Origin: Aureococcus anophagefferens
Lineage: Eukaryota; Sar; Pelagophyceae; Pelagomonadales; Pelagomonadaceae
Direction: 5' to 3'
Assembly (NCBI RefSeq): GCF_000186865.1
Contig: NW_008705564.1
Coordinates: forward strand, 358,474-422,473
Length of the DNA stretch: 64,000 nt
Shown: positions 1 through 64,000 of the stretch, one piece after another
Layout of the letters: each line of letters begins with the position of its first letter
How positions within the stretch are numbered: position 1 is the stretch's first letter
Translations under genes and position numbers: made by a program
Notes under the pieces: generated by a model
Seen by the model: the letters and a program-made list of their open reading frames with translations, nothing else
What the model was told of the DNA's origin: nothing
Database searches by the model: none

Positions 1-1145
1 GGAGCCTCGCCGCGGGCGCGGGCGCCGACGCCGCGGCCGCCGCGGCCGCCGCGGCGAAGTCGCGCGACGGCGCGGAGGCGGGCCGGCGCGCGGCGACGCG
101 CGTCGCCGCGTCCGCGCGCGCGCTGTCCTGGGCCGCGCGCGGCGACGGCGGGCTCCGCGCGCGCGACGACGCCGCCGCGGCGTGGCTCGCGGCGCGCTAC
201 GCGGCGCGCGAGGCCGCGGCGGCGCCCGGCGCGCCGCTCCTCGGGTTCCTCGGCGCCGCGAAGCACCCCGCGCTCGCGCCGCGCGGGCTCCTGGTCCTCG
301 GCGACGATCTCGACGACGCCGCGCTCGAGGACCGTCTAGGCGCGCTGTGCTACGCGGCGGGCGACGTCGCCTTTCGTTTGGCCGACGACGACGCCGTCGG
401 CCGCGGCCTCGCCGTCGGCCGCGGCCTCGCCGCCGTCGCGGGCCTCGGCGCCGCGCTCCGCCTCGACGGCGCGTCGCGCGAACGGGCCTCGTCGCTCTGG
501 GCGCTGGACCTCGCCGACGGCTTAGAGTATGAGAAGATCTCCTCCGACGCGCGCGCCGCGGCGCTCGCCTTCGCGGTGGCGTCCCTCGCGAAGCGGTCGA
601 CGCGCGAGGACGGCGCGGCGCTCCGCGTCGCCTGCGCGTCGCGCGTCGCGCGCCTCGCGCGCCTCGCGCCCGCGCGCGCGCGCTCCTGCGTCGCCGCGCT
701 CGACGACGGCGATGCCGAAGGCGCCGTCGCCTTCGCGGTCGCGCGCGCGGACGCGGCGCGGCGCGCGGGCGACGCGGCGGAGGCGCTCGCGGAGCTCCGC
801 GCCGTCGAGGGCGCCGGCGCCGCCGCCGTCGAAGCGGCGAAGATCGCCGTCTACGCATCGCTCTGGGCCGGCGGGCGCCGCGACGCGCTCGCGGCGCTCC
901 CGGCGACGTACCTCGACGAGGTCGCGCTCGCGACGTTCCTCGCGTCCGTGGGCGACGCCGCGGCCGCGGACGTCGCCGTGTCGTTGCTCCTGAAGCGCCG
1001 CCGGCTCCGCGACGCGGTCGCCCTCGAGGCCCGCGCGTCGCCCGCGGCGGGGGACGCGCTCGCGCTCGCGCGCGCCGCGGTCGCCGCGGAGGGCGGCGCG
1101 CCCCCGGCGACGCGGTGCCCCTACGCCGCGGCCTTTCATCTCTAG
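1..1145 (+). CDS. ELYS-like helical protein, 3' end (5' truncated by window edge)
   Basis: One frame is open from base 3 to the TAG at 1143-1145, so this is the last ~380 codons of a larger gene; an internal ATG at 378 is probably not the start. The product is Ala/Arg/Leu-rich and almost entirely helical. Its last ~170 residues alternate short helices in a pattern (W-A-L-D early, then L-P-A-T-Y-L-D-E and L-L-K-R-R-R-L-R-D-A-V) that resembles the ELYS/HOS1 helical domain of nuclear-pore assembly proteins. No catalytic motif is visible. It converges on SQD2, with stops only 6 bp apart. The ELYS link is a pattern impression; any alpha-solenoid protein is possible. Confidence 0.55.
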   Translation, partial: SLAAGAGADAAAAAAAAAKSRDGAEAGRRAATRVAASARALSWAARGDGGLRARDDAAAAWLAARYAAREAAAAPGAPLLGFLGAAKHPALAPRGLLVLGDDLDDAALEDRLGALCYAAGDVAFRLADDDAVGRGLAVGRGLAAVAGLGAALRLDGASRERASSLWALDLADGLEYEKISSDARAAALAFAVASLAKRSTREDGAALRVACASRVARLARLAPARARSCVAALDDGDAEGAVAFAVARADAARRAGDAAEALAELRAVEGAGAAAVEAAKIAVYASLWAGGRRDALAALPATYLDEVALATFLASVGDAAAADVAVSLLLKRRRLRDAVALEARASPAAGDALALARAAVAAEGGAPPATRCPYAAAFHL

Positions 1146-1151
1146 CGCGCC

Positions 1152-2644
1152 CTAGTCGTCGCGCGCGGCGAAGTTGCGGATGGCCGCGCCGTACGAGTCC
1201 GCGCGGAGCGTCTCGCCGCTCGAGGCCCAGTCCCAGCGCTCCGCCTCCGCGCGCGCGGCCGCGCCCATGGCGTCGCGCTTCGGCGCGTCGTCCAGCAGGC
1301 CCCGCGTGAGCTCGGCGATCTCGGCGACGTCGCCGACGGCGTGGAGGCGGCCCGTCGCGCCGTCGTCGATGAGGTTCGGGATGCCGCCCGCGCGGCAGCC
1401 GACGACGGGCACGCCCGACGCCATGGACTCGAGGACGACGAAGCCGAGCGTCTCCGAGTCGCTGGGCATGAGGAAGACGTCCGCGCTCGCGAAGGCCGCC
1501 GAGAGCTCGTCGCCCCGGAGGAGGCCCGTGAAGACGACGCGGTCCGCCACGTCCGCGAAGGTCTCGCGGAGGCCGGGCTCCGCGGGCCCGGCGCCGACGA
1601 GCGCGAGGCGCAGCTCCGGGATGGCCTCGAGCACGCCCCGGAGCTCGTCGATGCGCTTCTCGACGCCGAGGCGGCCCACGTAGACCGCGAGCTTGTCCCC
1701 GGGGTGGCCGGACGTCATCCTCGCGCGCGCGGCGTCGGACCGGAACTTGGGGTGGAAGCGGTCCGTGTCGATGCCCTTGTTCCAGACGCCGACGCGCTCG
1801 ATGCCGTTGGCCAGGAGCTCGTCGCGGATCTGCGGGCTCGTCGCGATGGTCAGGTCCGCGCGGTTGTGCACCGCGCGGAGCAGCGCCCACGTCGTCTTTT
1901 CGATGAACGGCACCCACGACGCGTACTTGCGCACGTAGACGGGGATGTGCGTGTGGTAGGAGAGTAATAACGGCTTGCGCTCCGCCCTGGCGTAGCGCGT
2001 CGCCTGGGCAGGAAAAGGGTGCGAAATTCCCAACTTTTGAGGCTCCTATCTCGGTCGTTTTCCGCTCGTTTCGGCTGATTTTGGGACGAGCGATCATCCC
2101 TCGGAGCGCTCTCGACGCGTGGATGCTTTTTCCGGAACGCGCGCGCGCGGAACACTCACGTTGAAGCGACGTTGAATCACCCTTGTCCTGCCCTGCGTAG
2201 CGCCGCGACGGCGAGGAAGCCCGGGCTCGACGCGTGCACGACGTCCGGGTCCAGGTCCCGGATCATCTGGAGCGCCGCGCCGTCCAGATCCAGACTCAGG
2301 CAGATCTCCGGGTACCAGGGCCGGAAGCGGAAGCCGCCGAGCGTCGTCACGGCGAATTTGCCAAAGGACGCGGGCGCCTCGGGCACGTCGTCGGGCGTCG
2401 CGACGGCCACGACGTCGCCGCGGCGCTCGAGGTGCTTGAGCATCTCCTGGAAGCGGTTCGCGTAGCCGCTCACGTGCGTGAACGGCGTCGGCTCCACGAG
2501 GAGCGCGACCTTGCGCTGCGGCGTGTCTGTGTCGCTGGTCGCCGCCGCGCGGCAGGCGGTCGTCGGGAGCTTCGACGGCCGCAGCGTGAATGTTGTTGTG
2601 CGCACGCTTAACATGAGGAGACCGCCGACGACGTGGAGCAGCAT
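1152..2644 (-). CDS. SQD2: Sulfoquinovosyltransferase (SQD2-type glycosyltransferase), plastid sulfolipid synthesis
   Basis: Exon 1 is 2644-2204 and exon 2 is 2003-1152, separated by a family A introner. The joined protein (430 aa) has a hydrophobic leader, then the family blocks V-E-P-T-P-F-T-H-V-S-G-Y-A-N-R-F-Q, H-A-S-S-P-G, S-Y-H-T-H-I-P-V-Y, W-N-K-G-I-D-T-D-R-F-H-P and the GT4 retaining motif ending S-E-T-L-G-F-V-V-L-E-S-M-A-S-G. These match plant and algal SQD2, which moves sulfoquinovose from UDP-sulfoquinovose to diacylglycerol at the plastid. The leader (residues ~1-45) has a signal-peptide-like core followed by a Thr/Arg/Ser-rich stretch, as in complex-plastid targeting. The start is the only upstream ATG before the conserved core. 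Removing the intron restores an uninterrupted phase 0 reading frame. Confidence 0.93.
2004..2203 (-). mobile_element. Introner element, family A copy 1, inside SQD2
   Basis: This 200 bp intron starts GC and ends AG on the coding strand. The terminal inverted repeats read CAGGGCAGGACAAGGGTG (5') and the complement of CTGGGCAGGAAAAGGGTG (3'). The 8 bp at the 5' side, GCGCTACG, supply the donor. Right of the element the same 8 bp recur only after 5 extra bases, so the target duplication is imperfect here, unlike in most other copies. Internal orientation is F (GTGATTCAACG next to the donor end). Confidence 0.9.
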
Positions 2645-3441
2645 GATGGCGACGGAGGCGCACGCGGAGGGCTCAATAGTGCTGCTCGGAGCACCCCAGC
2701 ATACGTCTGGGGTGGTTCAACGAAGGCCTCAATGTTGAAAGGCCAGCGGTTGCCAGTGCAGTAGGCCGGCCTCTCGCGCCGGAGGCTCGGCGGCCCTCAG
2801 GCCAGCGTCGGGGCCGGCAGTTGCCTCGTTTCTCTTCCCGGTACGGTCCCGGGCAGCCGCCGTCGCCGCGACGTCCCGCGAGGACGCGGCCGCGCGATCG
2901 CGCGATCGATCGCGGCCGCGCGCTGGACGCTTGTGCTGGAGCTGCTCTTCTGGGGTGCTTTGACGTTTGTGGGCTCTGAGGTGAGTACAGGGCGAGAGGA
3001 ACGGAGGCGCCTTTTCCTGCTGACGCCTCTGCTGCGTCACCATTGACTTTGCGCTGCAAGGCGCATTTTCCGGAATTTGCCGGGCGATCATCACCACCTG
3101 CGACGCAAGCGCTTGCGAAGTTCTTCGCCGTGCCGCGCCGCGTCCACGCATTCAACGCACTCGCGACCCCCCCCCCCCCCCCCCGCGACCACTCGACGCC
3201 CTCCGCACCCCTGGGGGAAAAATCGCGGTCCCAAACGACGTCGACCGCTTCGTGAGAACAAACAAAGTTCGCCGCTTCGGCGCATCGCCTGGTCGACGCC
3301 GGGCAAGGCCCACAGACTCCCGGGCGCGCGGGAAGGAACGCCCAGGGGTCCGGGCGACGCCCTGGAGCCCAACGCTCCGCCCTCCCCCTGCCGCGGCGCG
3401 CGATCGGATCGGCGAGCGTAAGCGTTCGACGCAGGTCCACC
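2645..3441. other. Intergenic ~800 bp: shared upstream region with hairpins, palindrome and C-run
   Basis: This lies between the divergent starts of SQD2 and the secreted repeat protein, so it probably holds both promoters. It contains successive short inverted repeats at about 2679-2694, 2692-2714 and 2723-2744, a 37 bp near-perfect GC/GATC palindrome at 2885-2921, and a run of 18 C at 3167-3184. No TATA box is clear. The long reverse-strand open frames here look like GC-driven artefacts. Confidence 0.5.
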
Positions 3442-4077
3442 ATGAAGAGCATCCTCCGCCTCGCGGCCGTGGTGCTCCTGAGCATCAACCCCATTCACGC
3501 CGGGAAGAAGTACTGCGAGAAGAAGGGCTCCACGGAGGCCGACTGCCTCGCTCTCAAAGCCGGCAAAAAGTGCGTCTGGGCCGACGAGGCCTGCGTCAAG
3601 GTCCCGGACGCGGAGGAGGCGGAGGACGAGGCCGAGGACGAGGCCGAAGACGAGGCCGAGGATGAGGCGGAGGACGAGGCCGAGGACGAGGCCGAGGACG
3701 AGGGCGAGGACGAGGGCGAGGGCACGGAGGACGAGGCGGAGGACGAGGCCGAGGACGAGGCCGAAGACGAGGCCGAGGATGAGGCGGAGGACGAGGCCGA
3801 GGACGAGGCCGAGGACGAGGGCGAGGGCACGGAGGACGAGGCGGAGGACGAGGCCGAGGACGAGGCCGAAGACGAGGCCGAGGATGAGGCGGAGGACGAG
3901 GCCGAGGACGAGGCCGAGGACGAGATCCTGGCTCCTCTGGAGGGCGAGGGCACGGAGGGCGCGGAGGACAAGAAGAGCTGTAAGGGCATGAAGGGCAAGG
4001 AGAAGAAGAAGTGCAAAAAGTGTAAGGGCAAGAAAGGCAAGGCCAAGGAGAAGTGCGAGGGCAAGGATTCCAAGTAG
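3442..4077 (+). CDS. Secreted low-complexity protein with Glu/Asp/Ala tetrapeptide repeats and Lys/Cys-rich tail
   Basis: The 211 aa product has a clear signal peptide (residues 1-20, cleaving about I-H-A/G-K-K). A short Cys-containing segment follows (residues ~21-55, four Cys). Next come some 100 residues of E-D-E-A tetrapeptides, broken by G-E-G-T, and then a basic tail rich in K, G and paired Cys. The protein is strongly charge-segregated: acidic middle, basic end. Secretion is supported by sequence. A role in polycation or mineral binding at the cell surface is only a guess. No known family was recognised. Confidence 0.75.
   Translation: MKSILRLAAVVLLSINPIHAGKKYCEKKGSTEADCLALKAGKKCVWADEACVKVPDAEEAEDEAEDEAEDEAEDEAEDEAEDEAEDEGEDEGEGTEDEAEDEAEDEAEDEAEDEAEDEAEDEAEDEGEGTEDEAEDEAEDEAEDEAEDEAEDEAEDEAEDEILAPLEGEGTEGAEDKKSCKGMKGKEKKKCKKCKGKKGKAKEKCEGKDSK
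3611..3926 (+). repeat. Tandem ~105 bp higher-order repeat encoding E-D-E-A units, three copies
   Basis: Within the acidic region 12 bp GAGGCCGAGGAC-type units are organised into three successive ~105 bp blocks. Each carries the same silent variants (GAAGAC, GAGGAT, GAGGCG) in the same order. The first two blocks end in GAGGGCGAGGGCACG. The block structure shows recent unequal duplication rather than slow unit-by-unit growth. Confidence 0.85.
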
Positions 4078-4120
4078 TAGGCAAGGCCAAGGAGAAGTGC
4101 AAGGGCAGGATCCCAAGTAG
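4036..4120 (+). repeat. Tandem duplication of the CDS 3' end, including the stop codon
   Basis: About 41 bp ending the coding sequence (4036-4077, GGCAAGGCCAAGGAGAAGTG...TAG) is repeated right after the stop at 4080-4120 with a few substitutions and one missing base. The second copy lies in the 3' UTR. Confidence 0.85.
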
Positions 4121-4566
4121 CCCGCCGCCGACCCGAGACGCGAATGCGCCTCGATGATCCCTCTTCGCACTCGTGATTCGTGTAAGACATTCGATCGACG
4201 CGCGCACGGTCGACGCGCGCGCGGTCGATGCACAGCCTCTATGGACGACTAATGAATCTCGCGCCGCCGGCCCGTCTTGGATTATTAATTAATTATCAAT
4301 TATTCCTATGGGTGCACCTAGATGTACGTTGATCACTTCACTGGCGCAGGTCGCGCCGTTGTGGAGGAGGCGTTCGAGAGGCTTTCGAGGCCACGAGGCG
4401 GCGAAAGTTAGGCGCGCCGCCTTTTGACCTTGCGCACGCCCGGACGCGCCCCGAGGCGGAGGGCGCGCGCGAGCCACCTCCGAGCCACCACCGAGCGCGC
4501 CTCGCGACCGACGCCCCGCCGACGGAAGGAGCAGGCGACCGAAGAAACGACGAGCACTGTTCGACC
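4078..4566. other. Intergenic: 3' UTR of repeat protein and promoter of TauA-type receptor
   Basis: No gene seen. Apart from the duplicated CDS end, it holds an unusual AT island (ATTATTAATTAATTATC, about 4281-4304) that stands out in this GC-rich DNA. Confidence 0.5.
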
Positions 4567-7500
4567 ATGAACCGCGTCGTCGTCGCGCTCCTCGGCGCCG
4601 GTTTGGCCGGGTTCGGGCGGGCCGAGACGGTGCGCGTGGGCTACTTCTCCGAGCCCCAGCCGTTCGTGGCGGGTATCGCGCGCGAGTGGTTCGACACCGC
4701 GGACGACGACTTTGCGTTTTTCAACCAGCAGTCCGGCTACTGGGTCAACGCGAAGCTCGACCAGGGCGATTTAGACATCGCCTTCCTCGGGTCGAACCCC
4801 TTCGCCGTCGGTGCCGCCAGAGGCGTCGCCGCGACGAGCTTCTACGTCCAGTACGTCATCGGCGACTCGGAGGCGTTGGTCATGCGGCGGGACGGCGTCG
4901 AGTCGCCGCTCGACCTCGAGGGCAAGACCGTGGGCGTGCCCTTCGGGTCGACGACGCACTACCACCTCGCCTACACGGCGACGCTGAATCCGTCCGTGTC
5001 CTTCACGCAGGTGAACCTGCAGCCCGGCGAGATCATCGAGCGGTACGACGCGGGGGCCATCGACGGCGCGTTCATCTGGGACGCGGGCGTCGACGCGAAG
5101 AACCACATCATCGACAACGGCGGCTTCCAAATGCTGAGTTCGGGGCTCTACGAGGTCTGGGGCAAGCCCACGTCCATGGTCTGCGTCGTCTCGCGGCGGT
5201 TCCTGGAGCGGCGGCCGGATCTGGTCGAGCGCTTCGCGGGCGTCTACGGCCGCCTCGACGCGGCCTTCGACGACCAGAGGGGCGTCTGCGACTCGGCGGA
5301 CGCGGCCTTGTGGGACCCGGCGTCGGAGGAGTCGCTGCTCGCGTCCATCGCGTTGGCGCACGCGGGCGTCAACGACGCCGAAACGCGTCTCGACTTCAAA
5401 ACAAAAATGGAGAAGAACTACCTCTTCCGCCCGCCGGCGACGCAGCTCACCTGCGACTTCCTCGGCGACGGCTCGGGCTGCGACGCCGGCTTCGGGCCGA
5501 CGATAGAAGCGCACGCGGAGTTCAACTTCGACATGAAGGAGCTCACGGCGCCGGTGCCGTCGAGCTCGGACCTCTCCAGCGCGGCCTTCTACGCGTCCAA
5601 CGTCGACCCGACGTTCCTGCTGAACGGCCTCGCGGCCGCGCCGACGCTCGACGAGCTCGTGGCGCTCGGGAAGCCCGTCGCGCCGGCGACAGCGGGCTCG
5701 GCGAACCGGGGCGACTCGACCTGCGGCGCGGCGACGCTGGCCGGTTCGGGCACCGCCGACGACGGCGCCGGCGGCCGGCCGGGCACGAGCTACAGCAACG
5801 GCCTCGCCTGCTCCTGGACCATATCGGGCTCCGGCGTCGCTCAAGTCGACTTCGACGTTCTCAAAGTCTGGGCCGGCGACGCGGTCTCCGTCTACGGCGG
5901 CGACGCGGCGACGGGCGTGCTCCTCGCGCGGCTCAGCGGCCTCGGCGCCAAGGCCTGGCCCGTGTTTCGCTACCCGGGCACGATCACGGTGCTCTTCGAG
6001 ACCGACGGCCTCGACGACGGCGCGTACGGCAAGGACTTCGCGGACGGCGTGAGCTTCGCCTACGACGCCGACGCGCCGCCCTGCGGCGCCTGCGGCGGCC
6101 ACGGCGCCTGCGGCGGCGACGGCCTCTGCGTCTGCGACGCGGGCTACTTCGGCGGCGACTGCTCCTTCTCCGAGCACTGCCTCGGCCACGTACCGCCGTC
6201 GGACGCGCAAACGGGCACCTTCAAGTCCGGCGCCGACGCCCTGGAGAGCGGCGCGGCCTACGGCGCGCGGAGCGCCTGCCGCTTCGCCGTCCGGGCGTCG
6301 CCGGGGGACTGGGTCCGCTTCGACGTGGAGTACGACGTCGAGGACTCGTACGACTACGTCACGATCGCGGGCGCCGCGGGCAGCGACGTCGCGCTCACGG
6401 GCCGGGGCGCCGCCGTCGTCGCCGTGCCCGTCGACGGCGACGGCCTCGCGACGCTCAGCTTCGACTCCGACGACTTCGGGCAGCGCAGCGGCTTCGTCGC
6501 CGAGTGGACCGTCGCGCCGGCCGCGTGCGCGTCCGACGGCGACTGCGTCCGCGGCGACTGCGTCGCCGGGACCTGCGACTGCGAGGACGGCTGGGCGGGC
6601 TACGCCTGCAGCCTGGACTTCTGCCTCCCGTCGAACCCCTACGTCGCCGCCGCCCGGGGCATCGCGTATTCGCAGCCGCCGGGCGTCGAGGCGGTGCCGC
6701 GGAACGCGGACTGCGCCTGGTCGGCCGGGCTCGCGGACCCGACGAACGAGCGCGCGGGCACGCGCCTCTACTTCGACGCGTTCGACGTGGAGCGCTTCGA
6801 GAAGACCGCGGGCGGGACGTACGACGCCGTGACCGTGTCGCGGCCCGACGGCGCCGTCGTCGCGGGCCCTCTGTCGCTCCTGCGCTGCCGGGCCGACTAC
6901 GAGTGCGACGAGAAATGGATGTCGGGCGCCTGCGTCGACGACGACCGCGCGCCGGGGTTCAAGTACTGCGCGGTGAAGCGGACCTGGGAGCTGGACACGG
7001 AGGACGACCTGCGGATCGGCTTCGCGTCGGACCGCAACGACATCGGCGCGGGCGGGTCGCCGGCCTTCGCCGGGCTAAAGCTCCACTGGTACGCCGTGGA
7101 CCGGTGCCCGAGCTCGGACCTCTGCCTCGACCTCGGGGGCGTCTGCGTGGACGGCGAGTGCTACTGCGGCGGCGCGCAGGGCGAGGGCGCGTGCGACTGC
7201 TCCTGCGAGCCCACGGGCTGCGCCGCGGGCTCGTTCCTCGACGAGGCCGACGGCACCTACCTGGGCTGCACGCCCTGCCCGCCGGGCTCTGAGCTGAGCG
7301 AGGCGCAGCTCGCCGATGGCCTGCGGACGTGCCAGCCCTGCGACGTCGGCTACTACGCGCCCGACGCCGGCTCGCACAAGTGCGAGCCCTGCGCCGCGGG
7401 CTCCTACGCGACGGACGACCCCCGGGACACGGACGGCATCGGCACGCACCCCTTCACGGGCGCCGTCGCGTGCCTGCCCTGCCCCGCGGGCACGTACAGC

Positions 7501-10044
7501 GAGAACGCGACCTCGTTCTCGTGCTCGGCGTGCGACGTCGTGCCCGGCGGCTACTACTCGGACCCCGGTTCGACGGTCTGCGACATCTGCCTCGAGGACT
7601 ACTACTACGAGCCCTTCAGCGACCCGCTCCCGGAGGACTGCGGCGGCACCGGCCTGCTCCCGGAGGGCTGGTGCCGGCCCGGCGGCGACCGCCGCGGCCG
7701 GCCCGACGGCCTCTGCGTGGACTGCGCCGACGAGTTCGGGTCGTCCGAGGCCGACTGCCCGCAGGGGACCGTCATCGAGACCGTCGACGTGAAGAAGAAT
7801 TTCTACCGGCACCTCAATGTCGACACGGCGATCAAGCCGTGCCCCTGGCCGGGCGCGTGCGACGGAGGCAAGTACTGCGAGGAGCGGATGGCGGCCGGCC
7901 TCGCGGCGAACTGCACGGAGAGCGGCGACGACCTCTGCGCCAAGGGCTACTTCGGCCGCGCGTGCGCGCGCTGCTGGGACGAGGACAAGGGCCGCGAGAT
8001 GCTCAAGAAGCGCAAGGCCTACCACCTCGTCGTGCCGGGCATGATCTGCACGCGCTGCAAAAAGACGGGCAAACTCCGCGAGACGATCACGATCGTCGTC
8101 CTCGTCGTCGTGGCCGTGCTCGTCTTCGCCGTCACGGCCTTCTTCTCCCGCGTGCCGACGTCCGTCGAGGACGTCAAGAAGAAGCTCTTCAAGGCCATGG
8201 CCGTCGCGGACGTCCCGCTCGTCGACAAGACGGTGTCGGAGATCCTGCCGCACCCGGCGGACGCCGCCTTCGCGGGCCAGCGGCCCCTGAGCCCCGCGGA
8301 GCGCCACACCGTGTCCAAGGGCCTCAGGGTGAGCGGCACGACGGAGACGAAGATCACGCTCGCGTCGTCGCAGTCCGTCGGCGAGGACGCGTCCCCGAGC
8401 GCCGGCGGCGGGGACTCGACGACGGCGGGCTCGCCCGCGCTTTCGAAGCACGCCGTGTCGGCGCGGCGCGTGCCCGACGCGACGCCTCGACCGAAGCACA
8501 ACCGCGGCATGTCGCTGCGGTCGCTCCAGCTCGACATCTTCCGCGGCCTCGCGGACGGCCTCAAGAAGGGCGCGTCGCTCCGGGAGGTCCTCGAGAGCGA
8601 CCCGGACGCGCGGTCGATCCACGAGTCGGAGAACCCCGTCGCGGCCTTCAGGGACTACGTGCTCACGAACGGCCTGAACAACCTCAAGCGGTCCATCAGC
8701 GACGCCATGGTCATCCTCTACTACCGCCTCAAGATCAAGTGGCGCATGGGCGTCACGGCCATGCAGATCGTCTCGTCGACGACGTCGTCCTTCGACCTGC
8801 CGTGGCCGCCGGCGTTCGAGGCGCTGCTCAAATTCTTCCGCATCTTCATGCTCGACTTCTCCGCCATCCTGCCCGTGGACTGCCTGCGCGAGACGTCCTA
8901 CTACACCTCGCTCTACGCGACGTGCCTCGGACCGATCGTGCTCGTCTTCGCGTACTTCGTCTTCGCCTTCGTCGCGAACAAGTACACGCGGCGGACGGCG
9001 CAGCGCCGCGACAGCTTGCAAAGACAGGACACGTCGGCGCTGGGCGTGGCCGAGTGCGCGACGCCGGAGGCGCGGCGCCAGAGCGAGATGAAGGCCGGCC
9101 TCAAGTTCTCCTACGTCGCGGGCGTCGTCTTCGTCTGGTTCTTCGTCTTCCCGGCGTGCTCGGCGACGGCGCTCGCGTTCTGGCGCTGCGAGGGCGGCTG
9201 GGGCGACGGCCACACGTACCTGCTCGCGGACCTGAAGCTGCGCTGCGGCGGCGCGCGCTACGCGACGCACCAGATCTTCGCCGCGCTCATGGTCGTCGTC
9301 TGGCCCGTCGGCACGCCGCTCCTCTTCTTCGGCCTCATGTACCGGGTGCGCTACCGCGTGAACCCCTACGGCGCGTACATCGAGAAGATGGACAAGGCCG
9401 AGTTCAACGCGCGCACGAAGGTCGTCACGGAGGCGGACCTCGTCGTCGAGCAGTACAAGATGCTCTGGCTCGCCTACAAGTACGAGCTCTGGCACTTCGA
9501 GGTCGCGGTCGTCGTCCAGCGGCTCCTGCTGACGTGCATCACCGAGCTCGTGTACCCGGGGACGCAGATGAACATCATCTTCGCCATCATCGTCGTCCTG
9601 CTCTCCCTCAAGGTCTTCACCTACTACGAGCCCTACATGGACGTCACGGACAACGACCTCACGGAGATCTTCCACTGGGTCTTCGTCTGGCTCTTCGTCT
9701 CCGCGCTCATCATGACCTGCGAGCTCAACAAGCTGGTCATCGACGTCGCGCTCATGGCGAGCCTCCTCGCGGGCCTCGGGACGATCACCTACATGATGAT
9801 CTACGAGGTCCGCCGCGAGAAGAAGGCGATCCAATCCGCGAAGAAGCTCGCGCGGCGCTGGCTCTCGCGGTGGGGCCTCGCCCGGCCGCCGCGGCTGGAC
9901 GACCACTACACGGCCCACGACCCCGTCGCGCGCGAGCGCAAACGCGCCCTCGGCGGCAGCAGCAGCGTCTCCTTCTCCGACGCGCCGACGCCGCGGGCGA
10001 GCGACCGGCCGCCGGACTTCGCCGAAGGCGACGGCGAGGCCTGA
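4567..10044 (+). CDS. Giant receptor-like protein: TauA-type solute-binding domain, CUB/EGF ectodomain, multi-TM C-terminus
   Basis: This is a single 1825-codon frame without introns. A signal peptide (residues 1-19) is followed by a ~310-residue domain like bacterial TauA/SsuA periplasmic binding proteins (V-R-V-G-Y-F, G-D-L-D-I-A-F-L-G-S-N-P, S-E-A-L-V, G-S-T-T-H-Y, V-N-L-Q-P, I-D-G-A-F-I-W). Then come CUB-like domains (from ~386, ~540 and ~690) alternating with EGF-like Cys clusters (~506, ~660, ~855) and GCC2/GCC3-type Cys repeats (~900-1015). A first TM helix lies at ~1172-1193, then a long basic loop and further TM helices to ~1750. The C-terminal helices share motifs (F-P-A-C, Y-L-L-A-D, W-P-V-G-T-P, Y-R-V-N-P) with the protein at 15691-20058. 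The architecture suggests a surface sensor for taurine or another sulfonate-like ligand; function is inferred. Confidence 0.85.
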   Translation: MNRVVVALLGAGLAGFGRAETVRVGYFSEPQPFVAGIAREWFDTADDDFAFFNQQSGYWVNAKLDQGDLDIAFLGSNPFAVGAARGVAATSFYVQYVIGDSEALVMRRDGVESPLDLEGKTVGVPFGSTTHYHLAYTATLNPSVSFTQVNLQPGEIIERYDAGAIDGAFIWDAGVDAKNHIIDNGGFQMLSSGLYEVWGKPTSMVCVVSRRFLERRPDLVERFAGVYGRLDAAFDDQRGVCDSADAALWDPASEESLLASIALAHAGVNDAETRLDFKTKMEKNYLFRPPATQLTCDFLGDGSGCDAGFGPTIEAHAEFNFDMKELTAPVPSSSDLSSAAFYASNVDPTFLLNGLAAAPTLDELVALGKPVAPATAGSANRGDSTCGAATLAGSGTADDGAGGRPGTSYSNGLACSWTISGSGVAQVDFDVLKVWAGDAVSVYGGDAATGVLLARLSGLGAKAWPVFRYPGTITVLFETDGLDDGAYGKDFADGVSFAYDADAPPCGACGGHGACGGDGLCVCDAGYFGGDCSFSEHCLGHVPPSDAQTGTFKSGADALESGAAYGARSACRFAVRASPGDWVRFDVEYDVEDSYDYVTIAGAAGSDVALTGRGAAVVAVPVDGDGLATLSFDSDDFGQRSGFVAEWTVAPAACASDGDCVRGDCVAGTCDCEDGWAGYACSLDFCLPSNPYVAAARGIAYSQPPGVEAVPRNADCAWSAGLADPTNERAGTRLYFDAFDVERFEKTAGGTYDAVTVSRPDGAVVAGPLSLLRCRADYECDEKWMSGACVDDDRAPGFKYCAVKRTWELDTEDDLRIGFASDRNDIGAGGSPAFAGLKLHWYAVDRCPSSDLCLDLGGVCVDGECYCGGAQGEGACDCSCEPTGCAAGSFLDEADGTYLGCTPCPPGSELSEAQLADGLRTCQPCDVGYYAPDAGSHKCEPCAAGSYATDDPRDTDGIGTHPFTGAVACLPCPAGTYSENATSFSCSACDVVPGGYYSDPGSTVCDICLEDYYYEPFSDPLPEDCGGTGLLPEGWCRPGGDRRGRPDGLCVDCADEFGSSEADCPQGTVIETVDVKKNFYRHLNVDTAIKPCPWPGACDGGKYCEERMAAGLAANCTESGDDLCAKGYFGRACARCWDEDKGREMLKKRKAYHLVVPGMICTRCKKTGKLRETITIVVLVVVAVLVFAVTAFFSRVPTSVEDVKKKLFKAMAVADVPLVDKTVSEILPHPADAAFAGQRPLSPAERHTVSKGLRVSGTTETKITLASSQSVGEDASPSAGGGDSTTAGSPALSKHAVSARRVPDATPRPKHNRGMSLRSLQLDIFRGLADGLKKGASLREVLESDPDARSIHESENPVAAFRDYVLTNGLNNLKRSISDAMVILYYRLKIKWRMGVTAMQIVSSTTSSFDLPWPPAFEALLKFFRIFMLDFSAILPVDCLRETSYYTSLYATCLGPIVLVFAYFVFAFVANKYTRRTAQRRDSLQRQDTSALGVAECATPEARRQSEMKAGLKFSYVAGVVFVWFFVFPACSATALAFWRCEGGWGDGHTYLLADLKLRCGGARYATHQIFAALMVVVWPVGTPLLFFGLMYRVRYRVNPYGAYIEKMDKAEFNARTKVVTEADLVVEQYKMLWLAYKYELWHFEVAVVVQRLLLTCITELVYPGTQMNIIFAIIVVLLSLKVFTYYEPYMDVTDNDLTEIFHWVFVWLFVSALIMTCELNKLVIDVALMASLLAGLGTITYMMIYEVRREKKAIQSAKKLARRWLSRWGLARPPRLDDHYTAHDPVARERKRALGGSSSVSFSDAPTPRASDRPPDFAEGDGEA

Positions 10045-10225
10045 CGCGGCGGCTCCCGTTCCCCTCCCCCCGCCCCCACGCGTGTCCACCCCCGCCCCCG
10101 CACCCAAGAATGCGACCCTCCCCTGTTACATCACGACACGCGAAGAACTCCCGGGGCGCGCGTCCTCTTGAGGTGAAGGCTGCGACCACCCCAGGACCAC
10201 CCGAAGGCTACCCGACTGCGAAGCC

Positions 10226-11967
10226 ATGCGCTGCGCCGCCCTTGCACCGCACTTGCACACTTCGAGAATCTCGATTTCTGCGATGTTGCGCTCCATGCGT
10301 CGCATCCCGGCCCGCCCGCCGCGCCTGGCGCGCCGCCGCGCGTCGTCGTCGTCGCTGCTCCAGGAGCCGCCGCCCTACGAGCACCCGGCGGTCGCGCGCG
10401 CCTGGTCCCGGGGCGTCGACGCCCACGTCGCCGCGGACAAGCGGACTTTGTGGCACCCCTACACGTCCATGGCGGCGCCCGCGCCGGCGCTCGCCGTGGC
10501 GCGCGCGTCGGGCGTCACGTTGGAGCTCGAGTGCGGCGCGAGGCTCGTCGACGGCATGAGCAGCTGGTGGGCCTGCGTCCACGGCTACGGCGTGCCGGAG
10601 CTCGACGGCGCCGCCCACGACCAGCTCTCGCGGATGTCGCACGTCATGTTCGGCGGCCTGACGCACCGGCCCGCCGTGGCCCTCGGCGACGCGCTCGTGG
10701 ACGTCGCGCCGGCGGGCCTCGAGAAGGTCTTCCTCTGCGACAGCGGGTCCGTGGCCGTCGAGGTCGCGTTGAAGATGGCCGCGCAGTACTGGCGCGGCCG
10801 CGGCCGGCCGGCGAGGACGCGCGTCGTCGCGCTCCGCGGCGGCTACCACGGCGACACCTTCGGGGCCATGGCCGTCTGCGACCCGGACACGGGCATGCAC
10901 GCCGCCTTCGGGGGCGCCGTCGCCGCGCAGCTCCACGCGCCGCGGCCCCCGGCCGCGGGGTCGCCGGTCGCGGCGGTCGACGGCGCGGTCGCGGCGCTGG
11001 ACGCCCTAATCGGGGCGCACGCCGACGAGGTCGGCGCGTTGATCCTGGAGCCCCTGGTCCAGGGCGCCGGCGGCATGTTCTTCTACGACCCGGCGTACCT
11101 CCGCGGCGCCAAGGCCGTCTGCGAGACGCACGACGTCCTGTTCGTCGCCGACGAGATCGCGACGGGCTTCGGGCGCGCGGGCCGGGGCCACGCCTTCGCC
11201 TGCGACCGGGCGGGCGTGGCGCCCGACATCATGTGCGTCGGCAAGGCGCTCACGGGCGGCTACTGCACGCTCGGAGCGACGCTCGCGACGGCGGAGGTCG
11301 CCGCGGGCGTGTCCGCGGCGCCCGCGGGCGGGCCGCCGCTGCCCCTCATGCACGGGCCGACCTTCATGGCGAACCCCCTGGCCTGCGCCATCGCCGGCGC
11401 GTCGCTGTCGCTCCTCTTCCGGCCCGACGCGGCCGGCGCGCCCTGGTGGCGGGCGCCAGGGCAGGACAAGAGTGATTCAACGTCGCTTCAACGTGAGTGT
11501 TCCGCGCGCGCGCGTTCTGGAAAAAGCATCCACGCTTCGAGACCGTTCCGAGAGATGATCGCTCGTCCAAAAATCAGCCGAAACGAGTGGAAACCGGCCG
11601 AGCTAGGAGCCTTTGAAGTTGGGAATTTCGCACTCTTGTCCTGCCCAGGCGGGCGCGCGTCGACGCCATCGAGGCCCAGCTCGCGGCCGAGCTCGCGCCG
11701 GCGGCGGCGCTCCCGGCCGTCGCCGACGTGCGCGTCCTCGGCGCCATCGGCGTCGTCGAGCTCCACCGGCCCCTCGACGCCGCGGCCGTGTCCGCGGCCT
11801 GCGTCGACCTCGGCGTCTGGCTCCGGCCCTTCGGCCGGAACCTCTACACCATGCCGCCCTACGTCGCCGAGCCCGCCGACATTGCCAAGATCGCGGGCGC
11901 CATGCGCTGGATCGCCGAGCACCTCGCCGACGCGCCGGAGGAAGTGCCGGAGGAGGAGTCGGCCTAA
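10226..11967 (+). CDS. BIOA: Adenosylmethionine-8-amino-7-oxononanoate aminotransferase (biotin synthesis)
   Basis: Exons are 10226-11448 and 11649-11967, split by a family A introner; the total is a multiple of three. The protein carries BioA blocks: L-W-H-P-Y-T-S-M near the start, S-S-W-W, D-S-G-S-V-A-V-E-V-A-L-K, G-G-Y-H-G-D-T, F-V-A-D-E-I-A-T-G-F-G-R and the PLP-lysine segment V-G-K-A-L-T-G-G-Y. It converts 7-keto-8-aminopelargonate to 7,8-diaminopelargonate using SAM. The first ATG (10226) or the one at 10283 could be used; the latter gives an Arg/Ser-rich mitochondrial-type leader. Unlike the plant and fungal BIO3-BIO1 fusions there is no dethiobiotin synthetase part. Confidence 0.93.
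11449..11648 (+). mobile_element. Introner element, family A copy 2, inside BIOA
   Basis: This 200 bp GC-AG intron has target duplication GCGGGCGC on both sides (11449-11456 and 11649-11656). Its ends are CAGGGCAGGACAAGAG and the complement of CTGGGCAGGACAAGAG. Orientation is F. Removing one duplication plus the element rebuilds the ancestral W-W-R-A-R-V frame exactly. Confidence 0.95.
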
Positions 11968-11991
11968 GTTTTTTTTCTCGAGCCAACTTGA

Positions 11992-12972
11992 AGTCCCAAT
12001 TTGAAGGTCAGCGAGGCTCGATCTTCTTCGATCGGGGCTGCGGGCCCCAAGCGCTCGACGACGACGCCGACGGAGGCCGCCGGCGCGAGCGTGCTGCCGG
12101 CGACCTTCCGCGTCGCGTCGCTCGACGCGTCCTTCGCCGTCGAGTACGGCCTCTGGCTCGTCGCCCTCTTCCCCTTTTTGCTGCCCTGGGCCGCGTGGCA
12201 CGCCGCGCGGGGCACGCTCGTCGAGGCGCTGTTCCCGGCGTCCTGGGAGGCGGATTTCGTCGCGCGCCTCGCGGCCTGTGGCGGCCTCTGGCTCTCGAGC
12301 TACGGCCTCGCGTTTTGCGTCTACCGCGGCGCGCGGTGCTTCGCGCGAGGTCGCGCGGCCAAGTACGACCCGCGGGTCCCCGGGTGGCGCTTCGTCGCGG
12401 GCGAGGCCCTGCGCAGCGCCGGGGGCATCGCCGTCCTCGCGGCCATGCAGGTCGCCGTCGCGGCGCGCGCCCGCGGCGCCGGGGCCGCGGCCGTCCCGCC
12501 GGGGCCGCGCCTCGCCGCGGGCGCCGCGGTCGTCGCGCTCTGGGCCGACTTGCATTTCTACGCGACCCACCGGCTCCTGCACACGCCGGCGCTCTTCCGC
12601 GCGATCCACAAGACGCACCACAGGAGCCACAACGTCGACCCGTTCTCGGGCCTGTCGATGCACCCGCTCGAGCACCTGCTCTACTTCTCCGCGCTCCTGC
12701 TGCCGGGCGCGCCGCTCTGGGTGACGAACCTCATCTCGATCGCCATGGTCGTGAACCCCATCCCCGCGCACCTCGGCTACGGGCCCCTGGACCGGCACCA
12801 CTGGGACCACCACACGAGGTTCAACTGGAACTTCGGGAGCTCGATGCTCTGGGACGTGCTCCTGGGCACCGCGGCGCCGAAGCGCGGCGCCTCCCTCTCC
12901 GCGGCCGCGGCGGCGCGGGCGGCGGAGGCCCGGAACCAGCGCGCGCTCTGCGTCGGCGCCGCGGACGAATAA
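11992..12972 (+). CDS. Fatty acid hydroxylase/sterol desaturase superfamily membrane protein
   Basis: The frame opens after a stop at 11989-11991 and reads to TAA at 12970-12972, ~320 residues. Hydrophobic segments lie near residues 45-65, 85-105 and 150-180. The diiron histidine boxes H-R-L-L-H (~189), H-K-T-H-H (~202) and H-H-W-D-H-H (~265) identify the superfamily, which hydroxylates or desaturates sterols, sphingolipids or carotenoids. The substrate cannot be told. No ATG precedes the first TM helix in this frame, and BIOA's stop is only ~25 bp upstream. The first exon is therefore missing, a non-ATG start is used, or the transcript is joined to BIOA. Confidence 0.8.
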   Translation, partial: SPNLKVSEARSSSIGAAGPKRSTTTPTEAAGASVLPATFRVASLDASFAVEYGLWLVALFPFLLPWAAWHAARGTLVEALFPASWEADFVARLAACGGLWLSSYGLAFCVYRGARCFARGRAAKYDPRVPGWRFVAGEALRSAGGIAVLAAMQVAVAARARGAGAAAVPPGPRLAAGAAVVALWADLHFYATHRLLHTPALFRAIHKTHHRSHNVDPFSGLSMHPLEHLLYFSALLLPGAPLWVTNLISIAMVVNPIPAHLGYGPLDRHHWDHHTRFNWNFGSSMLWDVLLGTAAPKRGASLSAAAAARAAEARNQRALCVGAADE

Positions 12973-13079
12973 AGGTCTCACGGTGAAGGACACCTTGAAG
13001 GACAACCGTGCCCTCGATAAACCTTCGGGGCTGGACAACTCGTGGACAGGGTGTTCGCGTGCCCGGGCAGCCCCGAGCC

Positions 13080-14279
13080 ATGGCGGCCCCGACGTGGCGG
13101 TTCAAGAAGGCGAGCGGCGAGAGCTGCGACCCGCCGCCGCCGCCGGAGCCCGAGCCCGAGGGCCTCTTCCCGGCGCTCGACGGGTCGGAGCTCGCGTCCT
13201 TCTTCCTCTGCTGCAGCGCCGAGGAGACCCGCGGCCTCCTGGACCCGCGGCAGGCGACGCTCGAGTTCGAGCCCGGGCCGCCGCACTCGCCGCCGGGGAC
13301 GCGCGTCCGCAAGCAGGCCGGCCCGGGCGCCGCGACGGCCGGAAGCGGCGAACCGACGTACCTCCAGAGCGCGCTCGAAAGCCTCTACGGCGGGGACCCG
13401 CCGCCCGAGCGGCGGCGGCCGCCGCCGCTGGACACGGAGGCCCTGGGCCGCCGCGCCGCGACGGACTCGCCGCCCGTGCGGCCCAAGGCGAAGCGGCGGA
13501 GCCGGAGCCAGCGGCCGCCCGGCGGCGCCGCGCCCGCGACGCCCCGGACGCCCGCGCGGCGCCTCCGCGGCGCGAGCCGCGAGTCGAACGACGTGTCGCC
13601 CCCGCGCCGGAGCCGGAGCGCGGGGCCCGGCATCCTCGCGCCCGCGCCGGCGCCCGCGCCGCCCGCCGACGCCGGCGCCGGCGCGCGCGCGCCGCCGAAC
13701 ACGCCGACGCCCTTAGAAGCGCCGCCGCCGGCGCCCCCGCCGCCGCCGAACACGCCGACGCCTTTAGAAGCGCCGCCGCCGGTCGCGCCGCCGCCGAACA
13801 CGCCGACGAGCGCGCGCCGCTCCCTGTCGCCCAAGCCCCTGCCGCCGGCGCACGTGGGCAACGACGAGCTCCGCGACAAGCTCGAGGCGCGCCGCCGCCT
13901 CTCCGAGGGCGCGCCGCCTCCCGTCGTCGACGCGACGTGTGCGCCCCCGAAGCAGGCGACGCCGCCGCCGTCGCCCACGCGCGACGCCCTCGCGGAGCGG
14001 CGCGCGTCCCTCGCGGCCGACGACGACGACGACGACGACGCGCCGGTGGCCGCCGTCGCCGCGCTCGACGACGCCCGGGCCTGCGCGTCGCGAGCGTCGG
14101 ACGGCGCGGCCGCCTACGTCGCGGCGCAGCGCGCGCCCGAGGCCGCCGCGCGCCGCGCGAGCGCCGCGGACGACGCCGCGGCCTGCGCGGAGCGGAAGTC
14201 GGGCGGAGGCGGAAACCTACGCGAAGCGGGCCGCCGTCGCGGCCTACGCGCCGTCCCTCGCGTCCCTCTTCTAACCTGA
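13080..14279 (+). CDS. Proline-rich disordered protein of unknown function
   Basis: The ATG at 13080 is the first in frame; ~399 aa to 14279. The product is mostly Pro/Ala/Arg-rich and disordered, with three copies of a P-P-N-T-P-T motif (~residues 207-250), a charged helix N-D-E-L-R-D-K-L-E-A-R-R, an Asp7 run (~320) and a helical Ala-rich end. Around 14200 the natural continuation appears to be in the next frame (A-E-A-E-T-Y-A-K-R, stop at 14274). An indel or a short intron may therefore change the last ~25 residues. No family recognised. Confidence 0.6.
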   Translation: MAAPTWRFKKASGESCDPPPPPEPEPEGLFPALDGSELASFFLCCSAEETRGLLDPRQATLEFEPGPPHSPPGTRVRKQAGPGAATAGSGEPTYLQSALESLYGGDPPPERRRPPPLDTEALGRRAATDSPPVRPKAKRRSRSQRPPGGAAPATPRTPARRLRGASRESNDVSPPRRSRSAGPGILAPAPAPAPPADAGAGARAPPNTPTPLEAPPPAPPPPPNTPTPLEAPPPVAPPPNTPTSARRSLSPKPLPPAHVGNDELRDKLEARRRLSEGAPPPVVDATCAPPKQATPPPSPTRDALAERRASLAADDDDDDDAPVAAVAALDDARACASRASDGAAAYVAAQRAPEAAARRASAADDAAACAERKSGGGGNLREAGRRRGLRAVPRVPLLT

Positions 14280-14296
14280 TGCATTGCAAGCGCATG

Positions 14297-15181
14297 TCAT
14301 TTAACAGGCGGCCAGAGCGGCGTGCCCATGCCGAGCTTCTTGTCGTCCGCGTCGAGGAGCGACCGCAGGGCCCGGCGGATCTCCGCGCGCTGCTCGCCGT
14401 CGTAGCCCCACTTGTCGAGGAAGTCGCGCCACTCGCGGTCCGGGTTCGGCTCCCCGGCGAGCAGCTTCTCCAGGTCGTCGAGGCCGTCGTCGTCGCCGTC
14501 GCCGGCGGCGGCCGCGAGCGCGGCGACGGCGTCGCGGAGCCCGGCCATGTCGTCCAGCAACGCGGCGACGAGCGCGGACGACCGCGCGCCGGTCTCGCGG
14601 CTCGCCGCGGCGAGGTCCGCGTGGCCCCGGGCGTCGTGGGCGAGGGCCGTCGCCGCCGACATGGCGACGTTCATGACGCAGAGCCTCAAATTCGGCTCCG
14701 GCTTCGCCGCGATCGCTTCCAGCAGCGCGGGCTCGACGGCCGGGCTGAAGAGCGCGCCGAACTCGGGCGACGTCAGCAGGACCACGAACCAGCCCCGGGC
14801 GCCCGACGTCGTCGAGATGAGGTCGTCCAGCAGGTCGCGCGCGTCGTCGCCCAATCGTTCCCCCTCCCGCCGGCAGCGCTCGAGCTCGCGGCCGAGCTCG
14901 ACGGAGATGGCCTGCGACTCCTCGAAGGACGCGTGGCGCTTGCGCCGCCGCTTCTCCCGCGCCGGCGACAGGCGCTTGCCCCACTTGCGGCCCTCGCCGG
15001 GGCGGAAGCTGAAGGACTCGAGCTCCGCGCGGATGCGCTTCTCCTCCTCCAGATCGCTCGACTCCGGGGGCGCCGCCGCCGCGACGCGGATTCGCCCGCG
15101 GCGCGCAACGGGGACGGGCCCGACGAGCGCGAACGCCACGGCCGGCAAGCACCACCACCGAATGGCGCGTGCGGCGGCCAT
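14297..15181 (-). CDS. Probable plastid-targeted protein of unknown function
   Basis: The 294 aa product has an N-terminal hydrophobic leader (residues ~6-22) with an A-V-A/F-A junction, like the ASAFAP-type site of secondary plastids. An Arg-rich transit-like stretch follows, then a soluble helical domain. A conserved-looking core lies at residues ~140-185 (L-L-T-S-P-E-F, A-V-E-P-A-L-L-E-A-I, P-E-P-N). No enzyme motif is visible. The gene converges on the proline-rich protein, with stops about 20 bp apart. Confidence 0.65.
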   Translation of the reverse strand: MAAARAIRWWCLPAVAFALVGPVPVARRGRIRVAAAAPPESSDLEEEKRIRAELESFSFRPGEGRKWGKRLSPAREKRRRKRHASFEESQAISVELGRELERCRREGERLGDDARDLLDDLISTTSGARGWFVVLLTSPEFGALFSPAVEPALLEAIAAKPEPNLRLCVMNVAMSAATALAHDARGHADLAAASRETGARSSALVAALLDDMAGLRDAVAALAAAAGDGDDDGLDDLEKLLAGEPNPDREWRDFLDKWGYDGEQRAEIRRALRSLLDADDKKLGMGTPLWPPVK

Positions 15182-15235
15182 GCCTCTCGTGCGTGGCCCG
15201 AGGTCGGTGGCGACGGCACGTTGAAGCGCGCCACT

Positions 15236-15697
15236 TTACGTGCCCGCCTCCCCTCGTCGGGCCGCCGCCGCGACGGCGTCGAGCTTCGCCGCGAGCTCCG
15301 CGAACCGTTCGCCGACCGTGGCCTCGAGGCGGTCGAGCTTCGCGTCGAGCCGCTTCTGCCGCTCCGCGAGGCCCTCGTCGCCGCGCGAGACGATGCGCTC
15401 GATCTCGCCGATGCGGCCGAGGTACTCGTCGTCGTCGGCCCTGACGTCGGGCGTCGCGAGGAGCCGCTCGGGCGTCGTCGCCGCGGCCGCGGCGTCGCCG
15501 CCGAGCCGGCGCGCGCCGAGGCGGACGCCCGCGTAGGCGAGCGTCAGCGGCGAGAACACCGTCGCCGCGCAGAGCAGGAAGAGGCACCCCGCGGCGCCGT
15601 AGCCGTCGCGCGAGGACACGAAGTGGCGCGCGCCGCCGATGCGCCTGGCCGTCCCGTCGGCCCGCGACTCGCGGCTCGAGAGCAGCAAGCTCAGCAT
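15236..15697 (-). CDS. Small membrane-anchored coiled-coil protein or C-terminal exon of the upstream receptor
   Basis: The 153-codon frame has one TM helix (residues ~34-58) and a C-terminal coiled coil with heptads (about residues 92-145). Its ATG overlaps the stop of the receptor at 15691 in the string ATGCTGA. In a eukaryote that tight overlap suggests either an alternative last exon of the receptor or a model break, not a bicistronic unit. No family recognised. Confidence 0.4.
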   Translation of the reverse strand: MLSLLLSSRESRADGTARRIGGARHFVSSRDGYGAAGCLFLLCAATVFSPLTLAYAGVRLGARRLGGDAAAAATTPERLLATPDVRADDDEYLGRIGEIERIVSRGDEGLAERQKRLDAKLDRLEATVGERFAELAAKLDAVAAAARRGEAGT

Positions 15698-18600
15698 GTC
15701 GCCTTGTTCTCGCCGGCGGTCATCTCGAGGTCCTTGGGCGCCGTCGGCCGGCGGTTGAACGGCAGGGAGGAGAACCGCTTCCTCCAGCGGTGGATCGTCT
15801 CCTTCTCCAGCGCGCTGACGACCCACGCGGAGTGGACGAAGAAGCAGAAGGCGCCCAGGTTGCAGAGGATGAGGAACGCCGCGAGGTCGCCCCGCGCGCG
15901 CGCCGACGAGCCGTCGAGGCCCGCCACGTTGAGCAGCCCGCAGAACAGCACGATGCAGACGAAGCCGTAGGCGTAGATGGACAGCCGGTTGCAGTCGAGG
16001 CAGTTGTACGGCCGGATCCACGACAGCGCGACGAGCGACGAGACCGACACGACGAAGGCGACGACGGTCTGGTGCGCCGAGTCCGGGAAGACGACGGCGA
16101 GCACGGCCTCGAGGAAGAGGCGCCGGCTGCTCTCGAAGAGCTCCCAGGGGTAGCAGTGGGGCCGGTACGACGCCCAGAGGAACGAGATGTCGCCGACGCC
16201 GGCCTGGGGGTCGCCGGAGTCGAAGGTGCGCGTGACGTGGGCCGCGGCCCGCCGGAACTCCGTGACGAGGCGATCCAGGTCCTCCTTGGGCAGCTCGTGG
16301 CGGTGGCAGCCGTCGGCCATGTCGAAGAGCGCGGCGACCTGGGCCCGCGTCGCCCGCTCGCGCTCGGCCCGCAGCTTCGCCTTCGCCGCGCCGTCGTTCA
16401 GCGGCGCGCCGAAGAGCGCGTTCGCGAGGCCGCTCTCGCGGAGCCGCTTCCGCCGCGGCCGCCGCGGCCCCTCGTCCTCGGCCGCGGCCGTCTTCCCGTC
16501 GATCCAGCGCGCGCGCAGCGACGCCTCGGACGGGTTCACCTGCGCGCGCCGCTGGAAGACGAGCACGGCGTAGAGCGACGGCACGCCGAAGGACCAGAGG
16601 GCGATCATGAGCGACGCGTACCAGAGGAACGCGCGGTGCGTCGGGGAGTCGCAGCGGACGCCGTAGTCGCTCCTCAAGTAGCTCCGCCCGCCGTCGAAGT
16701 CCTCGTCGCAGTTGAAGGCGTCGAAGCAGACGCGGGAGGCCGACGGGAAGACGACGTAGGTCAGGATCAGAAAGTAGACGAAGGGCCGGTGGCCCGAGAT
16801 GCCGCGGCCGACGCGCCACCGGTACCACGACAGCAGCGCGCCGCCCAGGACGATGGGCGCGAGCGTCATGTAGACCAGCTTCGCGTGGGCCGTCGGCGTC
16901 GGCGCCATGCAGCCCGTCGCGAGCGCCGCGGGCAGGTCCAACCGTAGAAAGCCGAAGCCCTCGACGAAGGCCGTGAAGCCCGCGGGGAAGCGGACCGCGG
17001 GCATGACGGCGCCGAGGCCGCTCACGACGGACATCATCACGTACAAGATCTTGATCTGGACGCGGAGCGCCGCGACGTCCGTGGACCGGTAGCCCTCGTG
17101 CTGGTCCGACGCGAGCCACCGGACGACGTCCGCGCGGCAGCGGCGCCAGACCAGCGCGAGCGCCGCGACGGCCGAACCCGCGACGCCCGCGACGACGGCC
17201 AGCGCGCGCGCGCGGCTCCGCAGGGAGCAGCGCCGGCAGGACCGCGCCCCGCGGCCCGGCGCGTAGCCCCGCGCGCACGACGCGCAGAGCGCGCCCGCGT
17301 AGCCCGCGGCGCACGCCGAGAAACCGCCCGCGCACGCGTCCTCGCGGAGGCACGCGCGGACGCGCGTCGACGCCGCGGACCCGCGCCAGTAGCCCCGCAG
17401 CAGCTCGAGCTCCTCGAGGCGCCGCGGCGCCGACGCGTCGCCGCAGTCCGCGCCGTCGAGGCACCTGAAGCACCGGCCGCCGTCCTCGTAGGATCCTGCG
17501 GCGCAGTGCACGCGCACGTCCGCAGCGCCGACAGCGTCGTCGCCGTCGAGCAACACGAGGGCCGTCCAGTTGCCCGCGAGGTCGCTCTCCGGCAGCGCGC
17601 AGACGCAGCGCAGGTCCGCGTCCAGGTAGCAGGACCCCGCGGCGGACCCGCCGCCGTCGGCCGCGCAGTCGCCCGCGGGGCACTTGTACATGTAGCAGGA
17701 GAAGACCGCGTCGCCCGCCGTCGGGTCGCCGTCGCCGTCGCGCGGCGCGACGACGACGCCCGCCCAGACGTCGCCGAGCACGGGCGCCGCGGACGCGTTG
17801 ACCGTCAGGAACGAGTCCGCGGCCGTCGCCGTCGACGACACGTCGACGCCGACGGCGAGGTACTCCAGGTCGCCCTTGGCGGGGACGCCGCACTCGCCGA
17901 CCTCGAACTCGAGGTCGTAGTGGCCCGGCGACGTGCCCGCCGGGTCCACCGTGAGCACGATCTCCGCGATGTTGTTCCCCGACGCGAGGCTGTCGATGAC
18001 GACGTCGTCCGTCGACAGGGCCCAGTTCGTCAGGTTCGCGCGGGACGACGGGGCGACGCAGCGGCGGATGGCCTCGTTGAAGCCGTTGATGAGGTAGAAC
18101 GACTCCGCGGCGGGGGCCTCGCCCTTCGTCGCGTGGAGGAAGACGAGCGGCGGCACGAGCGTGAGCTTCGGCGCCGACGTCGGCGCGCCGCTCGGCGCGG
18201 GCGACGGCGGGCGCGTCGGCGACGGCCGGGGCGCGGCCGAGGGCGCGGCCGTCGGCGCGGGCGTCGGCGGCGCCGTCGGCGCGGGTTCGGGCGTCGGCGT
18301 CGGCGCGGCCGTCGGCGCGGGCGTCGGCGGCGCCGTCGGCGCGGGTTCGGGCGTCGGCGTCGGCGCGGCGGTCGGCGCGGGCGACGCCGTCGGCGCCGCG
18401 GACGGCGCGGGCGTCGCCGCGGACGGCGCCGCGGACGGCGCCGCGGCGTCGCAGTCGTTCTCGTACCACGCGACGCCGCCGGCGTCGAAGAGCGCCGCGG
18501 CGACGTCGAGGTCGCCGTCGCCGTCGACGTCGACGGCGACGACGGCGCGCGCGCCGGCGGCGCTCGCGACCCCGGAGCGGACCCAGGGGAGCTGCGCGTC

Positions 18601-20058
18601 CTGGCGCAGCCAGTAGATCGCGTCCTCGTCGGCCGACGCGACGACGACGTCGAGCGCGCCGTCGCCGTCCACGTCCGCGACGTCGAGGCCGTAGCCGTCG
18701 GACTCGTCCAAGACGTCGACGCGGAAGACGACGGCGTCCGGGGCCGCCTCGTAGCCCGCGTTCGCGTACAAGGTCACGACGTCCGCGTCCTCGTCGACGG
18801 TCACAAAGTCCGTCGCGCCGTCGCCGTCGACGTCCGCGGCCGCGACCGCGTAGACCTTTTCCGCCGAAGCGGCGACGACGTGCTTCGCGAAGGACTGCGC
18901 GCCGTCGTTCTCGTACCAGGCGACGACGTCGTCCAGGATCGCCGACGCGACGACGTCCAGATCGCCGTCGCCGTCGACGTCGGCGACGGCGACGGCGATG
19001 GGCGCCTGGAGGCCCCCGTCCAGCAAACGCTCCGCGAAGTGCTGCGCGCCGTCGTTCTCGTGCCAGGAGACCCGATTGTCGCCCGTGGCGCACGACACGA
19101 CGTCCGCGTCGCCGTCGCCGTCGAGATCCGCCGCGAAGATGCCGTGGACCGCCTTGGCATAGTCGTCGACAATTTGCTGGACGAGGAAGGCGTCGGCGCC
19201 CGCGTACCACGCGACGAGATTCGCGTCCTTGAGGCCCGCGACGAGGTCAAGGGACGCGTCGCCGTCGACGTCCGCGCGCGCGACGACGGACCGCGCGCCC
19301 GCCGCGTCCGTCGCGACGTAGCGCGCCGCGAAGGAGTCCGCGCCGTCGCTCTCGTACCAGGCCAGGGAACTCGACACGGTCGCGGCGACGGCGACGTCGG
19401 CGTCGCCGTCGCCGTCGAGGTCCGCGGCGTCGATCGCCATGGCGCCGTCCACGGCGCCGTCGATGACCCGCGCGCCGCCGAAGGCGACGGCGGCGCAGCG
19501 CACCGTCGGCCGCGGCGTCGGCGGCGAGAACGACGGCGCGGGCGACGCGGTCGGCTCTTGCGACACAGAAGGCCGGGACGTCGGCGCGGCCGAGGGCGGC
19601 GCCGAGCTCGGCATCGGCGGCGGCGAGCTCGGCATCGGCGTGGCCGCCGAGCTCGGCGTCGGCGTGACCGCGTTCGAGCTCGGCGTCGGCGTGACCGCGT
19701 TCGCGCAGCCGCAGACGAGGTAGGCGAGGCCCGCGGCGTTGGCGTTCTCGTCTGAGTTGAACCGCGCGTTCGCGTAGCCCGTCACGGTCGAGAAGGTCGT
19801 CGCGAAGCACCCCGACGGCTGGGAGGACGATTCGACCTCGACGACGCTGGCCTCGACGCTGTAGGCCATGTTCAGCAGGTCGATGGCGTCCTGGCAAGCC
19901 CCGAGGGACGCGAGCGCGCAGAGGCCCGAGTTCTCGCAGGTCGCCGCGGTGCTGCCCGTGATCGCGCTGATCCCCAGCTCCAGCGCCTTGCTATCCTGGG
20001 CCCGGCACGAGGCGATGAGGGCGAGGGCCAGGAGCCACCGCCGGCTGCCCGCTGCCAT
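15691..20058 (-). CDS. Giant receptor-like protein: VCBS/FG-GAP repeats, PTPAP linker, Cys cluster, multi-TM C-terminus
   Basis: A single frame of 1455 residues. A signal peptide (1-20) is followed by a Cys-containing N-domain and a Ser/Pro/Thr linker. About eight VCBS/FG-GAP-like repeats lie at ~185-540, each with a D-x-D-G-D-x-D Ca-binding-type loop and an A-W-Y-E-N-D-G strand. A P-T-x-A-P-T low-complexity linker (~545-610) precedes a beta domain and a Cys cluster (~890-960), then several TM helices. The TM module shares F-P-S-A, C-F-D-A-F, Y-L-R-S-D, W-S-F-G-V-P and V-N-P motifs with the receptor at 4567-10044, so the two have different ectodomains on one membrane module. Ligand and signalling output are unknown. 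Confidence 0.82.
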   Translation of the reverse strand: MAAGSRRWLLALALIASCRAQDSKALELGISAITGSTAATCENSGLCALASLGACQDAIDLLNMAYSVEASVVEVESSSQPSGCFATTFSTVTGYANARFNSDENANAAGLAYLVCGCANAVTPTPSSNAVTPTPSSAATPMPSSPPPMPSSAPPSAAPTSRPSVSQEPTASPAPSFSPPTPRPTVRCAAVAFGGARVIDGAVDGAMAIDAADLDGDGDADVAVAATVSSSLAWYESDGADSFAARYVATDAAGARSVVARADVDGDASLDLVAGLKDANLVAWYAGADAFLVQQIVDDYAKAVHGIFAADLDGDGDADVVSCATGDNRVSWHENDGAQHFAERLLDGGLQAPIAVAVADVDGDGDLDVVASAILDDVVAWYENDGAQSFAKHVVAASAEKVYAVAAADVDGDGATDFVTVDEDADVVTLYANAGYEAAPDAVVFRVDVLDESDGYGLDVADVDGDGALDVVVASADEDAIYWLRQDAQLPWVRSGVASAAGARAVVAVDVDGDGDLDVAAALFDAGGVAWYENDCDAAAPSAAPSAATPAPSAAPTASPAPTAAPTPTPEPAPTAPPTPAPTAAPTPTPEPAPTAPPTPAPTAAPSAAPRPSPTRPPSPAPSGAPTSAPKLTLVPPLVFLHATKGEAPAAESFYLINGFNEAIRRCVAPSSRANLTNWALSTDDVVIDSLASGNNIAEIVLTVDPAGTSPGHYDLEFEVGECGVPAKGDLEYLAVGVDVSSTATAADSFLTVNASAAPVLGDVWAGVVVAPRDGDGDPTAGDAVFSCYMYKCPAGDCAADGGGSAAGSCYLDADLRCVCALPESDLAGNWTALVLLDGDDAVGAADVRVHCAAGSYEDGGRCFRCLDGADCGDASAPRRLEELELLRGYWRGSAASTRVRACLREDACAGGFSACAAGYAGALCASCARGYAPGRGARSCRRCSLRSRARALAVVAGVAGSAVAALALVWRRCRADVVRWLASDQHEGYRSTDVAALRVQIKILYVMMSVVSGLGAVMPAVRFPAGFTAFVEGFGFLRLDLPAALATGCMAPTPTAHAKLVYMTLAPIVLGGALLSWYRWRVGRGISGHRPFVYFLILTYVVFPSASRVCFDAFNCDEDFDGGRSYLRSDYGVRCDSPTHRAFLWYASLMIALWSFGVPSLYAVLVFQRRAQVNPSEASLRARWIDGKTAAAEDEGPRRPRRKRLRESGLANALFGAPLNDGAAKAKLRAERERATRAQVAALFDMADGCHRHELPKEDLDRLVTEFRRAAAHVTRTFDSGDPQAGVGDISFLWASYRPHCYPWELFESSRRLFLEAVLAVVFPDSAHQTVVAFVVSVSSLVALSWIRPYNCLDCNRLSIYAYGFVCIVLFCGLLNVAGLDGSSARARGDLAAFLILCNLGAFCFFVHSAWVVSALEKETIHRWRKRFSSLPFNRRPTAPKDLEMTAGENKATC
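18221..18440 (-). repeat. Tandem low-complexity repeat coding P-T-x-A-P-T
   Basis: GGCGTCGGCGCGG-type units are repeated, including a near-identical ~60 bp block at about 18251-18310 and 18311-18370. They encode the Pro/Thr/Ala linker between the VCBS repeats and the membrane-proximal domains. Confidence 0.8.
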
Positions 20059-20236
20059 GCTAGTTTAGCTCACGCATTCCATGGCCCAAAACGCTCTGCC
20101 ATCTCGCCCCCTAAAAACTGCTTCAAAGTTTTCGGATGAACACAAGGTGCTGCCCCAACGACGATGTGAGCTCTTCGGCGCTGCCCCAGTAGGAGCCATG
20201 GAAGCGATGTGCTAGCTCGAGAGACGTACGGAAGCG
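20059..20236. promoter_or_regulatory. Short shared promoter between two divergent membrane-protein genes
   Basis: Only 178 bp separate the starts of the VCBS receptor (minus) and the EF-hand membrane protein (plus), so both promoters must lie here or overlap the genes. It is less GC-rich than its surroundings. No TATA box is obvious. Confidence 0.5.
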
Positions 20237-22858
20237 ATGTCCGTCGACGACGTCACGGGCCCCATGGACTGGGAGCAGTTCAACGGGCGGCCGGCGACGG
20301 ACGACGCCTGGGCCGAGTGGAAGTGCGACGGCACGGTGGCCAACGGCGGGCCCTGCCGCACGCTGGACGACAACGACGACGTCTACCACTGGAACATGGA
20401 CGACTACTGCGACGACACGCTCGAGGAGCACACGTGGTACGACACGGGCGGGTCGACGATCCTCGAGTGCGCGGCATCCGTCGACGAGTTCGGCTGCGGC
20501 ATGATGTACCAGTACGACCTCGCGGTCGAGTGCTGCCTCACGTGCCAGCCCTGGCAGACGCGGCGCCCGACGCCGCGGCCGTCGAGCTCGCCGACGGTGA
20601 AGCCGACGCTGCTCAACGTCACGGACGACGCCGCCTACGTCGACGACGGCGGCGGCGACGGCGCGCTGGGCCTCCGCGGGGCGGCGGGGTTCGCGTCGGG
20701 CGGGGCGGCGGGGTTCAGCGGCCCGACGCTCGCGCTCATCGGCGGCGTGCTCATCGGCCTCTGCTGCTGCAACCGGTGCTACTACAAGTGCCGCCGCCAC
20801 TGCTACTCGCGGAAGCCGCCGGACAACAAGGACGACGAGGCCGCCAAGTTCGGCGACGCGGAGCTGGGCCCGCGCCAGGACCTCACGCTCTGCCAGGCCG
20901 TCTACCGCGGCTTCTACGAGTGCCTCCAGGCGCTCTGCTGGAAGTGCGGCGTCGTCATCCCCAAGCCCATCGACCGCGTCGACTACCTGCGGGGCAAGTT
21001 CGAGGGCAAGCAGGTCGACGCCATGTTCCGGCGCTTCGGCATCGACGACCCGTCGGAGCGCGTGCGCTGGCAGGACTCCTGGGTCATGCTCGACGACGAC
21101 CACTCGGACCTCGTGGACCGGGCGGAGTTCCTGGCCTATTTCGAGCTCCCCGCGCCCTGGGGCGACCGCGTCTTCGAGATCATGCGCGGGTCCGTGCGCG
21201 AGGAGCTGAACTTCCTCCAGTTCGTCGAGGGCATGGTGGCCCTCTGCACGACGGACCGCAAAGCCTGCGAGGACTTTAGCTTCCGGCTCATCTCGCGCTT
21301 CGGCGCGAACACGCACGCGCCCGAGGACGACATGTGCCTCGACGTCAAGGACGTGGAGAACTTTCTCCTGGACCGCGGCTACGACCGCGACGCCGACGCG
21401 GAGGTCAACGACCCGGACCGGACCTTCGAGCGGGCCAAGGCGAAGACGCGGTCGCTGAAGATCGCGGGCTTCATGGACGAGGACGGCAGCGGCGGCGTGA
21501 GCAAGAAGGAGTTCCTCGAGTTCTCCAACGAGAACTTCATATTTCTGGCGCTCGGCCACGTCTACCAGGAGATGCTGCGCAAGAAGCAGTTCGGCGAGGC
21601 CTACTGGGTCGAGCTCACGAAGCGCCTCGCGAACCGAGGTCGCGACGCGACGGTCCTGGGCTCCATGCGGTCCTTCCGCGGCTCGCTGAGCGCCGCGCTG
21701 GCCAAGGCGAAGCGGCGCCAGTCTAGGAAGTCCGTCGTCGTCTTCCGCACGGCGGGCCAGCGCGACGAGCGCAACGACGGCGGCTTCGAGGGCGGCGAAT
21801 TCGCGGCCGCGGCCGAGAAGGCGCCCGACGACGCGCCGCGGCGGCTGACGAGCTCGCTGAACCCCTTCGGGAGCAAGCGGCTCCAGGGCGCGGCGCGCCT
21901 CGAGGCCGAGTTCTTCAGCGGCATCCGGCGCTTCGCGGCGCAGCACTACCCGCGGAAGCCGCCCGAGGGCTGGCTGCCGTACTTCCGCGACGACTTCGGG
22001 TTCATCTACGCGCGGCTCCGCGAGCTCAAGCAGCAGCGGAAGCAGATCAGCGACTCGGCGCTGAAGCTGCGCATGCGCATGTCCGAGGACCTGTGCCGCA
22101 AGTTCCTCGACATCATCGAGGACCTCGCCACGGACTCGACGACGCTCCGGGGCTCGTTCTACCGCTGGAAGGGCAAGACGCTGCGCCGGAACTGGGACGA
22201 GCGGCCCATCCACGCGGACATCACGGAGCGGCTCTCGCGGACGCGCATGGGCGCGGAGCTCGCGGAGGAGGCGCTCGAGGAGCACGTGCGCCGCGCGGAG
22301 CAGGGCGAGGGCTTCGAGGACCCCAAAACGCTGGACCGCGCGGCGTCGGGCGCGGCCGCGGAGCAGCGGAAGCGGCGCGAGTCGCTCGCGCGCGCGCGGG
22401 GCGCGCCGGAGGAGCCGCAGCACGTCGCCATCGTCGTCCAGCCCGCGCCGACGCGCGGCATCCCGGTCATCGTCGAGGAGACGGGCTCCGCGGGCAGCGG
22501 CTCGTCGCGGCGGACCCACAACACGCCGAAGATGACGCCGAGGGTCGAGGATGCCTACGGCCTGCCGCCGCTCCCGCTCCGCGCGAACCCGATCTACCGG
22601 TCGGTGCGGCGCCTCGCGCCGCTCTCGCCGGAGAAGCGCGCCGCGGCGCGCGAGTACGCGCGGAGCGCCGCGGCCGCGGGGCGCAAGCTGCCCGCCGCGG
22701 ACGCGACGGTCGTCGTCCGCGGCAAGCACGGCGTCGCGGGCCGGCCCCGCGGCGGCGTCGGCGGCTCGGACCTCCTGCGGCCGCGGCCGGGCGCGCCGCG
22801 GCCGGGCGCCTCCAAGCTCACCGTCGTCCAGCCCCGGCGCGGGCCCGTCGTCTACTAA
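20237..22858 (+). CDS. Single-pass membrane protein with EF-hand cytoplasmic region
   Basis: 873 residues. A Cys-rich N-terminal region (~30-115, ten or so Cys) precedes a P-T-P-R-P linker, one TM helix (~172-190) followed directly by a C-C-C-N-R-C palmitoylation-like cluster, and a long cytoplasmic part. A canonical EF-hand loop D-E-D-G-S-G-G-V-S-K-K-E lies at about residue 416, with EF-like helices before it (~280-400). The last 300 residues are basic and disordered. The N-terminus lacks a signal peptide, so a short upstream exon may be missing. A Ca-responsive role is inferred from the EF-hand only. It is divergent from the VCBS receptor, and the two may be co-expressed. Confidence 0.75.
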   Translation: MSVDDVTGPMDWEQFNGRPATDDAWAEWKCDGTVANGGPCRTLDDNDDVYHWNMDDYCDDTLEEHTWYDTGGSTILECAASVDEFGCGMMYQYDLAVECCLTCQPWQTRRPTPRPSSSPTVKPTLLNVTDDAAYVDDGGGDGALGLRGAAGFASGGAAGFSGPTLALIGGVLIGLCCCNRCYYKCRRHCYSRKPPDNKDDEAAKFGDAELGPRQDLTLCQAVYRGFYECLQALCWKCGVVIPKPIDRVDYLRGKFEGKQVDAMFRRFGIDDPSERVRWQDSWVMLDDDHSDLVDRAEFLAYFELPAPWGDRVFEIMRGSVREELNFLQFVEGMVALCTTDRKACEDFSFRLISRFGANTHAPEDDMCLDVKDVENFLLDRGYDRDADAEVNDPDRTFERAKAKTRSLKIAGFMDEDGSGGVSKKEFLEFSNENFIFLALGHVYQEMLRKKQFGEAYWVELTKRLANRGRDATVLGSMRSFRGSLSAALAKAKRRQSRKSVVVFRTAGQRDERNDGGFEGGEFAAAAEKAPDDAPRRLTSSLNPFGSKRLQGAARLEAEFFSGIRRFAAQHYPRKPPEGWLPYFRDDFGFIYARLRELKQQRKQISDSALKLRMRMSEDLCRKFLDIIEDLATDSTTLRGSFYRWKGKTLRRNWDERPIHADITERLSRTRMGAELAEEALEEHVRRAEQGEGFEDPKTLDRAASGAAAEQRKRRESLARARGAPEEPQHVAIVVQPAPTRGIPVIVEETGSAGSGSSRRTHNTPKMTPRVEDAYGLPPLPLRANPIYRSVRRLAPLSPEKRAAAREYARSAAAAGRKLPAADATVVVRGKHGVAGRPRGGVGGSDLLRPRPGAPRPGASKLTVVQPRRGPVVY

Positions 22859-22965
22859 GGTGGCTCGGTTACTTCGGTGCTGCGCTGTGGATCTTCGCGG
22901 TGTTTGCGCAGCCAAGTTGTAGGGCAAGGTGCAGAGCACTACTCTTGCCACAAGCGAGGCGTCGC

Positions 22966-23967
22966 ATGGGCGCCTCACCGGCCCCGCGCGGCCAGCGCGT
23001 GCTGCTGGCCTTCGTGTCCTTCGTCGCCATCCAGACCGTGTCGCAGCTGTTGTACAAGCGCGCGCAGAGCGGCGGCGCCTATCGCATCAACGCGGCGGGG
23101 TCCATGGTGTTGGCCGAGGGCATCAAGCTCGCCATCTCGCTGAGCTTCGCCTACCGCGAGGCGACGCCGCTGCGCCTGCCCGCGGCGTCCATGGTCGGCT
23201 ACGCGTGCCTGGCCCTGGGCTACGCGGCGAACAACCAGCTCACGTTCGTCATCCTGAAGCTCGCGAACCCGGGGCTGCTCTCGCTCGCAAAGTCGTGCGC
23301 GCCGCTGCTCATCGCCGTCACGTCCGCGGTCGTATTCCGCGAGCGGCTGAGCCGGCTCCACTGGCAGTGCGTCGTGCTCCAGGTCTGCGGCATGGCCGCC
23401 ATCTTCTCGCGGCCCGTCGCGGCCGCGGGGAACGACGCGGGCGACGACGCGCTCGCCCACGAAAACGCCGGCTGGCTCATCGTCGCGGCCTGCGCGCTGA
23501 CGTCGGGCTGCTCGTCGCTGAACGCCCACCTCCTGCACCGCGGCGCGAACGTGCACGTCCAGAACGCCTGGCTCTACGCGCTGGGCGCCGCGGCGAACGC
23601 GTGCTTGTTCGCGGGCGGCGGGGGGCCCTCGGGCGCCGTGGGCTTGTTCGCGGGCTACGACTCGCCCTGGGCCCTGGGGCTGCTCCTGAGCAACGCGCTC
23701 TGCGGGCTCGTCGTGACCTTTCTGTACCGCCAGTCGAACGCGGTCGTGAAGACGCTCGCGTCGAACGTGTCGTCCGTGCTGCTCGTCGGCGCCCCCGCGC
23801 TCCGGAGCCGCGACCTCGCCGTGCTCGCGGGCTGCGGCACGATCCTGACGACGACTGTCATCTACCTCGAGCAGCCCGCGGTCGCGCGGGGCAAGGTCGG
23901 CGAGGAGGAGGAACGAAGGGACGGGGTCATCTCGAGGATGGGGTCGCGGGACGCGCTCTTAGATTAG
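22966..23967 (+). CDS. Nucleotide-sugar transporter (SLC35A/UDP-galactose transporter type)
   Basis: 333 residues with about ten hydrophobic segments. Family signatures include the early Q-L-L-Y-K-R-A, N-N-Q-L-T-F-V, L-S-L-A-K (like the LKILTT region) and, near the end, Q-S-N-A-V-V-K-T-L-A-S-N-V-S-S-V-L, the usual NST C-terminal motif. It would carry a nucleotide sugar into the Golgi in exchange for the nucleoside monophosphate; which sugar cannot be told. The ATG at 22966 directly precedes the first helix. Confidence 0.88.
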   Translation: MGASPAPRGQRVLLAFVSFVAIQTVSQLLYKRAQSGGAYRINAAGSMVLAEGIKLAISLSFAYREATPLRLPAASMVGYACLALGYAANNQLTFVILKLANPGLLSLAKSCAPLLIAVTSAVVFRERLSRLHWQCVVLQVCGMAAIFSRPVAAAGNDAGDDALAHENAGWLIVAACALTSGCSSLNAHLLHRGANVHVQNAWLYALGAAANACLFAGGGGPSGAVGLFAGYDSPWALGLLLSNALCGLVVTFLYRQSNAVVKTLASNVSSVLLVGAPALRSRDLAVLAGCGTILTTTVIYLEQPAVARGKVGEEEERRDGVISRMGSRDALLD

Positions 23968-24187
23968 CGGGTTCCTCGTTCTGCGAGCCGGGCGACGGAC
24001 GGCGCGAAGCCCGTGGCGCTCGAACCAGCGCCTGGCGTCTTCGAGATCTTGCTCATTCGCCTCGCGGAGGTCGTTGCCTCCATTGGCTCCAAAGTGGCGC
24101 ACTCTGAGATACGAAAGGCAAGGACAGAAACATCATAAACATGAAAACTCCCTTTAAAGGTTGTACTTCACGAATTTGGCGGCGCAC

Positions 24188-27100
24188 ATGGTGCCAGCAC
24201 CTGTGCTGCGCCCGCGGGCTGCCTTGCTGCTCGCGCTGGCGCTCGCGCCGAGACTCGCGGACGCGACCGTCGACGCCTTCAACTGCACCAGGGCGGGCAC
24301 GCAGCCCTTCCAGCTGCTCAAGGCGACGGGCGATGCCTACTACTCCCTGAAGAAGTTGGCCAACGGCGTCTACGTCGACATCTACGAGCTCGACTACACG
24401 GACGCGAGCGACATCAACGCCGCCGCCATGTACACGGACGCCGACGGAAACTTCTACCCCTACGCGGTCTTCGACAGCCAGCTCTGCCGCTTCGATAAGT
24501 ACAGCGTCCACTGCTACGACGGGACCATGGGCGTCGACCTCGCGAACGCCGCGGCCATCGTCGGCGGCGGCCGGCGTCCGACGGACGCGCATCGTTTCGA
24601 GCGGATCGCGGCGTCGATCGTCGAGGGAGAGGCTCTGAGCGCACGCCGAGACGCGAACCCGCGTCCAAAACGCGAACGTCGCGCTCCCCAGGCGACTACT
24701 TCTACTACAGCAACGCGCTCGGCGAGAACGAGGGCGACGGCCTCTGGTACGCGTCGGACCTCGACACCCATGATCCCACCTTCCACGACCTCACGCTGCC
24801 CGTGAACATCGGCCTCTTCTCTTCGACGGTCGTCGACTTTGCGCCCATTACGGAGGATTCGGGCTCCGACGACATCGTCGCGGACGGCGTCACGGGCGCG
24901 ACCTACGTCCGCAAAGCCGCGTCCTGGCGCGCGCGCCGTCCGCGTCCCACGCTCCCGCGCAGATCGTCGGCATGATGTACGACTTCAAGCTCTTCATCGC
25001 GCGGCTCGGCGACGACGGCGCGCCGGAGGCGTACGCGATCGTCCAGGGCACGGGCGTCAACCTCGAGCCCATCGACAAGCTCTTCGGCGCCGCGTGGTAT
25101 TTGGACACCGGCACCTTCGACGGCATCTTCTTCGCCGGCAACGGCGCCGAGGGGCTCTTCACGGTCGCGACGCCCATCCGGCGCATCGACGACGACGGCT
25201 GCTGGAACTCGGGGTCCGACTACGCGGCGCACGTCGCGTGCGACGACGCGGTCGCCGTCGTCGTCCTGTACTCGACGTCGACGGAGACGCCCGACAACGA
25301 AGGCCTCAACTGCCCGACCAACGCGACGGCGCTCCCGACGGCCGCGCCTGCGCCGAGGCCGACGCCGGCGCCGACGGCCGCGCCGGTCGCGTCCGCGCCG
25401 GCGCCCACGGCCGCGCCCGCCTCCGCGGCCGCGCCGGCGCCCACGGCCGCGCCCGCGTCCGCGCCCACGGCCGCGCCCGCGTCCGCGCCGGCACCGGCGC
25501 CCTCGTTTCCCGCGCCCTCGCGGGCGCCGTCGGCCGCGCCGACGGCGGCGCGGTCCTACGTCATCGAGTTCCAGATGCCGCGGTGGATGTTCACGGACGC
25601 GAATTGCGACGCGTACCGGAGCTCTGACGCGATCACGTTCGCGAACGGCCAGACCGTCGACGGCGCCGCGCTCGACGAGGTCCTCGGCGGCGCCGCCGGC
25701 GCGGAATTCGGCGACGCGCTCTGCGCCGGCGTCGTCAACGCGTCGGCCAACGCCACGGGCGCGAACTGGACGACGGCCGCGCCCTCGGCCGTCGACGGTC
25801 GGCGCCTCGGCGGCCGGCGGCGCCTCGCGAGCTGCGCCTACGACGCGGGCGAGGACGCGGAGTCTTTCTCCCTCGACGTCAGCGCCTCCGGCGCGGCCCT
25901 CGGCGGCGACGACGACGCCGACGACGACGCCGCGTCGTCCGGCGACGCCGCGGCCGAGGCCGCGTACGCGAGCCACGCGCTCGCGTACCTCGAGAACCTC
26001 ACGGCCGCGCCGGACGAGTTCGGCGACGACGCCGGGGACGGCGGCGGCGACGACGGGGCCATCGCGCAGACGGGCTTCTGCCTCGCGCTCGCGACGGCCG
26101 CGGCCGCGCCGACGGCCGCGCCGAGCCTCGGCTGGGCGGCGTCGTGCGGCGCGCCCCTCTACGACGTCGCCGTCGACGGCGGCGACCTCCTGGCGAACAA
26201 CCTCGGCGGCCGCGGGCCGGGCAACGGCAGCTCGGCGACGCTCCGCTACGGGTCCGTGACGTACAAGGACGGCGACGCCGTGGACCTCGTGCTCTCCGTA
26301 TCGGCCGGGACGGCCTACGACGTCCCCCAGGAGCCCTTCTTCTCCCTCTACCAGGGCCGCGACGGCGCCTTCGGCCAGGTGCTCGTGCGCGACAACTCGA
26401 CGGCGTCCCTCGTCTTCAGCTTCGTCGACGCCGCGACGTCCGAGCCCGTGGAACTCGAGAAGTTCTACGTCACGTTCTTCGACGTCGACCGGCAGAAGAA
26501 GTTCGCGAAGCACTCGGAGAAGCTCTGCGTCGACGCCGGCGCCGTCGACGGCTACGTGCTCGGCGAAAACAGCGAGCTCGCCGTGGACGCCAGCGACCGA
26601 GCCTGCGACGGCTCGCCCGGCGCGTCCCTCAGCTTCGAGGCGACGGCCGCGGGCTTCCTCTGCGACAACCCGAGCGACCCCCACGTCCTCGAGGAGATCT
26701 CCTGCGCCGACTGCGACCAGTGCAACGCCTCGGGCGGCGCCCTCGACGCCTACTTCCCCATCGACGCCGCCGCGCGCGCCGCCGCACGGAACTCGACCGC
26801 CGGTTCGGGACGTCCCGACCAAACTTTGAACTTTTCTCTGGCGCGGTCACATCGACGTCGATTCGGCTGATTTTTGGATGAATCGACCGCTCTCGTCGAG
26901 TTCTCGAAGCACCGCGGAAGTGTCAAACCATTCGATTACGCGCACGTTGAAGTCGGGTGGGAGATGTGATCTCCGCGCAGGCGCGCCGTGAGCCTCGCGT
27001 TCGAGGCGCCGCGGTCGTCCTTCGAGATCCACTACGAGATCCCCTGCGAGTCGTGCTTCCTCAAGGCGACGGCGGGCTTCGACGGCGGCCGCGCGTTCTT

Positions 27101-28080
27101 GTTCGGGGGCGCGTCGCGGTCCCTCTGCGACTTCCCGACGCCGAGCCCGACGGTCCCGCCGACGCCCGGGCCGGCCTACGTCGTCGTCGCGACGGTCGAA
27201 CTCGCGGGTCTGGACGTGGCGACGGCGCAGGCGTACGCCGGCGTCTTCCTCGACGCCTTCGAGGCCGCCGCGGGCGTCGCCGCGGACAACGTGACCTTCG
27301 CGGCCGCGCGGCGCCGGCGCCTCGGCGGCCGGCGCCTCGACGACGGCGGCGGCGTCGCCGCGACGTTCACCGTCGAGGCCGAGACCTACGCGGAGGCCGA
27401 CGCCTACCGCGCGGACGTCGAGGCCCTCGCTCACGACGACTTCGACGCGGCGCTCCAGGCCGCGGCCGCGGCCGCCGGCGCCGACGCGCTCGCGGCCGCG
27501 TCGACGACGGGCGTCGCCGCCGAGGCGTCCGCGATCTCCCACACGGGCGTGGCGTCGGCCTTCACGACCGCGCCGAGCGCCGCGCCCAATAGCCCCGGCG
27601 GCGGCGGCGGCGGCGGCGGCGGCGCGTCGAAGAAACATTTCCGCCCCGGGCCGCTCTTTTCTCGCGCTCGTCGCGCTGGCCGTCGTCGCCTGCGCGCTCC
27701 TGTCGTGCGCCCTGTGCTGGTGCGCCCGGGAGCGCCGGGCGCGCGAAAAGCCCGGGGTCGCCGTCGCCAAGGCCGCGCCGGCCGCGGAGACGCCCGTGGA
27801 GACGCCGCTCGTCGACGACGGCGCGTCCTTCTTCCCCGGGGGCGCCAGGCTGTCCCGCGCGCACGCGGACCCCGACACCATCGACGTCGAGGTCGAGCCG
27901 GTCCGCCGCCGCGAAGCGCCGCGGGCGGCCGCCGAGGCGCCGCTGTCCGAGCTGCTCTTCTGCGCCCCGACTGCCGGGGAGTCGGACCTCCAGTGCATGA
28001 CTCGAGTCCTCACGTGCTCGGAACAGGGCGACGCCCGACTCCTCACGTGCTCGAAGGACGGCGACACCAAATTTGGATGA
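24188..28080 (+). CDS. Secreted/type I membrane protein with repeated unknown domains (several exons)
   Basis: Proposed exons are 24188-24563, 24692-24888, 24963-26773 and 26981-~27630, then a last segment in another frame to 28080. There is a signal peptide at the start. The first ~230 residues form a beta-rich domain, followed by an A-P-T-A-A-P linker. Two similar domains follow (one around 25560-26100, one around 27170-27500) that each contain an R-R-R-L-G-G-R-R-L-type site. A TM helix (27661-27735, L-A-L-V-A-L-A-V-V-A-C) and a short cytoplasmic tail end the protein. The change of frame near 27600-27660, in or after a GGC run, is unresolved: a small intron or an assembly indel. A family B introner splits exons 3 and 4. 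Function unknown. Confidence 0.6.
26774..26980 (+). mobile_element. Introner element, family B copy 1 (diverged)
   Basis: 207 bp GC-AG intron with exact target duplication GCGCGCCG (26774-26781, 26981-26988). The ends are mutated (CCGCACGGAACTC and complement of CTGCGCGGAGATC), but the core TTCGGCTGATTTTTGGA is intact. This is the most diverged copy, presumably the oldest. Confidence 0.88.
27985..28068 (+). repeat. Short tandem repeat, ~40 bp, at the end of the type I protein gene
   Basis: Two copies of a unit containing CCTCACGTGCTCG followed by GGGCGAC or GGACGGCGAC occur back to back. They encode repeated T-C-S-x-x-G-D peptides. Confidence 0.6.
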
Positions 28081-28255
28081 ATTATTCCCCCAAACCACAA
28101 CCAAAAACGACGAACGGGCGCTCCCCTTGGGGTGTACAAGCGGCGCGTTCGAGCATGAAAAAAACGGCGAATTTGAAATTCACACTCTAAATTACAACGA
28201 ACTTGAAAGAAGGCGCCCTTAGGGTGTGCAAGCGGAGCGCGCCTTGCGCAGGCGC

Positions 28256-30488
28256 CTAGGCGGACCCCGTCACGGCCGCGCGCTTCGGGTGGTCCGGGTC
28301 CCACCAGTAGGGCTCGCGGCTCAGGACGCGGGCCACGGCGCCCCGGAAGGCGTCGACGGGCAGCGACGGGTAGGACGGGTCGAAGGCCTTCTGGTCGTAG
28401 TCGTGGCACCAGCGCGCCGTGAGCCGCCACGCGTCGGCGCTCTCGTCGGACCAGAGCCGGTCGCGCGCGTGCTTGTCCGCCCCAAAGTGGTGGTAGTAGT
28501 AGTAGCCCTGGAAGACCTCGTGGTGGAAGAGGAGCCAGTGCGTGTCGCGGTCGACGTAGGGCGCGAGGAGCGCCGCCGCGGCCTCGCCGTGGCCCTTGGG
28601 CGACAACGACTCCGTGACGTCGTGGAAGAGGCCCGCGACGACCAGGTCGTCGGACTCGCCCGCGCGGAGCGCGCGGCTCGCGACCTGCAGCCCGTGCTCC
28701 AGGAGGTCCACGGGCTGGGCGAGGTACGCGCCCTTTTGCGCGAGCAGCAAGCCGAGCAGCCGCTCGCCGACGTCGATCGCGCCGTAGCGCTCGCCCATGC
28801 GCTCGTAGTCGGCCTTCGGCGCCGTCTCCAAATCCGTGAACGTCGCCGCCGCGCGCCGGAGCCGCTCCCACTTGTACTCGATGCCGTCGCGGTCGAGGTA
28901 GCAGCCCTGGACGAACCGGGCGCCGTCGCCGGGCGCGATCGCGGACCGCGAGTGCAGCAGCCGCTTGTTGTCGAAGATGACGACGTCGCCGCGCCGCAGC
29001 TGCATGCGGATGGTCATGGCCGGCTCGTGGATGAGCTGGGAGAAGCGCCGCTTCGCCGCGTAGAACGTCTCGAGCTCCGCGGGCGGCAGCGGCGGCGCGT
29101 AGCCGCCCGACTTGGCCGAGAAGCGCACGGCCCGGAGGCACCTGGCGCCGCGGCAGCCCGGCGCCTACGTCGGAGATGCGCTCAAAGATGCGGCGCCGCG
29201 CGCCGCGAAGACGACCCTCGAACGTCGCGCGTCGCGAAGGTCGGTCGGACGACGCCCGAACGACGTCGCGCGTCGCGAAGGTGCCGCGCGGCCCCGCGCG
29301 GCCGTCTCGAGCATCTCGAGGTGGGGCACGTCGTGCCAGACCGCCGACGAGCCGTCGCCGCCGTTGTTCTCGAAGCGCACGGCGACGGACGCCTGCGTGG
29401 ATTTCAAATCTTCAATTCGACTTCAATGTGAGAACATGCGACGGCTTCGACGCGAGCTGTTTTGCCGTGCTTCGAGAACGCGACGAGAGCAATCGATTCG
29501 TCCAGAAATCAGCCGAATCGACTTCGATTTAGTTGATTTCCACGCGGACGGACGCGAGCGAGTCGAAGAGCTCCGGCGTCTCCGTCGCCATGCGCTCCGC
29601 GACGGCGAAGCCGTCGGCGAAGTAGTTCATGACCGTGCACCCGTCGCAGGGCGCGGGCACGCCGTGGTCCTGCTCGCAGGAGCACTGCTCGATGGCGTGG
29701 AGCAGCTGGAAGTCGGGCGTCCTGCGAAAAAAAAAGGTCTCGGGACAGAAGACGGCTCCCCGGGACGCGGGGCCGCGGGACGGGTAGCGGTAGGGGTTGT
29801 CCGTGTGCTGGCCGATGGCCTTGGCCGTGTAGGCCAGGTCGAACTTGGCGCCGCTCGCCTGCAGCAGGTCGGGCTCGCTCCGGACGTTGAACTGCTCGCC
29901 CCACTCCGTCGTGCGCAGCGTGCTCAGGTCGGAGGCGAGGGCGCTGCAGACGCCCTCCTCCGTGGGCGCGCCGCGGACGACGGCGACGCCCGCGGACTGG
30001 AGCACGCCGTAGAGCCGCCGCCGCTCGTCGGCGACGTACGCGTCGGACGCCTCCGCCGCGACCTCCGCGAAGGCGAAGAGGGGCGGCCCGCCGAGCGTCG
30101 CGTTCCAGAGCAGCTGCGCCGGCCGCAGGGCCTCGTCGAACTGGACGAAGCCGCTCACGGACGCGCCCATCATCGTCCGCAGGAGCGGCACGGAGAACTC
30201 GGACTCGTGGCCGTCGCGGAACGACACGCGGAGCACCTCGGCGCCCGCCGCGCCCGCCAAAGTCGCGTTCGTCACGACGGGCGGCGCGTACTCGTGCGGG
30301 TTCAGGAGCCGCTGGCGCGTGATCGGGTCCACGGACGTGACGTGCTTGCAACGTTCGCGAAGCCATTCGGCGTGGAGGACGCCGAGGGTCGGGACGGCAA
30401 TGGATCCGTCGCCGAGCAGCTCGACGTCTCGCGAATCCGCCGCGGCCTTGACGGCGGCGGCGAGGGCCAGCGCGACCCAGCAGCGCAT
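28256..30488 (-). CDS. Fused 2OG-Fe dioxygenase (BBOX/TmpA-like) and HD-domain oxygenase (TmpB/PhnZ-like)
   Basis: Exons 30488-29767, 29721-29556, 29392-29298 and 29141-28256 sum to 1869 nt (622 aa). Residues ~20-110 resemble the N-domain of gamma-butyrobetaine dioxygenase (W-L-R-E-R-C). The 2OG core has H-T-D about residue 230 and the distal histidine in F-D-N-K-R-L-L-H (391). Residues ~455-600 form an HD domain of the PhnZ/MIOX type: L-E-H-G-L-Q-V-A, F-H-D (501-502), G-H-G-E (512), H-H-E-V-F (534) and D-Q-K-A-F-D. In bacteria TmpA hydroxylates trimethylammonioethyl-phosphonate and TmpB splits the product to glycine betaine and phosphate; here both modules are in one chain. The leader is hydrophobic (residues 1-17). 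Trimethyllysine or gamma-butyrobetaine hydroxylation is the alternative for the first module. The donor of the third intron (29297) is the least certain junction. Confidence 0.82.
29393..29555 (-). mobile_element. Introner element, family B copy 2 (short form)
   Basis: 163 bp GC-AG intron with target duplication GCGTCCGT (29548-29555, 29385-29392). The ends are CCGCGTGGAAATCAAC and the complement of CTGCGTGGATTTCAAATC. About 45 bp shorter than other B copies: the CCACCAAACTTC segment near one end is missing, while the shared core is kept. Confidence 0.92.
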
Positions 30489-30797
30489 GGTCGCGAGGCG
30501 CTTTTTCGCGGGCTCCTTGTTGGCCCCGACTCGTTGACGACACTCGTTTTTGTGCTTAAACCCAACGGCAACAAGGTCTTCAACCATCCTCGGCGCGGGG
30601 CAGCCTCGGCCGCTGAATCTGGCGATGCAGTAGTGACGTACCCGGTCCGACGTGTTCGTCGGCTCAGCGGCACCATCTCTCAGCCAATCACGACCCGGGT
30701 CTTTCTTTGGCGACGCAGCCGCTGACCAGATTCGAACAAAACGCCAAACACACCGCACCTCCCCTCGCACCGGCCACATCGCACCTCTTCCTCAACC

Positions 30798-33278
30798 ATG
30801 TCCATGAACGCGATCCCCGAGCCCGTGCAGCCCGCCTCCCTCGAGCTGGTCCTCGCGGACTACATCAAGGCCGAGGGCGTCGAGGTCGCGGAGACCTACA
30901 AGCCCATCCTCGCCTACGTGTCCAACCTCGCCAGCAACCAGTGCATCGCCGAGACCTTCCACATGTTCGAGTGGGAGAAGACCTGCCAGGCCTACCTCGA
31001 GCCCATCATGGACGCCGAGAAGGCGGCGGTCGTCACGAAGAAGTTCATGGACGAGTCCGAGAAGCGCGTGCCGAAGCGCGACGTCGTCCTCGACATCCCC
31101 GAGGGCGAGGGCGAGATCCTCTGCAACGTCGAGTTCAAGCTCGCCTACGGCGGCAAGATCTTGCTGAACACGACGCACTTCCACGTGCGCCGCGGCCGCA
31201 TCTACGGTCTGCTCGGCCACAACGGCTGCGGCAAGTCGACGCTCATGCGCGCGATCTCCAGCGGCCAGCTCGCGGGCTTCCCCGGCGCCGAGGAGCTCAT
31301 GAAGCTCCGCGCGTGCTTCGTCGACCACGACATCGACGGCTCCGACGCGAACACGCCGACCATCGACTTCTGCCTCCAGGAGCCCATCCTCGCGCCGCTC
31401 GGCCGCGAGAAGATCCACGCCAAGCTCCTCGAGATGGAGTTCACGGAGGAGCTCATCGAGAAGCCCATCTGCAACCTCTCGGGCGGCTGGAAGATGAAGC
31501 TCGCCCTCGCGCGCGCCGTCCTCCTCAACGCGGACCTCCTCCTCCTCGACGAGCCGACGAACCACCTCGACGTGCAGAAGCAGGCGTGGCTCTGCGACTT
31601 CCTCACGGGCCCGGCGTGCGCGCACGTCACGACGCTCGTCGTGTCGCACGACTCCAAGTTCCTCAACAAGGTGCTCACGGACGTCATCCACTACGAGAAC
31701 ATGCGCCTCAAGCGCTACACGGGCAACCTCGACCAGTTCGTCGAGAAGTGCCCCATGGCCAAGGCCTACTTCTCCATCCACGACACTGAGATGAAGTTCA
31801 CCTTCCCCGTGCCCGGCCCGCTCGAGGGCGTCAAGTCGAAGACGAAGGCCATCATCCAGGCCAAGAACATCTCCTTCACGTACCCCGGCGCGAAGAAGCC
31901 GACGCTCTCGGACGTGTCGTGCCAGCTCTCGCAGGCGTCGCGCGTCGCGTGCATCGGCCCCAACGGCGCGGGCAAGTCCACGCTCATCAAGGCGCTCGTC
32001 GGCGAGACGAAGCCCGACGCGGGCTCCCCGGAGATCTACCGCCACCAGAACTGCCGCGTCGCCTACGTCGCGCAGCACGCGTTCCACCACATCGAGCAGC
32101 ACCTCGAGATGTCGCCCGTCGAGTACATCCAGTGGCGCTTCTCCGGCGGCCTCGACAAGGAGCAGCAGGCCATGGAGGCCGCGCAGATGACCGACGAGGA
32201 GAAGGCCAAGCTCAAGCAGAACTTCGTCGTCTACCTCAAGGAGCTCGCGGCGGAGCTCGACGAGGCGGGCAACGCGACGGGCGAGCGCCAGATCATCTTC
32301 GAAAAGATGGAGCCCCTCAAGGCCGGCCAGAAGCCCCCGCCGACGGACATCCAGAACGGCATCTTCCCCGACTGCGTGCGCCAGATCAAGCAGCTCGTCG
32401 GCCGCCGCTCGCGCCACGGCGACTACGAGTACGAGGTCAAGTGGGCCAAGCAGGACGGCACGTCCATGGAGGACAACAAGAACCTCTACCTACCCAAGGT
32501 CGTCCTCGAGTCCAACGGCTTCTTCAAGCTCATGAAGGCCATCGACGACAAGATCGCCGCCGAGGCCGGCAACGTCAAGCCCCTCACGACGGGCTGCATC
32601 CAGAAGCACCTCGACGACTTCGGCCTCATGGAGGAGTTCGGCACCTACGGCAAGATGAAGAACCTCTCCGGCGGCCAGAAGGTCAAGTGCGTCATCGGCG
32701 CGTCCATGTGGTTCTGCCCCCACCTCGTCATCCTCGACGAGCCGACGAACTACCTCGACCGCGACTCGCTCGGCGCGCTCTCGCGCGCGATCAAGGACTT
32801 CGAGGGCGGCGTGCTCATGATCTCGCACAACGCCGAGTTCTTCGGCGACATCGCGCCCGAGATCTGGGAGATCCCCGGCGACCAGAAGGTCCACATCTCC
32901 GGCGCCGAGTGGATGGAGGCCGTCCGCGCGCGCGAGCTCGCGGAGCAGAAGATGAAGAAGAAGGCCGCGCCGACCCAGGAGGAGGACAAGTTCGACGCCC
33001 TCGGCAACAAGATCGAGACCGAGACCAAGGCCGCGGACGTCGACCGCGACATGATCAAGCTCATGACGAAGAAGCTCAAGGGCCTCAAGGAGCGCCTCAA
33101 GAAGGGCGACGCGTCCGTCGAGGACGAGATGTTCGAGCTCGAGGAGAAGCTCGACGCGGCCAACGCGATGATGAAGAAGGAGAAGGAGGCCGCCAAGGCC
33201 GAGAAGGAGGCCCAGAAGAAGCTCAACAAGAAGGAGAAGGCCCCCGCCGACAAGAAGAAGGCGTCCAAGAAGAAGTAG
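30798..33278 (+). CDS. Translation elongation factor 3-like ABCF protein
   Basis: Intron-free, 826 residues with strongly C-ending codons, which fits high expression. Two ABC cassettes are present: Walker A G-H-N-G-C-G-K-S-T (~139) with L-S-G-G-W (~226) and D-E-P-T-N-H-L-D (~251), then G-P-N-G-A-G-K-S-T (~386) with L-S-G-G-Q-K (~622) and D-E-P-T-N-Y-L-D. A chromodomain-like insert (Y-E-Y-E-V-K-W, ~541) interrupts the second cassette, the hallmark of eEF3 and relatives that release deacylated tRNA from the ribosome. The N-terminal HEAT array of yeast eEF3 is mostly absent. The tail is a Lys-rich coiled coil. There is no membrane part, so it is not a transporter. Confidence 0.92.
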   Translation: MSMNAIPEPVQPASLELVLADYIKAEGVEVAETYKPILAYVSNLASNQCIAETFHMFEWEKTCQAYLEPIMDAEKAAVVTKKFMDESEKRVPKRDVVLDIPEGEGEILCNVEFKLAYGGKILLNTTHFHVRRGRIYGLLGHNGCGKSTLMRAISSGQLAGFPGAEELMKLRACFVDHDIDGSDANTPTIDFCLQEPILAPLGREKIHAKLLEMEFTEELIEKPICNLSGGWKMKLALARAVLLNADLLLLDEPTNHLDVQKQAWLCDFLTGPACAHVTTLVVSHDSKFLNKVLTDVIHYENMRLKRYTGNLDQFVEKCPMAKAYFSIHDTEMKFTFPVPGPLEGVKSKTKAIIQAKNISFTYPGAKKPTLSDVSCQLSQASRVACIGPNGAGKSTLIKALVGETKPDAGSPEIYRHQNCRVAYVAQHAFHHIEQHLEMSPVEYIQWRFSGGLDKEQQAMEAAQMTDEEKAKLKQNFVVYLKELAAELDEAGNATGERQIIFEKMEPLKAGQKPPPTDIQNGIFPDCVRQIKQLVGRRSRHGDYEYEVKWAKQDGTSMEDNKNLYLPKVVLESNGFFKLMKAIDDKIAAEAGNVKPLTTGCIQKHLDDFGLMEEFGTYGKMKNLSGGQKVKCVIGASMWFCPHLVILDEPTNYLDRDSLGALSRAIKDFEGGVLMISHNAEFFGDIAPEIWEIPGDQKVHISGAEWMEAVRARELAEQKMKKKAAPTQEEDKFDALGNKIETETKAADVDRDMIKLMTKKLKGLKERLKKGDASVEDEMFELEEKLDAANAMMKKEKEAAKAEKEAQKKLNKKEKAPADKKKASKKK

Positions 33279-33515
33279 ATCTTCTTCGCGCTCGCTCGCG
33301 GGACCGCGCGCCCTTCGGGTCTTCAGTCGCCGGTCCGCTCCTCCTCCCCTTGTGTCATAAAAGAAAATTCCAATGTACACTCTTGCCCAAGTCGAAGCGG
33401 CGTTTACATATTCCGCCCCGGGCGGGATATGTTATCGTAGGACGCTGCGGCGCGGCGACGTAGGCCCATATTGCCTTCAAGTTGAAAAGGAAGATTTTAA
33501 AATTGGGTGGCTGCA
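33279..33515. other. Intergenic with a 25 bp hairpin
   Basis: Between eEF3-like and the PHD gene. Around 33404-33430 the sequence CATATTCCGCCC is followed by its near-complement GGGCGGGATATG, giving a ~12 bp stem with a 1-2 base loop. It could act in 3' end formation or as a protein site. Confidence 0.5.
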
Positions 33516-35491
33516 ATGGAGCCGATCGCCGCTCATGTTCTGCCGGCGTCGCTCTTCGTCGAGGAGCCGCCGGCGGCAGCGGTCGTCGTCGCGGCGCCGC
33601 CGGCGCCACCGATCGTAGCGCCGCCGCCGCGACCGATGGTAGCGCCGCCGCGACCGATGCTGGGGTACCTGCTCCCGCCGTCGATCGCAGGGGCGCCACC
33701 GGTCTTCGTCCCAAACCCGGTGCCCTTCGTCGACGAGCCGGAACCGATCGCGCGCGCGGCGACGAGCGCCGCCGCGGCGCCGCCGATCGCGGCGCCGGCG
33801 CCGGCCGTCGCGGCGCCGGCGCCGGCCGTCGCGGCGGCGAGCGGCGCCGCGGCGCCGGAGACGGAGGAGGCGCCCGCCGTCGCCGCCGCGCTGCCGCCGA
33901 CGGAAGAGGAGGCGCCGCCCGTCGCCGCCGCGCCGCCGGAGACGGAGGAGGAGGCGCCGCCGCCGCCCGAGGACCTCGCGGCGACGGCCGCGCCGCCGGC
34001 GGCGGCGGCGGAGGAGGAGCCGCTGCCGCCCGAGGACGCGGCGTGGGCGGGGTGGACGGGCTGCGTCTGCGGCGGCGGCTACTACGGCGAGATGGTCGCG
34101 TGCGACGGCGGCTGCGACAACTGGTTCCACTTTGGCTGCGTCGGCCTCACGCGGCTGCCGCGGGGCGAGTACATCTGCGACGGCTGCAAGGCCGCGCCGA
34201 AGCAGAAGAAGCGGCCCGCGGAGGCCGCGGCCGCGTCGGCGCCCAAGAAGCCGAAGGAGCGGCCCGAGGCGACGAAGACGGAGCGGCGCGACCGCGCGGA
34301 CCTCGAGGCCCTGGTCGAACGCGCGCGCCCCCTGCGCTTCGACGGCGCCGGCGCGCTGCTCGAGGCCGGCGACGGCGAGGCGTCGCGGCCCTGCCGCGGC
34401 GCGGGCCGCCTCGACCTCGCGCCGGACGTCTTCGAGCCGCTCCAGCGGCTCCACGGCGCCGTCGTCGGCGCGCTCCGGCGGGGCAAGCTGCTGCAGAGCT
34501 GGGAGGGCAAGGGCAAGGACGTGCGGAGCCGGGGCTTCGCGTTCCTGCCGGCGAGCCTCGCCAAGTGGGGCCGCGAGCGCCTCGAGCGCGCCGGCCTGAG
34601 CTTCCACGCCGCGGAGAAGTCGGGACCGGACGCGGCGGACGACGAGCGGGCGAACTGGAAGTCCTGCTTCACGCTCCTGGAGCGCGACGTCGACGACGCC
34701 GCGCGCGACGCGCTGCGGCGGCTCGTCCCGCTCGTGCAGGCCGTCGTCGACGCCAAGTACCGCAAGTTCGTGACGCTCGAGAATTTGGTCGCGATCAGGG
34801 CAGGACAAGAGAGCGAAATTCCCAACTTCAAAGCCTCATATCTCGGCCGTTTTCCACTCGTTTCGGCTGATTTTTGGACGAGCGATCATCTCTCGGAACG
34901 GTCTCGAAGCGTGGATGCTTTTTCCGGAACGCGCGCGCGCGGAACACTCACGTTGAAGCGACGTTGAATCACCCTTGTCCTGCCCAGGTCGCGATCCAGC
35001 CGAACCTGCACAACGGCGCGGCGCACCTGCCGCCGCACCTCGACTTCCCGCTCCACGACGGCTTCGGCGTCGTCATCGTCACGCTCCAGGTCGCCGGGCC
35101 GCCGGCGGCCGTGGCCCTCGTCCGCGGCGACAAGCACGCGGACTTCGAAAGCAACGGCGCCCCCGAGGCGCGCGAGCGCTGCTGGACCCTGCGGCTCCAG
35201 ACCGGCGACGCCTACGTGCTCAGCGAGGACGCGCGCAACTTCTGCGACCACGGCGTGCTCTGCCTGCCGCCGGACGGCCGCCGCAGCGCGCGCGGGCCCG
35301 CGGCCGCGCCGGAGTCGCGCGAGTCGCTGAACCTGCGCTTCGGGCTCCACTCGCAGCACAAGGGGGCCCAGCTCTCGGCCTACCGCGAAGTGTACCACCA
35401 GTTCGACCTGGACTACAAGCCGCCCAAGGCGCCGAAGGCGCCGAAGCCGCGGACCGCGCCGTCGCGCGCGTCGTCGCGCCTCGCCAAGTGA
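33516..35491 (+). CDS. PHD finger plus 2OG-Fe(II) dioxygenase-like protein
   Basis: Exons 33516-34787 and 34988-35491 give 591 aa. The first ~180 residues are Pro/Ala/Glu-rich and disordered. A PHD finger follows (~183-224: C-V-C...C-D-G-G-C-D-N-W-F-H-F-G-C...C-D-G-C), a histone-tail reader. The rest is an Asp/Arg-rich helical linker and a double-stranded beta-helix domain with candidate Fe ligands H441-x-D443 and a histidine near 512 (F-C-D-H-G-V), like AlkB-type or prolyl-hydroxylase-type enzymes. PHD plus 2OG oxygenase suggests chromatin-linked oxidation. The substrate is unknown. A family A introner lies just before the Fe-binding motif. Confidence 0.82.
34788..34987 (+). mobile_element. 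Introner element, family A copy 3, in PHD-2OG gene
   Basis: 200 bp GT-AG intron with exact target duplication GTCGCGAT (34788-34795, 34988-34995). The ends are CAGGGCAGGACAAGAG and CTTGTCCTGCCCAG. Internal orientation is R (AGCGAAATTCCC next to the donor), opposite to copies 1, 2 and 5. Excision restores E-N-L-V-A-I-Q. Confidence 0.96.
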
Positions 35492-35796
35492 CCCTTTTGC
35501 CCCGCTGCGACGACGCCAAGGGCGAGTGACCATTTTGCCCCGCTTCGACGACGTGCGCGCTGACCATTTTGCCCCGCTTCTCCCAAAAATCCACCCTTCT
35601 TGCTCACGCTCCTTTCTCTCAAAACTTCTCGCTCAAGCACCCACTTCTTGGCAAGTTCTTGCTCAAGCCCCCCGCCACATCCGCGCGCGAGTCCCGCCTC
35701 GCCCCAGAGCAACGTCCCTGGGGCCCCGGGAACTGGCGCCCAGTAACACAAAACAGCCGCTAGCGCTAGGCGGCCCGGAGTACGACAAAACGGCCG
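35489..35796. repeat. Intergenic with three tandem TTTTGCCCCGCT repeats and GCTAGC repeats
   Basis: Three spaced copies of GTGACCATTTTGCCCCGCTTC-like sequence (35489-35515, 35527-35553, 35561-35581) start at the PHD gene's stop. Further on, AAAACAGCCGCTAGCGC and AAAACGGCCGCTAGCGC form a second pair (about 35751-35804). No gene is seen. Confidence 0.65.
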
Positions 35797-36894
35797 CTAG
35801 CGCCGCGCGCCGCGCGGCCCGTCGACGCGGCGCTTGGACGTGGTCCAGGCGCTCCGGTCGCGGACCTTGTGCGTGTCGTCGTCGGAGTCGTAGTCGAGGA
35901 CCTCGTCGTGCTGGTCCGGGAAGGGCAGCGTCGTGCCGAGGACGTCGTAGCAGAAGTGGAAGCGCGCGAGCTTGTCCGCGTCGCCGAAGACCTCGTAGGC
36001 GTCCTTGGCCGCGCGGAAGCGCGCGGCCGCGGCCTCGACGGCCCCCGCGTCCGTGACGTTGCGCTGGCGCAGCTTGTCCGGGTGGAGCTCGAGCGCGAGC
36101 TTCTTGTACTCCGCCTTGGCCGCGGCGCCGTCGACGCGGTCCGACGCGCTGGCGACGGAGAGGCCCAGCGCTCGGCAGTGGCGCGAGCCGTTGACGCGCC
36201 GCAGCCGCACGTCGTCCCACGCCGGCCCCGCGGGCCGCGACGCGCGGTGCCGCGCGACGCGCGGCCGCGGCGCGGCGCCGCGGGCGCCCGACCGCTCGCG
36301 GAGGATCGCGGCGCAGTCGTCGCGGAAGCTCTTCCGGTACTCGGCGCGGCCCTCGGCGGCCGCGAGCGCGCGGCGCGCGTCGTCCTGGCCCAGGATGGTC
36401 TTGCCCAAAATGAGCCGCGCCTTGGCCCGCCGGAGTAGTATGGTCGGATTCTGCTTCGCGAGCGCCAGAGCCTTGACGCAGTAGGTCTCCGTCGCGTGGG
36501 CGTGGTCCTGCTCCTCGCGGCCGCCTTTATAGGCCTGCATGAGCGTGCAGGCCGCGGCGTTGCCGAGCTCGTGGCCCGCCCGCTCGGCGTCGCCCGCGGC
36601 CTCGTGCCGCCGGCTCAGCTCGACGAACGCCTCGCACGCGCGCGCGTAGTACTGCGCGTTGTAGGCGTCCTGGGCGCGGACCTTCAGGTCCTCGTCGGAC
36701 TCGGCGGCCGGGAGGGGCGCCGCGGCTTTCTTCCGGGGGTTGTCGTAGATGGGCGTCCCGGCGCTGCCGACTTCGTCGCGGGGGCGCTTCCGCGGCGGCG
36801 GCGGGTCCTCGGCGGTCAGGTCGATGAGCTCGATCTCTTCCACATCACTGTCGCTGACGAGGTCGACGACGACCGGCTCCGCCGGGGTCGTCAT
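35797..36894 (-). CDS. TPR-like J-domain protein with two SUMO-interaction-type motifs
   Basis: 365 residues. The acidic N-terminus has V-V-V-D-L-V-S-D-S-D (~8-17) and E-L-I-D-L-T-A-E-D (~22-30), two textbook SUMO-interacting motifs. A Lys/Arg nuclear-signal-like stretch follows (~35-60), then TPR-like helices (~70-190) and a J domain (~245-315) with the H-P-D motif in L-E-L-H-P-D-K. J domains stimulate Hsp70 ATPase. The SIM pair suggests recruitment to sumoylated clients in the nucleus (inference). Divergent from the epimerase gene. Confidence 0.85.
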   Translation of the reverse strand: MTTPAEPVVVDLVSDSDVEEIELIDLTAEDPPPPRKRPRDEVGSAGTPIYDNPRKKAAAPLPAAESDEDLKVRAQDAYNAQYYARACEAFVELSRRHEAAGDAERAGHELGNAAACTLMQAYKGGREEQDHAHATETYCVKALALAKQNPTILLRRAKARLILGKTILGQDDARRALAAAEGRAEYRKSFRDDCAAILRERSGARGAAPRPRVARHRASRPAGPAWDDVRLRRVNGSRHCRALGLSVASASDRVDGAAAKAEYKKLALELHPDKLRQRNVTDAGAVEAAAARFRAAKDAYEVFGDADKLARFHFCYDVLGTTLPFPDQHDEVLDYDSDDDTHKVRDRSAWTTSKRRVDGPRGARR

Positions 36895-37423
36895 GGCGCT
36901 GGAACTGTGGCCGGAACTGTGGGGGTCTCAGTACGCTGCCATCGTGCCTGCTCGATCCACCCCCGGCCAGCCGTCGAACCTCGTCGAGTACGGCCGACGG
37001 ACGCGGCCGCGCGTGCGCGCCGCGGAGACCAATCGGGCTGTCGTCGGCGCTGCCGGGCCGGCTAGGGGCGTCCTGGCCGGTGGCGTCGACGGGGTCTGCG
37101 TCTAGATCGACGACTCGGAGCGTCTCGCGCGCGCGTCCGCAGCGTTTTTGCCGCAGCAGCTTCGAAGTAAGAAGCCCGTGGACGGCCTGTCCTCGCGGGC
37201 GGTCGCGGCCCCTGGTAGCGGCACGCCTCCGCTGCGTCCCCAGATTAACCTCCTCGCTTCAGTGTCAGAGCGAAAGCCTGCCTTGAAGACGTAAATTTAC
37301 CGCAGGCCCGGGCGCCAGCTCACGAGCTCATCAGCGTGGCCAAGCCTTCGACACTGAGCTCAGCTCGTAGCAAAGCACAAGCTCCTCGACTCACAGCACC
37401 ACCGCACAAGCACCACCACCGAG
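36895..37423. other. Shared upstream region, 529 bp
   Basis: Between the divergent J-domain and epimerase genes. Open frames here have no protein-like composition. Both promoters presumably lie in it. I see no further feature. Confidence 0.45.
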
Positions 37424-38512
37424 ATGGCCAGCCAGCTGACCCGGTCGCCCTCGAGCACCATCGACGACAGCGACGCCATGTCCACGACGTCGTCGTCGAG
37501 CAGCGCGAACCCGAAGGACGACGAGGTCTGGGACTCGGCGACGTCGGTGCTCGTGACCGGCGGCGCGGGCTTCGTGGGCAGCCACGTCGCCGAGGCGCTC
37601 CTCGCCCGCGGCGAGCGCGTCGTCGTCGTCGACGAGGTCAACGACTACTACGACGTGAGCCGCAAGGAGGCGAATCTGGACGTGCTCCGCCGCGCGGGCG
37701 GCGACAACGTAAGAATCTTCCGCGGCGACATCTGCGACGTCGCCTTCCTCGAGCAGGTCTTCGAGACCTGCCCCATGCCCCGGCGCGTCGTCCACATGGC
37801 CGCGCGCGCCGGCGTGCGGCCGTCCATCGACGACCCCTTTGTGTACGTCCACAGCAACGTCCACGGCACGACGCGGCTCCTCGAGCTCGCGGCGAAGCAC
37901 GGCAGCGACTCCTTCGTCTTCGCGTCGTCGTCCTCCGTCTACGGCGGCTCGAAGAAGGCCCTCTTCTCCGAGACGGACGCCGTGGACCTGCCCGTGTCGC
38001 CGTACGCGGCGACGAAAAAGGCGTGCGAGCTCCTCGCGTACACGTACCACCACCTCTACAAGATGAACATCGCGGGGTTGCGCTTCTTCACGGTCTTCGG
38101 CCCCCGCGGCCGCCCGGACATGGCGCCCCTCAAGTTCGTCGACAAGATCTCGCGCGGCGAGCCCATCGACCGCTTCGGCGACGGCAGTAGCAGCCGCGAC
38201 TACACGTACGTCGACGACGTCGTCGACGGCGTCCTCAAGGCGCTGGACCGGCCCCTCGGCTACCAGATCTACAACCTGGGCAACGGCTCGCCGACGCGCC
38301 TCAACGACTTCATCAAGCTCGTCGAGAAGTACACGGGCAAAAACGCCGTCATCCGCCAGAAGCCCGACCAGCCGGGCGACGTGCCCCGCACCTGCGCCGA
38401 CATCTCCAAGGCGAAGACGCTCCTCGACTATGACCCCCAGACGCCCTTCCCGGAGGGCATCCGCAAGCTCGTCGAGTGGTACCAGTCCGCGGAGGCCGCG
38501 GCCGCCAAGTAG
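37424..38512 (+). CDS. UDP-glucuronate 4-epimerase (GAE-like, short-chain dehydrogenase fold)
   Basis: 362 residues without introns. The Rossmann motif V-T-G-G-A-G-F-V-G-S-H-V lies at ~44, D-V-N-D-Y-Y-D-type binding follows, then H-M-A-A-R-A-G-V-R (~125), the catalytic S-S-S-S-V-Y-G and Y-A-A-T-K (~193), and R-F-F-T-V-F-G-P-R-G-R-P-D-M-A (~215), typical of UDP-glucuronate/UDP-glucose epimerases of the GAE group. It would supply UDP-galacturonate for cell-surface polysaccharide. Soluble, without the N-terminal Golgi anchor of plant GAEs; the first ~30 residues are Ser-rich. Confidence 0.9.
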   Translation: MASQLTRSPSSTIDDSDAMSTTSSSSSANPKDDEVWDSATSVLVTGGAGFVGSHVAEALLARGERVVVVDEVNDYYDVSRKEANLDVLRRAGGDNVRIFRGDICDVAFLEQVFETCPMPRRVVHMAARAGVRPSIDDPFVYVHSNVHGTTRLLELAAKHGSDSFVFASSSSVYGGSKKALFSETDAVDLPVSPYAATKKACELLAYTYHHLYKMNIAGLRFFTVFGPRGRPDMAPLKFVDKISRGEPIDRFGDGSSSRDYTYVDDVVDGVLKALDRPLGYQIYNLGNGSPTRLNDFIKLVEKYTGKNAVIRQKPDQPGDVPRTCADISKAKTLLDYDPQTPFPEGIRKLVEWYQSAEAAAAK

Positions 38513-38980
38513 CCCGCGGCGGCCGTCGCCCGCGACGGGCGCGCCCCGCACCCAGACCCCTCCGTATCTGCATAAGTTCCCTTTTGCTGCAGTCTGCTCC
38601 TTGGTGCCAGCTTTTTCGCGCGGTGCCAACCACACCGGCGCCGGCCGCTTCAAATGCCGTGCCGGCCTTCAGGAGCGCCGTCCTGGAGCACGCGCGTCGC
38701 TCGTCCTGCGCGCGTGGCACTCGAGTCGCCCGCGACCTGGCCCGCGAGCCACTGTCCTCGCCGCATGCAGGACAGCCTTGGGGAGTGACGTGGAGCACGG
38801 CGCGCTGGTCCGAGGACTCCGCTGCGCGAGATTGAGTTGAAGCTGACGTTGTAGTGCACGAAACCGAACATCGTGTTCGAAGCGCATTCCTACGCAGCCC
38901 GCGACGGCAGCGCTGGCAAAAGCACCAAGCACAAAGCAGCAGCACAACCAGTTAGCATCACCGAAGGCACGAAGCACGCA
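38513..38980. other. Intergenic, 468 bp
   Basis: Between the epimerase and the STSLDTA repeat gene. GC content is moderate and drops to the right. A non-ATG open frame runs into the next gene from 38873, but the first ATG is at 38981. No other feature is seen. Confidence 0.4.
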
Positions 38981-39604
38981 ATGAGAGACGACGACAACGC
39001 ATCGACATCGCTAGACGCCACATCGACATCGCTAGACACCGCAGCGACATCGCGAGACACCGCATCGACATCGCTAGACACCGCATCGACATCGCTAGAC
39101 ACCACATCCACATCGCTAGATAACACAAGAGCGGAGTGGGCCTGGCTCCTCGAGCGCCTCGACCCAAACCACGATGACGACCTCTACGCCGCGCTGGCGC
39201 CGCTCCTCGCGCACTGCCGCGGCGACGCCGGCCCCGCGGGCGCGCCGCCGGCGACGCGCGAGATCCGGGCGCTGCGGCTCCGGTCCGCGCGCGCGCTCGC
39301 GCGGCGGTCCGGCGAGGGCCGGAGCCTCCGGCGCCGCTTCGGCCGGGCCGAGCGCGCCGGCGCGTCGGCCCTCGCGGACGCGACCAAGGTCGACGCCTAC
39401 GCGTCGCGGCCCGGCGACGCCCGCGCCAAGCACGCGGGCTTCTTCCTCGGCGGCAGGAAGACGAACAGCCGCAACGCCGTCGCGGGCCGCGGCAAGCGGC
39501 ACCAGAACGGCGCAGTCACGGCCCAGCCCGCGGCCGGCGGCCGCCAGGCCAAGTGGGCCGCGCCCGTGCGCAAGCCCCGGCGGAACCATAAGGCGAAGCT
39601 CTAG
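38981..39604 (+). CDS. Basic protein with N-terminal heptapeptide repeats, unknown function
   Basis: The ATG at 38981 begins M-R-D-D-D-N-A, followed by six S-T-S-L-D-T-A-type heptads (residues ~8-48). A short helical domain follows (W-L-L-E-R-L-D, ~55-100) and then a very basic tail (K/R/G/N-rich) resembling a nucleolar or ribosome-associated protein. Function is not recognised. The TAG stop at 39602-39604 overlaps the reverse-strand gene's stop in the palindrome CTAG. Confidence 0.6.
   Translation: MRDDDNASTSLDATSTSLDTAATSRDTASTSLDTASTSLDTTSTSLDNTRAEWAWLLERLDPNHDDDLYAALAPLLAHCRGDAGPAGAPPATREIRALRLRSARALARRSGEGRSLRRRFGRAERAGASALADATKVDAYASRPGDARAKHAGFFLGGRKTNSRNAVAGRGKRHQNGAVTAQPAAGGRQAKWAAPVRKPRRNHKAKL
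39000..39124 (+). repeat. 21 bp tandem repeat, six copies
   Basis: The unit is CATCGACATCGCTAGACACCG with single-base variants. It encodes the heptads and is in phase with the reading frame. It is visibly lower in GC than the genes around it. Confidence 0.9.
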
Positions 39605-40590
39605 ACCCATCTCCGCCGCGTCGCCCGGCGGACGCACGCGCGGTCCGCGGCGTCGAGGGCGTAGCAGTGGTAGCCGTCCGCGTCGCGGGTCCGCGGCTGG
39701 AGGACGCAGCCCGCGCTGAGGTAGGCCGGCACGGCGGAGAAGGACGACGTCGGCGCCGCGAGCATGACGTCCGCGGCCGCGAGGTGCGCCCACGCGAGCA
39801 GCGCGGTCGCCGTGCGGTCCCCGCGTTCGTCGTCGAGGTGCACCGCCGTGCCGTTCCTCCGGAAGACGTCGAAGCTGCGGGCGTCCGTGCCCTTGCCGCG
39901 GCCGGATCGCACGACGGAGCTGAAGACGTGCGCGTCGACGCGGCCGAGCTCGCTTCGGATCCACGCGAGCGCTCGTAGCACGCAGTCGTCCGCGACCCAT
40001 CTGAGCCGCGGCTGCGTCCCCACGTCCACGTCGCCGCGCCGCAGGTGCGCCGCGACCGTCGGGACGCCGCGCTTGAAGGTCAATCGCGGCCGCCAGCTTT
40101 GGAGGCGGCACGCGAAGCCGTCCCGAAGCGCGGAGAACCACGGCCCGTCGCCGCCCTTCTCCAGCACGACCTGCTTCGCCGTCCAGTAGACCGTGCGGTT
40201 CCGCGACCGCCGCAGCGCCGCGTCGTCCCTCGCCGCGTCCGCGGGCGACTCGCGGGCCGCGCCGATCTTCAGAGCGCCCGCCGGCGGCTGCGCGCGCAAA
40301 ACGTCCGCGCCGACGGCGAACTCGAGCAGCGACCGCTGGACGACGCCGTGGGGGCCCGGCGCGCGCGGCAGTTTGCCCACGGCGCCGCCGTAGGCGTAGC
40401 CGCGCGACCACGCGAAGCGCGCGTGCTCGAGCACGTGCTTGACGGTCGTCCCGGCGCCGTCGGGCCAGAGCTTGCTGTAGAACTTGGGCGCGCGCTTCGT
40501 CCTGCCGGCGCAGGCGTCGCAGGCGTTCCTCTTGCACGCGGCGCGCGCGGCGGCGGCGGCGAGGAGCACGCGCCAGCGGGAGGCTGGCAT
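39601..40590 (-). CDS. Fucosyltransferase-like glycosyltransferase
   Basis: 329 residues with an N-terminal hydrophobic signal/anchor segment (~6-20). The motif V-A-A-H-L-R-R-G-D-V-D (~183-193) is the GDP-fucose binding H-x-R-R-G-D of alpha-1,2/1,6 and protein O-fucosyltransferases. The later segment A-A-A-D-V-M-L-A-A-P-T-S-S-F-S (~275-289) matches the conserved S-S-F-S region of the same superfamily. It probably acts in the secretory pathway on glycans. Acceptor unknown. The CDS end converges with the basic repeat protein by 3 bp. Confidence 0.72.
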   Translation of the reverse strand: MPASRWRVLLAAAAARAACKRNACDACAGRTKRAPKFYSKLWPDGAGTTVKHVLEHARFAWSRGYAYGGAVGKLPRAPGPHGVVQRSLLEFAVGADVLRAQPPAGALKIGAARESPADAARDDAALRRSRNRTVYWTAKQVVLEKGGDGPWFSALRDGFACRLQSWRPRLTFKRGVPTVAAHLRRGDVDVGTQPRLRWVADDCVLRALAWIRSELGRVDAHVFSSVVRSGRGKGTDARSFDVFRRNGTAVHLDDERGDRTATALLAWAHLAAADVMLAAPTSSFSAVPAYLSAGCVLQPRTRDADGYHCYALDAADRACVRRATRRRWV

Positions 40591-40832
40591 CTTAAGCGCG
40601 AGGCAGCCCGCCCATTGCTCGCTTCAACGTCTTCTCGAGGTCGTGGTTGACCTCGTTGCACCCTCTGCGGCATGGTGGCGCTTCCTCAGTCGGTCGCTGC
40701 TGGCGCCGCAGCTGAGCCGATGCCGCCGGCAGCAGCAACAACCACACCACCGATTCCAACCATCGTCGTCGCTGGGGCCACGCGAACGTGCCGGGGAAGA
40801 AGGCCGAGCTCGCGTGGTAAAATTTGCAGAAC

Positions 40833-41073
40833 TTATCTCCGCCTCCGGCGCCTCCGCCGCCCGGCCGGCAGCGCGCGCGGCGCCTCGGCGTCGTCGCCGG
40901 GCGGCAGCGTCTCCGCGACCTGCCGCGCGAGCTCCCACATGCCGCCCTTGTCGAGGCCGCCGGCGCTCAACGCGTTCGCCGCCGTGAGCTCGCGGCGCAG
41001 CTCCGCGGCGCGCTCCGCCTCGACGCGCAGGAAGACGGCCAGCGGGTCCGCGGCCGCGCCCGTCATCTCGAAC

Positions 41074-41106
<33 letters not shown>

Positions 41107-41426
41107 CCGCTCCTCGCGTCCTCGAAGGCCGCGACGAGCTTCTTGAAGTACTCGAGGCCGTCCGGGTTGCGGTCCGGGTGGTGCTTCTTCGCGAGCTCGT
41201 AGAAGGCATCGCGCACGTCGTCGCGGCCGGACGACGCGTCGCAGCCGAGGAGCTCGAGCGCCGCGAGCCGCCGCGCGCTGCGCGAGCTGCTCAGGAAGCG
41301 CGCGAGCGGCGGCGCGAGCCGGCGCATCGGAGAGGTGCCGCTCCACCTCGGCTCGAGCGCCGCGAGCCGCCGCGATCTGCGGGAGCTGCTCAGGCGCGGC
41401 GCGAGCGGCCGCGCCAAGCGGCGCAT
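40833..41426 (-). CDS. J-domain protein with duplicated mitochondrial-type leader
   Basis: 197 residues. Residues 1-33 and 34-58 are near-copies (M-R-R-L-A-x-P-L-A, then L-S-S-S-R, then R-R-L-A-A-L-E). Both are Arg/Ser/Leu-rich amphipathic sequences typical of mitochondrial presequences. A compact J domain follows (~60-105) with H-H-P-D-R-N-P-D-G. The C-terminal half is helical and acidic, ending in an Arg run that may really be an intron border. It is likely an organellar Hsp70 co-chaperone. The second Met (about 41327) could be an alternative start. Confidence 0.75.
41240..41426 (-). repeat. Tandem duplication, ~99 bp period, at the start of the J-protein gene
   Basis: The two copies share CGCGGCGGCTCGCGGCGCTCGAG and the ATGCG(G/C)CG start, with scattered differences. 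The duplication copies the start codon and the leader. Confidence 0.85.
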
Positions 41427-41555
41427 GCCGCCTGTGGTAAAAGGTTCAGCATCACTTTGAACTTCAACAAAATGAGGAGGATACGTAATAAAACGCACCT
41501 TGTTAAGAAGTGAGAGGATGGCTGAGCTCTGAGAAGGAAGGTGGGTTGCTCGGCC

Positions 41556-44500
41556 ATGTACGAGGACGAGGTGCCGGAGACGCCCGAGTCCATGGAGCTC
41601 GAGGGGCGCGACGACGACGGGCGGCCGGAGGTGCTCATCCTGGAGGACCACCACCAGCCGGGGATCCTCGAGGCGGCGCTGCGCTGCGACCACGGGTCGC
41701 CCGTGCCCTTCGACCCGCTGGCCCCGAGCAAGCCCGAGTGGTCCTTCGCCGGCGGCGGGCGGCCCGGGTCCATGGACGAGCGGCCGCGGCCCAAGTCCTC
41801 CGGCGGCGGCAGGCTGAAGAAGAAGCCGGCCGACTTCCCGTGCCGCGGCGACGACCCGCCGCAGCGGCCGAAGACGTCGAGCGGCCCGCGGCCGAAGACG
41901 CCGCGCGCGAACCGGCCGCCGAGCGGCGGCGCCTTCCGCCAGCCGTCGCCGGCGCGGCGGCCCGCGACGGCCGACGGCGCCGTCGCGGTGCGCGCGGCGC
42001 CGCGGCCGGGCTCCGCGCGCGCCGAGGACGACTCGCCCTTCCTCGCGGGGCCCGCGGAGCTCGTGCTGAGCGGCGTCGAGGAGCTGCTGCGCGCCTTCCA
42101 CGAGGCGGGCCTCGAGAAGCGGGAGATCGCGGCGCCGGCCGACGTCGTCCGGCGGTTCCTGGCCGTGCACTACGGCGGCGAGCGGGGCGGCACAAGAGAG
42201 CGAAATGCCCAACTTCAAAGGCTCCTTTCTCGGCCGTTTTCCCCTCGTTTCGGCTGATTTTTGGACGAGCGGTCATCTCTCGGAACGGTCTCGAAGCGCG
42301 GATGCTTTACTACGGAACGCGCGCGCGCGGCACATTCACGTTGAAGCGACGTTGAATCTCTCTTGTGCCGCCCAGGCGGCGAGCGCGCCGCGCACGCGGT
42401 CCGCGCGACGATGGAGAAGTCCATGAAGCGCAGCGAGGTGCTGAGCTACCGCGCGGAGCTGTTTACCTTATTGTACGGCCTGGACCGCGGCGACGGCGTC
42501 GTCTACCCGTCCTACGGCGCGGCGTGCCTCCGGTGCCTCGACGGCGCGACGCGCGCGTACCTCGTCGAGGAGCGGCGGCGCTTCCCGGAGATGTCGCGGC
42601 CGCCGGGCCGCGAGAACCGGCCGCCGGGCGCCAAGGTCGCGCTGCTGTCCCTGCCGAAGCCGCGGGCCGACGACGCGCCGGGCACCGTGACGGAGCCGTG
42701 CCACGGGTCCGTCGTCGCGGAGTTGCTGCGGTCGTCGAACCTCGTGCACGTCGACGCGCTGTTGACGGCGTGCCGGCGGAGCGTCTGGCGCGGGTCGACG
42801 CTGGGCCGCGACCGGCCCCAGACGGCGGGGGGGACGCCGCGCCAGGCCGCCGGCGGCGACGCCGCGCCCCACGAGCAGGCGCTCCTGGACCTGCCGCAGC
42901 GGACGTCGCCGCGCATCCGCACGCCGCGGAGCGGCTGGAGCCCGCGGCTCCACCCGCCGGCCGTCGGCGACCACTGGGTCGACGCGGACCGCGCGCTCCT
43001 CGAGGTCGTGAACTGTGTGCAAATCAACCAGTGAGCTGGGACGTCGGGGCCAAACTTGAGAATTCTCTAGCTCGGTCAAATCAAAGTCGATTCGGCTGAT
43101 TTTTGGACGGATCGATCGCTCTCGTCGAGTTCTCGGAGCCCAGCCGAAGAGCTTGCGTCAAAACATTCGAATACGCTCACATTGAAGTCGGGTTGAAGAT
43201 TTGATGTGCACACAGGTCGTGAGGCTCGTCGCGTCCGAGCGGGACCACGCGGCGCGCGCGGAGCGGGAGCGGGCCGCGGCGGACGCGATCCAGAAGCGGT
43301 CCAAGGCCTACCTCGAGCGGAACCGAAGATTGAGGCGCCACGCCGACGCCTGGAGCTTGCTCTTCAAGGCGCGCCAGAAGGCCGCGAAGACGTCGGGCTA
43401 CTCGCTGCGCCTCGACGTGCCCGCGCTGTCCGACGTGCTCCGCCGGGGCCTCGGCAGCGACCGCCGCGCGCCCGAGGGCGCGGATCTCGTCGTGCTCTAC
43501 CAGGACTACCTCGCGAAGCACGCGGCGCTGACGAACCAGAAGCTGACGCGGAGCCACGAGACGCTGAAGCGGCAGGAGGCCGCGGCGACGGCCCAGGCCC
43601 ACTTCTCCGGCCTCGCGGGGCACGCGCTCACGAAGACGAAGAGCGGCGTGTCGCGCGCGACGAAGGAGATCCTGCGCTGGCAGCCCTGGCTCGCGGACCG
43701 CCAGCACGAGAGCCTGGAGGTGAAGGCTCTGGTCATGGTGCTCTGGGACCACGGCCTCTCGTGCTCCGAGGACGTCGTCGGCGGCGCGCTCGACGGCCGG
43801 GGCTCCCTCTCGAAGCACGCGCGCAACTCGGCCCTGCTCACGTCGAACCTCAAGCGCAAGTCGCAGGCCGCGGCCGACGGCTTCAACAAGCGGAGCGCGG
43901 GCATCGAGGACGCGATGCTCGACGGCGTCTCCGCGGCCATCCACGCGCAGGGCCGCGAGACCGTCGCGTCGCGCGCGTCCGCGCGCTACGCGGACGCGTC
44001 CCAGCGCCAAACCCAGCGGCCGGGCGACGGGAGTTCCCGTGGGTCGCGCGTCTTCGACTACCACAAGGCGGCCTCGAAGATCCGCCAGCAGACGGAGCTC
44101 AACTACGGCTTCCACAGCGGCACGTCGGCCCACGATTTAGGATCAAAAATCCACGCGGCGACGCTCGCGAACATCGCCGGCGTCGACGACGGCGGCGACC
44201 GCCGCGAGTCCGTCGCGCGGCATCGCGCGGACGCGCGGAAGCACCACCAGGAACATTTGGCGGAGGAGGCGGACGCGGACGACGACGACGAGGCCTTCGA
44301 CGACGACGACGACGACGAACAGCGACCGTCGACGCCGGCGCAGATCGCCGAGGCGCGCAAACAACACCAGGCGGAGCTCGCCCGCCCGAGGACGCGCGAG
44401 TCGCCGTTCTACGTCGCCGAGCGCCACGTCGAGGGCAGCGACGCGCAGGCCCACATGGAAAAGACGCGGCGGCCCACGTCGGGCACGCCGGCCGCCGCGG

Positions 44501-45369
44501 GGGCGCTGAGCGCGCGCGCGCCCGCGAACATCCACATCGCGCTCCCCAAAGCGGACGGCAAGCGGCCGCCGCGGCCGCCGTCGGCGCCCGCGATGCTCTC
44601 GCCGCAGACGCCCCTCGTCCGCAAGTGGCAGGTGGAAGCGCCCGAGGCGCCCGAGACGCTCCACGAGCCGAGCCTCGAGCGCGCGCAGCCGTCGGTGTGC
44701 GTGTCCCTCCAGCCGTCGACGGACGAGTGCGGCGAGCCCGTGCACACGGCCGCGTCCTACCGGGAGACGCGGCCGCCCGTCGTCGCGCCGCCGGGCTTCG
44801 CGACGAAGCCCGTCACGGGCGTCGCCATCGCGCGCAAGGACGCCGAGAGCCGCGCCGCGGCGCCCGCGCGGCCGCGGCCGCCGGGGCCCGTGCGCACGCT
44901 CGCCGCGCCGGCGTCGCCGTCGCGCGCGCTCCGCAAGGTCGGCCTCCACTTCCCGGCGCACCTCGGCGCCTTCGCGGCGCCGAAACCGCGCTACATGGAC
45001 CCGCGAGCCAAGCAGATCGCCGCCGTCGCCGAGGCGTCGAAGCGGTCCGCGCGCGAGCGCAAGGGCTCGTGGCAGCCGGGCCAGTGGCACCAGAAGTGGC
45101 AGCCGAGCTCCGCGCCGCCGCGCGTCCAGGCCCACGTCCTCTTCAACAGCGAGCTCGTCTTCGACCCAAAGTCCGAGCACGACCGGGCCGCCGTGCGGGA
45201 CCGCCTCGAGGTGACGGCGCGCTACGGCGGGCCCAAGCCGCCGAACCTGGCGCACGCGGGGCCGCCGGGCACGTCCCACCGCATGCTCGCGCGCCCGCCG
45301 CGGACGGGCTCCGCGCCGACGAAGCGGCGCATCGTCGCCGAGAACGGCGCCTTGATGGTGGGGGCGTAA
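41556..45369 (+). CDS. Large, mostly disordered protein of unknown function with coiled-coil segments (three exons)
   Basis: Exons 41556-42174, 42376-43004 and 43216-45369 sum to 3402 nt (1133 aa). They are separated only by two introners, one of each family. The N-terminal ~180 residues are Pro/Arg-rich. A folded helical segment follows (~185-330, L-S-Y-R-A-E-L-F-T-L-L-Y-G-L-D). At the start of exon 3 an IQ-like basic helix (A-I-Q-K-R-S-K-A-Y) leads into a helical region (~420-680). Two Asp runs lie near ~770-785. The C-terminal third is disordered with a W-Q-P-G-Q-W-H-Q-K-W-Q motif. Basic helices and IQ-like motif suggest a cytoskeletal or ciliary-type protein, but no family is recognised. 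Confidence 0.72.
42175..42375 (+). mobile_element. Introner element, family A copy 4
   Basis: 201 bp GC-AG intron with exact target duplication GCGGCGAG (42175-42182, 42376-42383). Ends are CGGGGCGGCACAAGAG and CTCTTGTGCCGCCCAG. The two ends share compensating changes (GGCGGCAC/GTGCCGCC instead of GGCAGGAC/GTCCTGCC). Orientation R. Confidence 0.95.
43005..43215 (+). mobile_element. Introner element, family B copy 3
   Basis: 211 bp GT-AG intron with target duplication GTCGTGAA/GTCGTGAG (7 of 8). Ends are CTGTGTGCAAATC and the complement of CTGTGTGCACATC; both ends share the GTGTGC variant. The core TTCGGCTGATTTTTGGACG is present. Confidence 0.94.
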
Positions 45370-45459
45370 AAAGAGTGGCAACTTGAAGTTCAAGTTGCCG
45401 GCACAGAGCAGTCGACTCCGGGAGAGCCGTCGCAGTGCACGTCGACGCCTCGCGTCGCG

Positions 45460-46260
45460 ATGGTCGGCTGCGAGAGCCCGTCGCGGCTCGACGCGGTGCG
45501 GGAGCTGCGATCGATGGGCAGCTGTTTGGGCCTCGAGCGCCTCGGCGACCTGGGCCTCGAGCGCGCCGTGCTCTGGGACCTCGTCTCCGCGGACCTCGCC
45601 GCCTGCGACGACGCGGGCTTCTTCGCGGCGGCGACGCACCGGCGGCAGGCCGCCGCCTTGATGGCCGTCTGCAAGCGGTGGCGCGGTCTCCTCGGCCCGC
45701 TGAGCCGGTCCTGGAAGGCGCGCGCGCGACCGCCGCCGCCGAAGAAGCGCGCGCTGGTCGCGACGACGCCGGCGCAGAAGAACTCGCTCGCGGAGAAGTG
45801 CGACCTCGTGCGCCTCGCGCGCTACGAGACCGTGAGCCTCGGCCGGCGCGAGGCCTACTTCGACGTGTCGTGCCGTCCCATCACCGTCAAAGCCGAGGAC
45901 GACATGGAGCTGCTCAGCGACCTGAGCACGTGGGGCGAGCGGTTCCTCGACTTCTGGGATCGAGGCGTGTACGCCTGCGCGCGCTGCGAGCGGCCGCTCT
46001 ACGCGTCGGACGACAAGTGGAGCGGGCCCTGCCTCTGGCCGTCGTGGCGGCGGGATTTGCCCGGCGCGGCGCGCCACGCGCCGGTCGAGGGCTACAACGG
46101 GTACGTCGTCGACGTCCACGAGCTCTACTGCGGCGGCTGCGACCTGTTCCTGGGCCACGCCTTCGCGGACGCGCGGGACAAGGGCGACGCGCACCCGGAC
46201 GCGCGCTGGAGGCACTGACTCCTCTCGCTGTCCCTCGAGTTCGTCCCCGAGGGGCGCTGA
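45460..46260 (+). CDS. MSRB: Methionine-R-sulfoxide reductase B, probable selenoprotein (in-frame TGA at 46216-46218)
   Basis: The conventional frame ends at TGA 46216-46218 after 252 codons. Upstream lies an MsrB domain: G-V-Y-A-C-A-R-C (zinc Cys ~173/176), W-P-S-W, C-G-G-C (224/227) and L-G-H-A-F-A-D-A. The stop falls exactly where MsrB1 carries its catalytic selenocysteine: R-H-[TGA]-L-L-S-L-S-L-E-F-V-P-E-G-R-stop, against R-F-U-I-F-S-S-S-L-K-F-V-P in animal MsrB1 (from memory). Spacing to the F-V-P is identical. The true product is then 266 aa ending at 46260. The N-terminal ~75 residues are helical (L-M-A-V-C-K-R-W-R, F-box-like). The enzyme reduces methionine-R-sulfoxide. Confidence 0.8.
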
Positions 46261-46282
46261 GCCGCGACGCGCCGTTTCACCA

Positions 46283-46334
46283 TGATGACGGGCCCCGTGG
46301 GTTTCTCTCTCGAGAACACCCGGGGCCCCGAGAA
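46283..46334 (+). promoter_or_regulatory. Candidate SECIS element in MSRB 3' UTR
   Basis: ATGAC (46285-46289) faces CGAG (46329-46332), giving a possible non-canonical G.A/A.G quartet. Above it GGGCCCC (46290-46296) pairs with GGGGCCC (46322-46328), GGG (46299-46301) with CCC (46319-46321), and TTCTC (46303-46307) with GAGAA (46312-46316) around a TCTC loop. It sits 25 nt past the second stop. The conserved unpaired AA of most SECIS elements is not visible in the usual place, so the call is tentative. Confidence 0.5.
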
Positions 46335-46347
46335 GACGGCCGCCTTC

Positions 46348-49345
46348 TTAATACGCCGCGGTTTTGATCGCCGCGTTCGTCGGGTCGTAGGGCGCCTTCG
46401 CGTGGAACGTCGCCGGCCGTCGGCGCCCGCGGTCGCCGACGGACCAGGCGCCCGCCTTGAGGAAGTCCAGGCTCACGGCGCCGCCGCCGAGCTCCCGGGA
46501 CGCGGCCGCGTGGACGTAGCCGTAGGCGAGCGTGCGGCGGAGCGCGTGGCTGTAGGCGACGGACCTCACTAAACCGACGCACTCGTCGCCGCGCCAGATG
46601 GTCTCGGACCCGTGGAGCGGCGCGTCCGCCGGCGGCGCGGCGTCGTAGGGCGGCGCCGCGTCGTCGGCGTCGACGCTCAGGCAGACGATGCGCTTGCGGG
46701 CGAAGGCGCCGCGCCGCTTCGCGGCCTCGAGCGCGGGACGCCCCAGAAAGTCGCCGTCCGACTTGAGGCGCCGCGCGACCGTGAAGCCGATGCCCGCCTC
46801 GAAGGGCGTCTCCGCGTTGCTCAGGTCCGCGTGCCAGTGGCGGTAGCCCTTGTCCGCCGAGAGGCTGTCCATCGCGCGGTACCCGGCGTCTAAAACGGGC
46901 GCGCCCGACGCCGCCGCGACCTCCGACCCGCGGCGCTTCACGGCGGCGTACACGGCGTCGCAGCCCGCCCGGGGCACGTGGAGCTCGAAGCCGAGCTCGC
47001 CGACGAACGTGAGGCGCAGGAGCTTGCAGCCCGCGACGCCGGCGATCGTCGCGTCCGTTTTCGCCGTCGAAAAGGGGAACGTCGCCAGGTCGTCCAAAAG
47101 CCCGCCGACCAAAGGCGCCAGCACTTGGCGGGACCGCGGGCCCTGGACCGAGAGGACGCCAAAGTCGTCGGAGACGTCGTCGACGCGGACGTCGAAGGCC
47201 GCCGCGCGCGCCTCGATCCACGCCAAATCCTTCGTCTGCGTCGCGCCGCCCGAGACGACGTAGAAGGCGGTGTCCGACAGCTTGGTCATGGTCAGGTCCG
47301 CCTCGACGCCGCCGTTGGCGTCGCAGAGCACCGTGTAGGTGACGTCGCCGGCGGCCTTGTCCGGGTCGCCCGCGCTCATAAACTTGGCCGCGGCCGCCGC
47401 GCCGGGCCCCTCGAGCAGGAACTTGCCAAAGTAGGACTGGTCGAAGAGCGCCGCGCCCTCGCGCGCCGCGCGGCACTCCGCGGCGACGCGCGGGAACGAC
47501 GCGCCCCAGCCGAACGTGAGCTCGCCGTCGACGGCGTCGCGGTACGCGTCGTCCGCGCGGCTCGGTACCCGGCCGTCCGCCTCGGGCCCGCCGCCGACCC
47601 AGTCCAGACGCCAGGCCGAGCCTTCGTCGTCGTAGGCGCCGTAGTAGTCGTAGGCCCGCGGCGCGCCGGGCTTGGCGTCGGGCTCGAACCACCCGGGCCG
47701 CTCCATGCCGTGGCGCGACTGGAAGACGCAGCCCGCGGCCAACAGGCCCTGCTCGAAGGGCGACGGCCGGAGGCCCCGGCCCGCGAGGTGCTCGTCGTGG
47801 GGGAAGACGACCGCATAGGTCTTCGCGTAGGACTCGTGCGTGCTCCGCTTCACCCAGGCGCCGTCCGAGGAGCAGTCGCCGTGGAACCGGCGCGCGTCGG
47901 CCCCGAAGAGGTCGCGCGTCGCCGCGCCCGTCGCGACCCAGTGGGCCAGCTCCTCGCCCATGCCGCCGGCGAGCATGATGCCCATGGAGTTGAAGCCGCA
48001 GCAGAGCCAGAGGCCCCGGGGCCCGCCCGGCGCCTGTGTGGAAATCAACCACTGGTTTGGGGGGTCCCCACCAAACTTCAGAACTCTCTATCTCAATCAA
48101 ATCGAAGTCGATTCGGCTGATTTTTGGACGGATCGATTGCTCTGGTCCAGTTCTCGAAGCACAGCGAAAGAGTCTGGTCCAAATCGTTCGATTACGCGCT
48201 CATTGAAGTCGGTTTGAAGATTTGATTTCCACACAGCCCGGCGCGGGGCCGACGAGCGGCTTGTGGTCCGGCGTGAACGACTCGGGCCCGCAGACCGTCG
48301 ACTTGATCCCCGCGTCCTCGACGCTCGGGCAGCGGCGCATGTGGTTCTGGATGTTCTCGTCGAACGTCTCCCAGTCGAGGTCGAACAGACCGAACGAGAA
48401 GTGCTTCTCGTCGTCCGCCGACATGCGCCAGAACTCCGGGTTCGTCTCGTAGCCGCCCAACGCGAGGGCGTCGCCCTGCGCCTTGAAATAGATGGACAGG
48501 TCGTGGTCCCGCACGTTCGGCAGGCCGCCGTGCATGCCCGGCACCGCCTCCGTGACGACGTACGCGTGCTTCATGGCCAATAACGGCAGCGGGTCCGACG
48601 GCCGGTCGACGAGGTTCTGCACCGCGGGCGCCCAGGCGCCGCCGCAGTTCACGACGACGGGCGCGTCGACGCGCCGGCCGTCGTCGAGCACGACGCCGGC
48701 GACCGCGTCGCCGTCGCACGCGACGCGCGCGACGCGCGCGCCTTCGGAGAAGACCGCGCCGTGCCTCGCCGTCGCGACGCGCCGGTAGCCGTCGACGACG
48801 TTGAAGGCGTCGATGGTGCCGTCGCCCGGCGAGTAGAGCGCGCCGGCGACGTCGTCGACCCTCAGCAGCGGGTGCGCGCGCCGCGCCTCGCCCCCGTCGA
48901 GCATGCGCGCGTCGATCCCGTAAAAGGTCCCGAGCTCGACGAGCCGCTCGTACTCGGCGACGCGCTCCGCGTTCGTCGCGATGAAGAGGCCGCCGTTCTC
49001 CGTCCAGATGCTGCCGGCGCGCGCCCCCGCGGGCTCGCCCTCGAGCTCCGCGACGGCGACCTCGAGCGCCTTGCACCGCGTCCGCGTGACGTCCTGCAGC
49101 TCGACGTCGACGTAGTTCGGCCGCAGCCGCCAGAGCATGCCCGCCGTGTGCCACGTCGTGCCCGCCGTCAGCGCGTTCTGCTCCAGGAGCACGGTCCGGA
49201 AGCCCTGCGCCGCGAGGTGGTAGGCGCAGGACGCGCCGACGGACCCGCCGCCGATGATGACGGCGTCGGCGCGGTCCGGGAGCGGTTTCGACGCAAAGCA
49301 GCGGTGTTGGCCTCTTATGAGCGGAGCGATGCGGGCGGCGAGCAT
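46348..49345 (-). CDS. SARDH: Sarcosine dehydrogenase, mitochondrial
   Basis: Exons 49345-48245 and 48033-46348 sum to 2787 nt (928 aa), the usual SARDH length. A short Arg/Ala leader (M-L-A-A-R-I-A-P-L-I-R) suggests mitochondria. The FAD Rossmann motif I-I-G-G-G-S-V-G-A-S lies at ~30. T-T-W-H-T-A-G-M-L-W-R-L-R-P-N carries the His that holds FAD covalently in this family. G-D-G-T-I-D is typical of sarcosine dehydrogenase. The C-terminal half is the folate-binding GCV_T/aminomethyltransferase domain. It oxidises sarcosine to glycine and passes the methyl carbon to tetrahydrofolate. Divergent from the DMGDH-Rieske gene. A family B introner splits G-P-A-P-G-G. Confidence 0.93.
48034..48244 (-). 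mobile_element. Introner element, family B copy 4, in SARDH
   Basis: 211 bp GC-AG intron with exact target duplication GCGCCGGG (48026-48033 and 48237-48244). Near-perfect terminal inverted repeats CTGTGTGGAAATCAA. Best-preserved B copy together with copy 5. Confidence 0.96.
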
Positions 49346-50705
49346 GGTGGTTTGCTTTCTCGGTGGCCAACCGCGGGCTCGACGCCGCCGCCGCGGTCCA
49401 GCCACCTTCGAAGGAATTGCCACAAGAAAGTTTAGCCTGCCCACGCCACTGGAAAATCGACGATTTTGGGCACCTCGACCGCGGACCCCCTGCTTGTCTC
49501 ATCGTGATGGACGTTTATCTGGGGCTCCGGAACCGCAGCCGATCATGCTAGGTCATCGATTGGCACAAGTTATGGCCGAAAATGTCGGTTTTTGGAGATT
49601 TCCGGCGTGCGCGAGCGCCACGTACGCGTGTCCACCCGACGGCGGCGGGTGCCACGCACGTCCACGCTAGCCCAGGGAGTCCGCCCGGTCCCCAGGCGGT
49701 CGCGCGGGGCGCCGAAGCGAGTATATACGGCCGTATACGACGCGTTTGTACTGGTTTAGTACGGCTAGGGTGTACTGGCGAGGCACCAACGGCAGGAAAA
49801 CAGGCGCGCAGAGCACCGTTTCGATGGCCGAGCGTCTTCTGGAGTCGAGACAAGATGTCTCGACGCAACGCCAGCGCCAGTCCGCGTTCGTGGGCGCGTC
49901 GTCGCTGTAGACCGTGTTGGTGTCGTTTTCGAGGCGCTGGCAGGAGGCGCCCAAGCTGTAGCTGTCGAGTGCCGCGTTCACCTGACGCGCGGGCCAGCGG
50001 AGCCCCAGTGATCGGTCGTGAGAGGGCATCGGAACCGCTCTGGACGTCCAGGGGCGTCGCGGCGCCGCACACTGGCTCGTTTTGACCGCCGCCAATCGAT
50101 GAGAATCGAGGAACCGAGGCCGTAGGGTGGTCCGACGGTGGCGAATGCCGGGTTTCGCGAGACATGTTCTTCGTAGCAACCCTCTCCGCACTTCCTCCGG
50201 AGAAACCCGGCATGCGAGGTCCGGAACACGTCCAACACGCGCCAGCCGTCGCGAGAGAACGCTCCGACGAGGCCGTTGCGTTTTCGACGACGCCCGGACC
50301 GTCTCGCGCGCGGCGTCTTCGCAGTGGTCTGGCCACGGACGGTCCCGAGGCACATGCGGGAGCGCGCGGCCCCACTCCCCGGGGGCGCCGCGCACGCGCT
50401 GTCGCGGCGGCCGCTCTCCGAGCCGAGCGCCTCAGCTCCCAAAGGGCAAGGTCGACCGGGTGGGCAGGGTAAAAAGTGCATGTTGTGAGACACAGCAAAC
50501 ATAAATTTCGCGAACAATCACAGCAGTGCTAGCGGGTCGAGGCCAGCCAGTGCGCCCGTCACGGGATTCGATCTGAGGCGCCGCCTGCGGGTCTCGGAGG
50601 ACCAGCTCTCGAGCCCGTCGACGCGCGTCGCCAGCTCCGTCGACTCCGCGCGCCGAGCGAGCGCGTGACTCCCAAGTTTTCCGCGAAGAAAACCTTCTCC
50701 CGACG
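49346..50705. other. Long shared upstream region of the two methyl-catabolism genes (~1.36 kb)
   Basis: It separates the divergent SARDH and DMGDH-Rieske starts. It contains a perfect 14 bp palindrome TATACGGCCGTATA near 49725-49738 and an inverted pair ATGCCGGGTTTC / GAAACCCGGCAT around 50143-50155 and 50202-50215 that could form a hairpin. Several overlapping open frames (up to ~316 codons, minus strand) have no recognisable protein character. A decayed gene or repeat cannot be excluded. Confidence 0.45.
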
Positions 50706-53700
50706 ATGGCCGCGCGGCGCGTCGTCGTCGTCGGCGGCGGCGTCGCCGGCGCGTCGATCACGCGCGAGCTCGCCAAGGCCGGCTGCGAGGTGACGCTCCT
50801 CGAGCGGTCGAGCCAGCTCTGCTCCGGCGCGACGTGGCACGCCGCGGGCCTCGTGACGCGGTTCGGGGGGTCGTCGAAGCTCAAGAAGCTCCACGTGCGG
50901 TCCATGGAGCTGCTCGAGGACATGCACGAGACGCACGACGTCGGCCTCCACCTCACGGGGTCCATCCGCCTCGTGGCCAAGGGCGACGACGCGCGCGCGC
51001 TCGAGGCGCGGCGCCACTTGGAGCTCGCGAAACTCTACGACGTCGAGGAGCACCCGACGCGGCTCCTGGCCCCCGACGAGTGCGGCGCCCTGCACCCCCT
51101 GCTCGACGCGTCGACGCTCGAGCTCGGGCTCTACACGCCCCACGACGGCGACATCTGCCCGAACCTCCTCACGTACGCCTTGGCGAAGGAAGCGAAGGCC
51201 GCGGGCGCTCGAATCGTCTTCGAGGCCGAGGTGGCGTCGCTCACGCGGGTGGCGCCCCGCGCCTTCGACGTCGCGACCAAAGACGGCGCGCGCTACGAGG
51301 CCGACGCCGTCGTCAACTGCTGCGGGCTCTGGGCGCAGACGTTGAGCGCGGAGCTCGGCCTGGAGCAGACGCACCCGGCCTTTGTGATCGAGCACCACTA
51401 CGCCGCGCGCGGGCCGCGCCCCTTTCTATGAACGCCACCCGTCACCCGATGTCTCGCAGGTCACGGAGCCCATCGCCGCGCTGAGGGAGCTCCGCGCGGC
51501 CGGGAGCCGCGCGCCGGTGCTCCGGGACCTCAAGAGCTCCTGCTACCTGCGCCAGGAGCAGGACGGCATCCTCGTCGGGCCCTACGAGCACCTGCCCGCG
51601 GGCGCCGTCCACGACGAGTGGGGCCGCGGCGGCCCGCCGAAGTCGTGGGCCTGGGACCTCTTCCCGGACGACGTCGACCGCCTCGAGGACGTGCTGATCT
51701 CGGCCATCGACACGGTGCCGGCGCTGGGCGACGTCGGCTTCTCGAGCGTCGTCAACGGCCCGACGATCTGGGCGCCGGACGCGCTGCCGCGCTGCGGCCG
51801 CACGGAGGTCCCGGGCTACTTCGACTTCAACACGCTCACGTACGGCATCGCGCACTCCATGCCCCTGGCCGAGTACCTCAAGGCCGTCATGCTCGACGGC
51901 GAGCAGCCCTACGATTTGAGCAACGAGTGCGACCCCCTGCGCTACGGGCCCTGGGCGACGGACGGCTACGCCAAAGCGAAGGTCGTCGAGACCTACAGCG
52001 CGAACAACGCCGTCGGCTGGCCCTTCGAGAACCGCGACGCGGGCCGGGGCGACGTGGCGCGGTCGGGCGCCGCGGAGGCGTTGGCGGCGGCCCAGGCGCG
52101 GCGCGGCGCGCTCATGACGTCGTCGGACAAGACGGGCGTCAAACTCGCGCTCGCGTTCGTCGGCGAGGCCTCGGAGCGAAAAGAGCGCCGCTTCGCCGAC
52201 TTCTCCTGGGCGCCCCACGCCGCCGCGGAGGCGACCCACGTCCGCCAGAGCGCGGGCATCTCCTGCGCCGTCGGCTTCTCCAAGCTCCGCGTGACGTCGG
52301 CCGACGACTCCGCGATCGAGGTGTTGCGGTCCGCGCTCACGAACGTCGCGCCCAAGACGCCGGGCCAGTGCCGCCTGACCTACGCCCTGGCCCCCAAGTC
52401 CGGCCGCGTCGTCGCCGAGTTCACGGTCGTCAACGCGTTTGGCACGGGGCTCGGCGGCGGCGGCGGCGACTCGGGCGACTTTTACGTCGTCGGAAGCCGC
52501 GACGCCGCGAAGCACGACGCGGAGTGGCTCCGGGGCCGGGCCCGCGCGCTGCTCGGCGAGGACCAGACGGCCGTCACCGTCGCGGACGCGAGCGACGCGC
52601 TGGAGATCCTGCTGCTCGCGGGCCCGCGGTCCAAGGACGTCCTGCTCGCCGCCGTCGACGACGCGAAAGCCGTCGAGGACCTGGGCTTTTTGAAGTTTTC
52701 CACGGCGCCGATCCGGGTGGCCAGCGTCCCCTGCACCGTCGCGCGCGTTTCTTTTACGGGCGAGGCGGGCTACGAGCTCCACTGCGCCGCGGACGACGCC
52801 GCGGCGTTGTACGACGCGTTGCTGGACGCGGACGCGTCGAAACGGCTCGGCCTCGCGCCCTTCGGATCCCACGCGACGAACTCGCTGCGCTTGGAGAAGG
52901 GCTTCAAGGTCAAGGGCGATTTAGATTACGCCCTGGGCGGCGAGGCGGGCATCGACGCGTTCTGCCGGACGTCGGCCAAGGGCGCGTACGTCGGCCGCGG
53001 CGCCGCGGCGTTCGCGTTCGACGCGCCCGGGTCGCCGCTCCGGACGCGGTCCGCGGCGCTCTTCGCCGTGGAAACGGCGCCGGGCTACGAGTGGAGCGTG
53101 CCCGGCGACGCGCCCGTCGTCGACGGCGCGGGGAACGTCGTGGGCGTCACGACGACGTCGGCCTACGGCACCGAGGCGCGCGCGACGCTCGCGAGCGGCT
53201 TCCTCTTCGACGAGGCGGCGCGCGGCGCCCCGCTCTTCGTCGAGTGCTACGGCGAGACGTTCCCCGCGGCGGTGCTCGCGGCGCCGCCGGCGCCCGTGCG
53301 CGGCCGCGACGCGCCGCCCGTGGCCTTCGCGGCGCCGAGCGTCCAAAAAACGCCCGAGTACGCGCTCGGCGGCGTCCGCGCGCAGTCGAGCCGGGCGGGC
53401 AACCACCTCCGCCCCCTCGACGACGAGTCCGCGCCGGCGCTCGAGATCGTGGCCAAGAGCGGGAAACCCTGGGAGACGGACGAGTATTTCGCGCTCACGC
53501 GTCTCCCCGTCGAGGCCGCGCACACGTTCGGCCGCGACATGTACGTCTCCGAGGCCATCTTCGCCTCGGAGGCCAAGCTCCTCTTCGACCGGGAGTGGGT
53601 CTGCTCCGGCGTGGCGCCCGACGTCGCGAAGCACGGCATGGTCGCGCCGCTCTGGGCGCCGGGCGCGCCCGTCTCAGTGTGGATTCCACCCACTGGTTTG

Positions 53701-54961
53701 GGGGGTCCCCACCAAACTTCAGAACTCTCTATCTCGGTCACATCGAAGTCGATTCGGCTGATTTTTGGACGAATCGATTGCTCTCGTCGAGATCTCGAAG
53801 CACAGCGAAAGAGTCTGGTCCAAACCGTTCGATTACGCGCACATTGAAGTCGGGTTGAAGGTTTGGAATCCACACAGGCCCGTCTTCGCGGCGAACCACA
53901 AGGGCCGCGTCCGCGCGTACTACAACGTCTGCCGCCACCGGGGCGCGAAGCTCGTCCGCGAGCCCGCCTCGAAGAAGAACGTCGTGACGTGCCCCTACCA
54001 CAAGTGGGGCTACGCGTTGGACGGGCGCCTCGTGGGCACGCCGTGCTGGGACGACGGCGCGACGTCCTGCGGGTCCGACGACAAGCAGGTCCCCAAGGCC
54101 CTGCGGGACAAGTTCACGACGGACCACGTCGAGGGCTTCGACAAGTCGCAGTACGGTTTGTTCCCCGTCGCCGGCGTCGAGACCTTCGGCCCGCTGCTCT
54201 TCACGAAGCGCGACGCGGACGCGGGCCCGTCGTTCGACGACCACCTCGGCGACCTCCGGGAGCAGCTGCGCCACTATCCGGTCGACGAGCTCGTCGTGGG
54301 CCGGCGCGCGACGGTGCGCGACATCCCCTGCAACTGGAAGATCCTCGCGGAGAACTTCATGGAGTACTACCATTTGCCGGCGGTGCACCCGCTCCTGTGC
54401 ACGGTGTCCGGCGTCGACGAGCACCTGCGCACGCAGGGCCGGGGCAAGTGCGTCGCCTTCGCGACGGCGCCTTTGACGGACGGCGGCACGTGCGTCGACC
54501 CGTCGGTGGCGCCGCCCATGCCGGGCCTGGAGGACACGCCGGACGCGACGGCGGCGCGCCACGTGCTCGTCTACCCCAACGTCTTCATGTCCTGGTACCC
54601 GAACCACGTCATGCTCTGCGTCATCGAGCCCGTGTCCGCGGGCGTGTCGCACGAGCACTTCCACGTCCTCGTCCACCCGAAGATCTACGACGACCTCGGC
54701 GACCGCGCGGACGAGACCATCGACGACTTCTTCGCGTGGCACGTCCGCGTGAACAACGAGGACATGGACATCTGCCAGGCCGTCCAGGAGGGCGTCTCCG
54801 TGCCGTCCTACGAGGGCGGCCGCTTCTCCTTCCGCTTCGAGGAGACGATCCACCGCTACCAGAACATGGTCGCCGACTCGCTCACGGGCAACAACGCCGT
54901 CGTCCCGCCCGCGGACCCGGACTTCGTCGCCGCCGACGACCTCGCGCGCCCCGCCGCCTGA
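50706..54961 (+). CDS. Fusion: dimethylglycine dehydrogenase (FAD + GCV_T) and Rieske oxygenase (glycine-betaine/choline type)
   Basis: Exons 50706-51404, 51460-53666 and 53878-54961 sum to 3990 nt (1329 aa). The N-terminal FAD domain has V-V-G-G-G-V-A-G-A-S (~6), G-A-T-W-H-A-A-G-L with the flavin-linking His (~42) and the DMGDH signature V-L-R-D-L-K-S-S-C-Y-L-R-Q-E-Q-D-G. A GCV_T folate domain follows to ~835. From ~900 a Rieske oxygenase alpha subunit begins: [2Fe-2S] ligands C987-x-H989 and C1007-x-x-H1010, and mononuclear Fe motif N-W-K-I-L-A-E-N-F-M-E-Y-Y-H-L-P-A-V-H (~1121-1139). Such Rieske enzymes demethylate glycine betaine (GbcA) or oxidise choline (CMO). The chain could take betaine to sarcosine. 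No organelle leader is visible. The 55 bp first intron is GC-AG. Confidence 0.88.
53667..53877 (+). mobile_element. Introner element, family B copy 5, in the Rieske module
   Basis: 211 bp GC-AG intron with exact target duplication GCCCGTCT (53667-53674, 53878-53885). Ends CAGTGTGGATTCCA and the complement of CTGTGTGGATTCCA. It shares the GGGGGGTCCCCACCAAACTTC segment with copy 4. Excision restores A-P-V-F-A-A-N-H. Confidence 0.96.
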
Positions 54962-54999
54962 ACATAGAGTGTGTGTACATAAGAGACTATCGATCGCGT

Positions 55000-56100
55000 C
55001 TAGAAGAAGAGCGCGTGGTGTTCGAGGAGCTTGAGGAAGTCATCGAGCTGCAATGAGTCGCCACAATTTTCACAATAGAACTGGAAACGTTGCTCAGTGC
55101 GATGCAAGCTGGTGTGTGTATGCACCCAGGGTAACACGTAATCACTGTGCTCTTCACGGCGGTTGTGATCTCTGAGTGTCAAATATGAATCACTGAAGAA
55201 AATTTCGTTCTGCGCGTCCACTTCGACCGGGTCCGCGTCGGGGACCAGTGCGCACGTGCGCCGAGTGATCTTATCGAGACAGAGCAATCGGACAGCAAAA
55301 TGGCGGTCTTCGTTTCTCCACGTCGTATCGAAGAGTTCGAATATAGTGTCGTCGACTCGTTCTGTCTCAAGGGTAGCTCGACCCTCATCATCTGGAATAT
55401 CGTGCCACCGGGGTCGAAGGCAGAGGGTCGCGGTGCACGCGTGAAGCACCTCGCGTCTCCGGGAATCGATGACTTCGACCGTGAACAAATAGTCTGAAGC
55501 CTGGCGAGTAGTATTGTATGCTGGCACGGCTGGTAGATTACCGACGTTGAGCCGCTCGAAGCGCTGGTAGAGATCGATGTAGGTCTTTGCAGTCGCGGGC
55601 ACCGGATACGCCGAAAGCTGCATCATCGCGGCTGGCGAAGCCTTCGCGAGCGCGTTCGTGAAGAATGTCGTCGACCCGTCGCGCGCGAGCGCGGACCATA
55701 TTTTCGAAGTGGACGCCACCCCGCAGTAGCCCTTGACATCCGTGAAGGAGAACACGGCGCGCCAGACGTCGGACGACGCGACGGTCGAGAGGTCCGTGCG
55801 TCGGACGAACGCGGCGTCGCGCGCGGTGCGCCCCGCCTGCGAGCGGGCGCGGTGCCAGACCTCGGCGCCGCCCTGTCGCTCGCAGGCGCGCCGCCAGACC
55901 TCCGCGCCGACGACGGCCTCGCCACCTCGCAGCAGCGCCTCGCTCAGCGACGGGATTTCGCCCGTTTCTCGCTTCGCCTTGAGGTCCTGGACGAACTCGC
56001 GTAACTCCTTGCGGCCGTCTTCCCCGAGTTGATTCACGACGTCCTGGAGCAGCTGCTGTAGGCGGTCGGATACATGTAGGTTTACGGGCGCGCCGGACAT
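55000..56100 (-). CDS. F-box-like protein of unknown target
   Basis: The ATG at 56100 gives 366 aa; an in-frame GTG lies further upstream. After a helical N-terminus, residues ~110-155 (S-S-D-V-W-R-A-V-F-S-F-T-D, then V-A-S-T-S-K-I-W) resemble an F-box that would bind Skp1 in an SCF ubiquitin ligase. The C-terminal half is beta-rich with an R-R-R-E-V-L-H-A-C-T-A-T-L strand set seen in large algal F-box families. Base composition is visibly less GC-rich than all neighbours, so it may be a recent duplicate or arrival. It converges on the DMGDH-Rieske gene with 38 bp between stops. Confidence 0.7.
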   Translation of the reverse strand: MSGAPVNLHVSDRLQQLLQDVVNQLGEDGRKELREFVQDLKAKRETGEIPSLSEALLRGGEAVVGAEVWRRACERQGGAEVWHRARSQAGRTARDAAFVRRTDLSTVASSDVWRAVFSFTDVKGYCGVASTSKIWSALARDGSTTFFTNALAKASPAAMMQLSAYPVPATAKTYIDLYQRFERLNVGNLPAVPAYNTTRQASDYLFTVEVIDSRRREVLHACTATLCLRPRWHDIPDDEGRATLETERVDDTIFELFDTTWRNEDRHFAVRLLCLDKITRRTCALVPDADPVEVDAQNEIFFSDSYLTLRDHNRREEHSDYVLPWVHTHTSLHRTEQRFQFYCENCGDSLQLDDFLKLLEHHALFF

Positions 56101-56293
56101 GTTTTGCGACGCTAACGTCGTGGCGAGGGTGAGCGAATCGACGATTGTCGTCACCTGCTCGTCAAAACCAAGTTTCTTGGGCGACTCGGCTCAAGGCGTA
56201 TTTTGTGGCGAAAATGCCTTCCGCTGGCATCGCTGGCCTCTTGGCATCGCCGCTGAATGGCACGCAGGCGAGTCCCCACTCCGCTAATCCACC

Positions 56294-57088
56294 TTACTCC
56301 CACGCGTAGTCCACGCGCTCCAGCCAGAGTCCGCGCGCTGGCGCCGCGAAGCGCCGCGAGGACACGGCCGGGTGCGCGCCGCGCGGGTCCGCGAGCGCGG
56401 CCTCGACCTGCGCCTCGGAGAGCGCGCCCGTGCCGAGGCGCACGAGGGCGCCCACAATTTTCCGGCACTGATGCTTCAGGAAGCCGTCGCCGTCGAACGC
56501 GATCCGCAGGAGGCCGCGGACGCGGCCGACGAAGGGCAGCTCGGCGGTCTCGAGGTCGTCGATTTCCACCGACCTCAAGGAACGAACCGTGCTCCCGCAC
56601 TTCCGACCGCCCGGCGCGCAGAACGCGCGGAAGTCGCGCTCGCCCACGAGGAGCGCGGCGCCGCGGCGGACACGGCCGACGTCGAGGCCCGGCGGCGCCT
56701 GCCAGGAGTACCGCGCCGCGTCCTCGGAGAAGCCCAGATAGTAGGCGTAGCGCTTCGACCGCGCCGAGGTGATCGCGTGGAAGCTCGCCGGCGCCTGGCG
56801 GCAGCTTAGGACGCGCACGTCGCCGGGCAGCGCCGCGGACACGTCGCGCAGCACCGCCGAGAGGTCCTCGTCGCCGCGGTCCGCGTCCGAGCGCACGGAC
56901 ACGACCTGGTGCGCGGCGTTGACGCCGCGATCCGTGCGCCCGGCGGCGACGGCGCCGCAGTCGGTGATGCCTGCGTTCGACAGCGCGGCGGCGAACACGT
57001 CGTGGACGCTGCGCTCGTTCGGCTGCGGCTGCCAGCCAGCGAATGCGTCACCCAGGTACTGGAGCTCGAAGACGAGCTTGGAGCGCAT
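56294..57088 (-). CDS. tRNA pseudouridine synthase TruA/PUS family
   Basis: 264 residues, close to bacterial TruA in length. It has the N-terminal F-A-G-W-Q-x-Q-x-x-x-R-S-V-H-D block and the catalytic A-G-R-T-D-R-G-V-N-A (Asp53). It also has S-F-H-A-I-T-S-A-R-S-K-R-Y-A-Y and F-L-K-H-Q-C-R-K-I-V-G-A-L, all standard for enzymes making pseudouridine at tRNA positions 38-40. No clear organelle leader. It lies 186 bp downstream of the XRN gene on the same strand. Confidence 0.93.
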   Translation of the reverse strand: MRSKLVFELQYLGDAFAGWQPQPNERSVHDVFAAALSNAGITDCGAVAAGRTDRGVNAAHQVVSVRSDADRGDEDLSAVLRDVSAALPGDVRVLSCRQAPASFHAITSARSKRYAYYLGFSEDAARYSWQAPPGLDVGRVRRGAALLVGERDFRAFCAPGGRKCGSTVRSLRSVEIDDLETAELPFVGRVRGLLRIAFDGDGFLKHQCRKIVGALVRLGTGALSEAQVEAALADPRGAHPAVSSRRFAAPARGLWLERVDYAWE

Positions 57089-57274
57089 AGCGCACGCTCA
57101 ACGCAGCTCAAACAACTCGAGTTCTCTCGCGCTTTTGGAGCTCATCATGTCGAGCAGTGCTCTCATGTCGTGGCAGCACCACTTAAAAAGTCGAGTGAGC
57201 CGAAGTTGCCGTCCACAGAGGACAGACCAGAGTAAGACCAGAGCAGAGGCGGACTCTATGTTTAAACGAACGGA

Positions 57275-60015
57275 TCACGACGCGGCCTTGGGGGGCTTGG
57301 TCTTGAGCTTGACGGGGACGAAGACCTTGGCGCCCGCCTCGAGGGGCTTCTTGGGCTTCGTGAGGATCTTCGGCGCCTTGTGGCACTTGGCCGGCGGCGG
57401 CGGCTTCGGGAGCGCGTGGACGAAGGTGCAGTTCTCGCCCTTGTCGCAGGTGCCCTTGGCGAAGTAGCGGCAGGGCACGCGGGGCGGCCCCCGGGGCTTG
57501 TCGAGGCCGGCCATGGCCCTGAGCGCGCGGTCGATGGACTCGGGCCCCGCGGGCAGCCGCGGCGCGCGCGCCGACGCGTTCGCGTAGTCGCGGACGTCGG
57601 CGAGGGCGTCCTCGGGGGCGTCGTGGCCCGCGCGGCGCGGCGGCGCGTTCGGCGGGAGCTCCGGCGGCGAGTAGGCGACGCGGCTGCAGGCGAGCGACGC
57701 GCCGCCGCCCGCGGACGTCTTGACGGAGCCGGGGATCGGCGAGTCCCGCGGCAGGTCGTGCCAGGCGTCCTCAGCGAGATCTTCCAGGCGCCGCGCCGTG
57801 ACGAGCTCCGCGGGGCCGTTGCGGTTCCGCTTCCGCTCGCCCTCCGTGAGCGCCGGCGCGACGCGCTTCCCGAAGACGCGGACGAGCCGGTCGATGTCGC
57901 AGAAGGGCAGCAGCGCGACCCAGAGCCACCGCAGGCCCGCGGGCTTGCCGTTGGGGTCCAACGGAAAGCTCTTGGGGTACTGGCTCGCGAGCTCCGACTT
58001 CTCGGACGTCATGAGCTCCGCGGCCGCCTTCGGGCAGCAGTGCGCGGACTGCGGCGGCAGCACGGCCATGAGCTGCTGGAGGGGCTGGATGGGCCGGTCG
58101 CGCACGAGCTTCGAGTAGGCCAGCTTCAGGCCCTCGGGGCTCTTGAGCACGCACTTGGCCATGTCCGCGGCGAGCGGCGCGTAGTGCCAGGGGTAGTACC
58201 AGGACCAGCTCGCGCAGCCCCGGTGGTAGTACTCCGCGACGAAGCGGACGCCGCGCCAGTACTCGGCGACCATGGCCGTCACGTCCGTTTCCAGGTTGCC
58301 CGACGCCGGCGGGCCGTGGGCCAGGACCTTCTTGTAGTAGCGCTCGCGGTAGCCCTTGGCGCCGAGGTCGAGCGGCTTCCCGCCCGCCGCGAAGGCCTTC
58401 TCGATGGTCGCCGCGTGCGCCGCGAGCGCGCGCTCCACGAGCGCCTTCGTCTCCGCCGCCTCCGCGGCCGTCGGGTCCCGGCGGGAGGCCTCGTCGTCCA
58501 GCGAGAGCGCCGCGAACGAGTTCGCGTAGTCCGCCGCCGCGGACGCGGCGAGCCCGACGAGCGCGTCCGTCTTCGCGTCGGGCTTCCCCGTGTCCGGCTT
58601 GCCCGTGTCGCGCTTCGCGCGCCGCCGCAGGATCTCCGGCTCGAGCTCGCCGAGCACGCTCAGGAGCACGGCGACGCGCTTCACCTGGGCAGGAAAAGAG
58701 TGCGAAATTTCCAACTTTGGAGGCTCATATCTCGGTCGTTTTCCACTCGTTTCGGCTAATTTTTGGACGAGCGATCATCTCTCGGAGCGCTCTCGACGCG
58801 TGGATGCTTTTTCCGGAACGCGCGCGCGCGAAACACTCGTGTTGAAGAGAACTTGAATCACTCTTTTCCTGCTCCGCGCTTCACGTCGACCTTGCCCGCG
58901 GGCGACGGCGACCGGGTCGCCTCGTCCGTCAAATAGCCGCCCAGGTGCCGCGGCAGCGCGCGGCGGTAGAGGAGGAGGAGCAGGTCCAACCCGCCGTCGG
59001 GGATGGACAGCGACGGCAGCTGCGGCAGGAAGTCGTTGCCCACGAAGAAGCAGAGCAACACGAAGTCGTCCAGGAAGCGCTCGTCGTCGCGCGGGAACGG
59101 CAGAGCGCCGTCCGCGGCGGCGTTGAGCGACGCGTCCCCGATTAAGCAGCGGCGCAGGCGCTGGCACGAGAGATACTGCAGGCGCGGCGGGCCGAAGGCC
59201 TTCCGGGGCTCCGGCGGCGGGCCGCCCTTGCCTCCGCCGCGCGGCTTCCGCCGCGTCTCGACGCGCTCCCGCAATACGTAGACGCGCGGCGCGTGGAGCG
59301 CCAGCGACAAGAACATCAGGTCCGCGTCCTGGCCGCAGACCGCGTGGCGCTCGCCGCGGCGGTCCGGGTCCGCCTGCGACCGGCGGATCCAATCCATGAT
59401 CTTGTGCTCGCCCTCGCCGGGAGTGGCCGCGTCGGACACGATGACGCTGAGCTGCGGGCAGCGGGCCACGAGGCTCTCGGCCCAGCGCCGGCAGAAGGCG
59501 GCGAGCTTCGCCATGAACTCCGTGCCGGGCGTGATCGCGTTGTGGTCCCAGCGCGCCTTCGCCGCGGGCCGGTGCCCCCGCCGCGCGAGGAGCTCGCGCG
59601 TCGCGGCCGCGGCCTCGTCGGCCTCGCGGGCGCTGCAGAAGCGCCGCGTGCGCTGCTGGTTCATCTTCGCGCGCGGCGCGACGCCGTCGAGCGCGAGGTA
59701 GACGAGCTTCGTAGGGCGCGCGGCCGCGACGAGGCGGTCGAGGTACGCGCCGACGTTGTCGAGCATCTCCTCCTCCGTCGCCGGCTGCACGGCGCCGGGG
59801 CCCTCGGGGTGGCAGCAGGGGTGCACGACGCCGTTGCAGTCCACGTACAAATTCTCGACCTGCACCCAGCGCGCCTCGAGCTGGCCCGTCGTGTCGCGGA
59901 CCAGGGACGCCTCCGTGCCGGCGTCGTAGGGCCCGCGCTCCTCGCCCTCGAGCAGGTCCATCATCACGGGCGGGTAGCGCGCCGCGAGCCAGCGGAAGAA
60001 CGCCGGCACGCCCAT
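57275..60015 (-). CDS. 5'-3' exoribonuclease (XRN family) with C-terminal CCCH zinc finger
   Basis: Exons 60015-58885 and 58684-57275 sum to 2541 nt (846 aa). The start M-G-V-P-A-F-F-R-W-L and blocks D-C-N-G-V-V-H-P, D-G-V-A-P-R-A-K-M-N-Q-Q-R, S-D-A-A-T-P-G-E-G-E-H-K-I and F-V-G-N-D-F-L-P are the XRN catalytic core with its acidic metal ligands. Near residue 778 a C-x7-C-x5-C-x3-H zinc finger follows (C-R-Y-F-A-K-G-T-C...C-T-F-V-H), an RNA-binding finger, before a Lys/Pro-rich tail. The compact size is nearer to nuclear XRN2/Rat1 than cytoplasmic XRN1, though the tail differs from both. A family A introner splits the gene. Confidence 0.92.
58685..58884 (-). mobile_element. Introner element, family A copy 5, in XRN gene
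   Basis: 200 bp GT-AG intron with exact target duplication GTGAAGCG (58677-58684, 58877-58884). Ends CGGAGCAGGAAAAGAG and the complement of CTGGGCAGGAAAAGAG. Orientation F. Internal GTTGAAGAGAACTTGAATC differs from the GTTGAAGCGACGTTGAATC of the others. Confidence 0.95.
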
Positions 60016-60168
60016 GATTGGCGGCGCGGCTGCCGGCAGGACCGGCGCCTCAGAGAGCGAGTTGTTGGCAGCTCTCCTTGGACTGGTTCAACAGAGTGCG
60101 ACATTGACCTTGTTTACCCAGCCCGGGCTGCCTTCTCGCCATATACCCTCTTTATCCGAAAGCGCAGT
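60016..60168. promoter_or_regulatory. Short divergent promoter between XRN and TFIIS-N/phytanoyl-dioxygenase genes
   Basis: 153 bp. Near 60141 it contains ATATACCC, a possible TATA-like site for the plus-strand gene about 30 bp before its ATG. Confidence 0.4.
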
Positions 60169-62994
60169 ATGGCCGACGGCATCACGAACGACCCCGAGAT
60201 CGAGCGGAACGGCGCGTCGGCCGCCGCCGAGTACGCGGAATGGCACTGGAAGGCGCTGCGCCGCGCCGTCGAGGCCGGCGCCCCGAAGGACGTCGTGCTC
60301 ACGAGGGACCGCGCCGGCGACGACCTCCTCTACCGCACGTTCCGCGCGTCCATCTCCCACGAGGTCCGCGACGTCGCGGGCAAGCTCAACAGCCCCCTCT
60401 GGCGCGACCTGCTCACGTGCATGAACGGCCGCGTCGACGACTTCAGCTTCATGACACTGCTGCGTCCGCGGTGCGACGAGAGCTACGAGGCGCAGCGCGC
60501 GGATCTGCTCGTCGTGCCGCGGGCCCAGTTCATCATGATCGAGGTCGCGCGGTGCCGCGAGGGCTGCTACGACGCTCTGGACTTCGTCGACGGGGCGGAG
60601 GCCGCGCACCTCTCGGGCGCCGCGGGCGACCTGCGCGCCGCGGTCGAGGCCGGCGACGACGATCGCGCGCTCGAAGCGGTGCGGGTGCTCGAGGCGGCGC
60701 CGGCGCCGACGGCGCGGGCGCTGAAGAAGACGTCGGCCGGCCGCGCGCTCGCGAAGGTCGCCAGGGGCGGCGGGCCCCTCGCGGCGCGCGCGGGCGGCGT
60801 CGTCGACGCGTGGAAGCGGGCGCTCGCCCGGGCCCGGGGCTCCCTCGCCGTGGACCTGAGCGACGTCGACGGCGCCTTTGCCATCTTCGAGAAGCAGGGC
60901 GTCGTGACGGCGGAGCACGTGCTGCCGGAGTCGCTGGTCGCGGCCAGGGCAGCAAAAGAGAGCGAAATTCCCAACTTCAAAGGCTCCTATCTCGGCCGTT
61001 TTCCACTCGTTTCGGCTGATTTTTGGACGAGCGATCATCTCTCGAAACGGTCTCGAAGCGTGGATGCTTTTTCCGGAACGCGCGCGCGCGGAACACTCAC
61101 GTTGAAGCGACGTTGAATATCTCTTTTGCTGCCCAGGTCGCGGCGCTGCGCGGGGCCGCGGACGAGAGCCTCGCGCGCCTCGAGGCCGAGGAGCTCGCGC
61201 CGCAAAACCTACGCGTCGGCGACGCCTACGACCTGCCCTGCGCGACGCACCGGCCCGGCGACCGCGTCGACGTGCGCTACAAGGCCGCCGCGGCCGTCGC
61301 GGCGCGCGCGCCCCTTCCCCCGGACGCCGCGTACGTCGCGGCCGACGGCGCCGACGCGGAGCTCCTCCCCGTGGCGTCGGTGCTCCTGGACAAGGTCCGG
61401 CCGCTCCTGCAGAGAGCGCTCCGCTGCGACGCGCCGCGCGTGCTCTACTTCGGCTTCGTGCGCGCGTTCGGACGAAAGGACGACGCCCCCCGGTCGCCCC
61501 AGCCCTGGCACCGCGACGCGCCGTCGCTCTACGCGTCGACGCTCGAGGCCTGCGACTCCGCGCCCTGCGGCGCGCACGTCGTCAACGTCTTCTTTCCTCT
61601 CACCCAGCTCCGCCCTTCCAACGGACCGACGGCGTTCGCGCCCGCGACGCACCTCGACGCGGCGTGCGCGGCCGCGCTCGAAGACGTCGTCGCGGGCCGC
61701 GAGCCGCCGCGCGCCGTGGCGCCGCTCCTGGGCCCCGGCGACGCGGCGCTCTTCGACTGCCGGCTCCTGCACCGCGGCGGCGTCAACGACTCGAGCGAGG
61801 ACCGCGTGATCGCCTACGTGACCGTGGCCGCGCCGTGGTGGCGCGACGAGCGCATGTTCCACGCGGCGCCCGCGGGCGTTTCGGCCCTCGCGGCCCTCGG
61901 GAGATGCTTCCCCATCGACGACGGCGACGACGGCGCGGGCCACCCGCACTACACGCGCAACTTCGAGGCGCTCGTCGCCGAGAGCCCGGGCTCGCTCGAC
62001 GCGGCGCTCCGGTTCCTCGCGTCCGACGGGAAGGCGCGCGTCGCGGAGCGCCTGACGGCGGCGTTCCTCGACGACGCGAAGGCCTACGCCGGCGGCGAGC
62101 GCTCCTTCAAGGGCGCCGCGCTCGTCGCGAAAGCGGCGGACGGCGCGCTCTTCACGTCGATGGAGGACGACGTCGGCGAGACTGCGACCGCTTGTACGCG
62201 GCCGCCGCGGAGCTCGCGAAGGTCGCGGACTTTGGCCTCCCGAAGACCATGGACGGCGTCGTGCTCTTCCTCGCCCTCGCGAAGCGCGCGGCGTCGAAAC
62301 AAGCCCCAGCCCTCGAGGCCGCGGTCTCCGCGTGGTGGCACGGCGGCGAAGGTCGCTTCCGGCTCGCGCGAGGCGTCCTCGAGCGGCCCGAGACCGCCGG
62401 CGACCCCGCGCTCCTCGTCGCGTTCTCGTCGCTCGGCAGCGGGCTCGCGCGGCCCGAGTGGATGGGCACCGCGAGGAAGCTGGAGCTGCCCGGCGGCGCG
62501 AACCGCCTCGACGTGCTCCACGTGCTCGACCCGGCCTTCTCCTGGTACCTCTCGGCGGACGACGGCTCCTGGCGCGGGCCGGCCTTCTACCGCGAAAAGT
62601 TAGAGGGTTTCGTGGCGGGCTACGGCGCGGTGCTGTTCCTCGGCGACTCCATGGGCGGCTCGGGCGCGCTGGCCCACTGCGACCTGGCCACGGCGACGCT
62701 CGCGTTCACGCCCCAGGTCGACGTCGCGGCCTACCCGGCCGTTGCGCGCCACGACCTCACGCCGGCGCGGCGCGCGGCGCTGCCCGCGGCGATCGCGGCG
62801 GCTCTCGGGCGGGCGAAGGGGCCCGTGGAGGTGCACTACGGGTCGGCCTGCGCGGAGACGTCGCCCAGGTCGCGCGCCTGCCGGCCAGCGTGTCGGCCGT
62901 CGCCCACGACTTCGACGACCACGTCCTCTCGATCCACCTCAAAGCGCGGGGGAAGCTCCTCGGCATCGTCAACGAGGCCCTCGCGCGGGCGTAA
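60169..62994 (+). CDS. TFIIS N-domain, phytanoyl-CoA dioxygenase-like and serine-hydrolase-like protein
   Basis: Exon 1 is 60169-60936 and exon 2 starts at 61137. Residues ~160-225 look like the TFIIS N-terminal (LW) helical bundle (L-K-K-T-S-A-G-R-A-L-A-K-V, then W-K-R-A-L). Exon 2 holds a phytanoyl-CoA-dioxygenase fold: P-W-H-R-D-A-P (Fe ligands H and D), N-V-F-F-P-L-T, G-P-T-A-F-A-P-A-T-H and a distal H in L-L-H-R-G-G. Beyond ~62200 a hydrolase-like segment contains the nucleophile elbow G-D-S-M-G-G. The reading frame changes near 62170-62220 and again near 62860; these are small introns or indels, so the last third may be a separate model. Substrate unknown. Confidence 0.65.
60937..61136 (+). 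mobile_element. Introner element, family A copy 6
   Basis: 200 bp GT-AG intron with exact target duplication GTCGCGGC (60937-60944, 61137-61144). Ends CAGGGCAGCAAAAGAG and CTCTTTTGCTGCCCAG, again with matching changes at both ends (GCAGCAAAA/TTTTGCTGC). Orientation R. Confidence 0.96.
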
Positions 62995-63034
62995 ATTTCC
63001 TTCGTTGTAGTTCATCTTGCAGTCGGAGAGCCTC

Positions 63035-63934
63035 ATGGCTGCCATGCTCGGGCGATCCGTCCTCGCCGCGCCGTGCGCGCCACACGCGCCTGCGTCGACG
63101 CCATCACTCGTCGACGACGCATCGATCGCATCGCCATCGATCGCCGACGACGCATCGATCGACGACGCATCGATCGCCGACGACGACGCCTCCCTGTCGC
63201 TGCTGCCGGCGCCGCTCCTGAGCGACGACGCGGCGAACCGCTGCCCCGTCGTCAAGCTGCCGCGGTTCCTCAGCGTTGCGGAGGTCGCGGCGATCCACGC
63301 CTTCGCCGACGAGGTCGGCGACCTCTGCGGCGCGCAGCGCAAGTGCGCCGACGCGGCGACCGGCGCGCCCGCGTGGGACACGCTGTACCTGTCGACGGAC
63401 CTGCGCTTCAACCGCCGCTTCCCGGAGCTGTTGGCGAAGCTCCTCGGCGCCGCGCGCGCCGCGGACGCGGCGACGTTCGGCGACTTTGGGCGCGGGGCGG
63501 TGCTACGGCCGCGCGTCGTCGAGTACCACCGCGTGCGGCGCGGCGGCGAATTGCGGCACGAGCACCACGTCGACTCCGGCTCCTGCTACACCGTCGACTG
63601 CATGCTCGCGCGGCCCGACGCGGACTTTTCCGGCGGCGACTTCGTGGCGGAGGGATTGGAGGGACGCGCGTTCGACGATCTGGGCGACGTCGTCGTCTTT
63701 CCGTCGCACAAGCGGCACAACGTGCGGCCGGTGACGCGCGGGGAGCGGAGCGTGTTGGTCGTCGAGTTCTGGACGGGGCCGGAGCGCGCCTGCGGCCACC
63801 GGTGCGAGCGCGCGTCGGGGCCCTGCGCCGTGCGGCCCGTCGCCGCGGCAATGGCGGAGGCGCTGGGCGAGCTCGACGAGGACGACGCCGCGGCCGCGCG
63901 GCGGTTCCTGCGCGGGCGGACGATGCTGTGTTAA
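63035..63934 (+). CDS. 2OG-Fe(II) oxygenase, prolyl-4-hydroxylase-like
   Basis: The ATG at 63035 gives 299 aa. The first ~55 residues hold a low-complexity S-I-A-D-D-A-S-I-D-D repeat, encoded by repeated GACGACGCATCGATCG. The catalytic fold follows: E-H-H-V-D-S-G (Fe ligands H and D, ~176), C-M-L-A-R-P-D-A-D-F-S-G-G-D-F, and distal F-P-S-H-K-R-H-N-V-R-P-V with the 2OG-binding Arg. This is the layout of P4H-type oxygenases. No signal peptide is strong, so the substrate and compartment are open. Confidence 0.82.
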   Translation: MAAMLGRSVLAAPCAPHAPASTPSLVDDASIASPSIADDASIDDASIADDDASLSLLPAPLLSDDAANRCPVVKLPRFLSVAEVAAIHAFADEVGDLCGAQRKCADAATGAPAWDTLYLSTDLRFNRRFPELLAKLLGAARAADAATFGDFGRGAVLRPRVVEYHRVRRGGELRHEHHVDSGSCYTVDCMLARPDADFSGGDFVAEGLEGRAFDDLGDVVVFPSHKRHNVRPVTRGERSVLVVEFWTGPERACGHRCERASGPCAVRPVAAAMAEALGELDEDDAAAARRFLRGRTMLC

Positions 63935-64000
63935 ATTCTTTGTTTGCGTTGGGGTTTTGGTAGCTAGTTCTGTTGTTGGTTTGCTGGTTTGAGAGCTCCA

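Follow-up and report, generated by a model that had tools for sequence, protein, structure and literature searches.

Two bacterial oxygenases act as a pair in the breakdown of phosphorus-carbon compounds. The closest described pair is TmpA and TmpB of Leisingera caerulea (PDB 6NPB-6NPD, 6NPA). The HD-oxygenase class was given three members, MIOX, PhnZ and TmpB, in a 2020 review (PMC8177086), which describes YxxE as the substrate loop of TmpB and PhnZ. Fungal PhoF, described as a PhnY-PhnZ fusion with the substrates AEP and APP (PMC10574752), is a precedent for a eukaryotic fusion. Phosphonate catabolism by eukaryotic phytoplankton has been termed "enigmatic" (PMC9765203), and no description of an algal 2OG-HD fusion was found in a literature search of titles and abstract openings, most subscription journals lying outside its scope.

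In the present study, we analysed a window of DNA from the brown-tide alga Aureococcus anophagefferens, that is, the whole stretch of 64,000 nucleotides, in which a TmpA-like/TmpB-like fusion, a sarcosine dehydrogenase (SARDH) and a DMGDH-Rieske fusion had been predicted. Spliced models reproduce all three genes at the predicted coordinates, and each of the three contains an introner-like intron.

28256..30488, minus strand: 2OG oxygenase-HD oxygenase fusion gene, 4 exons, 617 aa (spliced model, Pfam, homologues)
28259..28846, minus strand: HD oxygenase module of the fusion gene, single exon, six ligands H..HD..H..H..D
28898..29735, minus strand: stretch covered by both TauD (2OG) matches in the fusion gene, with HxD in QHTDNPYR and the distal His in LLHSR
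29393..29555, minus strand: fusion gene intron with introner-like copy and with GCGTCCGTC as a 9-bp direct repeat at both splice sites
46348..49345, minus strand: SARDH gene, 2 exons (49345-48245, 48033-46348), 928 aa
48034..48244, minus strand: SARDH introner-like intron
50706..54961, plus strand: DMGDH-Rieske oxygenase fusion gene, 3 exons (50706-51401, 51460-53666, 53878-54961), 1328 aa
53667..53877, plus strand: DMGDH-Rieske intron with introner-like copy, which blastn reports on the minus strand

The exons of the 2OG-HD fusion gene were modelled at 30488-29782, 29721-29556, 29392-29298 and 29141-28256, the exon 3 donor being the least certain splice site. TauD and GBBH-like_N exceed their Pfam cut-offs in the protein, and the HD match (21.6 bits) lies slightly below its cut-off of 22. 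The predicted gene model is better than the deposited Aureococcus one (P0005, 478 aa, named "gamma-butyrobetaine dioxygenase"), in which the H..HD portion of the HD half is missing. The fusion is conserved in pelagophytes and diatoms, and its architecture was found, by length and coverage, in 49 of the 120 homologues listed, many copies being labelled gamma-butyrobetaine dioxygenase or predicted HD phosphohydrolase. Since the architectures of all three genes recur in other organisms, they are not model artefacts.

The 2OG half falls on the TmpA side, and not with TMLH, by sequence and predicted fold. The fusion scored 224.1 bits against the TmpA equivalog NF049936 (cut-off 400), 185.3 bits against BBOX TIGR02409 (cut-off 414.75) and 123.8 bits against TMLH TIGR02410 (cut-off 268.3). 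TmpA is the nearest solved structure, the 2-His-1-carboxylate ligands are present, and the H, D and distal H occupy invariant alignment columns. The HD half lies on the PhnZ/TmpB side without grouping with hydrolases: its sequence profile is closer to PhnZ/TmpB than to MIOX, and its predicted fold is closest to PhnZ, TmpB and MIOX over hydrolases, with MIOX third (329 chains aligned; best 50 of 329). This half was folded alone; when the entire fusion served as query, the Foldseek and VIA results were dominated by 2OG matches. Motifs of the HD half could be located in 47 and 48 of the 49 fusions, and the diiron ligands H..HD..H..H..D are invariant (48/48). The YxxE site shows Glu in 0/47 and Tyr in 15/47, and Gln replaces the Lys of the TmpB motif HVAAK in 48/49, the fusion reading HHEVFQ; the substrate pocket of this HD clade therefore differs from that of TmpB. 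Against TmpB NF049941 and PhnZ TIGR03276 the fusion scored 23-26 bits (cut-offs 300 and 214.6), and in the HD tree the fusions form a separate deep clade outside the TmpA-paired HDs. The HD half, judged by sequence, belongs to a separate clade without the YxxE glutamate. Because the NCBIfam cut-offs were missed and the HD half belongs to this clade, the fusion is not TmpA+TmpB; of the original prediction, the two-oxygenase fusion with a TmpA-side and a PhnZ/TmpB-side half stands, and the specific TmpA+TmpB identity does not. We conclude that the protein is a true eukaryotic fusion of two oxygenases for two-step chemistry, and that it represents a new subtype.

The HD clade was also found in 82 of 289 sampled alphaproteobacterial genomes. 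Its bacterial genes often adjoin 2OG genes (TmpA-like or PhyH), Rieske genes of the betaine type, or operons for betaine/sarcosine, and the fusion therefore resembles a bacterial gene pair joined into one chain. DMGDH genes were further neighbours, Rieske genes were present in 8 of 80 HD regions, and strong MttB or sarcosine-oxidase-beta matches in 6 of 80. Two apparent bacterial 2OG-HD fusions (L087, L090) were rejected by eye, their long frames being apparent non-coding read-through upstream of HD.

Herein, we propose that the fusion is a bifunctional C-P-cleaving enzyme, a single-chain "TmpA-like + divergent HD" protein distinct from TmpA+TmpB, and give this reading a probability of roughly 0.5. 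The computations establish the architecture, the kinship, the conserved ligands, the predicted fold and the gene pairing in bacteria; the substrate, C-P cleavage, secretion and a coupling to DMGDH-Rieske and SARDH are inferred from them. The TmpA-like Fe(II)/2OG half would act first, on a quaternary-ammonium or ammonium alkylphosphonate (M3AEP or a closely related compound), hydroxylating the carbon adjoining phosphorus. The diiron HD oxygenase at the C-terminus would then split the C-P bond, releasing phosphate and a betaine-type carboxylic acid. Cleavage of the C-P bond of a (trimethyl)ammonium phosphonate is probable. The N-terminus is signal-peptide-like by eye, and the likely site of action is the secretory pathway or the extracellular space. 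A second Aureococcus fusion on a different contig (G000:C2, L004) is more canonically TmpA-TmpB-like, making M3AEP less likely as the substrate of the window fusion. If C-P cleavage holds, bloom-forming algae and diatoms would contain a testable enzyme family, and the HD clade would widen the HD-oxygenase class beyond MIOX, PhnZ and TmpB.

Several observations count against this reading, including the HD pocket residues and the position of the HD clade in its tree. No match to six other scanned families was obtained in 55 of 80 bacterial HD regions, and PstS, queried with a single sequence, adjoined the HD gene in 1 of 80. No convincing Pho box was seen upstream of 13 bacterial 2OG genes adjoining or near an HD gene; for the best candidates, 31, 38 and 45 of 300 shuffles were equally good, and L113 offered only 113 upstream bases. 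Of the seven bacterial 2OG neighbours, two (L059, L115) are placed outside the partner clade in the 2OG tree, in which the TmpA branch is long. No TmpA-like gene was detected at E<=1e-20 in 4 of 11 genomes checked: two of these have betaine-type neighbours (G008, G022), and the other two have PhyH and Rieske neighbours (G129, G231).

The missing PhnZ/TmpB substrate residues, the third rank of MIOX by fold and the greater frequency of Rieske and MttB/sarcosine-oxidase-beta genes than of PstS would also suit a protein in which a quaternary amine without phosphorus (e.g. butyrobetaine- or carnitine-like) is hydroxylated by the 2OG half and the HD half cuts a C-C bond as MIOX does, giving a betaine. 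However, the 2OG half and five bacterial HD-adjacent relatives score TmpA over BBOX, a basic residue common to the 2OG half and TmpA is absent from BBOX, and the HD profile favours PhnZ/TmpB over MIOX; we regard such chemistry as unlikely, albeit worth keeping in view. More improbable still is an ordinary carnitine-pathway BBOX or TMLH joined to a hydrolase or degenerate regulatory domain, as the public annotation, the HD Pfam score slightly under its cut-off and the lytB and glycosyltransferase genes adjoining many bacterial HD relatives might suggest. BBOX scored below TmpA in three comparisons and TMLH did so in the NCBIfam profile scores, the only comparison covering it; a phosphohydrolase identity for the HD half was ruled out by fold ranking and profile.

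SARDH contains DAO, FAO_M, GCV_T and GCV_T_C, is 98% identical to a 928-aa protein, and most of its named near relatives are called SARDH and some dimethylglycine dehydrogenase, consistent with the predicted call. The DMGDH call also agrees with its domains, the same four exceeding their cut-offs, a set common to SARDH, followed by Rieske and Ring_hydroxyl_A; 8 of 10 matches carry GCV_T, Rieske and Ring_hydroxyl_A. The top matches of the Rieske part were CntA (PDB) and GbcA (NCBIfam), with 113.3 bits against the GbcA equivalog NF058607 (cut-off 670). The two genes seem to form a pair conserved among pelagophytes and look able to convert betaine to glycine. If the fusion's product is glycine betaine, they could carry on to glycine, and a complete phosphonate-to-glycine pathway is plausible.

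A conserved three-gene cluster finds no support in Chrysophaeum, where the fusion (CTAYLR_007579) is on a 131-kb contig and DMGDH-Rieske (CTAYLR_000328) on a 740-kb contig; the NCBI Aureococcus set likewise gives two contigs for them, of 843634 and 323006 bases respectively. As predicted, unrelated genes intervene: the scan covered nine open frames in the interval from the fusion to SARDH and a tenth downstream, and all Pfam-matched ones lie in the interval, namely ABC_tran (ABCF-like), GDP-mannose dehydratase/epimerase and DnaJ. By eye, the N-terminal signals also differ, being secretory-like in the fusion, mitochondrial-presequence-like in SARDH and not clear in DMGDH-Rieske. These points suggest that the neighbourhood is coincidental and the roles unrelated, a view that we slightly favour and that is compatible with a C-P-cleaving fusion. 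Against coincidence, the 49-Mb genome has four FAO_M loci, two of them in the window, its single Ring_hydroxyl_A match also lies there, and the bacterial HD clade adjoins Rieske, DMGDH and sarcosine oxidase genes.

Compared with TmpA/TmpB, the fusion has the same two domains of two-step chemistry, the fold of both halves, the 2OG Fe ligands, the HD diiron ligands and the aromatic cage positions; it differs in its single chain, signal-peptide-like start, HHEVFQ instead of HVAAK, missing YxxE Glu and equivalog scores (224/400 and 23/300 bits). PhoF, compared by its description in the review, is likewise a eukaryotic single chain of 2OG hydroxylase and HD oxygenase for C-P cleavage, joining PhnY to PhnZ. 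The bacterial TmpA-like + divergent HD pairs (L113, L120, L124, L128, L132) have the same DLAY and S-x-K/R-type 2OG residues, L113 reading N-x-K at the latter; they are two genes rather than one chain, and their HD belongs to the same clade but a different subclade. The Rieske and catalytic domains of GbcA/CntA are common to DMGDH-Rieske, in which Rieske is fused behind DMGDH, and the DMGDH and SARDH domain sets are those of the known enzymes. The second Aureococcus fusion has the TmpA-like + HD arrangement and a hydrophobic N-terminus, whereas its HD keeps the PhnZ/TmpB residues (Glu, HVEAK, QGGPM, DDLGK), scoring 134.5 bits for Phn-HD and 102.8 bits for TmpB over most of the domain. We speculate, as a tentative and on balance doubtful extension, that pelagophytes and diatoms have secreted or lumenal single-chain C-P-cleaving oxygenases, of which Aureococcus would have a canonical-like TmpA-TmpB-like kind and a widespread second kind, the HD half of the latter founding a new clade of HD oxygenases that has a distinct phosphonate substrate and occurs in bacteria as unfused pairs; with DMGDH-Rieske and SARDH, a betaine-type phosphonate might be fully mined for phosphate, methyl groups and glycine.

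The window (G000:C4:358474-422473) was drawn from a 49-Mb eukaryotic assembly. Aureococcus anophagefferens proteins resemble it closely (P0121, 91% over the part searched; P0005, judged by eye identical over long stretches), which points to this pelagophyte or a very close relative. The three genes are real: hand splicing gives all three proteins in agreement with the coordinates of the original prediction:

28256-30488, minus strand: fusion of a 2OG oxygenase half and a C-terminal HD oxygenase half (617 aa)
46348-49345, minus strand: SARDH (928 aa)
50706-54961, plus strand: DMGDH-Rieske (1328 aa)

The fusion was rightly placed in its neighbourhood of enzyme space. A single-sequence search with the HD half retrieved TmpB (0.003) and PhnZ (0.005) weakly, and the HD family profile placed PhnZ (3.4e-14) and TmpB (1.6e-12) ahead of MIOX (0.15), the next match. 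For a structure predicted from the HD module of the window fusion (pLDDT 93.7), the fold ranking of 329 aligned chains gave PhnZ 17.7, TmpB 16.9, MIOX 12.3 and 11.2, followed in the list by exopolyphosphatase at 8.4, which contradicts a grouping with hydrolases. None of the six HD ligands varies across the 48 sequences. However, the YxxE glutamate of PhnZ and TmpB, described as lying at hydrogen-bonding distance from the substrate's amino group (PMC8177086), is replaced in all 47 fusions (Gln 23, Ala 23, Met 1), and Gln takes the place of the HVAAK lysine in 48 of 49. Thus, the HD half seems to be an HD oxygenase whose pocket differs from that of PhnZ and TmpB. The proposed equation with TmpA+TmpB is better put as a likeness in working: the window fusion would work like TmpA+TmpB, as a divergent subtype with a putative substrate.

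The homologue search scored 8000 candidates and yielded 144 relatives, 120 of them listed; judged from length and coverage, 49 of these 120 contain both halves, those with names being Chrysophaeum (60% identity), Aureoumbra (56%), Nitzschia inconspicua (44%) and a Bacillariaceae MAG (41%). In an alignment of 46 fusions, the Fe ligands of the 2OG half and the greater part of the HD motif fall in invariant or nearly invariant columns. By a crude hydropathy test, which the DMGDH-Rieske start (a Rossmann strand) passes too, a strongly hydrophobic segment lies within the first 40 residues of 38 of 44 fusions of at least 600 aa, of 16 of 111 SARDH proteins and of none of 31 bacterial 2OG relatives. 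By length and domains, relatives with dinoflagellate names (Effrenium, Symbiodinium) correspond to the 2OG half alone. In the 2OG tree, single-2OG proteins (P0053, P0059 and others, several from dinoflagellates) are nested within the fusions; some have presequence-like starts, and the HD half was possibly lost or split off in them.

The own-genome search revealed one further HD match, which shares an open frame with a TauD match:

G000:C2, about 87.3-89.1 kb (L004:894-2706): second 2OG-HD fusion, 583 aa, canonical PhnZ/TmpB residues in the HD half

This protein has a hydrophobic N-terminus, profile scores of 256.8 (TmpA), 134.5 (Phn-HD) and 102.8 bits (TmpB), and PDB matches to TmpA (6.9e-56), PhnZ (2e-20) and TmpB (8e-20); it too misses the NCBIfam equivalog cut-offs. 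It is the nearer candidate for an enzyme of M3AEP or AEP, which lowers the odds of exactly that substrate for the window fusion.

In bacteria, the HD half is most closely related to HD proteins that stand alone (47 loci, 34-45% identity), and this divergent HD was found in 82 of 289 alphaproteobacterial genomes (E<=1e-20). TmpB adjoins 17 of 18 TmpA matches of at least 400 bits; between 280 and 400 bits, divergent HD adjoins 8 of 27 (among them a merely fragmentary HD match in G295, one on the opposite strand in G162 and one at a distance of 1.2 kb in G079) and TmpB 3 of 27, and below 280 bits the counts are 0 and 1 of 26. These score bands separate two systems, TmpA+TmpB versus TmpA-like+divergent HD. 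Both occur in genome G277, where a canonical TmpA adjoins a TmpB-like gene, besides the divergent pair at L128; there (L128:6890-9891), a TmpA-like gene, divergent HD and a PstS-family gene lie in a row.

We scanned 80 regions around divergent HD genes, mostly ~8-10 kb per side, some shortened by contig ends (e.g. L113, L132). TmpA-like 2OG matches were observed in 7, never farther than 1.5 kb from the HD gene; PhyH 2OG matches, by a model built from one of the matched regions (L033/L058), in 6, with five no more than 140 bp away; Rieske matches in 8; and strong MttB or sarcosine-oxidase-beta matches in 6, including L057 by construction, with additional weak sarcosine-oxidase matches in L133, L150 and L155. 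None of the six other families scanned was found in 55 of the 80 regions. In L057, MttB, a corrinoid protein, a methyltransferase, RACo, serine dehydratase, sarcosine oxidase and a GbcA-like Rieske far below cut-off surround the HD gene, part of these identities having been read in L014, the same stretch; this reads as an HD gene inside a betaine-catabolic operon. The order in L059 is BBOX/TmpA-like, VanY, HD and Rieske. Two tandem divergent HD genes lie next to Rieske and PhyH genes in L133 and L143. In L016 and about 20 more of the 47 loci, mostly from Acidimicrobiaceae, divergent HD is fixed between lytB and a glycosyltransferase, a housekeeping-like setting for which the phosphonate reading does not account.

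In quick trees supported by SH-aLRT values alone, the algal 2OG clade (99) groups (97) with a clade (87) that includes five HD-adjacent bacterial 2OGs; TmpA, on a long branch, is not part of this group, and L059 and L115 lie outside. The algal HD halves make up a clade of their own (100), not nested among TmpA-paired HDs. The two halves thus indicate no single obvious donor pair.

The proposed pathway cluster is reduced to a probable pair. SARDH and DMGDH-Rieske are two of four FAO_M loci in the genome, and the latter is the sole Ring_hydroxyl_A match found there; its Rieske half is closest to CntA among PDB entries and to GbcA in NCBIfam, with a score well under cut-off. In two environmental relatives, the longest contigs of the two proteins are equal in size (P0132/P0123, 21395; P0133/P0127, 42006), and from these matching sizes, not from contig names, the genes are read as linked. 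None of the 120 listed fusion relatives bears a contig of either size, and Chrysophaeum has the fusion and DMGDH-Rieske on separate contigs. SARDH/DMGDH-Rieske is probably a conserved pair, with the fusion nearby in this genome.

Five of the six introns in the hand-spliced models begin with GC, and three of the six, one per gene, carry related copies of a repeat, accompanied at both splice sites by short direct repeats. Five such introner-like stretches were observed in the window, four being 77-91% identical to the SARDH intron (blastn); the three in introns of these genes have GC donors and the direct repeats:

26788-26980: match to the SARDH intron
29393-29536: match, within the fusion gene intron
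43013-43215: match
48034-48244: the SARDH intron itself
53677-53880: match, in the DMGDH-Rieske intron

A literature search of titles and abstract starts did not find the algal fusion family, the second Aureococcus type or the bacterial gene-pair counterpart. PhoF, the fungal PhnY-PhnZ fusion, is an earlier eukaryotic fusion, so a claim to the first one falls.
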